NCBI GenBank assembly: GCA_963971405.1
Contig: OZ020484.1
Span: forward strand, 13,764,001-13,828,000
Direction of reading: 5' to 3'
DNA from: Psococerastis gibbosa
Taxonomy: Eukaryota > Arthropoda > Insecta > Psocodea > Psocidae
DNA: 64,000 bases
Below, one piece after another: positions 1 to 64,000 of the stretch; position 1 is the stretch's first letter; each line of letters begins with the position of its first letter. The notes beneath the pieces are model-generated. The model searched no databases. It was not told the origin of the DNA and was given only the letters and a program-made list of their open reading frames with translations. The position numbers and the translations under genes are program-made.

Positions 1-105
1 TTTTAGTTATTGTTGCAGCAGAAGTTTGTCTCTTGCCTATAACATTTACAAAAGCGTTATATAGGCCTACAATATTTGTAGATAATGATAAGTATGTAAA
101 CTTAA

Positions 106-2055
106 GTGGCCGACCTACTGTACATAATAATTTTATTGTATGACGTAACTTATTTATTGGATGCCGTCATGGACAGAAAAAAATTGATTGATATGATAAA
201 TGCCCTTAACAATTTTTTTGTTGCCCCCCAATCACCTAATCCTAGTATCGTTCAGGAGACTACCTCCACAATATCGCTTTACCCACCATTAGCGGGGCCC
301 AGGTTCATCTTCAAGACCGTGTCCAGTAATGACGTCCTCCGCAGCATTAAACGCATCAAATCCAAGGCCATCGGATCGGATAATATATCCATGCAAATGG
401 CCTCTTTAATCAGCGAAGCCCTGTTGGAACCGCTTACTGCTATCATTAATTTATCTTTTACTGAGTCTATGTCTTTCCTTCTCAGTGGAAGACAGCTCAT
501 GTCAGACCGCTGCCCAATAAATCAAACCCTACCCAGAGTTCTGATTTCAGGCCAATTAGCATACTTCCAGCACTTTCGAAATGCTTAGAATACATTGCTC
601 ATGATCAGTTATCAAACTTTTTCATTGAAAATGAACTCTTTGACGCCCATCAGTCGGGCTCCCGCCCGTACCACAGCACCAATACAGCTCTTCTTCATAT
701 AGTCGATGACATGGATAATCAGCAACTTACCCTTGTTGTGCTACTAGACTTCAGCCTCGCTTTCAATTGCGTCAATTTCGATGTGCTACTATCGAAACTT
801 GAACATTTTTTTCATCTCTCTCATGGCGCAGCTGCATGGATCAAATCTTACCTGACTTGTCGGTGGCCAAACTGTTTTATGTAAATCTACTAAATCTGAT
901 CTTCTTCCCTTATTGAACGGTGTCCCACAGGGGGGAGTCCTTGCCCCTCTCCTCTTCTGTGCGGTAACTGATATTAAAAAGTGCTTTAGACACACTAAAC
1001 ATAATGGTTATGTTGATGACTATCAGACTTCCCTACATTTCACCATTGCAGAAACTGTATCAGCATTCAACAAACTCAACGAAGGTCTAGCACGAGTCTT
1101 TGAGTGGAGTGAGGCCAACCTCCTAAAGTTAAACCCCTCAAAATGTCAAGCTATCGTCTTCGGCACACACAAAATGCTAAATAAATTCTCAATTAAAAAT
1201 CATCCTGATCTGATGTTGGTCAATACAAAAATATCCCTATCTCCCGTTGTTAAAAACCTTGGAGTGATGCTTGACTCCACCCTTTCGTGGCACGAACAAG
1301 TATCCAGTATTTGTAGAAAAGTCTTTTTCTGCCTGCATTCACTACGCTCACTCAAAAACTTTCTACCCAAAAGACTCAAAATTTGGCTAGTTCAGTCACT
1401 TGTATTTCCACATTTCGACTACTGTGATACTCCTTACTAATCTTTCCGTTGACTTGCAAGCAAGACTGCAACGTGCACAAAACTGCTGTATTCGCTTTTG
1501 TTGCAATACCCCCTACAGAGACAGGGTCACCCCATTTTATGTTAGTATTCCTTGGCTTAAACTCGAAGGTAGTTGGAAGCTGCATCAAGGTACTTTAATA
1601 TATAAAATCCTCAATGGCTTTGCTCCTTCATACTTTCGGTCCTTCTTTCAGCCTCTGTCAAACCGTCACTACAACACTCGAAGGGGCGATCTTCCCGTTA
1701 TACCTACTCACTTAACCCAAACCTTTCATGCCTCCTTCCTCGTCTCGTCAGTTCTCCTATGGAACTCCCTCCCCACCCACATATAAGAATCTCCCTCTCT
1801 TCCAATTTTCAAAGTTCGCTATCGGGAGCATCTAATTAGACTAATACACTAGATTCGCCAAGATCTGATGTGGTTTCGCTCTCCATGTGTGAATGAGTGT
1901 TATCATTTTTTGTGTATTTGCAACTATTTTTGTATTTACAGCTCTGTAACAATAATTAACTAGCCCTCTAGTTGAGTGTAAGAAAGGGCCCGAAGGCCCT
2001 AACTCCGCTAGGGGAGCCTAGTGCAATAAAGAAACAATTATTATTATTATTATTA
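106..2055 (+). mobile_element. Decayed non-LTR retrotransposon (LINE) with reverse transcriptase
   Basis: The three forward frames together read as a LINE reverse transcriptase broken by several frameshifts. 250-430 carries the region before the palm (IKSKAIGSDNIS). About 540-890 continues in other frames (palm, DFSLAFNCVNFD). 913-1440 holds the GVPQGG motif and the catalytic YVDD box near 1011, and 1400-1786 is the C-terminal thumb region with NSLP near its end. A stem-loop tail follows at 1967-2040, then a (TTA)n terminus to about 2055. The 5' part, including any endonuclease, is missing or lies before the window. The clade is not certain (Jockey/CR1/L2-like). The 3' tail is shared with a SINE family found at 18258, 27661, 33124 and 33677. 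Confidence 0.85.
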
Positions 2056-2490
2056 GAGAAATTAGGGCCTATGGCCCACTCTTGCACCTAGTATTTAAAC
2101 TATGTACTATGTTAAATCGAAATTAAATTAATTTTAATTCTGCCTTTAAAAGGTATCAAGACATGAACATAAAAATACGCGACCGTTCGCATTAGGTGGG
2201 TATAAATTCAAAGAATGAAGCAACCGGTTTGACTTGTGGAGGATATTTCAGACTCAGTTGGCCAATAAGGACAATAGCCTATATATAGGCTACTAGTAAA
2301 ATAATACGTAATACCAATACCACCCATAAAATTATTAGAGGCTATTAATCTCTGTTGTCAAACAAATTGTGCCATTGGCCATTAAATTTATATCAATCAA
2401 TCAAAGTGTATTTGCCCATCTTTGTTACATGTTATTATAACAATAATAATCAGACATTGAGCACAGTCATGTAGAGTCCTAATACAAAAT
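2056..2490. other. Intergenic stretch, nothing recognised
   Basis: AT-rich sequence between two LINE remnants. I see no convincing reading frame, RNA gene or inverted repeat. Confidence 0.5.
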
Positions 2491-2496
2491 ATAACA

Positions 2497-3770
2497 AATA
2501 AATAAATAAATATAGGTAGCTTCAAAGTTCCTTCAGATTGTACAATCTTCGTTGCATCAAAAAATTAATTAGTGCTTTCTTGAAAGCATTAGCCGTAGGC
2601 TCCTGTTTTATGGCTTCTGGAAGAGCGTTATATATGCGGATGCCTGCGGCTCGTGGACTGCGCTGTCGGGCTGTCAGCCTGGCTGCTGTGACTGAAAGGT
2701 CTCCGGCATGTCTTGTATGGTGACTGTGGCGATCCCTATTTACAGGATACTCATTTAAGTGGTCTCTAACCAGTGTAGCACTGCGCAGTACGTATATACT
2801 TGGAGCGGTAAGTATTTTGAGTTCCTGAAATAGAGGCCGACATGGATGTCTCTGACATTTTCCAGCCATTATTCTTATAGCTCGCTTTTGTTGCTTTAAC
2901 ACCTTATCCATCCATGTTGATTGCCCCCAACATACTATGCCATATGATACGTGTGATTCAACAATTGCGCGGTAAACCATTCGCAGGTCCGTTTTCGAAA
3001 TTATCCCACGCAGTTGGCGCAGAGCAAAGCAGCCTCTTCTCATTTTCCTTACTACTTCTTCTACATGTACTTTCCAGCTTAACGTTGAGTCAATCCATAT
3101 TCATTCCTAGAAATTTGCTTTTCCATACTCTTGCCACGCTGTTGTCGCCCAAGTGAAGTTGCTCTACTGTTGGTGCGGAAGCTTCTCTGAAACTGAATGC
3201 TATAAAATGTGTTTTTTGAACATTTAGGGCTAAACGATTGTTAGAAAACCAGGCAAAAGCACTGGAAAGGGAGTCTTCTGCTGCAACCTGCAGTGTGTTG
3301 GACGATGGTGCCGAGACGATTGCGTTACAGTCGTCTGCAAACGCATATGGGCTAGCTCCTTTAACTCTCAGTTGCAGTAGCAGATCATTAATAAATACGA
3401 TGAAGAGAATCGGAGAGATCGTTGCCCCCTGGGCGGTGCCTAGTGTCAGATGCTGCCAGGACGATTTTTTTGTTGATCCGTCTTTGGCACTCAATTCAAC
3501 TCGTTGTCTTCTTCCAGTGACGAACGATTTTATCCAGTTGTTGGCTATCCCCCTCACTCCAATATTTTCAAGTTTATTTAAGAGTAGGTCGTGGTTAACT
3601 GAGTCAAATGCCTTACTTACGTCACAGAACAAGCCAAGAACTTGTTTTTTGACATCAAGAAGTGTCAGCACTTCTTCAATTAGCATTTCCATTGCTTGTT
3701 CACATGAACGGTCCTTGCGGAATCCAAATTGTCTGTTGTCTAAGTATCCTAATAGTGGCCTTAAAATGTA
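2497..3770 (-). mobile_element. 5'-truncated non-LTR retrotransposon (LINE)
   Basis: On the minus strand, 3770 down to 3090 encodes reverse transcriptase palm and fingers: DVSKAFDSVNHDLL, the GTAQGATISPILF motif, and catalytic AFADD near 3350. After a frameshift near 3090-3040, 3043-2522 encodes the C-terminal domain (SHVSYGIVCWGQ, RAIRIMAG, YNALPEAIK). The element ends at a short (TATT)n tail at about 2497-2512, as expected for target-primed insertion. The N-terminal endonuclease is absent, so the copy is 5'-truncated. It resembles the Jockey/Daphne group, but I cannot fix the clade without a tree. Confidence 0.85.
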
Positions 3771-4589
3771 AAAATAAAATAAACTATTGTCCTTGTTATC
3801 TAATACAACATACCAATATATGCCTCAATAGCCGTGTGCATTATTGAAGTCGCCAGTAGCCTGTCTGACTTGTCACACTTGCTGGTCCGATGGCATTTGG
3901 AAATTGTGTGAGGCGGTTATTGAGTTGCTGGTGAGTGCCGTAGTGTAGTGGATAACGATCTAGACGTTTGTAAAGGAAGTCATGGGCCCCATTCCACCAC
4001 CTATTCACCTGTCTGATTAGGAATAATGAGAGGCTGAAGCCAAGACGTGAAGACCGCAGGGGAAGAACGATGAATGGTATTATCAACCATGAAAGTGAAC
4101 TGTGGAAGGACGTGCCCAGGTCAGAGACCCTATTAGTATTATATGTTTATGATAGATACAAGTTTTGCGGACGTCGCGTCGTGGGTAACATTATTTTGGT
4201 GATTTTTATTGTTCTAATAAATTGCGGTTAAAACGAGGAGATTGTGTCATCAACCTAAATCAATTCAATTACGACTTAATTATTATTATATAATGGAAAT
4301 AAAGATTGACAATCAATGTCATGCTGGCACAAAGAGTAACATCAAATTATAATAAAATATTGATCAGGAAAATGATGAGTAATTTTAAATTTAGGCGCTT
4401 AAAGCAGAAGATTACTTGTTGCATGCTTGATAAGTCACGTGGTGTGTGTAAACAAAATCTTCGAAGGAATCGTTCAAAGTCATTTGAAGGCGACTTGTAT
4501 TATTTTTAACTTTTTTATTTTTGGTCATTAGCTTTAATGTTTGAGTATATAATCTTGTATGTTCTATAAGTAACTTTTCCATCACTACA
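3771..4589. other. Region upstream of phosphorylase kinase alpha; possible tRNA-like remnant
   Basis: No gene is evident. 3937-4000 contains a tRNA-like A-box phrase (TAGTGTAGTGGATAACG) without a convincing B box or cloverleaf, so it is probably a SINE fragment. The PHKA promoter and 5' leader should lie in or before this stretch. I see no core element that I would call. Confidence 0.35.
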
Positions 4590-7500
4590 ATGAGAAGTAG
4601 AAGTAACTCTGGGGTCCGTTTGGACTACTATCAACGAATTGTTCATACAATAATAATGGACCATCAGGTATCCTAATTTTGGCAAACATTAGAAAGTTAG
4701 GGTACATTACTAATAATAACAATAATATATTCTGAAGTGACATCTTTGTCAGACTTGTATTTGTTATAGAATCCTGTAACCGGACTTTTCCCAGCAAGTA
4801 AAGACAATGAGCATGCGTGGATCAGAGACAATGTGTACTGCATTATGGCTGTTTGGGGTTTGTCCATGGCTTACAAAAAAATTGCTGACGCTGATGAAGA
4901 TAGAGCGAAAACATATGAACTTGAGCAGGTGAATTTTCGTATTGCCATGTTAATAATTGGTAGAGAACTTCAGTCTACGATACTTATGTAGATAGTAGAT
5001 TAGGGAAACATGGTAGGACTTGTCCTGGTCACCTCCGAACTAATCGTGTGACTTCACTGTGTTTCCCAAGTGGTTCGGAATCCACTATAATCAGGAGGTC
5101 CACTGGAGTCCTATGGGCCCACACCGTGGCCTGGGACTGTGTCGAACCATACTACTACTAGATAGTAGATACCTACCGAGTTATAAATTTTTTTTTAACG
5201 TAAAATTTAGTTTAAGTTGAACTGTTGAAGTGGCAACCTCCTTAGCAGTTAGGGTATTACTGTGTATCCGAAAATAGAGACTAGAACCACGATCTATGCT
5301 GTACCTTTACCTCCACAAAACGGGAAACCATTTGGAATCTAATTTAACTTACAGGACCGGACTTTCTTCGCAGCCAACCTTATTGAGATTGAGATACCAA
5401 GAATAGCTGAGAAAGTTCTTGTATTAACCGGCAAGGTGCCCTTGCCCCTACAAAAGATACCCTGCTAATATTTCAAAGCGTTAACTTGCGTTCATTGTTG
5501 AATTCTGATATTATTCAACAATCACTCTAGAAATGCTTTGTTTTATAAATATGGAATACAAGTTGGGTTCCCTCCACTTCTCCATTTACTTAACGCAGCA
5601 TGCACCCTAACACTTCTGATCATCTGAAGTAACTGATCAGGTATTATATCTTCTTTTCCTTGTCAGAGTTGTGTAAAATTGATGCGAGGTCTTCTGATGT
5701 CTATGATGCAACAGAAGGACAAAGTAGAAAAATTTAAATCCACACAAAATCCAATGGACTCACTTCATGCTAAATACAGCTCAAAAACTGGTCAAGCTGT
5801 TGTCGGAGATTCCGAGTGGGGTCATTTGCAAGTCGATGCTGTCTCACTTTACCTCCTGGTACTGGCACAAATGACAGCTTCAGGTATTATTACTATTTTC
5901 AGCCTAACAGTTCAATTCCATCACAGAATTGCCCAGCTATTACTAAAATAAAAGTATTTTCCATGATGTCATGAGGAAAAATTTGAAATTAATAATTAAA
6001 TCACATACAAACGAGTATATTATGGTGATCTGTAGTAAATCACATGCGGACTTATTTTATTAAAAACGCTGTATATACACGAGCTGTTCTGCATATGAAA
6101 TGCTTATAACTTACGCTAGCTTTGCTGAATTTAATATAATTATCAAATATTATGTGTTGCTTAAAATTAATAATAAGCCATAATTAACATTATAATTAAT
6201 TAATTAATTATAACTTTGTTCAAGGCCTTCAAATTGTCTTCAGTCTGGATGAAGTTGCATTTGTTCAAAACCTTGTATTCTACATAGAGTCGGCTTACTG
6301 CATTCCAGTAAGTAGGATAAGCAAGTCTTGTATTGCTTGAAATATTAAGTTGTATTTAATTTATATAACGAATTAATAACTTTCATAGTTGACAACTTTA
6401 TTATTTATTATTATTTAAAATTGCCGGATCATGTGCTCTTGTGAATAGAAAGCGAAATAAATGCCCATGAAATTGATATAAGTCATACGATAATATTCGT
6501 CAATATCGGTTAAATACCTTAGCAAGTTCTATTTTGTGGGAAAATGTCAGCTATATTTGTGTATTTGTCAGGACTACGGAATTTGGGAGCGAGGTGACAA
6601 AGCTAATCATGGGCTACCCGAGCTTAATGCCTCATCCATTGGGATGGCGAAGGCTGCACTGGAAGCCATGAATGAATTAGACTTATTTGGGGCTCGAGGA
6701 GGTCCAAGTTCTGTGATCCATGTGTTGGCTGATGAAGCCCAAAAGTGCCAAGCTGTTTTACAGGTAAGTACTCGATTACTTGCTCATATGTAGCTAACCT
6801 TTGTCTTGCTCATGCAATTAAATATCATTCCAATAAGGTTATATAATCCATATTATTCAAAATGACTGCCGTTTGCCTGTGAAAACTAAGTTCTTAGCAT
6901 CTAATTAATTATTCCAATATTTTTTATGATATTTTTACTATGCCTGGACCTTATTGCGCTGCATATAATTTAATATATATATATTCTCCATGATTTATAG
7001 AAAAATATCACTTTAAAATAATACATAAATAAAATTATTTTAAAATATTATTGAGGCTTATGGAAAAATCAACGCTTTGATATCTTAGCAACTGGTGCTG
7101 CCATCTACAAAATGACCACAAATCACAAATGAACCTCATTTGCGTACATAACCATAAATTGGAATATGTCCAATAACAAAAAAATATATTGTGTGTACCG
7201 CTGACTTTTCGCCTATAATTTAGTTTGGAAAACGGATCCACAGGTGCTTAATATTTTATAATTGTTTTATTGCAGTCTATGTTGCCTCGAGAAAGTAATT
7301 CAAAAGAGTTGGATTCCGGCCTTTTGGCTATAATCAGTTTCCCTGCATTTGCTTTGGATGATCCTGCTCTTATTTCACTTACTCGAGACGCCATCATCAA
7401 CAAGTTGCAAGGCCGCTTTGGCTTTAAGCGATTCCTAAGAGATGGCCACAAAACGCCGCGGGAGGTAAAAAAGAAAAGCTTAAAAATATTAACAAATTTA

Positions 7501-10500
7501 TGTTTCTGCGGTTTTTTGATTGACCTAATGTTATTCTATACGGCAGCATCGCTAGCATAAAGAGGAATAAACCAAAAACTGTTTTTTGTTGTTGTTATTG
7601 TCATCTTTGTACTTGAGCTATAAACATCGATCAATTCCGTGCTTTGTGATAGGGAAAGCCGTGGCAACCTAAATTTAACCCCAGGACAATTATTTACCAT
7701 CGAACTACTTATACTAATTGATCAATAGGAAAGCATGTACGGGTTCACTCGTATCGGTTCTTTAACGTAGGATAAATAAATAAATATCCTTACTTATAGT
7801 ACAATAGATTATGATTGGAATTCGAAAATGTTTTGCCATCTTCTTTTAGGATCCTAGTAGACTGTACTATGAGCCGTGGGAACTAAGAATGTTTGAGCAC
7901 ATCGAATGCGAATGGCCTCTCTTCTTCTGCTATCTTATTTTGGATCTTTTCTTTCAAAATAAAAAAGATGCAGCTGCGAAATATACTGAGATGTTGGAAG
8001 CGGTAAGATTTTCATCTAGACATATTCTTTACTGGCTACTTTCTCCTTAAAATACAATATAGGCTACATTAACAGATTTTTCCTGCTTTTTTTTATAGAA
8101 TTTTAAAACGCGGCTCTGGGCAAAGGAAGGCAGGAAACATTAAAAGATGTAGGGCACTTAACCAGGGGTTCCCAGCTTGTGGTCCACAGGCCGGCCGCCT
8201 TACTAAGTTGAATCCAGCGGACCAGAGCAGGTTCAAAGATGCAGATGACTGGTCGTGTGCACAGTGCCGGTAGGGAAACAGGGTAGGACTTGTCCTGTTC
8301 ACCTCCGAACTGATCGTGTGACTTTAACTGTGCTTCCCAAGTGGTTCGGAATCCACTATAATCAGGAGGTCCACTGTCCTATGGGCCCACACCGTGGCCT
8401 GGGACTGTGTCCAACCATACTACTACTTGTGGTCCACAGACATATGTACGTATATCAGGTGGTCCACGGGCCAAAGTAAGAAATAAGAAAATAAAACAGC
8501 TGAGTTATTGGAAATTTGAAATAAAATACAGTAAGTATTGGCATTGAACTATAAAATCCGCCCGGTGCCAGTCCTAAACATTTAATCAAATATTAGCTCG
8601 TAATTGTATGCACAAATTGCTTGATCTTGGTCCTAGAATTTAACGACTTTCGTGCCGCGGACCAAAATGGTTGGGAACCCCTGCTCTATAATAATATCAT
8701 TCTCCTCCAATGGTTCATTTCTTATTCCCGTAATAATTATACTCGTAACAAGACAATAGGTTGCAGCTACTGCATCCCATTATAGTTGAATATATAAACT
8801 CTTACCAGACGGTGAGCTACTTGATGCAAAACTACGATTTTGGAATTTCAATAATACGGTAGAAAATAAATTTGGGAGTAGGTATCAACTTAGACCGTTT
8901 CCGACCATCGAATCTTATCCAGCCACTAAGGTTAAGGGGAGCTTGTCCCACTATAAGCTTTTGAGATAACCCCCCCCCCCCCTATACTTAGTGGCTGGAT
9001 ATGGTCCTTTCGTCGGAAAGGGCATTACTAATTATTTTATTATTTACTATTAAAATTGAAAATTTAAGAATAATTCTTAAAGAGAACGAGATTTTTCTTG
9101 TCTTCCCTGTTATGTAGCCGTTTATCTTCCAAGTTAATACTTCTGGCTTTATTACTATATTATTAGTTTTTCAATACACTCTTAAATGTATGTAGGCTAT
9201 TTTGTTGCAATGAACTGTAACGGTTTTATTAATATGTGCTTGTGATATAGGTAATGGTGAAGTCTGAGAGTGGACTTAGATTAGTTCCTGAGCTTTACAC
9301 CGTACCAGGTGAGAAAGTGCCTGCAGAATATGCCAATCCTGGCAGCCAAACTCGTATTCCGCTTGGAAGGTGTCCATTCTTGTGGGCACAGTCTTTGTAC
9401 ATCATTGGGAAGCTTTTGCAAGAGGTCAGTGGATCAGGAGTTTGCATGTAAATTTATTCCAGAGGCAGAAATGGACAAAGAGCCCTCATAAAATATTCCA
9501 GAGCTATTCTGCTGTTAATTTCAGGCAAATGTTGACAGGATAATTTATTGAAACCTACAATACATAGCTTTAAACTTAACCATTTCATTGATTGGATTAT
9601 TAGTTTGGTTGCCAAACGTAAGAAACATTTTAATTGTAGTTGTAGTTCACTAACTCAGACTACGAATTTTCTAAAATATTGCCTCATAACTTACTTACCT
9701 ACTTAATGTTATGAATGAATGAATGAATGAATGAATGAATGAATGTATTAAATATAGAACAATTTAAATACAATAATTGTAAAGCCCCACATGAAGACCT
9801 ATAACAATTTACCCTACTCTAAAACTAAAGAAAAAAGAAAAAAATCAATTAGACTTAATTTAACTTATTAAACTACACTTACATATTAATAACAGATCTC
9901 TCGTAAACACATAACAGTCTAGTCCACTATTTCAAATAAAGATTCCACCTCTTCCCGTCTCATCAGCCATTCCCGGACGAATTTGGAAAATTTATTTATT
10001 GACAGCGACCCAGGACAAATATTAAGTAAGTTAAATAATTTTGGTGCTATATATTGGTAGGATTTGGTAAAATTTGCTATGTATGCCCTTGGTACTACAA
10101 GGTGCTCAATTCTTCTAGTATTTGCTGGTCTGGGTCTCTGTACCATTTTTTCTAGTAATATAATAATTTAACTGTAGGATTTGACATATTTTTCAATTGT
10201 ACAAATTTTCCTTTTAGGGATTTTTAGCTGTTGGGGAACTAGACCCTTTAAACCGTCGCCTTTGTTCCGAAAAGAAACCAGACGTCGTAGTCCAGGTGGT
10301 TATTCTAGCCGAGGACGAATCGATTCGGGAGAAATTAAAGCAGTATGACATTCACATTCAGACTGTCGCTGAAGTATCACCTATTGAAATACAACCTGCT
10401 CGTCTACTCAGTCACCTATTTACCGAACTAGGTAAGTATTGGCTGCAGTAGTAAGTAGTATTATTAAGTCACAATTATGGAAGACGTGAGATGTGCGCTT

Positions 10501-13500
10501 ATTTTCCTAGTGTTATGTGTAACATAAATAATGAGATTACTCGTGACTTCGTGGTATTTCATTTTAATAAACAAAAAATAACAAAAACTTAGAGTTTTAG
10601 AAAAACTTGTTATAACAACCCGAATTAGTAAAACCCAAATAATCGTTAAGAAATTAACTTTGTCTAAGAAACCCACTTGTGTTAGTATAAAACCTTGAGC
10701 GCTTTCGGCAAGAACTGCCATCTACAGAGGGAAACCCACTAGCACAGTTACACCTTATCTACGATTTGAGACTTGCTCAACTCGAGGGGAAGATGCAAAT
10801 GTGACTAGAGAGAGGAAACCTTGGTTTATATAGGGACTGGGAGCGGCGTGAGTGTTATGTGTCAATAAACGCAGAGGAACGTTTCTTCTATGTATGTTTA
10901 TCGACTTCGATGGCCAGGTGGTAACGTGCTTGCACTTGTGCGAGCCTTTACACGCCATGCGATCGGAGACGTGTCGTAACTCAACACGGGTACTATTATT
11001 ATTATTGTTTAGAGGGTGGAGCTGACATAGGTCTGGGCACCCTTTGAACATCATAATTATTGGGATCACATCCCAATCATTCAAACTATGCCCTTAGCCA
11101 ATTAATTAGCTGTTGAAAAACAGCAGCTTAACCTTGTTAGCGAAGACAACCATGTCCTTCAATGGCAAGTCAATCAGATCGACTTGGGCGATGTAAGCAG
11201 CCCCAAAACAGTCCAACCGCGCCCGCCACAGGGCTGGACCGTGCCCAACCACGTGCTCCGCTCGTTCAACACGGGTACTAACCTACAGAGGCGACTGAAG
11301 AGGTCAATGGGATACATTCATTAAATTGTTTGTATGCGATTTTTTTTTTTTTTAAATAAAATGTTAACTTTGATATTTTGCAAAAGACAGATAGTGGGGT
11401 ATCTGATCACCTCACCTGCTCACCTGCAGTTGCCGTAAACTTTGGGCAGCTCACCAGTTGCCATCTAATACTCCTGAAGTAGGTAATATTTCTGCTCAAT
11501 TATCGCAACATGAAAGCTTTGCACATGTACCAATGTAAACAACGTGATGGTTTTCAGGTCGCAGCAAAAAACTTAGTTTGTCCGGGCGCGCATCACGTGA
11601 CGTTGGCATATTGAGTACTTCAAAGTTGTACTCACTTCAAGGGAGAATCTTCGCTTTCACTCCACAAAAACTGGATATGACCCATTTCTACATTGCTTCC
11701 GATCACGAACTGATGATTGATATTTTTAAATCAGAGATAAATTTTCTCAAGTCGAGTTGGCAAAACATGCTCGGCCGCCCTCTCGTCATTATCAATGTGA
11801 AGACAATGCATCTTGGTAAGATAATTAATTTACTAATTAGGCTATAGCCTCAACTTCATCCACATTAATTAATTGGCTCTAAACTCCGTTCTAGTAAGTT
11901 AAATTACAATTAATTATAAATTTGTGAGTTGTTTTTGGTTGCCGCTGACACATTTAATTTTTATTAAAATATAGAATAATTATAAAGTATATTAACGATT
12001 ATAAAATATATTAAAATATTTATACGTTTTAATTTACAACAAAAGTAAACAATTTTTTTTTAATTTTGATGAAGATATTTTTTCGTTTTTTGTGCAAGTC
12101 GACCGGTAACCGTTTTACAAAAAAATCTCTTCACCACGAATTGAAAATTACTGTTGGCTATAATCCTGTGCAGAAACAAGCGTTCTACTTGACCACAATG
12201 CGAAGACACTTGGGCGAGGCATATTTTTAATACACCAAGTAATAATTCTTATCTTCACAATATAAGTTGCTGTCATTTAGTGAGGAATTATGCGACGAAT
12301 GAAATTAATCCCATCTTGAATATGACGAATACTATTTTTATGCGTTAAAAAAATAAGCCTCGCCAAGTGTCTTCGTATTGTAGTCGGATAGTACATACAT
12401 AAATATATGTACGACTTTCGCAGTATATTGATAACAAAGTAAAAATTGGAAACTGCCCGGACTTAACGTTTTCTTCATTTCATCGAATTTTATTGGTCGG
12501 GAATCTTATTCTTCTGCTACCATCAATCTCCAGTATTTTTTATTATTATTATTTTAGTAGAGACTAAGTAGTGTAGCGTACGCCCTCAACTTGACTTGTT
12601 TTCGCTTTCAGATAAAGGGAAAGTACCATTGGCTCTCATAACAACGATAAAGAAATTAAAGTCAGGCTACATAAATGGAACTAGAGTTACCTTTGGACAT
12701 CTCAGTGAATTTCTCAACACTTCACATATTACAAACTTAAGCTTCCTTAATAGTCAAGAGGATGGGTTGCCTGACCGTTTAGATCCTCAGGTAACTTAAT
12801 ATGCATAATGCATATATTTTGACCCTATATATTTAATTTTCATTATTATACTGTAGAACTACATAACATAACTTTATGTAATCTAAGTTTGTTAAAGCAT
12901 CTTGTTTGCTGTTATAGTCCGCTAGGTGTGGCTTCGAAAATGCGAACATTACGTCCTGCTGTTATAATTTTCCTTATCCCAAAGGATGGGACAACATTAA
13001 TCGTTCTAAAGGAATTCCATCGAGACAGTCGGAGTCACCCAAAGAACGAATAACTTAAAACGCATACTGAATGTGTAATAATTGAGTCATGTATATACAG
13101 TGTATTAAAAATGATCGTCTTACTAGTCTATGGCTATGGGAGGAGTCATACGCATTAAAAAATCAATGCATCTGTTTTAGGGAGCTCTACTAAGTTCCAA
13201 TCCAATATAGAAATGAAATACTCTATTATGAATAGTATTTTTACAGGTTTCATATATTGTATTGTATATTTAAAATCCTTTGCATTTGGTAATAATGCGT
13301 AATAGTGCCGTGGTGCACAGACCAAAAAATTCAGTTTCCGCTTTGACTAAACTCTTATAATCTTGACAGATTGAAAAATATTTAGAAGAACACTTGGGAA
13401 AGAAGATCAGTAAGCCACCTTCCCAACTTCTCTCGCATGTTTGTCCCAAAGGAGATAAGCTACTTAAGCGACGAATGAGTGTTAAGGGAGCCATTAAGAA

Positions 13501-16500
13501 GACACGATCTATTACTGTTGAACGTAAGATATTATACTAACCTTAATTTAATTATTTTAATTGTTTATTTTGATATCAGGCATAGCATAGGCCATCATTT
13601 ACTATGAAGTATTATAGTTGTTATTGATAATTTTGTTTCAGCCGACAGTCTTGGTATGCAAGGAGAGGATACAATGTTAGTAAGGAGGCCTTCAGCATAT
13701 GATGTTGCCGAAATTCTCATCACCGGAGTTGAGGAGGATTCCCATTCCAGCTTGGACCCCCGCAGTCCATCACCTGATGATATGCAACCATCATGGAAAC
13801 AAAGTCCCACTCCTAGTCGGCACAGGTAGACTATTCTCTTAGGCGCGGTTTCCACCGACCTCTAAATGCAAAATACACATACAGTGAAGTGGTAGCAGAC
13901 ATTCAAGACTTAGGCGGGGTTTCCGACGACCTCTCATTACAGAATGCAAATGACATTGACGGAAATTTGAATTTTTCTTTTTATAGAAATCTATTAAAAT
14001 GTTTGTATTTGACATATCCCATGAAGCCATTTTTTAATTTCAGTTTGTTTGTTTGTGATTTTACTCTATGATCATTGATCAATTTTAACTATGGCATAGA
14101 GTAAAACAAACATTTCCGTCAATGTCAATGTCAATTATCTATTTTGCACTTAGAGGTCGGTGAAAACCGCGCTTTAGAAATTTATTTTTTTCAAAGCAAA
14201 TTAGCCGGGCAACGGTCACAAATTGAAGATTAAAACAAGGAAGACAAACTGTATGAGTTATCTTTGTAAGCCGTGTTCTCTAAACGACTTTGCTGAAATT
14301 TGGCCATTTGTATTGAATCGTTTTTAATTTATATATATTCTGCAGTAATCCACGCTGGGAATTGGTCGGAAATACGGTTCTTGTCAATTGTCTTTGATAC
14401 AACTTGGTATGGCGTCATAAATAAATAATAAAAAATTGATTTAAGGCTGGCTTCTGAAGCACAATATGCCGAGACTGAAGTGGAGGAACTTCTTGCTATG
14501 CTTCGTGACAGTGAAAGTTTGGAGGAACAGGGCGACATATTACAATACTTAATGGACACCCAAGGTTTACAGTTTCAAACAGGTAATATTTGATGGAACG
14601 TGTTCAGATGTTTTTTAAAGTTTCGATCATCCTTTGGTAAGCTATTGCCTCTGGAGAAATTAAAATTGTTTAATACATTGGGGTAGGTTTGCCAGCAAAT
14701 ACTACAATAGCCTAGTGCATAATGAATTTGTAACTAGGTACTTCTGTGGATCACCTTAGATAGAGGAAAATTTAGAAATTAAACGAGCTGTGTTCGCTTC
14801 CTACAGACATTTTCTCAAGGATAGGCGGAGTGACCCTTATACATGTTAATACATTAGTAGGAAAATTAATTAACTTAGCCTTATAATCCCCAACTAACAC
14901 GCCAACACCTTTACTCCAGTTTGAAATTTGCAATTGTTCTTAGGCATGGTTGAAGATGACAAACCAGTCACTGTTCGCGAGCTTCTCAAATGTCTTTATC
15001 AAAAGGCGGCTTATGAACAAAAACTTTGGGGCCTTGTAAGACACACTGCTGGTATGCTTGGAAAACGAGCTGAAGATTTGGCTAAGTCAGTTACTGATTT
15101 GGTTGTCAGACAAAAGCAGGTAATTTCCCCAACATTGGCGCGCCTGAAACCAGGAAGGCTGTTTTTTTTTTTTTTTTTAATCATAAATTACAAAATTTAC
15201 AAATTATGGAAATCCCGTGCAGTCTTGTCAATGTTTATGCCTTTGTATGATGATCTAGTTCTGCGGTTTGATGTAGGTACAATTTTTCATGCTTTACATG
15301 CAGGCTAATGCAAAAAATTTCGCAGTTGGGCGCGGTTTCCACCGACCTGCTAGTGCTAAATACAAATACGGTGACGTGGTAACAGACATTCAAGACTTAG
15401 GCGGGGCTTCCACCGACCTCACATTGCAGAATGCAAATGACATTGACGGAAATGTTTGTTTTACTCTATGCCATAGTTAAAATTGATCAATGATCATAGA
15501 GTAAAATCACAAACAAACAAACTAAAATTAAAAAATGGCTTCATGGGATATGTCAAATACAAACATTTTAATAGATTTCTATTAAAAAAAAATTCATATT
15601 TCCGTCAATGTCATTTGCATTCTGCAATGCGAGGTCGGTGGAAACCCCGCCTAAGTCTTGAATGTCTGTTACCACGTCACCGCATTTGTATTTTGCTCTA
15701 GCAGGTCGGTGGAAACCGCGCCTTAGGCTAGGCTTAGTTCAATTCCGCTAGGGAACTCTATAGTTTGTACCATATACTTTTGTACAGGTAACGATCGGGA
15801 TGCCTCCTAATAATGAACAGACGATAACCGGAGCTCTTCCTGACGTTGAATTGCGCACTTTGATTCATTCAACCTATGGTGATGATCAAAGCAGTTACAT
15901 GCTCACACAAGAACTAATTGTGTATTTGGCCATGTTTATTCGTACTGAGCCCCAACTCTTTCAAGAAATGCTGCGCCTCCGAGTTGGCTTAATCATTCAG
16001 GTAGACACGAATCAATTTAAATAATATTAATTTTATTAGTGTTTTACCGTTTAAACCGCCCATGAGGAGCTGAAGGGAAGGATGACATAATTATGTGAAG
16101 TCACGTAAAGTAGGCTAGATCGGGTCCAGTATAAATAAATAAATAAAAATATGTGATATCCATGTTGGCATGAAGTGTACGCCGATGGCAGTGTTACGCC
16201 TCTGGATGGCTTGACCTGCAGCCTGATCGAGGCGATTATAATACCGGTATTTATTTAATCCCCTGGTATTAAAAATGTAAACAAGATAATTTTATAATGG
16301 AAAGTGCTATTCAAAATTTGTTTGTTTACAGTTATAATCCTAGGGTATTTATTTAACCCCGGTATTATAATCGCCTCGATCAGGCTGCTGGTGTGTTGAA
16401 CCTGCCTATAAATCTGAGGAATCATAACACTGTAGTTAGGCGGCTATTCCACCGACGTGGATTTTGAATGTGAATGTGTCATGACGTGGTAGCAGACATC

Positions 16501-19500
16501 ATTAATAAGTCTCTACCATATTATAACTTAATTTATAATAGATAAGTTAAGTATTTACATAGTAGTCTCCTTAAAATATGGCAGAGACTTATTAATGATG
16601 TCTGCTACCACATCATGACACATTCGTATTCAAAATCCACGTCGGTAAAATAGCCGCCTTATTGTTTATAAAAATGTAATCTGTTTTTTTTTTTAGGTAA
16701 TGGCGGCTGAATTATCTCGTGGTTTGGGCTGCAGTGGAGAGGAAGCCTCTGAGCACCTACTTAACTTATCTCCTTTCGAAATGAAGAATCTTTTGCACCA
16801 CATTCTCAGTGGAAAAGAATTTGCTCTTACAAGTGGTAAATATATATTTTGTCTTGGTAGCGGAAAGTTGTCTTCTTCTTCTTCTTCGCTGGACGCAATC
16901 TGTCGATTGATTTCTAGTAAATCTTTCCTTAATTTTCCCCATGCTTCTCTGTCCTGGGCTGTTCTCTTGAGTTCCAAGTAGCAAGTCATATCTTGCTTGA
17001 CGTCTTCCGCGTGGACCTTCCTCGATCGGCGCCTGGTAAGGTGCCCATTCCACATACGTACAACGTCAACGAAAAATTGAAAAATGACGTCAAAATGACG
17101 TAAATTGACGTGGTAGCAGAATTTAATGTCTGCTAAAACGTCATTTTTCAATTTTTCGTTGACGTTGTACGTATATGGAATACCCCCCTAAGTAGTCCCT
17201 CATGTCTGATAAGGTGCCCCACCCACTTAGCTCTTCTCCCAGATACGAAGGTAATTAGAGCCCTTTCTTGCTTTCTCCTTTGGAGCGCATCTTCGTTTGT
17301 TGTGTGGTCTCTCCATGATATTTTAGTATTCTTCTCTAGCACCACATTTCGAAGCCTTCCAACTTCTTCATGTCTTATTCGCAGCCATAAATCAGTATGC
17401 TCCAAACTAGTGTTTTAAGCAGCCAGTTGTTTATTTGTTTGTGCATACTGAGGTATTTATATTTTTCAGTGGGCCGTGGGAACTACTCAATAATTAGCTG
17501 CAAATCAAGCAGAGTAAGCAAGGTACGTTGATAATACCCCTAAATATTCAATGAATTAATATAAAATATCGACTTCAATGGGAAGGTGGTAGCGTGCTTG
17601 TACTTGTGTGAGTCTACACGCTATGCGATCGGAGACGTGTCGTAACTCAACACGGGTACTAACCTACAGAGGCGACTGAAGACGTCAATCGGTTGCATCC
17701 ATTAATTTAATTATATGCGACTAAAGTTTTTAGAATTAAAAAAAAAAAACAGTTAATATTAAACAAATTTGAACTTTGGTGTCATTTAGTTCTCGTACTA
17801 GCACCATAACGCTGAGGTCATGAAGTCAACTGACGAGCCAGACCCAGACAGTAGTGCCCACTGACTAGTGGAGCCCTTTAAGTGCAAATCGAATTAAACC
17901 ACAAATAGAGTTACTGTCAATTAGGGCCCTTGAACATATTTGAACCAATGGTTAAGAGACCGAGCTACATTACTGTGTAATTGTATGTTATAGAAGAGTC
18001 AAATAGGACTGGCACTTTCGGTGCCGAATGAGGGAGAAACTGAAGAAAGAGAAGACAGACAGGGCCAATGGTTAAGACGTCGGCGTTTAGATGGTGCGCT
18101 GAACCGTGTGCCTAGGGACTTTTATACTCGTGTGTGGACGGTTCTGGAAAAGGTAGGAGATAATATATTACTTTATATTATTTAATAATAGGGTAGCCAA
18201 ACGGTCAAAAACTGTTTCTAATCTGTATAAAAAAATTAATCCAGTCAGGACATGTAGAGTACCTAGTGGTACAGACTCGAACTTTGGCCCGATAGGTTGT
18301 TGGTTCGAGTCCCACACCTACTACATTTTCGGGCCATACTTCGGAGGGCATGTAAAGCAGGTGGTCTCGGGGCTTCCTTGTTGAGTGTAAGAGAGAGCTT
18401 TATTGCCCTATCTCCGGTGAGTTGGCTTAGTAATAAAACAAAAAGTTTTTTTTTTTAAACCCAGGGTATTAACACTAAACAACGGCCTGGCTGAGAGGCT
18501 GGAAATATCTACCCCTAACTAACAATTGTAACAACACAATTTGGTATTATTAGTCCTATTATTTTTTTTTTTTTCAGTGCCATGGCTTGGCTATTGAGGG
18601 CCGCTTTCTTCCTCAGAATCTCACCCAAGAGGTTTGTAAACACCAAATCCGAAAAAATATGTATGAAAGGTTATTTCAGGTAATTCTTGTCATTCGGTGT
18701 ATGGTGGATGGCATAATGACAATGTGGTGAGCAAATTTATGGATAGGGAAAAAGTGTCAGTTAAAGATTATTTTAACATATTTCCAATGCATATAAAATA
18801 TAAAGGCTTCCATTGATCACTATTAAGCATCCAATCAGCCAATGAGGCCACACTCCTATTCCGTGATCACGCATCACGCTCACAGTGGTAGATTACTTGG
18901 CCTTGTTTTAACAATAAATACACTATTTACAAAAGAAATTTAAAGATTCACTACTTTCACCGTTAATAAACAAAAAATAACAAAAACTTAGAGTTTTAGA
19001 AAAACTTGTTATAACAACCCGAATTAGTAAAACCCAAATAATCGTTAAGAAATTAACTTTGTCTAAGAAACCCACTTGTGTTAGTATAAAACCTTGAGCG
19101 CTTTCGGCAAGAACTGCCATCTACAGAGGGAAACCCACTAGCACAGTTACACCTTATCTGCGATTTGAGACTTGCTCAACTCGAGGAGAAGATGCAAATG
19201 TGAATAGGGAGAGGAAACCTTGGTTTATATAGGACTTGGAGCGGGGGGAGGAGGGGGTGTGAGGGGGCGTGGCTGGTTACCTATTCCTAACCTACTAGCT
19301 AGATCTATTAGAGGGGATGATTGTGTGAATGTTATGTCGTTTGTTAATTTTTCCCTATTGTGTAAAGCTCTCTTGATTTCAACATTTTCAAAAAAATTTA
19401 AAGTGTAACTTTTCTTTATTTTGTGTAGGGCTGTCCAATTGTGAGGATCGAATGTGTGATTTTCCGAGTTAAGGTGTTTCGCGAATGTGCTGTTGGTGTT

Positions 19501-22203
19501 GGTGTCTTCTATACCTGTTATATGTTCTCTGACCCTAGTTTTAAAGCTTTTGCCTGTTTGGCCTATGTAAATTGCGTTACAATCGTTACAATTTAGACGA
19601 TAAACTCCATTGCCTTTTTCCTTTCGAATTCGACTACTACCAACAAGAAATAGGCCTACCTATGGGTTCTTCCCTTTCTCCCCTTCTTGCCGAAAATTTT
19701 TATGGATAACTTCGAACACAAACTTCTACTCAATAAAAATCCCCTAGTTAAATGTATATCTTTCTGCACAAGGTATGTGGATGATATCTTCTGCATTTGG
19801 ACAGGAAGTAACAGACAACTAGACAATTTCTTAAGTTTTATCAACACAATTCACCCAAAAATCCAATTTACCATGGAAGTAGAAGAAAACAACTCCCTGA
19901 ACTTCTTAGACCTCACCATCACCAAAAATAATAGTACCCTAGACTTCAAGATATTTCGTAAAGAAACCCATAGCGATAATATAATCCCTGTTGATTCTTC
20001 TCACCCATTCCAGCACAAACACGCAGCATTCCATAGTATGATTTTTCGACTCCTTAACATCCCTATGAATGAAACCAACTATAATAATGAATTAAATACA
20101 ATAAAACAAATTGCCCAAAATAGCAATTTCAATCTCAATCTAATAGACAGAATCCTACGACATCACAAAATCAAACACAACCTCACACTAATTTACCCCC
20201 AGAGAGCTTAAACCCGGAAACCAATAAATAATATTTCAGGATACAATACATAGAAAAAATCACAGAAAAAATAAGTAACCTCATTTCTTCTACAACTGAC
20301 AAAACACCAGCCCCGTACAACCGCAACAGTTTGGCCAATAAACTCATGAACTGCAAAACCAAACCAGAAAAGGAAAAAGGCAATGGAGTTTATCGTCTAA
20401 ATTGTAACGATTGTAACGCAATTTACATAGGCCAAACAGGCAGAAGCTTTAAAACTAGGGTCAGAGAACATATAACAGGTATAGGAGACACCAACACCAA
20501 CAGCACATTCGCGAAACACCTTAACTCGGAAAATCACACATTCGATCCTCACAATTGGACAGCCCTACACAAAATAAAGAAAGGTTACACTTTAATTTTT
20601 TTTGAAAATGATGAAATCAAGAGAGCTTTACATAATAGGGAAAAATTAACAAACGACATAACATTCACACAATCATCCCCTCTAATAGATCTAGCTAGTA
20701 GGTTAGGAATAGGTAACCAGCCACGCCCCCTCACACCCCCTCCTCCCCCCGCTCCAAGTCCTATATAAACCAAGGTTTCCTCTCCCTATTCACATTTGCA
20801 TCTTCTCCTCGAGTTGAGCAAGTCTCAAATCGCAGATAAGGTGTAACTGTGCTAGTGGGCTTCCCTCTGTAGATGGCAGTTCTTGCCGAAAGCGCTATGG
20901 TTTTATACTAACACAAGTGGGTTTCTTAGACAAAGTTAATTTCTTAACGATTATTTGGGTTTTACTAATTCGGGTTGTTATAACAAGTTTTTCTAAAACT
21001 CTAAGTTTTTGTTATTTTTTGTTTATTAAAATGAAATACCACGAAGTCACGAGTAATCTAATTATTTATGTTCACCGTTAAAGAAAATTTTGATGGTGCT
21101 GTAACATTTGATAAATTTAACTTTGTAAATTTTCAGATGACACCCGGTGAGTTAAAATTTGCGTTGGCGGTTGAGACGGCTTTAAACACCATTCCACAGC
21201 CTGAGTACCGGCAGCTTATGGTTGAGGCACTCATGGTACTAACTCTTGTCACGGAACACAACGTCGTGGGTGCTCTGGGAGGAACTATAGCTGTAGACCA
21301 GATTGTGCACGCTGCCAACTCCATATTCTTACAGGATCAGGTGCCTAACTATTCTCAATCTGCTTTCACCCAACTTCCCTTTTTAATGAAGTTATCTTTA
21401 TCTAGCCCAACATCAAATGACAAGCTCTGTTTCCTCAAAAATGACCCGATATAGTGAAGAATACTTCTGCCAGGAAAATGGTGATGATTAGCATAAGATT
21501 AGTCGTTTCACTGACTAAGGGCGTGTCCGAAATGAACATGGGCTAACTGACAGGTTCCGAGAGTTTGCCGCTCTATCACTGTGATTGGGTTTCAGTAGTA
21601 AGTTAGTATGACTATCTACGAAAATTTTTTAATTTATTTATTTATTGTTTATATATCATTGTCTTATTTTACGTAACTTGCCTTAACTGCAACTGCAGTA
21701 TCCCCAGTAAAATAGTCAGTAGCTATATTTTTAGAGTTTATTCTATGACAATTCATATCACTCTTATGGCTGACGTCATACGTGAATCAAAGCGGACATT
21801 ACACAACCTGCGCAACTTGGTGGATTTTTTATGGGATATTGCTGATAAATACAAATCTAACATGGCGGCCTTAAAAGTAAAAGTACTTTAAGCAATGTGT
21901 ATTTGTGTGCCTTTGTGCTTATATGTAAACCTATATAAGCTATATGCCCACTCGTCAAACTATTGCAGTTTTTTCTTTCAGGTAAAAGTAAATGGAGATG
22001 CCACCTTGTGTTGTGCCAAACGAGGTGTTGACGTATCAGAAAACGGAGGACTCCTGTGTGGAGGAGCAGCTTATGTATGTCAGCACTTCTATGACAGCGC
22101 TCCAGGTGGCAGCTACGGTACACTTACTTATATGACACGGGCCGTAGCTAAGCTACTAGGCTCCTTACCTGGGGCCCAAGAAATGGACTGCAGCATTAGT
22201 TAA
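4590..22203 (+). CDS. PHKA: Phosphorylase b kinase regulatory subunit alpha, 22 coding exons
   Basis: Regulatory alpha subunit of the (alpha-beta-gamma-delta)4 phosphorylase kinase, which activates glycogen phosphorylase. Exons: 4590-4667, 4770-4928, 5667-5883, 6225-6307, 6572-6763, 7276-7464, 7850-8002, 9251-9424, 10218-10431, 11558-11815, 12612-12790, 13370-13523, 13642-13825, 14446-14582, 14944-15119, 15788-16000, 16697-16835, 17470-17522, 17994-18152, 18578-18631, 21137-21340, 21982-22203. All junctions are GT-AG and phases agree throughout, giving 3591 nt or 1196 residues (vertebrate alpha subunits are about 1220-1235). The start [15 protein letters not shown], the glucoamylase-like N-terminal half ([20 protein letters not shown]) and the C-terminal [20 protein letters not shown] are family hallmarks. 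The protein ends CSIS, a CaaX box. Introns carry MITEs, SINEs, foldbacks and a Penelope-like element, but no exon is broken. Confidence 0.96.
5001..5158 (+). mobile_element. Short retroposon (SINE-3 family) in PHKA intron 2
   Basis: A sequence of about 158 bp is flanked by a 12-bp direct repeat, TAGATAGTAGAT, at 4989-5000 and 5159-5170, and ends in (ACT)n. The same body recurs at about 8270-8427. The target duplication and simple-repeat tail indicate retroposition. I see no clear tRNA head, so the origin of the SINE is open. Confidence 0.75.
8163..8683. mobile_element. hAT-like MITE (family 1), interrupted by a SINE-3 copy
   Basis: The ends are CAGGGGTTCCC and GGGAACCCCTG inverted, with repeated GGTCC(R)TGGACCA phrases inside. 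A related, uninterrupted copy lies at 26961-27245. A SINE-3 copy (about 8270-8427, tail ACTACTACT) lies within it, so the MITE is the older insertion. It lies in PHKA intron 7. The CAGGGGTT terminus and the expected 8-bp duplication (poorly kept here) are typical of hAT elements. Confidence 0.65.
8270..8427 (+). mobile_element. SINE-3 retroposon copy nested in a hAT-like MITE
   Basis: Closely similar to 5001-5158 over its length, including the (ACT)n end. Its presence inside the MITE at 8163-8683 gives relative ages. Confidence 0.7.
9713..10150 (-). mobile_element. 5'-truncated LINE 3' end with (ATTC)n tail
   Basis: Minus-strand 10146-9919 encodes a LINE-like C-terminus ([11 protein letters not shown], then a phrase resembling the end of a reverse transcriptase polyprotein). 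The following 3' region ends in an (ATTC)n microsatellite at 9713-9744, read as TGAA repeats on the plus strand. Microsatellite tails of this type are typical of CR1/L2-like LINEs. It lies in PHKA intron 8. Confidence 0.6.
10520..10850 (-). mobile_element. Penelope-like element fragment (3' end only)
   Basis: Nearly identical, in reverse orientation, to the 3' non-coding terminus of the Penelope-like element at 20760-21070. It covers the non-coding terminus up to the GGTTTATATAGG region. No coding sequence remains. It lies in PHKA intron 9, directly before a SINE-2 copy. Confidence 0.8.
10901..11340 (+). mobile_element. SINE-2 copy split by a later retroposon insertion
   Basis: 10901-10995 and 11266-11340 together match the SINE-2 copies at 17569 and 49879 (starts TCGACTTCGATGG, contains GCGATCGGAGACGTGTCG). 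The interruption at 10996-11265 is bordered by a 15-bp direct repeat, TCAACACGGGTACTA, at 10981-10995 and 11266-11280. Confidence 0.8.
10996..11265 (-). mobile_element. Retroposon insertion inside SINE-2, 15-bp target duplication
   Basis: The inserted DNA begins on the plus strand with (TTA)n, which is an A-rich (TAA)n tail on the minus strand. It is flanked by a perfect 15-bp target duplication. It is therefore a retroposed sequence in minus orientation, probably a 5'-truncated LINE or a SINE. I do not recognise its body. Confidence 0.7.
13842..14172. mobile_element. Foldback element, subfamily A (copy 1)
   Basis: Long inverted repeat with ends GGCGCGGTTTCCACCGACC and its complement; TTA flanks both sides. 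Shared core phrases are GACATTGACGGAAAT, CTATTAAAATG and ATGATCATTGATCAAT. It starts 16 bp after the 5' splice site of PHKA exon 13. Confidence 0.85.
15329..15722. mobile_element. Foldback element, subfamily A (copy 2)
   Basis: Arms pair almost end to end (GGCGCGGTTTCCACCGACC to its complement), with a central loop containing ATTGATCAATGATCAT. It lies in PHKA intron 15. Short frames in it are by-products of the repeat. Confidence 0.88.
16218..16388. mobile_element. Small inverted-repeat element (distinct MITE)
   Basis: GCAGCCTGATCGAGGCGATT (continuing to ATAATACCGG) at 16218-16247 is matched by its complement at 16359-16388 around a loop of about 110 bp. It differs from the GGCGCC foldback group. 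No family assigned; no clear target duplication seen. Confidence 0.65.
16439..16658. mobile_element. Foldback element, subfamily B (copy 1)
   Basis: Ends GGCGGCTATTCCACCGACG and inverted complement, flanked by TTA at 16436-16438 and 16659-16661. The core contains AATAAGTCTCTACCATATTA on one arm and its complement on the other. It lies in PHKA intron 16. Confidence 0.88.
16860..17405 (-). mobile_element. LINE C-terminal fragment split by a foldback insertion
   Basis: Minus-strand 17405-17189 encodes a LINE endpiece ([17 protein letters not shown], then [16 protein letters not shown]). 17039-16865 continues it ([16 protein letters not shown]). The two parts are separated by a subfamily C foldback at 17040-17188. 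The WVGH-LRHE and RTAQDREAW phrases are typical of the C-terminus of RTE-like or related LINE proteins. It lies in PHKA intron 17. Confidence 0.75.
17040..17188. mobile_element. Foldback element, subfamily C (copy 1)
   Basis: Ends GGTGCCCATTCCACATACG and inverted complement, with TAA at 17037-17039 and 17189-17191. The short core has repeated TGACGTNAAATTGACG-like phrases. It is inserted in a LINE fragment. Confidence 0.85.
17569..17725 (+). mobile_element. SINE-2 copy
   Basis: Matches the copies at 10901 and 49879: starts TCGACTTCAATGG, has an A-box-like GGAAGGTGGTAGCGTGC, and ends near TGTATGCGACT-like sequence. It lies in PHKA intron 18. Confidence 0.7.
18258..18457 (+). mobile_element. 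tRNA-derived SINE (SINE-1), full length
   Basis: The head has an A-box-like CCTAGTGGTACAGAC and a B-box GGTTCGAGTCCC at tRNA spacing, followed by the body CGGAGGGCATGTAAAGCAGG and a tail GTTGAGTGTAAG...GGCTTAGTAATAAAAC. The tail matches the LINE 3' end at 1967-2040. It lies in PHKA intron 19. Confidence 0.85.
18967..21070 (+). mobile_element. Penelope-like element, 5'-truncated, with inverted partial copy
   Basis: The insertion is flanked by an 11-bp direct repeat, TTCACCGTTAA (18956-18966 and 21071-21081). The plus-strand unit encodes the end of a Penelope-type reverse transcriptase ([20 protein letters not shown], then YVDDIF near 19775) with a frameshift near 19700. A stop at about 20211 follows, then a GIY-YIG endonuclease (20331-20768: [20 protein letters not shown], later REHI). 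18967-19625 is a reverse-complement copy of the endonuclease and 3' region at about 20370-21030, so the insertion is a large dyad. Penelope-like copies are known for inverted and tandem partial arrangements. It lies in PHKA intron 20. Confidence 0.92.
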
Positions 22204-22553
22204 CTCTATTTTTACATTAGGGGTCTAGTCTTTCAATGTAGTGTCATATTCCCTATTCATACAGAACCTAAGTGAGAAATATGAATTAATTTTTACTCAT
22301 TAGCAGTCGCATTAAATTAAATTAGGCTAAATATTTATTGGGTTTGTAATATTATGAAGAATATTTCCCACAAAAATTTGCGCTCTTCGACACTTTGCTG
22401 CGCCTTAGTAAGTTTGAAAATCGAAGTAATTCGACTACAGCGTACCTTATATATTGTACACTTATGACTTACGCCTAATTCAATTTTACAGTTGTACATA
22501 CTTCCTATGTAGTAGTCTATTGTGAACAAGAGATTCCCTAGCCCAGTGGTCGT
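22204..22553. other. PHKA 3' untranslated region, likely
   Basis: No reading frame. An ATTAAA variant polyadenylation signal occurs near 22311. There is no canonical AATAAA nearby. The extent is an inference. Confidence 0.4.
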
Positions 22554-22865
22554 CAACCTATGGCTCCAAGCAACTTTGGTTCTAGCTCCACCAGGATGCC
22601 GCGGTAGAATTAATTAATTAATTATATAAAAAAAAGCAAAATCTAATTCATCAAATAGAAATTCAAAACGAAAAATAAGTTATATTGCATCATATTATAA
22701 TCCACAAGAAATTAAAATCCTTTTCCCCACCCCGTTTCTCATCTCATATCTATGTACAATATATGTAGTGTATGTACAATAATTGCACGTCTGGCTCCGC
22801 AAGCTTCATAGGTCGCTGTGAACTCAGAATATGGCTCCGTTGAGCAAAAAGGTTGACGACCACTG
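22554..22865. mobile_element. hAT-like MITE (family 2)
   Basis: CAGTGGTCGTCAACC at the left end is answered by GGTTGACGACCACTG at the right end. The interior is non-coding. The terminal sequence is typical of hAT MITEs. Flanking 8-mers are similar but not identical. Confidence 0.8.
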
Positions 22866-23933
22866 TTCTAATCAAATGAAAGGTAAAGTGGTATTGTAGC
22901 CTGAAAGCCTAACCGTAAGTCTACAATATGTAGGCTATGTTTGTTGTTTTTATGTACCGGTAATCAGTGTCACCAAAAATTTTATAATACAATTTTTTTG
23001 TAAACTTGTACTATGCGAGTAATTATTATATTTTGTGACTACTATTCTAGCGCACTGGGCCTACATAATGTGTAATATTGAGTTCCGACTCTAATTTACA
23101 TTCGTGGCATGCACCTTTGTAGGCTACTTAGTTTATAATCGTAAATCTTATGCATACTTTTATTTGGTTTTCTAGCTTAACTCACCTATTACGTTTTCTG
23201 TTAAACTTTTTACGAAGATTACGATTAAGATTACATGATGATTCTCTACGAAAATTTGTATATGTTTGTAGTTAGGCTAAGGTAATTTAAGCCCATTGGA
23301 CCATTGATAAAAATATATCCCTATTTTCAGTCCCTGCAACAGCGGTAGAAACATTTTGCATAAATTTGCCTTGCTGCTGATAGTTATAACAATTCATGCT
23401 ATTTCGTCGTAAAATGAACGAAATAAAGTAAAAGGTGGTACGACATGCTTCTTTCCATTTGTGAACTATGGGAGTTGTTTTTGGGAACTGACCCCTTAAT
23501 TAGAGTTGCGCATTTTCCACTTTGTTCTTTTTTTATTTCTATAGAACAACTGTCAACTAGAAAATAAAATACAGAAATTGTCAGCCTTTGGCCTACGTTG
23601 GACGGTATTAATCTGCCAATACTAGGCTTTCAATCGATTTCAATAGTCATACTACGATCTACGTTATCTTATCCTTTCAGATTAATAAATACACTAAAAG
23701 TTACTATTTTAGAAGTTAAAAGTAATTTATGTTTTAAAAAGTCCGCTTTAAATTAAAATTTTGTGTATATTATGTTGGCAGCTTGTGTCGCAGAAGCACA
23801 TATACATAAATAAATATGGCCGCGCCCTTGAATCTTGAGTTGAACGTATTGTGCACGAGAAATTCACTTTTTTTTAGATAACGATTAGAGTTCGCGTTTA
23901 ACCCTGTTATTTAATTGAAAGAAATTCATTGCA
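22866..23933. other. Intergenic region between PHKA and ferredoxin
   Basis: AT-rich, without a convincing coding frame or RNA gene. The ferredoxin promoter and leader presumably lie toward its right end. No defined promoter element can be supported. Confidence 0.5.
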
Positions 23934-24828
23934 ATGCTTCGTTTCGTTTCTTTTAGATCACTTACTGCTTTTAAGCAGTTGAAATCTATGCATTTAAAAT
24001 CTTTCACCACGTCTCGTCCGTCTTTTGTAACTTCAACCATTCCTGTATTAAATAAAGATGAGTAAGTATTACACAAGACATGGCAAAGCAGATAGAGGTT
24101 TTGCATATAACTTTCGATATTCTTTTTCTTTGTGCTTTCTACTATCGGATGAATTAGCCAAAATAAAAAATGTGGTTTGACTGGGCAGTGCTTCGCCACA
24201 AATCACGATCCACACTGAAGTTTGTCAGCTGTGACCGTAGGCCATCTATTTATTTGTAACACTCGTTGTATTAGCTGTAGCTATAGCCCAGCAGCAAGGG
24301 AACACTAAAATATTGTTCACCAGTTTATTTTGCCATATACTGTATGTGTGTATTGACACCAACTTGATATACGGTACAGGGGCTTGCATTATTATATTTT
24401 ATCCCTTTCCTTTAGGCATGACATTATTAATCATGGGCTGAAACCATTTCTTATTTTATTCGTAAATTTAATTTTTCTTTTGTTTCAGAGTAGAAGTCAC
24501 ATTTAGCCTGCCAAATGGAAAAAAGATAAATGCTAAAGGGAAGGTTGGAGATTCACTGTTAGACATTGTCGTAAATAATAATGTTGATCTTGACGGATAC
24601 GGTGCATGTGAGGGAACTCTCACCTGCTCCACATGCCATCTTATCCTATCTAAAGAAGACTATGAAAGACTACCTGAAAAGCCTACTGACGAAGAAATGG
24701 ACATGCTTGATTTGGCCTATGAATTGACCGAAACGTCTCGACTAGGGTGCCAAATCATTATGACGAAAGAACTAAATGGCCTGCAGGTTAAAGTTCCGGA
24801 GGGCGTGAATGACCAGAGAAGTGCATAG
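23934..24828 (+). CDS. FDX1: Mitochondrial [2Fe-2S] ferredoxin (adrenodoxin type), two exons
   Basis: Electron carrier between ferredoxin reductase and mitochondrial acceptors such as P450s, lipoylation or Fe-S assembly enzymes. Exons 23934-24061 and 24489-24828 join in phase 2 across a GT-AG intron to give 155 residues. Residues 1-40 (MLRFVSFRSLTAFKQLKS onward) are rich in R, K and S and lack acids, as expected for a mitochondrial presequence. The ferredoxin domain has the cluster cysteines in CEGTLTCSTC (C-x5-C-x2-C) and the fourth in RLGCQI. MDMLDLAYELT is the acidic partner-binding helix. DLAYELT and the C-terminus LQVKVPEGVND resemble vertebrate FDX1 more than FDX2. FDX1 versus FDX2 assignment in arthropods needs a tree. 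Confidence 0.94.
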
Positions 24829-26139
24829 CGAGCTGCATTTTGAATCGGCAGCTCTGAATTAGCATTATTTAGGTAAGCTCTGATCATCAACTATGTTATA
24901 ACTTTTCGCATAACATTTTTAATTGGGCGCAAAAACTGCTCATACCGGTAATTATTTTGTATGGCGAGTAGTATTAGCAATGTTTAAAATACCTAGATCC
25001 AAAACTAACTGTGATCATACCTGAATGTGCAATTTTATTGTCGCAAGCGAGATAATTCTTACAAATTCGTTAAAAATTGTATCCAGTAGTCTATGTTAGA
25101 CATTTTTTTAAAGAAAACAGGCAATGGTATTAGGATGGGACCTGGGGATTAAGCGTGCTCTGACACCTTCAATTGCCTGCCAACGTTGGCTAATGAAGGA
25201 TTTTTAGAGATTGCTAATCCATTAATTTATTCGTTTTATGGTGATTTTTGTAAGATATTGTTATTGACAGTGATTTTAAAATATACACATATTTCTTGTT
25301 GAACCATTTTATAACTCTTGGAATCCTTTTTAGTATTTTTCCCTGGAAACAGACAGTAGCTCGTCCTTTTTTATTGATAAAATCTGTCTCTATGTTCAAT
25401 TTGTTTAAAATAATATTATAAATATAAATAAATTAGGGTAATGTAAATAAAAATTCTTCCTCCGGTACACTGTGATGGTGCCAATCAGCGAAGGCCAGCC
25501 TTTTCAATTTTTTTGAAACTGACCTCGCCTAACTGACTATCGCATGATTTACTCAATTTTATCTCTGAAGTACCTTGAGATAATATCAACCATCCACAGT
25601 GATGAGTTGATGCACTGATAAGAATATGGATTCACAAACTATGGATAATGGTTGTTAGTGTTGTATTTTATTTTTTCTGTAATGAATTTTTATCTTCTTT
25701 AAACCTAGAAGAAAATCCTACTTCTTTATGGTCTTCTATTTTCAACATTTACCCCCTAAATCTGCCTTTCTCACCGTGGCCGGCATCTCATATCATATGC
25801 TACGATTACTTGACTAGAAAGAAGAAACCCCACAATTTTCTTCATTTCCCATAAGTAAAGAACGTGTACGGCTGCAAGCTTACGTATTAAGCCTTTTAAT
25901 GACAGACAAACACACACTAGTAGTTCCATAGTGGGATATTTTTGTGTAAGAAAGTTTGGTAATCCATGATTTAAGCGTTTGCCTACTTACGACTTTCTAG
26001 TCGGTTGCCGGTGTGTAAACCAGCAGTATCTTCCTCTGCATATTAGGAGAAAGGAATTTCCAATGAATAAGTCACTGTGATAAAAAATAACATATTAAAA
26101 CACAATTAAAAATAAGTTGACAGCAAAAGCTGGGAATGA
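24829..26139. other. Convergent intergenic region: 3' ends of ferredoxin and SLC6 gene
   Basis: The two genes' stop codons face each other 1.3 kb apart. AATAAA motifs occur near 25429 on the plus strand. The open frame at 25648-25854 has no recognisable content and is AT-driven. No RNA gene seen. Confidence 0.5.
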
Positions 26140-29100
26140 CTAGACTAAAGTCTTGTGAGTTAATGGTGATGCCGTTGTTGGAGAGAGTAGGGAAGGAGGC
26201 GCAGACATTCCCACCGAGGCCGCCTCGATCGTTGCTGCACTGCTTAGAGAGTTGGGTGCTGTTGAAGAGCCACCTTGTTGAAGTACTCGAGGGTTGTGCC
26301 TGAAACTTGATCGGAGGACATTCGCCACATCTGAAATATAGGAAAATGTAGGTGTTATTGCACATTTCATTCACATGTTTGGCTTTATCTCTTAACTTAA
26401 GTGCCAATGAATATATGTTTTTTTTTTAATGCTAGGCGCTCTGCCCATTTTGGGCTTCCGCGCTCATGTTGTTATCGCGCCAAACCCAACCCTTCTCAGA
26501 GTGTTCCGAAGAGGGGGGTTGACATTAGAAATTTTATGACGAGAGAGGTGACCCTCTCGTCATTTCCCAGCAGGTGTTGCAGAGTGAGGGGGAGCGGCAG
26601 AAGGGCTCTGGGGCCAGCGTAACTCGGGCAGGCCAGTATGATGTGCTCCACCGACAATACTGGCAGTTCGGAGGCGGTTCACCTGCCATAAGGTGGCCGT
26701 GGGTAAGTCTGGAGTGGCCCAGACGCATGCGCGACAACAGTATCTCCTCTCGTCTGTATGAATAATAAAGGGCTGGTGAATGGCTATTATAAATTTTCAG
26801 CAATCTGACTCTTTAAATCATTTTGAACTGTCCTGAATAGTCAAAAATATTTGGAGGGGGGGGGGGAGGCATAGTGCATAGTGGAATATTGTTACACCGT
26901 AAATATTTCGTTGTGCCTTCCAGTTTCAAGTTTGGTTGGAACATTCCCTATAATCTAGACCAGGGGTTCCCAACCTTTTTGGTCCGTGGACCACCATGGC
27001 TATGACAGGAAAATCGATAAATTCTAGGACCAAGATCAAGTAGTTTGTGCCTACAATTAAGTGCTAATATTTTATGAAATGTTTAGGACTGGTGTCGGTC
27101 GGATTTATAGTTCAGTGCAAAGACTTACTTTATTTTATTTCTAATTTCCAGTAACTCAGCTGTTTTATTTTCTTATTTCTTACTTTGGTCCGTGGACCAT
27201 CTGATATATGTCTGTGGTCCATGGACCACAGTTTGAGAACCCCTGTACTAGACATCTAGCCTACAATTTATGTGATTCATTTGAGGTTTGTGATACTTCT
27301 TTGTACTCTTTTACTTATGTCCAAATTTTATGTAGTAGGGTATGACGGCCAAAATTGCCAGCATTGTTCGAGAATTAAACGCATGTAACTAACCTTCCAC
27401 AGAGAAATAAGAAGAAGGTGGTTCGTCCTGTGTCATCTCGACCATTACGGAATGGTAATCAGGGGGTGGAGGCTGCGGCGGCGTCGGTTGCGGCTCTAAA
27501 GCAGCCTGTAGTCGTCTAAAACTTCTTCTAAAGCTTTGACGAAGCATTTTTGCTATCCTGAAAAATCATAATTACCTTTTATCTAACTATGACGATGTAT
27601 CATAAAGTGAAAATAGAAAGTATTGCTGAAATCATTGAACGTTTTGTGAAAATACACTTGCTACATTTCCTGAATCCTGGCCATGCTTCGGAGGGCATGT
27701 AAAGCAGGCGATCCTGGGTCCTCCTAAGTTGAGTATAGAAAAGGGCTTCATAGCCCTAACTCCGCTAGGTTGGCTTAGTAATTGAACAACGAAGTCAATA
27801 ACTATTTATTTATATTTTTTATTTACTTTTTAATGGGCCTAGGCTCATTGTCCCTTGTCCGATGCCAACGACCCCATGGATATCGACATTATTTGTATTG
27901 ATTCCGTATTAATTTTTCGCCACTGGCAAACAAACTGGCACACGTTCTCGATGTCAACCTACACCAGCTACAAGCGATAATGGACTAGCTGAGACAATCT
28001 TACCATTGACGCATTGAAAAAGGTGAAAGCATGACTTAACCAAGTACAAATACGAGTAAAGTCAATAACTAACTAACAATATTTGGTTCGACAACAATAT
28101 ACAATCCCTAGAATATCGTATTTGGCCCATTGACTGCTTACCTAACTCCAGTCGCTGTGGAGTACGAGGGGGGAGGGGTGTACTTGGGGGGAGGATCCTC
28201 TGAGGGAAGTGGAGGGGTTGCTCCATCGTCAGCTGGGGGCGCCGCAGGAATGTCAGTGTTGCCGGGGGCGGGGGCTGAGCCCGGCCTGCTCGCGCGGCCA
28301 CTTGTTGGTCTGTATAAATTACTCAGTCTCTGCAACACAGCGATGGGCATTTTATCAAGCAGTAGGTCTATTAAGGCGGGGTTTCCACCGACCGGCTAGG
28401 GCTAAATACAAATACGGAGACGTGGTAGCAGACATTCAAGACTTAGGCGGGGTTTTCACGACCTCGCATTGCAGAATTCAAATGACATTGACGGAAATTA
28501 GAATTTTTCTTTTTATAGAAATCTATTAAAATGTTTGTACTTAACATATCCCATGACGCCATTTTTTAATTTTAGTTTGTTTGTGATTTTACTGTATGAT
28601 CATTGATCAATTTTAACTATGGCATAGGGGAAAACAAACATTTCCTTCAATGTCATTTGCATTCTGCAATGCGGGGTCGGTGGAAACCCCGCCTAAGTTA
28701 CAATTTAAGGACCGAGTATTGCATTTCTTAGAGGCAGCAATTTTATTTTATAGATATGTGAGGGGGGTCAATAGAAGCTTAACCTCAAGTTTGAGGGGTC
28801 GCCACCCTTGTCCCGCGGCCGCCATATTGAAAAAAGGGGCGAAAACATTGTTTCCGCGGTATATCGGAAAAAAACAAAAATTTGAAAAACCTAATTTGTA
28901 GAAAATTGTTTTGCCTACAAATATGTTTATAAAACTTTTCGCCCTAAATTAAAAAATTGAAGGAGTTATAAGCAAAAAAGTAAGAAAGGTTGTAGCCTAT
29001 AACAATTTTCTTTTTTGCTCTGTAACTTTTTTTTTATACATTTTACAAAAAAATAACCTCAGACCAATCTTGTAGATGATCTTTTGAGGAAAATTTTAGC

Positions 29101-32100
29101 CCTATATCTTTTTTTATTTCATTCATTTAAAACGCTGTTGCAGCGCTCCAAAGTTGACCAGGCTCGTCAAAGCTCATGAGAATCCGGTCGAAACGAAATG
29201 TTTAACTTATTTTATTATTATTTTTTTATTGTAAATTTATTCTTACAACATTTTTGTTAAATTCGTACAACTTTACTTATTCATTCCTAACTCTTTTCCC
29301 CGCTACCTATGAGGTAGAGTCTGTAGGCGCGTTTGGCGTTTTCGATTTTTCCAGCTGAGTTTAGCCAGCCAAGTATTTACGGAGAAACCGAGAAACATCC
29401 TGAATTAGCTGGTGGTACCGCGCTATTCCTGAGTGAGAAAGTCGATCCATCTTTGCTCACTCTTGTTGGCGAACGTTTTTTCTTAGCTTTATGCGGCGGT
29501 AATAAAGACGACTCACTAGACGGCTTGCGATACAAACGATTTGCTAAGACAGTGACTAAAAATTAATTTAATTTATCAGCGCTGCCTCCAACACAAGATG
29601 CTGCTTGTTTTCACAGTCTCCGAGTATATCACCTGATCCAGTCGTTGCTATAGGAAGATATCAAAATCCTGAAGATTGGGCCTTTTGAATTTGAAGAATA
29701 AATTCCAACTATGACTCCAATTTTAACTCCTGTCATTCCTCAAACTATCATATTTGTCGTTGATTTAGATTCTGAGCCACAGTCTGGACCATCGAAGAAA
29801 AGTCGATTAGAGTAGCTAGCTATTAAGTGATTAATAATATTATGATGTCGAGGATTACGTTATAAGCAAGATGTCCGTGGAGTAGGCCTACTGGGGATAC
29901 CATCATAACCTCAGAGGGTTGAATGAAAAGAGTTAGGAATGAATAAGTAAAGTTGTACGAATTTAACAAAAATTTTGTAAGAATATATTTACAATTAAAA
30001 AATAAAAATAAAATAAGTTTAACATTTCGTTTCGACCGGATTCTCACGAGCTTTGACGAGCCGGGTCAACTTTAGAGCGCTGCAACAGCGTTTTAAATGA
30101 ATGTATTAAAAAAAGTCATGGGGATAAAATTTTCCTCAAAAGATCATCTACAAGATTGGTCTGAGGTAATTTTTTTGTAAAATGCATATAAAACAAAGTT
30201 TTAGAGCAAAAAAGAAAATTGTTATAAAACTTTTCATACTTTTTTGCTTATAACTTCTTTAATTTTTAATTTAGGGCGAAAAGTTATATAAACATATTTG
30301 TAGGCAAAACAATTTGCTACAAATAATGTTTTTACACATTTTTGTAAGGCGCCCACTCCACATACGTACATCGTCAATGAAAATTATGAAATTGAAGGAC
30401 ATTTCAATTTTACTCTATGCCATTGTTAAAATTCATCAATTATCAATTGATCATAGAGTAAAATATTAGAATATTAGAAGTTCTTTGGTAAAATCACATG
30501 ATCATACAGTAAAATCACAAACAAACTAAAATTAAAAAATAGCGTCATGGGATATGACAAGTACAACTATTTTAATTGATTTCTTTAAAAAGAACGCATT
30601 TCTGTATAAAAATTATAATAAGGATTAAATAATAAGGCGACGAAGAAAACAAATGCAATTTCAAGAAACAAATGCAAACAAATTTCAAAAATTTGGCGCA
30701 TACGCTTCAATTGAAAATTGTCAATTTTTGAAAAAAAACATATGGAATGGCCCCCATCAATGAGAAATTGAAATGTCCTTCAATTTCATAATTTTCATTG
30801 ACGTTGTACGTATGTGGAATACCCGCCTAAGACGCATAGTTTCCGATATATCGCGAAATCAATGTTTTCGCCCCTTTTTTCAATAAGGCGGCCGGGGGAC
30901 AAGGGTGGCGACCCCTCAAACTTGAGGTTAAGCTTCTATTGACCCCCTTACATATCTATGAAATAAAATTGCTGCCTCTAAGAAATGCAAAGCTAATGTA
31001 ACATGTCAATGGACTATGATAGCGGTGACAAATGCTACTAACTTCCCTAAATTGCCATCTCTTAGAGAAAGCTGTCTACACTTTCACTGAGGCACTAGGA
31101 CAATGACAGAACTACCTGATTTTGACGATATTTTCACGATTTTACGTTATACTTTCCTGTTGATTAGGCTACTTGATTGTATAATTTATCTGAAATATAT
31201 ATTTATTTATTAATTGAAAGAAAATTTATGAGATATTATTGCTATAAGAAACATGTCGATAGGAACAATTTCACTTATAAATATTTGCTGAATTTTTTTA
31301 AAATCAGCGCACTAACTGACAGGAGAAACATGTATGATGTTATTGCTGTTTATAACATCCTATCAAATAGGTTTCAATGTTCTTCCCTACTAGTGAATAT
31401 TAATATCCATGTCCCTTCAAACACCCGGCGCAAAAGTCTATTTTATATCAATTTGTACAGAACTAACTACCTACAAGAACTCGGACTTAATAGAATGCTA
31501 ACCAGGTGTAATATTCTCAACCTGAAGTGTGACATTGATATATTCCATGAATCACTAAATAGCATTAGGAGGAGAGCCTTACAACATGCGTTATAATACC
31601 ATATGTACTGTTATTATTCCACTTGTAACAACTTTGTCAAAATTGGAGTTTTTCCGTTTATTATAATATTTATTTATTTATTTATTTATTTAATTAATTA
31701 TAATTTGCCTTTGATGGCCCCCACTAAATAATTTCAATAGGAGGGTTTCATTACTTACATCAAGGATATCCGGTGGTCCATTGGAGAGATACCTATAGGT
31801 CTGGATAAGAGCCACCACTGGAATGGACAGCAAAGGCACTAGCTGCACGAACACCCCGACTTCACGTGCCCAGTAAGGCCAGTAGCCGCGGCCGCGCCAC
31901 ACCCACATCTCCTTGTAACCGCCGTTCTTGAAAACTGTAATGCAGGTAATGAGAAGTGCCACCGGCATGATGACATTCCAGATGAACGTGAGGAGGGGCG
32001 TCAGCCAGAAAGCGAGCGATTTCCCAAAGAGGGACGCTGCTATGTTTTCTCCAGTGTACGGGCGGCCGCGGATCATGAGAACGGCACAGAGCTCAGCCAG

Positions 32101-35100
32101 AGTCACGAGAAGCACCCACCAACCGCCGCCAACGCAATAGTCTAGGAAGTAGACGACAAACACTCCAAGCTGAAAGAAATTAATTGTAGCCTTCTTAATC
32201 TGGATGTACATTAAACTGCGTTGGGTATGGCAGCAGTGGGAGTACACCAAGCTCCTTAATACTTGATGTAATCGCTCCTCGAAATGTCGCTACAATGCAG
32301 TTGAAATATCCAAAATTTCAAGAAGAAAATGGGTCTACATGAGACGACCAAGTGTTACATTTGCAGTAGGTAAAGTAATCAAACCCAGAAACATACACTG
32401 TAACCAGGGGGAGGCGCTAGGGGGCGGCAGCCCGCACCGAAATTGTTTTTGACTTTACACTATAATAGAATTGAACTTTCCAGAGGTGCGACATTTAACT
32501 ACATGCTATAGGATTGAAGCCCTCCGCGAAATAAAATCCTGGTTATAAAATTGCAACGGGAACATACGGCATTGTACGCAGACCCGATTTTGTAAGGGTT
32601 TTTCTGTTAAATTAATAGAATTAAATCTTACAAGTTACAATGAGTAAGAAGACAGATAAGTTAGTTTTCCTTTATTGCATAACCACAAATTTGCAGAAAA
32701 AGTAACATCTTTACACCTGTCAGAGCACCTTCAGGCAGGTTAGTACATGAAATTTAAAGAACACCTTTTCCACATGAAAGTTATGGACTTGTGGACAAAG
32801 CCAGACATATAAAATTTTCTGACACCTTACAATACAATGTAATGGCAATTGGCAAAACTAATCAGAAAGAAACTCTACCGGAAGACGCACTTCTGCAAAA
32901 ATTCAATCTGAAAATAAAATTACAGTATTGCTACAGCTGCATTACCACATTTCCAGCGATTTCATGATTGTTGGTCCTGTTACAGTGTGTTACAATAGTG
33001 TTGCAACTCGTAATTTCAAAATAATAATTAATGTTAAATTTTATTAAACATTATTTTTAAATAAATTATTTAATGAAAACCATAAATCCTAAGTTATTGT
33101 TTATAAATAAAATAAATAAATAAGGACTTTGTTGTTTCTATTACTAAGCCAACCTAGCGGAGTTAGGGCTATAAAGCCCTCACTTACACTCAACTAGGAA
33201 GGCCCGGGCCGCCTGCTTTACATGCCCTCCGAAGCATGGCCAAAAAATGAGGGCCTCGGACCAACAACCTTTCTGGTGAAACTCCGTACCACTATGCTAC
33301 ATTTCATTGTTTATGGTAATCAAAGATATACTTGCCTCTGTAGTCATCGGCAGGCCAAGTACGAATCCCGAAGCACAGGCGAAAAATGTAATAGTTGTTT
33401 CCCATGACTTGAGAGCCTTGGCATTGATTGCCAGCACTCCCGTGATGACGCAGTGCCAAATGGCCAGTTGCTGAGCTACTCCGAAAAGAATTAAGTTGAA
33501 ATAAAATAAAACAGCCCAAAACGGAGATACTTCTTCAGCTCCTAAAAATGCCAAAGTAGCAGGCATCAGTTCAGTCGCCAGGCGAATTACTTGATACCTA
33601 AAAAGTCATCAAGACATGTTAATCCTTGAATATACTTCTCCAATTCCAACATTTACCCTATTATAAATAAATAAATAATGACTTTTTGTTGTTTCTTTAC
33701 TAAGCCAACCTAGCGGAGTTAGGGCTATAAAGCCCTCTCTTACACTCAACTAGGATGGCCCGGGACCGCCTGCTTTACATGCCCTCCGAAGCATGGCCAG
33801 AAAATGTAGCCAGTGTGGGATAGAGTACTTTTGTTTCTCAACAGCCAATGGGGAAAATTTATTCACTCACCATTAAGGGTGGTTCTAGCGGAAAATTTAG
33901 GGGGTGGGGTCAAAAGTTGCATGTGTAGGTGTGCAGGCAATACCCCCACCCTCCCGAGAAATCGTTTTTGTAAAAAATATTTTTACTATCTTATGAATTT
34001 ACACTTTTTTTTTGGGGGGGGGGGGGGTTGTGACCCCCGTGACCTCCCCGTGGATCTGTCATTGCTCACCATCCTGAAATTCCCAATCAAGTGAACTTCA
34101 TGCCTTTTTACTAAGTTTTGAATCTATGTTTATGGAATCGGTAGTACTAGGCTACAACACCGCTACAGTCTAAATAGCGAAGGAAGGTTACAGAATTACA
34201 GCATGATGACAATGTAGGCCTGCACAAAATTAATTTCTCAAAAATTATATGAAATACAAACGCATTACAATCATCTATTATTAGTACAGGAACGTTAGAC
34301 TAATTTTAAGCAAAACCTCGGAATGAGAGATGACAAACTATAAACTTGCATAAACCTTTATTTGAGTGCCCTATAACTTCTCTCAAACCCTACCTATCGT
34401 AGAGTGTCCGCGTCTATACAGATTTTCCGAGGTCAAAGGCTTGTTATCTCTCATTCCGAGGTTAACCCCTTATTTTCCTTAACTATATATTGTAGGTTTG
34501 CTCAACATATTGTACACTATTAGGGAGCTCGCGACTGCCAAATTAACAGTTAGCCCTTAACTTGGCGCTGTATCCTACAAGATACGCGCATTTGGCGGTC
34601 TCCACCGCGTTGGCTGTTAGCTCGGTCCGATTGCAGCGCCGGTCGAGAGTTAAAAGACTTCAAACTGAATTCCCCTGGCCTCTAACGGCAACCTTTGACA
34701 ACCCCTCGCCAGTGTCTACAAAGATGGCGCCGACGCGTTCAAAGAGGAACCCGCCGTTGGTAAGTATTTCATTTTTATCTTGGGAATCTGCACATTTTAA
34801 TAATTAAGGTTATTTATATTATTTAGTTGATGACTAGAGGCTTATAAATATTACAAAATACATCAGAAAAATATGTGTTTCTGCTCGCTGGAATGGTATA
34901 TAATTGCATGTATCTTTCAAGATACGTTGCCAAGACTTGTGTGATTGACTCCTTTTTTGGCTTGTATCCTACAAGACACATTGCCATGAATCGTGTATTT
35001 GGTGCTATTTATTTAACGTATCCCTCAAGCTACATTGTCAAATGCGAACATATAAAAATCACTCAAAAATGCATTAATATTTCAAAATTGAAAAAATATT

Positions 35101-38100
35101 TTCTTATTCTAACCCGGTTGACAGAGATGACATTAATAATTGCTTAGAAGGGTGCGCCACTGTAGTATAGTAGTATAGAGATAAACCTCTCATTTTGGCT
35201 TCATTCTTTCAGGTGCGGGGAGTGGTTAGTATCAAAAGTGGCCGCTCAGACAAAATATTAGCTTTGCTTCCACCGAGGACGTCTGAGGACGAATTGTCCG
35301 ACGATGACTGTGACAGAGAAGAATGCCTTTCCGGATTCTATTCACCATTAGAATCCGACACGTCCAGTTGCCAGTCTCTTAACTCAAGTATCGATGAAAC
35401 GTGGAACGATATACTGAATTCCCTAGAAATAGATGATACGCAGCTTCAGAAGCAACCAGTGGCTTCCGAGAGACAAGTGCCGTTGCCAGTAGTTGACCAG
35501 ACAGGCCAGAGTGAGTCAGCTGATACACTGGGAGAACAGGGGACGTTGCATCTTTTTGGTCCCAATGAAATAGCTCTTATACCGAGAGAAGATTTGCCAA
35601 TGCAACACTTTTGCCAAAATGAGACAGCTAGAGTGCAGGAAGAGCAACCGCAACTGCCGCTCATTTTCCACAATGAAATTGCAGGTACACAGACACTGGA
35701 ACAGCCGCAGTTGGAATCACTCGTTTGCCAAGATGAGGTGGTTAGTGCTCAGGAAGAATTATCGTCATCGCAGCTTAAAATATGCCATAGTGAAACAACT
35801 ACAGAAATTAATCCAACTCTTGAAACTCCAACTTCCTTGCTCACAGTGGCCCCAGTGCAGTCAAATGTCGGGTCTTCGCAAGGGAAAAGGAATACTCCTG
35901 TCATGCAACAATCTTTATCTTCCACGCCCCCTTCAGTGCAGTCAAGCCTCAGGTCTTCTCGAAGAAAAAGGAGTACTCCTGTCATGCGACAATCTTTATC
36001 CTCCACGCCCCTTTCAGTGCAGTCAAGCCTCAGCTCTTCTCGAAGAAAAAGGAGTACTCCTGTCATGCAAGATACTCCATCCTCCTCACGTACTACGCTG
36101 CAGTCATGTAGTGCCAAGTCTTCAAGAAAAAAGAAAGCTTCTTCTTGCGTGCGCTTGCCTTCTTGTTCTACTAAGCGAAAGTTAAAATATTCCCAAGGAC
36201 CATCAAAATTAAAGAAGAAGAAAACAGACAAAGCTTTCTTTAAATTCAACGAAAAAGATTTTTTCTGTGCCGTTGATGTTCCAGAAGAAAGGTTTGAATC
36301 TTCATTTACAGAGGTAAAGTCGCCAGTGGAATACTTCCATTCATTTTTTTCAAGGGAGTTGATTACACACATCACTGAAAACACAATGTTGTTTTCAGTC
36401 CAAAAACACGGACGACCGATGATGATTGTGTCTGAAGAAGACATCAAAGATTTTCTGGCAATCAAATTATTAACGGGAATAGTTAAGCTTCCAGCTTACA
36501 CGGATTATTGGAGCGAAAAGCTGCGATATCCTTTAGTGGCGGATATCATGCCACTAAAAAAGTATCAGTTTCTGCGGTCAAATATTCATTTTAATGACAA
36601 CACACAGGACGACGGTGATACTTACTTCAAAATTAGACCAGTCCTTGAATCTGTCAGAAAAAAATGCGTACAGGTAGAGAACGAATGGCGTCAATCGATT
36701 GACGAAATGATGGTGCCATACAAAGGCTCAAGAGCTGGCTCAAAAAGGCAATACATGCCAAAAAAAACCAAAAAAATGGGGCTACAAGCTGTTTACAAGA
36801 TGTGGAGTGAGTGGGATGGTATATGACTTCCTTGCGTATGGGGGTAATGATACGTTCCGGGACATTGTTTTCACTCCCAAAGAGGAAAAGCTGAAGCTAT
36901 CAGGAAAGGTCGTCATAGCTTTGTGTAAGACGATGCAACACCCGGAATTGAAGGCGGTATATTTCGATAACTTTTTTGCTCTCTGGAATTATTGTGGTAC
37001 CTTCGAGAACACCTGGGCATCTTAGCACTGGGTACGATCCGAAGAGATCGTATGAGAGGTAATTCCATACCGATAACTGAAAAGCCTTCCAGAGGTAGTT
37101 GCTCTCAAATCGCTGACAATGCTAAAAAAGTCGTTGTAGTCAGGTGGATTGACAATAGGGAAGTCCTTCTGGCCAGTAATTTTGTTGACTCGCACCCTAT
37201 CACAACAATCAATCGCTGGGATAAGAAGAAACGGATCAAAAGTCCAATTCCTTGCCCGAACATTGTCAAACAGTATAACTGTCACATGGGGGGGCGTTGA
37301 TTTGCAAGATATGTTAGTAGCACTGTACCGAACGAGTTTCCGTTCAAAGAAATGGTACTTACGCCTGTTTGCACAGATGATTGATATTTCTGTCAATAAT
37401 GCGTGGCTGCTTTTTAAAAGAGATTACAAAGCAGCCACTGGGGAGAACTCGACGATGCCCCTAAAAAATTTTAGAATTGATGTGGCACGGTCATTGTGCC
37501 AAAAAGATCGAGTTGACCGCACGTTCTTGACTGGCAGATTCCAACAACACCAGCAAATTCAAAATCCCACAGTTTCGCGCCCCCCTTGTGATGTCATCAA
37601 GGACAATGTCGGGCATTTCCTAACGTTTCAAGAGAAAGGAAGGTGCCGCTACTGCGCCAAAGGTCAGACAATGGTGCATTGCATTAAATGCAAAGTTCGA
37701 TTGTGTTTTACACCCAACAAAAATTGTTTCATACTTTTTCATAGAGATTAAACTGTTGTAGACCGATATGTTTGTTTTATTTTATGCGTCCTTGATTTGC
37801 TGGCAATGTATCTTGTAAGATACTCATAGCATTTTACGTTAACTATAACAAAGATGGCAATGTATCCTCCAAGATACATTCCAAACCTCAGTTTCTACGG
37901 TTAGGGGACTAGAAAATCATATGAAAATATATTCAATTCATCTTAAAGGACACCCCCAAGAAAAATCAAGTGAATGTGCTAGCTGGTTTAATTGTGCCAA
38001 GTTAAGGGTTAGATTCTGCGTTGGTGACACTATTGCTAATGGTTGGGTGTGGCAGCAAGGAAACTGCCAGTTACTGCCTATTTGACAGTTAATGTACATA

Positions 38101-41100
38101 AACCCTATTCGAACGAGCCTCATTAGGCTAAAAGCACTGTAAATACTAGCTTACTAACCCACTCTCTTGAACACCTGTCAAACGGCCGACCCGATCGCCT
38201 GCAACCATTGAATCATGGGCCATGTTTCGGAGAGGCGTTGCGGTCAAATAATGCTCGGGATGCAGATAGGCCCCTTTTTGCCGGAGGAACTGATTTGTAT
38301 CAATCCCCTCTGAAATAAATATTGCAATTGGTGATTTATGGCTATAGAAAAACGCAATTGCCATGAAACCCTAACTATTATATTAGACTACGCTGAGTTG
38401 AGCCATACGTCACAGCAGAGATATCACGGTAAGTTAACCAAGCCAGTGCCCCAAAATTTGATTAAAAAAATAATAAATAATGTAAGAGTTCTAAAACTAC
38501 TAAAATTACTACGGATGTATCATTTATATAAAAAAAATTGTTCTTGCCCCCCCCCCCCCCAAATAAAATCCTGGGTACTGGCCTGACGTTAACTGAGGCA
38601 TACTGTGGAATTGCTACGCTATCAACAGTCATCTTACAAATGATATACAGTATACGGAAACTGGCATTTGTAAGATGACTAGATGTTCACGTAACACTTG
38701 CACAGTCAACTTACCGCGATTTTTTTATTTTTTTGCTGTGGGGTATGGCTTAACTCAGCTTAGTTTACTAATAGGGTTCAGGTGTCTGGACTGACGAATG
38801 ACGATACTGCTCTATTTAGGATACTATGGTCAGCAACGTGCCCGTCAGGAGGGTGTTTTATAACTTAGCCTGTTCGGCTATGTCTAAATCATTTTTTTTT
38901 TTTAAACAAAATAAACCCGGAAGACCGTTAAAGTTGTTTCATGCTAAGAGTGATTAGTCTGTCCTTGGGATTTCGACTATAGAAAGGAGGGTCGTAGCTA
39001 CAACGAGGATTCATATGGAAACAATCTAAATAATGTCCGAAATCTATGGGGTCGTTGGCAAGGACAAGGAACTTATTGGTCATTATAAGTAGGTCTAGGT
39101 TAATTAGGCGGGGATTCCACCAACGTCAATAGTGATAGTAAATGTAGTTTTGATATGAATATGAATACACATACGGTGAGTAGACATTCAAGACTTGGGC
39201 GGGGTTTCCGACGACCTCTCATTGCAGAATGCACATGACATTGACGGAAATTTGAATTTTTCTTTTTATAGAAATCTATTAAAATGTTTGTAGGGGAGAC
39301 CTAGGATAGTTGATCACCCTGGGATACTTGATCCCCGCTTATATTTCCCGCCCTTTTTATATTTCCTTTGAACAAGTGGCAGCAATATGTTTTCCTTTGA
39401 CAATAGTGTCACCAGTATTGAAGTGATGTCCATAAACAAACAAATCAGGACGATATATTATTTTTAATTTTTTTAGCGAAATCTACACATTATTAGGTAA
39501 GTAAGCATTTTCATTTATTTTTACTGTCGTTAGGGCTAGCTAAATGTTTGTTCGAGTTATCTGTTTGTTATAGTTTTGAGCACTGAACTAGAACGGAACG
39601 GCTCGGTCATCAACATTGTTCACTGATGTAGCGTTTGTTTTCTTAATTATTGTCCATCGGGGATAGTTGATCCCCCGCGAAGGGGTATACTTGATCCCGG
39701 GATCATGTATCCTTAGACAAAATCTGTAAGACTGTTATGTTTGTTTTAGTGATGCCGAGGGTTTATAAGCCTAAAGAGGGGTCGCAGAAGAGGACTCCAT
39801 ATGACCCAAAAAAAGTTATGCAAGCGGTGGAAGAGGCCATAGAAAGCGGCAATATGAAGGGAACCGCCCGAAAATTTGGGATAAACGTAATGACGTTAAA
39901 GAGAATGGTGAGAAGGGGAGAATCAAAAGTTCCAGGCTATCAAAATCGCTTGATTTTTAAAAGTGCCGAAGAAAATGAGTTAGCTGACTTTTTAGTGAAT
40001 ATGTCCCACAGGTATTATGGACTTAACATTATGAGTCTTAGGACTTAAGCCTATCAGTTTGCAAAGTCAAATGGCATAATATATCCCAAGACATGGGATA
40101 AAGATGAAATGGCAAGTGAGGCTTGGTACTATGGGTTTATGCGCCGCAATGAACGCCTTGCTTTGAGAACTCCCCAGGCTACTAGTCTGAGTCGAGCAAC
40201 AGCTTTTAACCGCCATGTCGTTGGTGAATTTTTTTCAAAACTGACGGCATTGTATGACAGGGAAAAGATACCCCCCCAAAATGTGTGGAATTGCGATGAG
40301 ACAGGAGTTACAACTGTCCACAAGCCGGGTAAAATTATTTCTGTCAAAGGAATTAAGCAGGTGGGAATGGTGACTTCGGCTGAGCGCGGCAGCCTAGTAT
40401 CTATATGCACAGCAATTAGCGCGACAGGGCAGCATATTCCACCATTCTTTATATTTCCCAGGGTGAAATGGCAAAGCAAGATGCTGGATGAGTCTCCTGC
40501 CGGTAGTGGAGGAAGTACCGACAAAAATGCGTCAGGGTGGATGACCGCAGAGTTATTCGTAAAGTTTTTGGAACATTTTACTCGATTTGCCAAGCCAACT
40601 TTACAAGCAAAGGTCATATTGATTATGGACAATCACGAGACGCACATAAGTGTTGACGCCCTGAATTTTGCTAAATCAACGGGAATAATTATGTTAACAA
40701 TACCTCCTCATACCTCCCACAAGTTGCAGCCTCTGGACCGTGGTGTGTACGGTCCTTTGAAGAGGTATTACAACACTGCGGCTAGTGAGTGGATGGTAAC
40801 GCATCCTGGAAGGACATTGACCATTTACGACATTGCTGGCCTAATGAAGCATGCTTATCCGAGAGCAATGACTCCATCCAATATTTTAGCTGGGTTTCGC
40901 TGTACTGGAATTTGGCCACTCGACAGCAACGCTTTTGCTGACGTTGAGTTCCTGACTAGTGCAGTGACAGATCGACCTTTATTGGAGGAGGCTCCTGAGC
41001 TTCCGTCTGCGTCTGCAATTCCTTCCACCTCGAACGAATGTTATTCTCCAATTGTTCACAAAACCCCGGAGAAACAGCAACAACAGAACGAGGTTGAAGC

Positions 41101-44100
41101 ATCTGGGCATGTGACGCCAGATGACATCATGCCTCTTCCAAAAGCCTTGCCCAGAAAAGCGTCCACGCAGGGTAGAAAGCGTGGACGCTGTCGTATTCTA
41201 ACGGACACGCCGGAGAAAAAGGCAATAGAGGAAGAGGCATTGATGAAAGCGGAAAAGAAAAAAGCTGCGGAAGAGAAGAAGCTGGCCGCGAAAGAAAAGA
41301 AACTGGCTGCAAAAAATAAGGTAGCCTCCACCAAAGAAAAGAAGAAGAGGAAGGAAGATTCGGACTCAGAAAGTTCAGAGGAAGACATGAGTGTCCATGA
41401 CAGTAGCGGTGGCTCAGATTTCGTAGAACGTTCCAGTGATGAAGATGAATTAGACCCGGAAGTTGACGTGGCAATGGATCTCCTGGAAGTGGGCAACTTT
41501 ATAATTGTAAAGCTTACCTCATCCAATTTATTTGAGTTTTACGTGGCTAAAATAATTGACATTGGAGATGATGGTTTGCTTAAGGTCATTTTCGCCAAAC
41601 GCCAAGGGAGGACCCAGCAGTTTTTTTTTTCAATTTCACCCGAGGAGGGCTACGTGGCGAGATGTGATATTGTGGCCAAGTTGCCAGTCCCATGCCAGTC
41701 ACGTGGCACCGCCCGTACCCAAAAATTGTTGAACTTTTCAGTCAATATAAAACGTTTTTTCAATTAAGTTAGCATAACTGTTCATTTCTGTAAAAATTCA
41801 CCCATTTTGCGCATTTATGGTAAGAGGATCAAGTATCCTATGCGATGTGATCAAGTATCCTCGGGACATATGGGATACTTGATCCCTGTAAGACTTTCTA
41901 AAAAAAAAAAAATCTCAATAACTATATTGAATTTGTTCAAATAAACTAATCTGGACGGTAGCTGAAAGAGCTGGCTAAGCAATTGTATGAATTCCACCTT
42001 TAAATACTGATAATATACTGTGATTTTGGAAAAAATCCGAAAGTGGGATCAAGTATCCTAGGTCTCCCCTACTTAACATATCCCATGACGCCATTTTTTA
42101 ATTTTAGTTTGTTTGTGATTTTACTCTATGATCATTGATCAATTTTAACTATTGCTATTGAATATATAACACTAGTGTTATATATAATATTCAATGCTAT
42201 GGCATAGAGTAAAACAAAAATTTCCGTCAGTGTCATTTGCATTCTGCAATGAGAGGTCGGTGGAAACCCCGCATTTATTAATGATATCTGCTACCACGTC
42301 AGCGTATGTGTATTTTGCACTTAGAGGTCGGTTGAAACCGCGCCGTAATATTTCCTCATGAAAGAACTAGTTTCCCTTATAATGTATAATGGAGTAACTT
42401 ACCGAATGAGCTAGGCATATAGGAATAGCGAAGTGAAAGAAGTTGCTGACACGTACTGGCGAGAAGTGCAGACAGAATTAAAACGAAAAGGGTTAATAGA
42501 GCGACGGTAACGACATCGCGCCATAACCGTTTTGTTGACTTGTTATGACTCGTCACCTGAAAATCAAAATTAAGTACATATGTTTTTTTATTGGAAGTTT
42601 GGAAACTGAAAGTAGTGAAGTGGGAACTTGTGTGGATGATGATTGGCCCTGAAATATCTGGTGCCACGTTTACTATGTAGTATTACAAAGTAAAGTGAAA
42701 AATATTACTGAAATCCTCACCTCCACTTCTGTGACGAGACGAGTGGCTTCGAATCAATTTTCTTTCATAAAATGTGACGATTGTTATCAATTTTGTTATA
42801 TAGCCTAGTTTCGGAACCAATTACAGATCAAGATCAATTCAGAGGCTATATAAGGGCCGTTCCGACCATTATTTGAAAATTAAAAATAAATTGTAAAATA
42901 ATAAATTAAAAATAAGCTACCTGCATAGTTGCAGCACCTAAAAGGTTCCAAGTGAGCATGGCTTCTGAAGCAGCAGCTACCCAGCTTCGAGTGTTGAGAA
43001 AGAAGTCGGTCCACTCGGTGTGCGTGAACAGTCCGTGTATCATGGGGGCAAGTGGCAGCAACTTTATGACCAAGACTAGCATCCCCAGTACCGGAACCAA
43101 TGTGAATACGTACACGACTTTACCGTAAGAGCGTAGTCCTGTAAATAATGGCTTCCTTAAAGCGCTTATTCCACCTACGTCAATAGTCAATAGTAAATGT
43201 GGTATTGACGGACATTCCACTTGTTTTTTCAACTATTGATCACTTTTCTCCTAATGACACGTTTTTGAAATTTGGCGCATTTGTTTTTTTGAAATTTTGT
43301 TTGTATTTGTTTTCTTTGTACATTTATTAATTTTAATAAAACCTAATAATAGTAGGAGATCCGAAGTATGACCGACCTTCACCGATCTGTTTAATGGATG
43401 AAAACTGTTTTATAAACAATCTATTAAAATGTTTGTACTTAACATATTCCATGACGCTATTTTAGTTTGATATTGTTTGCAGCGCGTGATTTTACTCTAT
43501 GATCATTGATCAATTCTAACTATGGCATATAGTAAAATTGAAATGTCCGTCAATACCACATTTACTATTGACTACTGAAGTACATGGGTACTGGGTACAT
43601 CTACATCATCGTCAATAATCAGCACCAGTTGCCCGGATGTGATATGTGAGCCTCCTCCACTCCCTCTTGTGTCCCACTTTTTCTCTACTACCAGTCCCAC
43701 TATTCTGAGATCGTCCTCAATCTATGATTCCTCGCTCTTTTTATTGGTACAATAAAAAAAACATAGGCTACTACTAATACAAAAAATAACTTAGCTTACA
43801 AAAACCTGTACTTTAAACCAAAATAATTTCTGTTAATATTGAGATCGTCCTGAATTTATGGTTTCTCTCTCTCTCTTCATTGGCACAATAAAAAATAATA
43901 ATACTACGAATAAAAAAAACTACGTTTACAAAAACCCATACTTTATAAACCAAAAAAATGTTTGGTTTGTATAATAACATGCACCTACTATTATATTATA
44001 TGCATGCGGGGTCCCCCTTCTTGAAAATTTTAGTGAAACTAAGCAACATTAGTCGCACATACTGTACAGTAGGCTACCTGTAGTCTGTACCCATACTAAC

Positions 44101-47100
44101 AAAGGCGGAGGCTACGGCGACATTGAAACTCCTATGCTTATTTACAGTAATACCTACAGTTTTAATCAAGCATATGGCGCTCATTCCACATACTTCAATC
44201 GTCAATGAAAAATTGAAAAATGACGTCAAAATGACGTAAATTGACGTGGAAGCAGAATTTTCAGCATACCAAAGATTAATTTCCCTTTCATTATTATGGA
44301 TACCATGCCTTTAACCTCCACAACGTCTTTATCACCAAAAATCCTGGGGGGGGGGGCTTGGGGTGGACCTGGGGGGGGGGCTTAGCCCCCCCAGTACCCC
44401 CCTATTTACGCCAATGGGTTTCTTTGACATATTTGTTCCCGCATATCAACAAAATTGTGATATTTTATATACTAGGCTACCTACAAAATTCCTAAAAATT
44501 GAATTTAGAGGCATACCTTTATTTGTTTAGAAACAAATTTAATAGTGAATTTGGTTTGAAAACAATCGGGAAAACAGGCAAAATGTATAGTAATATACTG
44601 TAAATCATAGTTAAAGATATACCAAACATATTAACTAGGCTGTGCTATAAATAGTAAGCCTATTGAAGTAAGTTAAAGACAATATCTAATAATAATGTAT
44701 AGCCTAACTACAGTATGGCATTAGCCTAAATTCTCCTTTGTCATTTGCAGTAATCTTATAGCCGAACTTCATACTTTTTTCAGCTTAGATTCTGTACGAA
44801 CAAAATTTGACCAAGCGAATATTTTGAAAGTGCAGAAATGAATAAAAAGCGCGAAAATAGGCCTGATCATAAAGGCGAGATTTTGACTGAGACCATGAAA
44901 ATTATGTATGAGAACACTATACAGTTTATTCGCAGTAAAATACAAAGACTGCAGGATGGGCAACTGAAATGGGCCGATGAAACTAAAAATATACAAGATA
45001 AAATGACATTGTTGGAAAAGGAAAAACAATCGAGCATTGACGGACTGAAATCAGGCTTAAACGAGCTTACAGAAATAAAATTTGAAAAGCGCCGAACTTG
45101 TCATGACTTGCAAGTTGCCTTGAAGGAAGACATGGAAATGTATGAGCAAAAAGTTATCAATGTTGGAAAGGAGATTGTTGTCAATGAGGAAGAAAAGAGA
45201 AAGAAACTGGCGGATTTAGTATTTGAAGTTAACAATATTAAGAATTCGATTAAAAATAAGTCGTATTTGTCAGAGGAACTTAATAAGCGTAGACGACTTT
45301 TGAGTTTGAAACAATATTGGCATGAAGAGAAGTTGGATAACATACAAGATGCCCACACCATCAGAGTTCAGAAGATAAAAATTGAAGCGGAGGATAATAT
45401 TGGAGAACTTCTTACACTTGTTGGCAAAGGAATTTTTTGGGAGGATAGGCGAATGAAATTCGGCTTACATAAAGGGAGCCGGAAACACAACCCTTTTGCA
45501 CCAATAACAACTGATATTGAAGTTCAATTGTCAATGTCATTGCAAAGAACATCGAAAGAAAGTAGCCGACTGACAACTCAACTCTCACAAAATAAAGGCA
45601 ATTACTTAACTAAATTTATTGAAATAATCCAGAAGATAAAAAAGAAGTCTTTAAAATCTTTGGGAAAACTAAAGATCGCTGAAGCCAATAAATATTTGGA
45701 GGACGAGATCACTAGATCATCTGAATACATTAAAATGGCTAGGGAAAGTATAGCTGATTTGAAACGCCAGGAAAAGTTGTGTAATGATACTCTCAGAGAC
45801 CTTATTCTCTCCAGTTCAGAAATAAAATTTAGAAGCAAATTAGCCCTAGATTTAGTAAAAGATGAAGTGGAAATTGTTTCAAGTGCTATGGGCTCTACAA
45901 CCGAAGATAAAGCGGTGAATGTCATTATTTCTGCACCGTTAAAAGCTGACGCCGAAGGAAATGAAGAGCTAGCTTTGCGACTTAGAGCTGTTTTATTTTC
46001 AGTTCACAAATGTCTGGAAGAAGCTCTGTTCTTGTACACAGTAGGACTGGGCGTTTTTCCTGATGAAAAGAATCTTTCAGACCAAGAACGCTATGAAAGA
46101 TATCACAAACGACGGGATTTTGCGTACCAGCGTCGGAAAGAGCTTCTTGAGTTTATAATACAAATATTAGCGCATGCCCATTCTCGTGAAACATGCAAAA
46201 AGGAGACTGTAATCGAGACTGTGAAGTCAGTTTCCGATGAAGACTTCGAACACAGTGCTGATTCAGAGGATAATCCATCTATTCCCTTAGTAACGGACGA
46301 GAGCTCAGAGAGCTTAGACTGGGAGAGCGATTGGTCAGGATCATTAGATCAACTAGGTGTAATTCCTGCTGACTACGATTACGGCGACAGAGAGGAGGTC
46401 ACTAGTAAGAGTTCTTTGGGGACAATACAGAACTTAGATGTGATGTTTGGAGAGAATTAAATGGAAACTATAATGATTCTAAACTCTTCTGTGAGAGCCC
46501 TCGTAATTCGATCGGTTGCATAATCATAAATTTTCAGTTTGAGACTGACATGCGACATTAAAAACATTACCATGTAAAATCATTGCGCTTTTTTGCTTTC
46601 GCCTTTCCCTCCACATTCTTACCATAGTTAAAATAGGAGCCTAAAAAGAGGAAATATAAATGAATCGGTCACACTAAAATTAGGAAACTTAGACCTAATA
46701 AATGCAATGTAGACCGCATTTATTAGTAATTAAGTTAGGAAACGGATCCTATACGGTATAGGATCACAAATAGAATGAAGGTTAGTTATATAAATTTTAA
46801 AAGAGATTTTACGTAAAGCTAGAATAGTATTTTTTGTGTCTTTTTACATCAGCTTTATTATTATGAGCTGCTGCGTTTATATCATAATGAGAAAAATACT
46901 ACGCGTGTGAAAATGTAGGCTATTCGACAATTGAAAATCTGGCTATTCAATTCAATTGTGACGCCGAGGGGAAGTATGTCAGAGCCCTACCCTGTGTTAT
47001 GTGAATCGTCACGATCAGAAAATATTATAGGCCTAAACCGAGCGGAAGCAATATTCAGAGCTCTACCCTGTGTTATGTGATTCGTGAGGATCGGAAAATA

Positions 47101-50100
47101 TTGTAGGCCTAAACCGAGCGGAAGCAATATTCAGAGCTCTACCCTGTGTTATGTGATTCGTGAGGATCGGAAAATATTGTAGGCCTAAACCGAGCGGAAG
47201 CAATATTCAGAGCTCTACCCTGTGTTATGTGATTCGTGAGGATCGGAAAATATTGTAGGCCTAAACCTGAGGAGTAAAACTCGTGTGAAGATATGATTCC
47301 TGAGTAGGTAGTAAGAGAAACAATTGTATAATAACATCATCTTCAATTCAGTTTGTATTTCCCTTTGATAAGTGAAATAGCCCACAATGTCTCACCAAGT
47401 AATTAGGCTAACTAAGACTCCAGCTCTAAATTAAATGGCCATAATAAGTATAAAGAGACCGGAACCGAATTTCTTAAACGACGCCGCACCGGATGTCTGG
47501 TGTCCACCCACCTATTCAATCCAACGCGAACAATAGCTTTTGTGAAATTTTTATATTTATGGTACTTGACTAGAATGTGGGTTAGTAGTGTTGTCATTAA
47601 GGAGGAGGGTCATACTTCTGCTGTCACACGTTTTATAGTAATACCCAAGCTAATAGTTGTTTTCCTTCACGCAGAGTCCCAGACCCAGCAACAATAAGAT
47701 AACAAAGACAGTAGGCCTACCGTAAATTAACTATAATTAGATGACCTCCAAAGGAAATAAATCTGAGAAATTAAGCCAAGTATGTGAGAGCTGATGGATG
47801 GGACCCCTTCACCTCTTGCCTACTGGTTAACACGTTGACCCGGTATGACAGAGAACGTGGGCTCAAAAACCACTATCAGCAATGGGCCGCAGGCTGTTCT
47901 CTCTTAGTTCACCGATATTTTTGTCTTATAGAATAGAAAACCCGATCGGTCGCCCCGATCGTGGAAACATCTAGCGGCTAATCCTTTCACCACCGAGAAG
48001 AGACCAAAGTCCAAAGACTTCCCCGACCTTTGGGTGTGCACCGAGTATGGCGTCAGGTTGGCAGAATACTGGGCCCAGACCCAGAGACTCTAAATTTACC
48101 TCAGATACGAAAAAGTAAAGAATAGAATAGGGTTATAACACAACCGATAATTAATTAATTTTCCTGAAACTTCTAATTTTATGTGCGAGTGACAGGGGGT
48201 TATAGTACCGTGAATGGTGGTGAATCAGGTCAAAACTTATATCTTACCTTTGTTTAGTTCTATACCGCGAGACCATACCCAGGAAGTCTGGGAGGGGGAG
48301 GGGGGGGGGGTTCAATCGAAATTACTTTTGGTTAGTTTTAGTCATCCCGTGGTTGGAGACCGTTATCAATATGGCTCCTAGTGTAGCCTACACAAGATAA
48401 GTACCCAATTTGGCGGGGAAAATAGCCTGCACAAGCTAAGTACAGAGTTTTTGGCCGGGTCCAGGTATCCGTTCTGCTATGCAATGTTTAAGACTTTGAT
48501 ATTTTTTGCGTTGGTACTTATCTCTGATAGTTGGCTTATGGTTAACGGGTGCCTCGTAAGGCATATTATGGCTCCCGCCGCTCCAGTTAATATATTTCTA
48601 TGGTTTTAGTGTTAGTTTGATTTGTTGAGTGCTACCCTTGCACGCCGCAGTTTTGACCAGGCGGGTGGTTCTCGCCATATGCGCAATGCTACAAAATCGT
48701 GCCCCCAAGGTCACTTGCCGCCATTGCTCTAGCACGGCAGAAGGATACTGGCTCTACTGTGTCTATTTACTTTAAAAATTACTTTGAACCATTTATATTT
48801 CGTTATTTCTCGTGTTAATTGCTTGCTAGACATTTGCCATTGTTTCTTTTATAGTTTAAAGGTCTCATTCATAATGGTAATATCTTGCAGTGGATATAAT
48901 TGTACAAATAGGCAAGGTGCGACAGATGGTTCAGGAGGAAATTTATTGTTTCACAGGCAAGTAAAATCATTTAATAAATAATGAATTTTGTCATATATAT
49001 TGAATTAATGTCACTTGTATTATGTCTCAAGAATAATTTGAACCCATAGTGGATTTAAACCCTGTAAAAGTAGCCAAAACCGTGTACCTGGGTACAGGGT
49101 ACATTTCCACATTAAAAATGTCTTGATTCAGGCTATTACGATTTAGTTTTAATAAGAGCAACATTTTTTTAAAAAGGCTGGCTTAAACATGCTATTCAAA
49201 ACAAACATATGAGTAACACGTCTCGATGAAAGTTAGGCGTTGACTAAATAGTCAGTGAATAGGCTACATACGTATTTAAAATGTGACTTCCATGTGCTGT
49301 TAAACCCGAAATTAGAGAATAGCGATTAAGTTGCCTTATCAACCTTTGCCAATTTAATGGAATTGTTACATACAATATAACACTCAACAAATAAAAATTG
49401 AGAACCATGTTCTGTTCATTTGCAATTTAAGCGCCGAGTCTTTAGTGTCAGTGTGTTAATTTATTACAGGTTCCCCATGAAAAATCCATTGCTTTTGAAG
49501 AAATGGGTCCACGCAACGAAAAGGGAGAAGTGGATACCAACAAAGTGCAGTTATCTTTGTAGCGAACATTTTGACGATTCTGATTATAAATACGGAAAAG
49601 GAAAAAAGAGCAGGCTGAAAGTAGATGCAGTGCCATCAAAGTTTAATTTTCCTGCCCACATGACTAAAGTGGTGAAAGCAAGACGTGAGTTGCAGTTTCA
49701 TGCGTCTCCCCCCGTACCACCGACTGATACAATGCGTAACGAGGTATGTCTGAAATCTGAATGATAATTCCGTTCTTATGTGAAACAATTTGATTCTATC
49801 AGTGGTATCAAGAAGATGTGCTGGAGGCGGAAGCTAAGATAATTTACTAGAACTTATTTATGGTACTATAGTACTCTATCGACTTCGATGGCCAGGTGGC
49901 AGCGTGCTTGTACTTGTGCGAGTCTCTACACGCCATGCGATCGGAGTCGTGTCGTAACTCGACTACCTATTAGGTAACTTAGTGAGGCGACTGAATAGGT
50001 CAATCGGATACATTCATTGCATTGTTTGTATGCCATTAACCTTTTTAAAAAACAGTACTAATTCTCAATAATTATCTATTGTGATACTTGATAAATAATA

Positions 50101-53100
50101 TGTATCCGTATATACAGGGTGTTCCAGACCACCCGGACACCCCATACATCTCGGTTATTATGAGGAATTTCGTAATGCGGTAAAAAACTCGTTAACTAAG
50201 TAGGGGTCGAACTACCTTATTGTGGAATCAAATGTTTTCTCGGAGGGTCCAAAAGGGGGGTTTCAGGGGGGTCATAGGTGGTATCTTGGAATTTTATATT
50301 ACAAAGGTATGTCGTGTTGCACATCAAATGAAAGCACTTTTGAAAAGCTTTTATTTGATGTGTAACACGGCATGCCTTTACATTTGAAAATTCCGAGAAA
50401 CCACCTATGACCCCCCGAAACGCCCCTTTCGGACCCCCCGAAAAAACATTTGATTCCACCATAATGTAGTTCGACCCCTACATTGTTATCGACCGACCGC
50501 ATTGCGAAATTCCTCATGACAACCGAGATATAGGGGATGTCCGGGTGGTCTGGAACACCCTGTATAATTGATAAATAGCTAATCTTGTACTGTTCAACTT
50601 ATTTTGTTTTCCGACGCCTGCTTTCAGCCTTTCTGCTCTAAGCAACCCCGCCAGCTTGGTGGGGGGGAGTGAATCTGTTTATTATCTTGAGCTACCTTAA
50701 GGGCAGATTCTTTCTCCTCGGGGAGAAGGCGAGTTGACTGAGAAGGTGGTTTCCGAAAAACTTGAGGAACATAGTAGTCACACTATTAATTCGGAGTTGA
50801 CCAGAAATCGAAACGCACTTTGACTGACTGGCCCGTTATCATGTCAAACCATGTTCCTCTGCCATTTCTTTGCACACTACCAGGCTTGTCGCAGTTTGAA
50901 ACATGCTCTGTTCTGGTGGGTTCAACTTGGTATGGCCGTTGGCTTGTGCAGTTTAACTCGTTCCGTTCTTTATATTAAATTTCTTTCCTTTATTTTACTG
51001 ACAATTGAAGGGTTAACTAATGTGTTTATTCTTTGACTTCCAGGCTATGGGAGTAGAGCAGATGGAAGTAGATGTCAGTGACATTGCCAGCTCTTCGATT
51101 AAACATGCGAGTGTGCAGACCAGCCCCTTTAACTCGCCAACCAAGGAAGCTATGAAAAAACGCATCAAAGCTCTCAAAATGCAAAGACTTCGACTCAGAC
51201 AGAAAATTACAAAGATGGAAGATATTATTGCTGAATTAAAGAAGAAATCATTCGGAAACCAAGAGCTAATTGATATTTTAGAGAATTCGTTTGACAGTTT
51301 ACCGATTCTTCCCGTTCTTAAAAGCCATTTCGGCAATTTGACGAAGTATAGAACTCGAAGGCGATATTCGAAGGAGATGCAAGAATTCGCACTTACATTG
51401 CATTTTTACTCCCCAAGGGCCTACAAATTTGTGAGGAAGTTTTTGATCTTGCCACACAAGTCGCTACTCACTAAGTGGATAACGTCTATAAATGGTGAGC
51501 CTGGCATTTTACATGGCGTTACAGAATATTTAAAAAAAAATTGCGTCGAGAAGCCACATCTAAAAGATTTGGCGCTAATCATTGATTCAATGGCCATAAG
51601 GGCGCAAAAAATATATGATAGGAAAAGCGGCTGCATCATTGGGAACACAGACCTAGCCGGAATAGGGCAAGAAAATGATGTAGTGGCGAGGGAAGCGCTG
51701 TTCTTACAGGTCGTCAGCTATTCGCAGCCTTTTAAAGCTCCAGTGGCTTACTTCTTGGTGGACAAGGTAAATAGCGACGTGCAGAGTCAAATCATCACTG
51801 CAGTGATTGAGCATCTGCATGATGTCGGAGTGTCAGTAAGGTCATTAACCTGCGACGGGACGCAGTCGAATCTGACCACCCTAAGAAAGTTAGGCTGCTC
51901 TCTGCCGGAAACAAATTTCTTTCCACACCCAAAAACGGCAGAAGAGATATCTGTATTTTTAGATGCGTGCCATATGCTTAAATTAGCCCGAAATGCGCTA
52001 GCGGAATGCAGAAATTTTGAGTCTGAAGAAGGTGTAATTAGTTGGAAATATATTGAAATGCTAGCTGCCTTGCAAGATGAAGAGAGGCTGAAATTTGCAA
52101 ACAACTTGAGTTGGCGGCACATCAACTACAGGAATAAAATAATGAATGTTTCACTTGCGGCCCAAACACTAAGTAGCGGCGTTGGCGACGCAATTGATTT
52201 CCTACGACAAAGTGGACATCCCCATTTTATTGGTTCGGAGGCAACTGTTGGCTTTATCCGTAGAATCGACGAAGCTTTTGATGTACTTAATTCAAGGAGT
52301 CCATTTGGAACTGGATGGAAGCAGCCAATAAGAGCTTGCAACATTGATTTTATAACGGAAAAGTTAGGGGAAACCTCCGAATATCTGTCTGGATTAACCG
52401 TAAATGGTAATTCCATCTTGAGCCACCGGCGGAAAACGTTCGTTCTAGGATTGGTTACATGCATAAAAAGTGTACATTCACTGGCCTCCAAACTGTTTTC
52501 TTCATGTAATTTGAAATATTTTTTAACTTACAAGGTGTCCCAAGACCACTTGGAGCTTCTGTTCAATTGCATAAGAGGTCTTGGTGGCTGGAACAACAAC
52601 CCCAATGTTATGCAGCTGAAGTCAGCTGTTAGGAAAGTGCAACTGAGGAGCTATATAGCACCATCAGCGACGGGAAATTGCCGTGCATTCGATGATGAGG
52701 TGTGCGGAATTCTCAGTCCCACCAACAAAGGACACCAACAACAGGACGGAGCCAGCACAATAACTGAAGAATGGGCGAACAAAATCCAAATTTCATGCTG
52801 GTCCAGGAACATTTTAAATTATGTGGCTGGTTTCATTGTGAAACAGTTGTTAGCTAAAGTGAACTGTGTGGACTGTCGACGCCTTCTGGTGCCCAACAAT
52901 ACCACTGATGGCGATATCCCAAGTGACCATAACTACTGTAAAATCAACAAAAATAAAGACACTAGTTTTGTCAATTGTGTTAATAGGGGTGGGCTCACTA
53001 TGGCAACGCCATGGGTGTTGAAGATAGTATTAGCAGCAGAGACTGTTGTGCGGAGTGGGGTAGAAGCCCAACAAAAGATACTTATTAGTGTAAGTAAGAA

Positions 53101-56100
53101 GTTTTTGGAACTTGAGACTCCATTCCAACACCCTACAGTCACAGGCCCAGAAGAGGACCTACATGAGACGCAGTTAATAAAACAAATTGTATCGAAGTTC
53201 GCCTTAATTCGTCTTTCCGCCAAGGCTCGGACGGACACTCTCCAACTCCAAAAGAACAGAGCTTCTCTTCGTCATAAGTTGTCTAAAGTTATTTTATTTC
53301 AAAATCTGTAAATAATCAAATTGTTTTTGTGATATACTGTATGTATCAAACCGGTGCATACACTCGGTAGAAGCCTGTTCCGAGAATCCTGTTGGTGAAC
53401 ATATACAGAAGCCACCAAGTGAGATGGCAATCATTTCAGCGGCAAGCTCTACGCATGAGCCTACTGAAGAGTTGCCTTCAGAGACAAGGATTTCACTTCA
53501 AAAAGGGAACACGAGTAACACGACGGTTCAAGACGTCCCAGCAGTTTCGCCGTCCTTAGCTGAGCGTCGTACAAGACGGGTGGTGAGAAAACTCAGAAAC
53601 TCTAATTATAATTGACATTATTTGGTGGTGCGCGCATTGAACACTCATTAAGTGTAGTGCGCGAGTTTAAGTTGTGTCGGAGAAGAAATACAAACTTTTC
53701 GTTTCATATAGGTCTTCCTCAAGGAAGCCAAAAGTTGCGGATGGAGGAATGTGATATATGTATCAAGGCCATGCCATGTCAGTTGTTGACGAGCGGTTAC
53801 AGAAGTAAGTAGCTGGTGGTATTTCATCCTCTCTTATGGACCTACAATATTATAAAGTTTTGCTCCACGGGAATTATTCATAAGCTTTCTATCATCAAAT
53901 TGCTAGGGCTAAGCTGCATGCTACTAGCGGGGTCGCAGGTGGCGGATAGCGAAAAGGCCACCAGATATGGTGGCTAGCTGCGAATATAACGAATAAGCAG
54001 TCCCCGACCAAGCAGCGGCATAATCGGAGGGTGTGGGGGCAAGTCTGGTAGTGCAGGCTTGTCTAGAAGAGGCCACAGTAGCCCAAGGATGATTATGTGA
54101 CGGGGCATGAAGTTGCCGCCCCTAAATAAGCAACCACTACTAGGGCACTGTTTTGTCCAGGTTCACACGAAAAATTCTGCCAGTTGCGAAATGCCGACGT
54201 CTTTTCCATTGTAGCCATAAGGCTGAGATTTTTGTAATATTGTACTGTACTGCATGTAGATATAATGGCCTAATATATCATTCATTCATTCCTTTTGGGG
54301 AGTCCGAAGCAGTGTCGGGTTTGGCCTTGTGGGGGCCCCTGGGCCGGAATTGTGGCAGAAAAGTCTTGCACCCAAATATTTCGAGTTTATTTATTTGCTT
54401 TAGTTCTTTAATTTATTGCGATTTTGTGGATTGTTGGACGGCCGTGGCCCTCCTGGCCCCATAGCCAAACACGGCACTGGTCCGAAGTATGGTATCTATG
54501 TGTTTACAATAACCTTGAAGATAATCAAATACAAGAAAATGAGCTAGACGGCCCTTTTTGATGTAGACAGAGTGTAGTAGTCTTAGGTAGGTAGTTAAAA
54601 TAATGGTGATAATAATGTTTCAAAATGTAGCTTATATTATAACTTATAGCCTATGCTGTATTTTTAGGCTAAGCTTTTCAGTCAGGTCCGTACCCCCAAA
54701 ATTTGATCGGATGGTCATTGTATTTACAGCCTCACAGGTGAATTACTACGGATGTATCATTTATAAAAATAAAAATCCTGGGTACGGGCCTGTTTTTAGT
54801 TGGCCTGCATAATTAAAACATTCGCTTCAAACGTATTTAATATAGTAAATAGTAAAATAGTATCAAATAGTTGCAAAATAAGTACTCATTCCAATAGATA
54901 AAAAATGAAATAGGCGATAGGGATTCATAATTCTATGATAGTGCCGTATGACACCGCATACTCTTGCCGTGCTAAGGCACATATCGGGTTTTGACCTGAG
55001 CGCCACGCACTCGGTGAATGGTGGTAGCTATCCATTTATATATATAGATCAATGGTTTTGACCCAATCATCACTATGACCATAGTCCTTCACGGTGTGAC
55101 AAACAACAAAAAATGGGTTTATATATTTTCTTAATCAAAACTTTAGGGGATTGTGCCGCTCTGACCCGCCAAGCTTCCCCAAAAATGATAGCCTAAATTC
55201 TTTAAAGTGAGTTTTTCGACACAAAAATATTTCAGATTGAAGTAACGCCCCCTCTTCTATGAGTTCTATGGCTCCCTTGACGTAACGTCCACGTCTCATG
55301 AACCGTGGCACTGGTAGCCTGTACCTTTAAAGACTTCGAAAAAGTTATAAGTGGGCTTACCTTTGCTCAATGAAACAAAAACTACCATCCATATAACTGC
55401 CAAATTGAAGGTGAGTTGGAACTTGAGGTGTCCGTAGGAACTGTAAGGTGCAGCGAGGCTGTGCCGTTGCAGCACGACACCATTAAGGTAGTCGGGCACA
55501 GTGAGATCTAGCCGCCCAAGAGTCTGGTTTAGGTACACTCCCGGTATCTCGCCAGCATCTTTAAAGGAAAAAAATATAATAATGATGATATGCAGCTTAG
55601 TTTAGGTTTTTTTGAAAATATATATAAAAGGTTAATCGCATACAAACAATTTAATGAATGTATCCGACTTACCTCTGCAGTCGCATCTGTATAGGTTAGT
55701 ACCCATGTTGAGTTACGACACGTCTCCAATCGCATGACGTGACTCGAACAAACACAAGCACACTATCACCTCGCCATCGAAGTCGAAGAGTTAGGCCTAT
55801 AGAAATAGGTGCCCATTCCATTGACCGGCTAGGGCTATTTCCAACAACGGTGACGTGGTAGCAGACATTCAAGACTTAGGTGGCGTTTCCACCGACCTCG
55901 CATTGCAGAATTGACGGAAATGTTTATTTTCCTCTATGCCATAGTTAAAATTGATCAATGATCATACAGTAAAATCACAAACAAACAAACTAAAATTAAA
56001 AAATGGCTTCATGGGATATGTTAATTACAAACATTTTAATAGATTTCTATTAAAAAAAAAAAAAAAATCCGTCAATGTCATTTGCAATCTGCAATGCGAG

Positions 56101-57525
56101 GTCGGTGGAAACGCTACCTAAGTCTTGAATGTCTGCTACCACGTCATCGTTGTTGGAAATAGCCCTAGCCGGTCAATGGAATGGGCGCCATAGGTTGCAA
56201 TCAACTTAGTCTTACTGCAGCAAACCCCCAATTGCCTTTTTAATGACGCACACATCTCCACAAACTCTCAGGTAGGTAGGCCACGCAAAGGTATATCGGC
56301 TTAGATATTTCGTCCAGTGGCGGAGCGTGGGATAATAAAATTACAAGTGTAATGCTTGCAAATATTTATTTATGTCGCTAAAGTTTAAACAAAAAAAAAC
56401 GCATCATTTTACAGAGCATCTTCTTAAAAATAAAAATATTAAATAAAAACATTAGAATTCTAATGTGACGAGATCCTTAATTTTTTCTTAGACTGCGTTG
56501 ATAACATCATGCCCATATACGATCATATTTGCTCGCGGCTTCCTATGCACGCACGCATCCATGCACATGCACCCTCCGCCACTGATTTCGTCAGTTCTAG
56601 ACGGTAGGCTCAAGTGTTGAATGAGAAAAGAATCATGAATACCGCCCTAAGAAGTATTTAAGAAATGTGCACCCAATACAATTAGTTTTATTTAAGGCTA
56701 AGAAAAATTCGGGACGTTTATTTTAATGGAGATGGAGTTCAAAAGAATAAGAGATAACCTACTTAATGGACTTCTTAATTACGATGTCTCCCGACTAATT
56801 AGCTTCAATATTGCCCAGCACACTGCAAGCGCGGGCATTCTCAAACATCAAAGAGTCCAGAGAGTTAAAATATGAAAGGGGATCATTATAGGTTACCGGC
56901 AGTTTTGGTTGAGTAAATTGAGTTCAATTGTATCCCATTTTTAAGTAGCCTACTAAGTAGCCTATAATCAGGACTGCGAAGTTCAAAATCGGACAAGACG
57001 CAAAATGTAATTTTATCCAAGTTAGTGTCAATTTTTTTTTTTTGAAACTCCCATTTTACCATGTTTAATTTGAATTTTCTGTAAAAAAAAAAAAAAAATA
57101 CAATTTTTTTCATCGCTAGCAAATAAGATTGTGTGAGCATGGTGTTATCAACGCAGTCAAATAAAATTAAGCATCTCGTCACGTTAGAAATCAAATGTTT
57201 TTCACATGTTTACTTATTAAGAAGATAGAACAAGCTACATAAAATGATATGTGTTTTCTTTTTTTTAAACTTAAATAACCATTATACTCGCCATTATCCC
57301 ACGCTCCGTCAATGGTATATTATGGTATTGTAAAGGTGTATACATGTAAATATTAACTATGCAAATTTACTCACCATCTCTATAAGGTAGGAAAGGTTCA
57401 GCCCATCGGTATGTGTCCTGCCTGGTTATGAATGAATCTCTGAAGTAGACGAACATCCAAGAAACTCCAACCATACTGTAGATACCGATGAGGGCCTGAG
57501 ATAGAAGTAAAGCGATCCCAATGCC
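26140..57525 (-). CDS. SLC6-family (neurotransmitter:sodium symporter-like) transporter, 3' nine exons
   Basis: Exons in transcript order: 57375-57525, 55361-55558, 42921-43138, 42403-42556, 33336-33589, 31759-32169, 28142-28329, 27394-27557, 26140-26330. The phases join, giving 641 residues plus stop. Order: TM3 (residues 1-30), extracellular loop with sequon NQT and TM4 (51-116), TM5-TM6 (117-189), TM7 (190-240), TM8-TM9 (241-325), TM10-TM12 (326-462), then a 180-residue cytosolic tail. GIGIALLLSQALIGIYSMVG, SYGKVVYVFTLVP and VGVFVQLVPLLSIPV fit SLC6. The SLGxGFG signature expected in TM6 is replaced by TWNLLGAA, so ion coupling may be altered or lost. The tail has three PPxY motifs and ends KTLV. 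TM1-TM2 exons lie beyond the window. Drosophila bedraggled is a possible relative. The acceptor of exon 33336-33589 is the least sure: a TAG 8 bp upstream is stronger but out of phase. Its donor is GC. Confidence 0.88.
26540..26770 (-). mobile_element. LINE fragment (C-terminal)
   Basis: Minus-strand 26770-26540 reads RREEILLSRMRLGHSRLTHG followed by a CxxC-like region. This is a well known C-terminal pattern of Jockey/R1-type LINE proteins (R-x-R-x-GH-x-RLTHG). It is short, broken, and in the last intron of the SLC6 gene. Confidence 0.75.
26961..27245. mobile_element. hAT-like MITE (family 1), intact copy
   Basis: Ends CAGGGGTTCCCAACC and GAGAACCCCTG inverted; flanks ATCTAGAC and TACTAGAC agree at 6 of 8 positions, as an aged 8-bp duplication would. 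It matches 8163-8683 apart from the SINE there. Confidence 0.75.
27661..27796 (+). mobile_element. SINE-1 copy, 5'-truncated
   Basis: Carries the body GCTTCGGAGGGCATGTAAAG and the LINE-like tail (GTTGAGTATAG, stem AGGGCTTCATAGCCCT, GGCTTAGTAATTG). The tRNA head is missing. Confidence 0.8.
28375..28693. mobile_element. Foldback element, subfamily A (copy 3)
   Basis: Ends GGCGGGGTTTCCACCGACC and GGTCGGTGGAAACCCCGCC, with TAA at 28372-28374 and 28694-28696. The outer part of the right arm is shortened. It lies 45 bp upstream (in transcript sense) of an SLC6 exon acceptor, at the left edge of foldback D. Confidence 0.88.
29333..29820 (+). pseudogene. Captured cellular-type gene fragment inside foldback D
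   Basis: Frame 29333-29566 reads ALFLSEKVDPSLLTLVGERF and later LDGLRYKRFAKTV. After stops it continues with ALPPTQDAACFHSLRVYHLI (about 29575-29640) and ends near SEPQSGPSKKSRLE (about 29815). The phrase LPPT-x-AA-x-HS-RVY recurs in uncharacterised arthropod proteins as I recall them, usually in longer multi-exon or element-borne proteins. Stops at about 29564, 29650 and 29697 show that it is not functional. Source and function are unknown. Confidence 0.5.
30348..30827. mobile_element. Foldback element, subfamily C (copy 2), nested in D
   Basis: Ends GGCGCCCACTCCACATACG and CGTATGTGGAATACCCGCC, with perfect TAA duplication (30345-30347, 30828-30830). The core contains TTTTACTCTATGCCATTG and CATAGAGTAAAAT, shared with subfamily A. 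Confidence 0.9.
31177..31700 (+). mobile_element. LINE 3' end fragment
   Basis: 31177-31596 encodes a LINE C-terminus: DRRNMYDVIAVYNILSNRF, then RRKSLFYINLYRTNYLQ and a basic end. It is followed by a 3' region ending in (TTTA)n at 31670-31693. 5'-truncated, in an SLC6 intron. Confidence 0.75.
33124..33302 (-). mobile_element. SINE-1 copy, nearly full length
   Basis: On the minus strand it starts GTAGCATAGTGGTACGG (A-box-like), has GGTTGTTGGTCCGAG (decayed B box), the common body, and the tail CTAGTTGAGTGTAAG with stem AGGGCTTTATAGCCCT. Confidence 0.85.
33598..34549. other. SLC6 intron sequence with SINE-1 copy and a long G run
   Basis: 33677-33812 is a second, 5'-truncated minus-strand SINE-1 copy with the same stem tail. 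At 34005-34027 a T run is followed by about 15 consecutive G, then CCCCC, which could form a G-quadruplex or hairpin. No gene seen in the rest. Confidence 0.6.
34554..38008 (+). mobile_element. piggyBac-family DNA transposon, decayed
   Basis: The element starts CCCTTAACTTGGCGC (34554) and ends GTGCCAAGTTAAGGG (38008). Both sides are flanked by TTAG (34550-34553 and 38009-38012) rather than the usual TTAA. Subterminal palindromes of type TATCCTACAAGATAC recur at 34570, 34910, 34966 and 35020 on the left and at 37808 and 37866 on the right. The single gene inside (34724-37751) is the transposase. Confidence 0.9.
34724..37751 (+). pseudogene. piggyBac transposase, two exons, at least three frameshifts
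   Basis: Exon 1 at 34724-34759 (MAPTRSKRNPPL) joins by a GT-AG intron to exon 2 at 35213. The N-terminal third is acidic and low complexity (SEDELSDDDC) and contains near-perfect tandem repeats of about 35 residues around SSRRKRSTPVM. The DDE_Tnp_1_7 domain starts near 36290 (SPVEYFHSFFS). Candidate catalytic aspartates are in QSIDEMMVPYKG (about 36700), VYFDNFF (about 36963) and GVDLQDM (about 37305). The C-terminus is a cysteine-rich zinc finger (CRYCAKG, HCIKCKVRLC). The frame breaks near 36810, 36985 and 37290, so no full-length enzyme can be made. Catalytic residues survive, so inactivation looks fairly recent. Confidence 0.92.
38013..39106. other. SLC6 intron, nothing firmly recognised
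   Basis: AT-rich sequence with short inverted motifs (for example CTGTTTCCGTAT-like and ATCTTACAAATG repeats near 38630-38675) but no gene, RNA or assignable element. A run of about 14 C lies at 38549-38562. Confidence 0.45.
39293..42069 (+). mobile_element. pogo-like (Tc1/mariner superfamily) DNA transposon, near intact
   Basis: Inverted ends GGGGAGACCTAGGATA (39293) and its near complement ending GGTCTCCCC (42069), with TA duplicated at 39291-39292 and 42070-42071. The motif GGATACTTGATCCC and variants (GATCAAGTATCC) recur near both ends (39320, 39660-39710, 41827-41885, 42045-42060), as expected of transposase binding sites. Length is 2777 bp. Confidence 0.95.
39752..41767 (+). pseudogene. 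pogo-like transposase with a single in-frame stop
   Basis: The frame starts MPRVYKPKEG at 39752 (chosen over an upstream ATG at 39737) and runs 671 codons with one TAA at 40046-40048. N-terminal helix-turn-helix: YDPKKVMQAVEEA, then GTARKFGINVMTLKRMV. DDE_1 catalytic core: NCDETGV (about 40292), IMDNHETH (about 40625), and HKLQPLDRGVYGPLK (about 40722), a DDD set. A lysine/glutamate-rich linker and acidic serine stretch follow. A C-terminal beta-rich region (NFIIVKL, YVAKIIDIGDDGLLKVIFAK) resembles endings seen in other insect pogo-type transposases. Apart from the one stop, the gene is intact. Confidence 0.93.
43162..43577. mobile_element. Foldback element, subfamily A/C intermediate, right end lost
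   Basis: Left end GCGCTTATTCCACCTACG; arms pair over TCAATAGTAAATGTGGTATT and its complement at 43547-43572. The core carries TTTACTCTATGATCATTGAT. The outer right arm is missing about 25 bp. It begins 22 bp upstream (in transcript sense) of the SLC6 exon 42921-43138 acceptor. Confidence 0.75.
43578..44837. other. SLC6 intron with a half foldback and G/C runs
   Basis: 44176-44262 is the left half of a subfamily C foldback (GGCGCTCATTCCACATAC, TGACGTCAAAATGACG). 44346-44403 has several runs of 7-10 G followed by runs of C, a strong hairpin or G-quadruplex candidate. 43730-43790 and 43860-43925 are diverged tandem-like copies around CTCTTT(A)TTGGNACAATAAAA. No gene except the possible leader of the coiled-coil gene near 44780. 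Confidence 0.5.
44838..46460 (+). CDS. Intronless coiled-coil protein of unknown function, 540 residues
   Basis: An unbroken 541-codon frame lies antisense within an SLC6 intron. The start ATG at 44838 follows an A-rich context, and no upstream in-frame extension is obvious. Residues 1-300 are charged and helical with heptad-like leucines (KIQRLQDGQLKW, EEEKRKKLADLV, NKRRRLLSLKQYW), predicting a long coiled coil. About 330-440 has a compact helical segment (LRLRAVLFSVHKCLEEALFL, then YHKRRDFAYQRRKELLEFI). The C-terminal 90 residues are acidic and serine-rich (DEDFEHSADSEDN, SLDWESDWSG). No signal peptide, membrane segment or transposase motif. I do not recognise the family; cytoskeletal or ciliary coiled-coil proteins are a guess. 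A conserved retrocopy is possible. Confidence 0.75.
   Translation: MNKKRENRPDHKGEILTETMKIMYENTIQFIRSKIQRLQDGQLKWADETKNIQDKMTLLEKEKQSSIDGLKSGLNELTEIKFEKRRTCHDLQVALKEDMEMYEQKVINVGKEIVVNEEEKRKKLADLVFEVNNIKNSIKNKSYLSEELNKRRRLLSLKQYWHEEKLDNIQDAHTIRVQKIKIEAEDNIGELLTLVGKGIFWEDRRMKFGLHKGSRKHNPFAPITTDIEVQLSMSLQRTSKESSRLTTQLSQNKGNYLTKFIEIIQKIKKKSLKSLGKLKIAEANKYLEDEITRSSEYIKMARESIADLKRQEKLCNDTLRDLILSSSEIKFRSKLALDLVKDEVEIVSSAMGSTTEDKAVNVIISAPLKADAEGNEELALRLRAVLFSVHKCLEEALFLYTVGLGVFPDEKNLSDQERYERYHKRRDFAYQRRKELLEFIIQILAHAHSRETCKKETVIETVKSVSDEDFEHSADSEDNPSIPLVTDESSESLDWESDWSGSLDQLGVIPADYDYGDREEVTSKSSLGTIQNLDVMFGEN
46461..46962. other. 3' flank of the coiled-coil gene
   Basis: AT-rich, no second gene seen. 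Contains small palindromic repeats (GCATTTATTAGTAATT, GGATCCTATACGGTATAGGATC near 46743-46766). Confidence 0.45.
46963..47270. repeat. Minisatellite, 76-bp period, four copies
   Basis: Units start near 46963, 47041, 47117 and 47193. Each contains AGCGGAAGCAATATTCAGAG, CTACCCTGTGTTATGTGATT and ATTGTAGGCCTAAACC. Units 2-4 are almost identical; unit 1 is more diverged, so recent expansion came from the right-hand units. Confidence 0.92.
47271..48873. other. SLC6 intron upstream of the THAP transposase gene
   Basis: No convincing gene. Near 47940-48010 there are mirrored GATCG-rich phrases (CCCGATCGGTCGCCCCGATCG). Near 48298-48310 lies a run of about 12 G. 48390-48450 has two copies of a CACAAGNTAAGTAC phrase. 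The 5' end of the P-like element should be in this stretch, but I could not identify its terminal repeat. Confidence 0.4.
48874..53311 (+). CDS. P-element/THAP9-like transposase, three exons, intact frame
   Basis: Exons 48874-48956, 49470-49743 and 51044-53311 join in phase to 874 residues (human THAP9 has about 900). Intron 1 has a GC donor (CAG|GCAAGT). Residues 1-90 are a C2CH THAP DNA-binding domain: CSGYNC, then KKW, CSYLCSEHF and the AVPSKF end motif. About 137-175 is a leucine-zipper-like coiled coil (KRIKALKMQRLRLRQKI). It is followed by the P-transposase RNase H-like core with acidic candidates in LALIIDSMAIRAQ, LTCDGTQSN and FLDACHMLKLARN. Intron 2 contains a SINE-2 copy and a mariner-like MITE. 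No frameshift or stop was found. It could be an active P-like transposon or a domesticated gene; terminal repeats were not found. It lies antisense in an SLC6 intron. Confidence 0.9.
49879..50035 (+). mobile_element. SINE-2 copy
   Basis: Starts TCGACTTCGATGGCCAGGTG, contains GCGATCGGAGTCGTGTCG, and ends with CATTCATTGCATTGTTTGTA-like sequence. It lies in intron 2 of the THAP transposase gene. Confidence 0.78.
50115..50562. mobile_element. mariner-like MITE with TA duplication
   Basis: Terminal CAGGGTGTTCCAGACCACCC and inverted GGGTGGTCTGGAACACCCTG, with TA on both sides (50113-50114, 50563-50564). Internal arms also pair (CTCGGTTATTATGAGGAATT versus its complement near 50505), making most of the element a hairpin. 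It is non-coding; the CAGGGTGT ends and TA target fit Tc1/mariner. Confidence 0.9.
53312..54309. other. Downstream of the THAP transposase; unassigned
   Basis: 53424-53615 is an open frame (SLAERRTRRVVRKLRNS) that may be element 3' sequence or chance. 53920-54125 is GC-richer, with AGCGGGGTCGCAGGTGGCGG and phrases like the 5' region of a non-LTR element, but I cannot prove this. The right end of the P-like element was not recognised. Confidence 0.4.
54310..54479. mobile_element. hAT-like MITE (family 3) with perfect 8-bp duplication
   Basis: Ends CAGTGTCGGGTTTGGC and GCCAAACACGGCACTG inverted; GTCCGAAG is repeated exactly at 54302-54309 and 54480-54487. Non-coding, 170 bp. The 8-bp duplication and CAGTG end are hAT hallmarks. 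Confidence 0.93.
54488..55360. other. SLC6 intron, nothing recognised
   Basis: AT-rich sequence without a supported gene or element. The open frame at 54603-54812 lacks recognisable content. Confidence 0.5.
55640..55790 (-). mobile_element. SINE-2 copy, minus orientation
   Basis: On the minus strand it starts TTCGACTTCGATGGCGAGGT and includes a CGATTGGAGACGTGTCGTAA-like segment and an ending GGATACATTCATTAAATTG. It lies close to a foldback at 55808. Confidence 0.78.
55808..56189. mobile_element. Foldback element, subfamily A (copy 5)
   Basis: Ends GGTGCCCATTCCATTGACC and GGTCAATGGAATGGGCGCC, with ATA on both sides (55805-55807, 56190-56192). The arms are nearly perfect over 150 bp each. Confidence 0.9.
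56315..56584. mobile_element. hAT-like MITE (family 4) with perfect 8-bp duplication
   Basis: Ends CAGTGGCGGAGCG and (C)CTCCGCCACTG inverted; ATTTCGTC repeated exactly at 56307-56314 and 56585-56592. A reversed, longer relative appears to end at about 57314 (ATTATCCCACGCTCCG). Confidence 0.9.
56593..57374. other. SLC6 intron with a partial hAT family 4 relative
   Basis: The segment ending at about 57314 is the reverse complement of the left part of 56315-56584 with differences (shared GGAGCGTGGGATAAT and AAGTTTAAA phrases). Its other end is not clear. No gene. Confidence 0.5.
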
Positions 57526-57656
57526 CTGTAAAAAATAATTATAACAAAAATGTCAGGTAATTAGCTTAACCCTTCAGTAGCTTATTCCACTACCCGATCA
57601 CGATAGCCTATAGGATGGCACTTGGAACACTTTGTTGTTTCGAAAACTTGCGGAAG

Positions 57657-58049
57657 ACGCTTATTCCACCAACCGGCTAGGGCTAAATACAAATACGGTG
57701 ACGTGGTAACAGACATTCAAGACTTAGGCGGGGTTTCCACCGACCTCGCATTGCAGAATGCAAATGACATTGACGGAAATGTTTGTTTTACTCTATGCCA
57801 TAGTTAACATTGATCAATGGTCATAGAGTAAAATCACAAACAAACAAACTAAAATTAAAAAATGGCGTCATGGGATATGTTAAGTACAAACATTTTAATA
57901 GATTTCTATAAAGAGAAAAATTCTAATTTCCGTCAGTGTCATTTGCATTCTGCAATACGAGGTCGGTGGAGGCCCGCCTAAGTCTTGAATGTCTGCTACC
58001 ACGTCACCGTATTTGTATTTAGCACTAGCAGGTCTGTGGAATATGCGCC
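57657..58049. mobile_element. Foldback element, subfamily A (copy 6)
   Basis: ACGCTTATTCCACCAACCGG pairs with the region ending GGTCTGTGGAATATGCGCC; inner GGCGGGGTTTCCACCGACC and the shared core are present. The terminal bases are diverged, so the exact ends are approximate. Confidence 0.85.
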
Positions 58050-59230
58050 TAAGCGGAACACCCAGTTAATTCGTTTTTTTATAAGTTTTCAAAGTGCTAT
58101 CCTATCTTGGTCGGGCACTGAGGATGTCAGGCCAAATGAGTTCCAAAACTGTGGCCAATTGGCATAAGTCACGGCCACAAACAATATCTCAAAACTAAGA
58201 TGAACATTTCTTTTACTTTGTGACACCCTACGATCGATTTTCCGACATATCGTATCCGCGTTGATGCCCTTTTAGGGAGATTCATCTACCTATTGAGACG
58301 GCGACCAATGTTCAACTTCCGGAAAATTTCTGGAAGTTGTTTTCATTTCATGACCCCCTGAGCCTAAAACCACACTCCGTTCAAAATGTTACATGTATAT
58401 TATTATACTGTATGTATATCGATTTTAGGAAACACTCTAACTTCCGGAAATATAATCTGATTTTGGTGAAACTTGGCACAAAAATTGATCACACAAATGT
58501 CTTGATCGAGTTTGTTTACCAGCTAGATCCATTATTTAGTTACAAGATGGCGGCCGATTGAAACCGTATATAATTCATATCTCAGTTAATATTGGTCGCA
58601 GGGGAATGAAATAAAATCTTACTGAAAGCCCGTATTATTATCTACGATAATGGTAATTGACACGTTTTACTACAAATCAACTATAACAAGATGGTGTCTA
58701 GTCAAAGTGAAAATAATTTCATAAGTAAAAGTTCATAGTCTCGTCGTCATTGTGGTTCGAAATTTGGAACACAAAAGTGTTTTGCGTGGTGATGTTGTGG
58801 TCGGGAGTATTTTTTATTATTTTTTATTATATACATAGCGTATAGGTAGCGTAGAGGAAAAGCAGGGTCTGCGGAATCTCCCTACACCTGATCGGCCAGA
58901 GCCGAAAGGGATTTTAACATCTAGTATAGAATACAGAAGCTTTGTAGTTTTGTATACAACCGTTGAGCAAAACAGTCCTAAGTGTTTATATCAGCATAGG
59001 GAAAATGCATTGGGAGTAAGGCAACACAAGAAGTTGCAGATGATATTTTTTCAGTGTCACACAGTACCAAAACATTTCAGTTTGCTTGGACTATATGTAT
59101 GTATATATTATACAGTACATATAGGCCCAATTTTTTATTATTATGCTTATTACCCATTCTTGTAAAGCCTATTGCCCGACCCCTGTCCGTCCCGACATTA
59201 GACCTAGCCAGTCTAAGTAAGTCTGAGTAT
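58050..59230. other. No gene recognised; presumed 5' intron of the SLC6 gene
   Basis: Both strands were read for SLC6 TM1/TM2 sequence (a GxxxGxGNxWRFPY-like motif) and none was seen. No other gene is evident, so the missing exons are probably beyond 64000. Confidence 0.5.
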
Positions 59231-59614
59231 GGCGCCCATTCCATTGACCGGCTAGGGCTATTTCCAAAAACGGTGACGTGGTAGCAGACATTCAAGACTT
59301 AGGTGACGTCTCCACCGACCTCGCATTGCAGAATGCAAATGACATTGACGGAAATTAGAATTTTTCTTTTTATAGAAATCTATTAAAATGTTTGTACTTA
59401 ACATATCCCATGACGCCATTTTTTAGTTTTAGTTTGTTTGTTTGTGATTTTTCTGTATGATCATTGATCAATTTTAACTATGGCATAGAGGAAAATAATC
59501 ATTTCCGTCAATTCTACAATGCGAGGTCGGTGGAAACCCCGCCTAAGTCATGAATGTCTGCTACCACGTCACCGTTTTTGGAAATAGCCCTAGCCGGTCA
59601 ATGGAATGGGCACC
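59231..59614. mobile_element. Foldback element, subfamily A (copy 7)
   Basis: Ends GGCGCCCATTCCATTGACC and GGTCAATGGAATGGGCACC, flanked by TAT on both sides (59228-59230, 59615-59617). Confidence 0.9.
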
Positions 59615-59629
59615 TATACAACGTGAAAA

Positions 59630-60013
59630 GGCGCCCATTCCATTGACCGGCTAGGGCTATTTCCAAAAACAGTGACGTGGTAGCAGACATTCAAGACTTA
59701 GGCGGGGTTTCCACCGATCTCGCATTGCAGAATGCAAATGACATTGATGGAAATTAGAATTTTTCTTTTTATAGAAATCTATTAAAATGTTTCTACTTAA
59801 CATATCCCATGACGCCATTTTTTAGTTTTAGTTTGTTTGTTTGTGATTTTACTGTATGATCATTGATCAATTTTAACTATGGCATAGAGGAAAATAAACA
59901 TTCCCGTCAATTCTGCAATGCGAGGTCGGTGGAAACGCCACCTACGTCTTGAATGTCTGCTACCACGTCACCGTTTTTGGAAATAGCCTAAGCCGGTCAA
60001 TGGAATGGGCACC
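59630..60013. mobile_element. Foldback element, subfamily A (copy 8)
   Basis: Same ends and length (384 bp) as the copy 15 bp to its left, and very similar throughout. AAA borders both sides. Confidence 0.9.
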
Positions 60014-60308
60014 AAACTGATTGGTACCCTAGCTTTAGGGGCCTACCTACTTTTTTTAATGACATTTAAATATTTAATAGCCTAGAAAACATACGCTTCC
60101 ATGGCTGACAGAAAGACAACGCAATGATGTTATGGTCAGTTTACTTTAGAATAAGGTTCACGTCCGATTAAGTTTCAAGCTTCAATGCTTCAGATAAAGC
60201 ACCTCCTCTATAGGTTGTTGCTACTGCTATTGTACCTTAGCCTAGCCCTATTATCAAGACGCCACATGAATTTGTTTGGCACTTCAAACAGAGGCGCTGG
60301 ATACCTTA

Positions 60309-60688
60309 GCCGCCCATTCCACCGACCGGCTAGGGATATCTACAAAAACGGTGACGTGGTAGCAGACATTCAAGACTTAGGCGGGTTTCCATCGATCTCG
60401 CATTGCAGAATGCAAATGACATTGACGGAAATGTTGGTTTTTCTTTTTATAGAAATCTATTAAAATGTTTGTAATTAACATATCCCATGAAGCCATTTTT
60501 TAATTTTAGTTTGTTTGTGATTTTACAGTATGATCATTGATCAATTTTAACTATGGCATAGAGGAAAACAAACATTTCATTTGCATTCTGCAATGCGAGA
60601 TCGGTGGAATCGCCACCTATGTCTTGAATGTCTGCTACCACGTCACCGTTTTTGTAAATAGCCCTAGCAGGTCGGTGGAAGGGGCGCC
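60309..60688. mobile_element. Foldback element, subfamily A (copy 9)
   Basis: Left end GCCGCCCATTCCACCGACCG, right end GGTCGGTGGAAGGGGCGCC; TTA on the left, TAA on the right. Core as in the other A copies. Confidence 0.88.
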
Positions 60689-60766
60689 TAAAGGAAGGGG
60701 GCATGGATTTCATCTGCTATATGCTATGCTATATACATGAATTTTCACCATTATGCCACTGGCTCA

Positions 60767-60942
60767 GGCGGCCATTCCACTTGTCAATATTACGTCATTT
60801 ATGCATCAATAATAAGTCTCTACCATATTATAACTTAATTTATAATAGATAAGTTAAGTATCTACATAACATTCTCCTTAAAACAAAACTCATCAATTAT
60901 TGATGGACAAATGACGGAATATTGACATGTGGAATAGCCGCC
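60767..60942. mobile_element. Foldback element, subfamily B (copy 2)
   Basis: Ends GGCGGCCATTCCACTTGTCA and TGACATGTGGAATAGCCGCC; core AATAAGTCTCTACCATATTA as in the copy at 16439. Confidence 0.88.
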
Positions 60943-61518
60943 TATGCTCGCCGTGGCATTTGGAAACACATTGTTTCAAGTTGAAACTGCAGTGACACAG
61001 CAGACCAGAGAACAATCATGATCCATTTTCGATTTATTAAAATTTAATTTAATTCAATCTAATTTAAACTTAATGTGCATTATTTGTTGCCTTGATACAG
61101 CTGTTTCGATAACAGTATATGGTTACGATACACGGGGATGTAACCAGTAAAAAAATCTGCATTTCTTACATGACTTCACCATCACCTTCCCTGAGATTAT
61201 TATAGGCCTACTATTAACATCGGCGAAAGTATAAAGTACAATGAATGCAAATGACATGCTTTGTTCTGATTGATCTGGGAAAATATTAGCACTGTACCTA
61301 CCCGAACACATATTGATTGATGGACATTCGTGAATAAGTATACGTGATGCAACAATGTGTGGGATTTCATATTATCCCATTGTAACCATCACATATAATC
61401 GGATGCACTTATGTGTGAGTAGAATAAGTAACAATCATATGAGTAGGCCTACTTAAGTTATAACTTTATGCCGGAAACGGTAATTTTTTTGTCCTATAAT
61501 GCATTGATGTACACTTAT
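60943..61518. other. Nothing recognised between foldbacks
   Basis: AT-rich, no supported gene. A short minus-strand frame at 61123-61311 has no recognisable content. Confidence 0.5.
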
Positions 61519-61806
61519 GGCGCCCATTCCACATACGTACAATGTCAATGCAAATTATGAAATTGAAGGGCATTTCAATTTTACTCTATGCCATTGTTAA
61601 AATTGATCAATTATCAATTGATCATAGAGTAAAATCACAAACAATGAGAATATAGAATATTAGAAGTTCTTTGGTAAAATCAAAAACAAACAAACTAAAA
61701 TTAAAAAATGGCGTCATGGGATATGACAAGTACAACTATTTTAATCGATTTCTTTAAAAAGAACGCATTTCTGTATAAAAATTATAAAAATTATAATAAG
61801 GATTAA
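61519..61806. mobile_element. Foldback element, subfamily C (copy 3), right arm missing
   Basis: The left arm and core match 30348-30620 closely (GGCGCCCATTCCACATACG, ATGAAATTGAAGG, AAGAACGCATTTCTGTATAA). The sequence stops at GGATTAA, where a subfamily A copy begins. The right part does not resume after that copy. Confidence 0.82.
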
Positions 61807-62188
61807 GGTGCCCATTCCATTGACCGGCTAGGGCTATTTCCAAAACGGTGACGTGGTAGCAGACACTCAAGACTTAGGTGGCGTTTCCATCGACCTCGCA
61901 TTGCAGAATTGACGGAAATGTTTATTTTCCTCTATGTCATAGTTAAAATTGATCAATGATCATACAATAAAATCCCAAACAAACAAACTAAAATTAAAAA
62001 ATGGCTTCATGGGATATGTTAATTACAAACATTTTAATAGATTTCTATAAAAAGAAAAACAAACATTTCCGTCAATGTCACTTGCAATCTGCAATGCGAG
62101 GTCGGTGGAGACGCCACCTAAGTCTTGAGTGTCTGCTACCACGTTACCGTTTTGGAAATAGCCCTAGCCGGTCGGTGGAATGGGCGCC
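61807..62188. mobile_element. Foldback element, subfamily A (copy 10), abutting a C element
   Basis: Ends GGTGCCCATTCCATTGACC and GGTCGGTGGAATGGGCGCC, with TAA on both sides (61804-61806, 62189-62191). Confidence 0.9.
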
Positions 62189-62365
62189 TAAGAGGAATTT
62201 CTCATTACTGTTTTTAGTAGTGGTGTGTTTAAATTTTGATTACAGTAAAACGTAACTACATTTTTTAAAACTTTTTTTCACACAGTAAGTTACAACAAAA
62301 CCAATACCTAGTGACTAGACAATTCGTATTCGGTATCATTCAAGTGTGTCTTAAATTTTGCCACT

Positions 62366-62399
<34 letters not shown>

Positions 62400-62412
62400 G
62401 AATAACATGTTA
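62189..62412. other. Spacer with a 30-bp T run
   Basis: 62367-62396 is an uninterrupted T tract. It could be the A tail of a minus-strand retroposon; no body was recognised. Confidence 0.45.
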
Positions 62413-62600
62413 GGCGGCTATTTCACTTGTCAATATTCCGTCATTTATGCATCAATAATAAGTCTCTAACATATTATAACTCAATTTATAATATTATATA
62501 TTATATATTATAAGTACCTACATAATAGCCTCATTAAAACAAAAATCTGATCCATTATTGTTGCACAAATGACGGAATATTGACAAGTGGAATAGACGCC
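62413..62600. mobile_element. Foldback element, subfamily B (copy 3)
   Basis: Ends GGCGGCTATTTCACTTGTCA and TGACAAGTGGAATAGACGCC; TTA on the left and TAA on the right; the loop has extra ATATTATAT palindromes. Confidence 0.88.
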
Positions 62601-62811
62601 TAAATAAATGTTGGAAAATAGCGTTCTTTTGTACTTCTGAAAACATGATTCCAAAATATTTTGCTAACAAAATCCACGTAAAGAAATGACGTCAAACCCC
62701 AATGAATTGATTATTTGGACCCATCATGTGAATCTTCTGATTGGCTTGATTGGTGCGTAAACATAACTGTAAGTAATTCCACGTTCCACACTTCCACTAG
62801 TTCAATGAAAT

Positions 62812-63310
62812 GTTACAATTTAGGGGCCGAGCATTGCATTTCTTAGAGGCAGAAATTTTATTTTTGAAACATGTGAGGGGGGTCAATAGAAGCTTAACCT
62901 CAAGTTTGTGGGGTCGCCACGCTTGTCCCCCGGCCGCCATCTTAGAAAAAGGGGTGTAAACCTTTTTTTCGCGGTATCTCGGAAACTATGCGTCTTACAA
63001 AAAATTTGTAAGGACCTAATTTATGGCAAATTATTTTGCCTACAAATATGTTTTATATAACTTTTCGCCCTAAATTAAATATTAAAGAAGTAATAAGCAA
63101 AAAAGTAAGAAAAGTTTTATAACAATTTTCTTTTTTGCTCTATAACATTTTTTTTTATACATTTTACAAAAAAATTACCTCAAATCAATATTGTAGATGA
63201 TCTTTTGAGGAAAATTTTTTTTCTATAACTTTTTTTATTTCATTCATTAAAAACGCTGTTACAGCGCTCTAAAGTCGACCGGGCTCGTCAATGTTCATGA
63301 GAATCCAGTC
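62812..63310 (+). mobile_element. Single arm of foldback D
   Basis: Colinear with the left arm of 28697-29220 (GTTACAATTTA, GAGGGGGGTCAATAGAAGCT, AGATGATCTTTTGAGGAAAA), with no matching right arm or captured fragment. Either half an element remains or this is a related element of non-foldback type. Confidence 0.8.
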
Positions 63311-63395
63311 TCAAAGATAAGAAATGGTCTGTAGAAGTGTTCATAAAAATTTACATACAATACAATTTCTCACCTGCTGAAATATTATAGTATTA

Positions 63396-63573
63396 GGAGG
63401 CTACTCCATCTGTCAATAATCCGTCATTTGTGCATCAATAATTGATGAGATTTATGTTTTAAGGAGACTATTATTAGGTGATACTTAATTTATCTATTAT
63501 AAATTGAATTACAATATGGTAGATTTATTATCGATGCATAAATGACGGAAAATTGATAAGTGGAATATCCGCC
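63396..63573. mobile_element. Foldback element, subfamily B (copy 4)
   Basis: Ends GGAGGCTACTCCATCTGTCA and TTGATAAGTGGAATATCCGCC; perfect TTA duplication (63393-63395, 63574-63576). Confidence 0.88.
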
Positions 63574-63576
63574 TTA

Positions 63577-64000
63577 CTGACATATACAGTACCTACTCTA
63601 ACAAAACACGATAATAAAGTAAATTCAGACAGGTAAATAAGCCCAGTCATTTTTTTTTTATTTATAAAAATTTTAATTTAAAGAGTTTTTCATAAATTGT
63701 ATCATTTTATCACGTCTTTGCAATTTTGTGGCTGCGGAACAAATAATTAGTTAATTTGGTGAAACTAACTTGACTGATATTGTTTACACCCGGGAAGAGA
63801 TGGACGGAAAACACATTAAGACGTGCCCGGCTCTCGTCAGTAGCAGAGGTTCACCAGATTATGTGTTGTATTGGGCTGCAAGAAAGCTGATGGTGGAAGC
63901 CTAATGCTATGGTGTAATTTAAAAAAAATATACTGTATATATAGGTCTATATTTAAGTTTCTGCAAAACAATTGCTGTAAAACTTCAAATTATTGGCCAT
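63577..64000. other. Right end of window, nothing recognised
   Basis: AT-rich; a slightly GC-richer patch at 63790-63900 has no supported reading frame. No SLC6 5' exon seen. Confidence 0.5.

Follow-up and report, generated by a model that had tools for sequence, protein, structure and literature searches.

An abundant superfamily of non-coding foldback elements, probably of the PIF/Harbinger kind, in the genome of Psococerastis gibbosa

Results

Foldback elements in a 64-kb window

The stretch of DNA that was analysed, referred to here as the window, comprises 64,000 nucleotides of the genome of Psococerastis gibbosa (contig OZ020484.1, positions 13,764,001 to 13,828,000), and coordinates are those of the window. 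A sequence-only reading had listed 19 starting positions of related foldback elements, sorted into groups A, B and C. All 19 of these positions correspond to real left ends (the copy listed at 57657 starts rather at about 57656). Both ends are present in 15 of the 19 copies, a further copy is interrupted by a different transposon, and the remaining three, at 43162, 44176 and 61519, are truncated and lack the right end. The split copy, which begins at 39107, carries a 2.8-kb pogo-like insertion and hence does not end until 42344. In what follows, A1 denotes copies with CCGACCGGC ends, A2 copies with TTGACCGGC ends, and D the type of the copy at 16439; a W-swap is a pair of flanks that read TWA on both sides with a different middle base (TAA/TTA or TTA/TAA). 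The features are as follows, a dot in brackets marking those without an assigned strand.

13842..14173 (.), old A-type copy, flanks TTA/TTA
15329..15722 (.), A-type copy with inner ends at 15400 and 15651, flanks TTG/TTA
16439..16658 (.), hybrid of GTGGTAGCAGACAT arms and a B core, flanks TTA/TTA
17040..17188 (.), short C-type foldback without a core, flanks TAA/TAA
28375..28693 (.), A-type copy with an outer-type left subterminal part and an inner-type right end as termini, flanks TAA/TAA
30348..30827 (.), C-type copy with the A/C core, flanks TAA/TAA, empty-site relative at 62847-63146
39107..39292 (.), left part of an A-type copy split by the pogo-like insertion
39293..42069 (+), pogo-like element, DDE_1 ORF at 40109-41767, ends GGGGAGACCTAGG, TA duplicated
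42070..42344 (.), right part of the split A-type copy 39107
43162..43582 (.), copy with the A/C core and different arms, right end lost
44176..44267 (.), C-type left arm alone
55808..56189 (.), A2 copy, flanks ATA/ATA
57657..58049 (.), A-type copy, flanks without duplication
59231..59614 (.), A2 copy, flanks TAT/TAT, included in the genome query 59231-59629
59630..60013 (.), A2 copy, an insertion of its own 15 bp past copy 59231, flanks AAA/AAA
60309..60688 (.), A1 copy, flanks TTA/TAA (W-swap)
60767..60942 (.), B copy, flanks TCA/TAT
61519..61806 (.), C-type copy, left part only, cut at the start of the next A2 copy
61807..62188 (.), A2 copy, flanks TAA/TAA
62413..62600 (.), B copy, flanks TTA/TAA (W-swap)
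63396..63573 (.), B copy, flanks TTA/TTA

None of the listed ORFs of at least 100 amino acids lies inside any of these elements and three cross an element boundary, in keeping with the earlier claim that no copy encodes protein. Sites within four mismatches of GGCGCCCATTCCAC number 65 on the two strands of the window, compared to an average of 15 over 20 mononucleotide shuffles. In the 409-Mb genome there are 5,585 exact matches to TWAGGCGCCCATTCCAC, 6,767 to the 35-place A2 end, 367 to a B end and 106 to a D-type end; the reversed control gave 0 matches in each case.

Target duplications and paralogous empty sites

Among the first 100 listed places of the A2 end, the flanking triplets were identical in 21 of the 29 two-ended A2 elements, whereas 20,000 shuffles gave 10.4 on average and never more than 20. 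TAA or TTA accounted for 79 of the 100 flanks of listed A2 ends; 82 of these flanks were T-N-A, with A or T in the middle in 79, C in 3 and G in none. We then tabulated 101 elements; no inner end pairs were entered, nor was copy 39107, which is interrupted, nor any of the three truncated copies. Identical triplets flanked 61 of them (52 TWA and 9 other), 24 were W-swaps, and 16 had triplets that differed otherwise, 12 of these by a single base. For 66 of the 101 elements the flanks were read without requiring TWA (the A2-, B- and 16439-end listings admit no G at the first or third place), and these comprised 33 with identical TWA, 9 with other identical triplets, 12 W-swaps and 12 that differed otherwise. 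The 40 elements of the table without identical triplets are a point against the PIF/Harbinger reading given below.

Paralogous empty sites were found for two elements. L008, which is flanked by TAA/TAA, is represented by a single TAA at the empty sites L036 and L081 and, less closely, at window position 50608; the C-type copy at 30348 likewise has a single TAA at its empty site. (Note that alignments to L007 and to 28732-29021 were gapped at the junction and are uninformative as empty sites.) The 3-bp duplications, mostly TWA, together with the paralogous empty sites show transposition, and support the earlier proposal that the elements are mobilised by a transposase encoded elsewhere. The same 3-bp identity and empty sites do not agree with the 2-bp TA duplication of Tc1/mariner (Stowaway) elements or with the 2-bp AT duplication of ISL2EU MITEs.

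We also considered whether larger blocks had been duplicated, segmentally or in tandem, and had carried the copies along, an origin that the sequence-only reading had set against its own. Copies 59231 and 59630 do lie in tandem, and a 73-bp direct repeat flanks L004 on both sides. However, each of the two tandem copies has a triplet pair of its own, paralogous empty sites exist, and when 37 pairs of left and right flanks were compared only those of L004 (score 73) and L011 (score 18) exceeded 13, the 99% level of the cross-pair null. Duplication of larger blocks is thereby refuted as a general cause, and we give it hardly any credence.

Arms, cores and older ends

The claim that A and C elements share a core from which that of B differs was borne out by alignments, each made with one representative copy per type and compared with shuffles. 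The cores of A (window copy 59231) and C (L013) are identical in 137 of 177 columns, with a score of 99.5 (200 shuffles reached at most 35), whereas B and A cores gave a score of 31.5, which is under the shuffle maximum of 33.5 and indicates no relation beyond chance. The cores of B (62413) and of copy 16439 are identical at 70 of 90 places (score 50.5, shuffle maximum 29). Group B as first drawn holds in part: copies 60767, 62413 and 63396 share both arms and core, whereas copy 16439, placed with them on its CCGACG, has an arm word of the A/C type around a B core. In particular, GTGGTAGCAGACAT occurs, with up to two mismatches, at the inner part of the arm in A elements, in short C-type copies and in copy 16439. 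The junction between GTGGTAGCAGACAT and the B core has 2,087 matches in the genome at up to three mismatches, and copy 16439 is therefore one of a large family, not an accident of this locus. Compared by eye, its right arm mirrors the left, and the match continues through about 20 bp of core sequence with a single mismatch.

Farther in, 71 bp from the first ends, A elements contain another pair of ends, with ATTCAAGACTTA and TAAGTCTTGAAT at its flanks. In the GGYGGCG form, to which the counts apply (the older GGCGGGG form lies outside them), inner ends preceded by GACTTA have 3,582 exact matches in the genome, and 75 more follow TWA without that G; by our own count 53 of the 75 read xACTTA and 22 read otherwise, so that at most 22 of the 3,657 inner ends would be candidates for real termini. 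An inner-type right end does serve as an actual terminus in the window copy 28375-28693, with TAA on both sides.

The positions of the inner ends 71 bp in, and the TWA-like flanks of the inner element, would be expected if the A and C cores came from two independent insertions at the centre of a palindrome, each a simple nest of one MITE in another. However, ATTCAAGACTTA and TAAGTCTTGAAT mirror each other and are not direct repeats, and hence are not a target duplication. Moreover, the outer A palindrome joined through TTAA, the one join searched for, had 0 matches in the genome at up to three mismatches, which is a poor fit to simple insertion at the palindrome centre. We therefore regard two such independent nests as improbable, albeit a good deal less so than block duplication.

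Judging from the end products, the arms may have been exchanged along either of two routes. One foldback element could have inserted into another's loop, or the template could have been switched at the short shared words TTCCACCGACC and GTGGTAGCAGACAT, and either event would yield new arms around an old core. Once a new arm had joined, one arm may have been copied as the mirror of the other, and the chimera would then have been amplified, with subfamilies arising stepwise. The idea that ends and cores are exchanged as modules holds up as history, given the thousands of junction matches and inner ends; most copies, though, seem to derive from a small number of chimeras that were already assembled, and not to be products of ongoing reshuffling. 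What the genome holds, in many copies, is a natural record of foldback MITEs gaining arms and cores, in which older ends are visible inside newer ones. There are 24 A-type ends in which all of the next four bases are unlike GGCT, and 19 of these combine the outer terminus with the inner subterminal sequence, as expected if a switch or a deletion had taken place at the shared TTCCACCGACC. (These 19 hybrid ends are the only rare recombinants that we saw.)

Search for a transposase and classification

A search of the genome for DDE_Tnp_4 domains gave at least 150 scored places (150 of 220 candidates were scored), and a PIF-type DDE query gave 81 matches. The transposase-bearing element with the same ends that the sequence-only reading proposed to look for did not appear: at 50 of the 150 DDE_Tnp_4 places, examined mostly over 1.3-1.6 kb on either side, 0 elements bounded by family ends were found. 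Since most of these flanks reach 1.3-1.6 kb beyond the domain, the ends of a partner may lie further out. (Two of the DDE_Tnp_4 places, L069 and L092, contain family MITEs.) Some elements of this genome, with THAP, DDE and YqaJ-like ORFs named by eye, we take to be ISL2EU. Points of likeness are a DDE_Tnp_4 transposase of the PHIS group and many near-identical copies; in the one extended copy (L069+L048+L070), family ends occur only in MITEs lodged inside or beside it. ISL2EU differs in its 2-bp AT duplication, as reported in one study (PMC4482050), which also reports TWA duplications for PIF/Harbinger elements and C-TNA-G for NuwaII.

The foldback elements have a 3-bp TWA duplication, terminal inverted repeats, no coding capacity and a length under about 600 bp. 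Such an anatomy is that of non-autonomous PIF/Harbinger MITEs, and we consider it probable that these elements are a superfamily of foldback MITEs of that (Tourist-like) kind. This assignment draws on the duplication, the ends and the structure only, and TWA flanks alone name no transposase. The ends of PIF/Harbinger families start with GG. Like MITEs derived from such families, for example mPing, the elements are short and non-coding, with GG inverted ends, a 3-bp TWA duplication and a very high copy number; unlike mPing-type MITEs, they have long foldback arms with a second, fossil end pair, and about one third of the TWA/TWA copies differ at the middle base. A transposase made elsewhere would recognise the shared terminal 14-19 bp and move the elements by cut and paste.

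MITEs that duplicate 3 bp might also be moved by a different superfamily whose target is T-N-A, for example one with a Tc5/pogo-type or NuwaII-type transposase. The Tc4/Tc5 foldback elements of nematodes share the foldback form and use a TNA target, with other end sequences. The C-TNA-G target of NuwaII (PMC4482050) points the same way, as do the single TGA or TCA flanks in the B-end and 16439-end listings and the lack of a Harbinger partner at the DDE_Tnp_4 places scanned. However, the middle base here is nearly always W, including 79 of the 82 T-N-A flanks of the listed A2 ends. Moreover, the only DDE_1 element in the window, whose ORF we rejected as the source, is the pogo-like element, which has other ends and a TA duplication and is itself inserted in a MITE. 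We think it unlikely that another T-N-A superfamily moves these elements, and retain the PIF/Harbinger assignment.

Discordant TWA triplets

The discordance of the triplets is the part of these observations that we consider worth following, the rest being mostly ordinary MITE biology. W-swaps make up 24 of the 76 TWA/TWA elements (32%, 95% interval 21-43%) and 12 of 45 among those read without the TWA requirement. By type, they amount to 9 of 32 in A2, 10 of 20 in A1, 3 of 14 in C, 2 of 8 in B, D and other elements, and 0 of 2 in old window A copies (A1 compared to A2, p 0.14). The discordance is below that expected of independent flanks (p 0.0018).

Three causes were rejected or disfavoured. 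Mutation would, by our own estimate from the 12 other single-base differences, account for about 1.5 W-swaps compared to the 24 seen. Hairpin correction is unsupported, the difference between arms being 0.0819 within and 0.0837 between copies in A1 (n=17, p 0.25) and 0.0507 within and 0.0492 between copies in A2 (n=14, p 0.62); the test pooled over A1 and A2 was significant (n=31, 0 of 2,000 permutations), which we put down to the two subfamilies. Recombination between copies is the less likely cause; also by our own estimate, it would need to involve more than half of the copies, with most pairs that include a non-TWA flank discordant; such pairs number 7 identical and 4 discordant in A2, and stand at 1 identical to 5 discordant in B, D and other elements.

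We entertained, as a tentative and on balance doubtful reading, the idea that the flanking TWA is carried by the element, so that the duplications would be more than simple copies of target sequence. If excision cuts are staggered by 3 bases, a 5' TWA tail would be left on each end of the element; the carried tail would then pair with the TWA of the target, and at each end a mismatch at the middle base would be resolved at random. We calculate that, if repair is unbiased and A and T are equally common in the targets, one third of the copies would be discordant at equilibrium, compared to the 24 of 76 observed. This reading extends the excision model of an mPing study, in which the target duplication is cut in a staggered manner that leaves a 5' overhang; the study describes an excision assay in which mismatched duplications were made and tested (PMC4561436). 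In literature searches with narrow terms, no listed title or abstract opening mentioned discordance among the TWA duplications of Harbinger copies in genomes, or MITEs whose ends are nested as they are here, and a search with similarly narrow terms returned no paper containing the end sequence; with terms of this kind, the lack of reports is a weak sign. If tails are indeed carried, thousands of genomic copies could test a step in Harbinger integration for which an excision assay is the only published test that we came across. In the case of L004, a discordant copy, unoccupied TAA and TTA lie at the outer ends of the two 73-bp repeats around it, and its two W differences from these outer triplets fit carried tails, and fit a pre-existing tandem repeat equally well.

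Transposase genes and repeats around the MITEs

Among the DDE_Tnp_4 copies examined, those of the L048 family (named for a stretch elsewhere in the same genome; e.g. G000:C1:22482408) lie on several contigs and are identical or 99.9% alike across 3.5 kb. Copies of this very young ISL2EU-like family also carry THAP-like and YqaJ-like ORFs (domain names assigned by eye), and a C-type MITE is lodged within it. At L004:1424-1962, in another stretch of the genome, one copy of a 73-bp direct repeat is found on each side of an A2 copy, whose inner flanking triplets are TAA/TTA; the unoccupied triplets on the outer sides of the repeats are TAA and TTA.

Within the window, one MITE is interrupted by a 2.8-kb pogo-like element (39293-42069) that contains a 552-aa DDE_1 ORF and is associated with a duplicated TA. 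The C copy at 30348 is hosted by a repeat (28697-30292 versus 62812-63317, approximately 88-89% alike) that also has inverted copies.

An intact 763-aa ORF (51020-53311) matches P-element transposase domains, and a 543-aa ORF (35195-36826), with three 81-bp tandem units inside it, carries a DDE_Tnp_1_7 domain of the piggyBac type. Reverse transcriptase fragments are present at 913-1440 and 3090-3692. Finally, a 528-bp inverted repeat (19097-20896; arms 99% complementary, spacing 744 bp) has relatives at 10521-10834 and 18963-19233.
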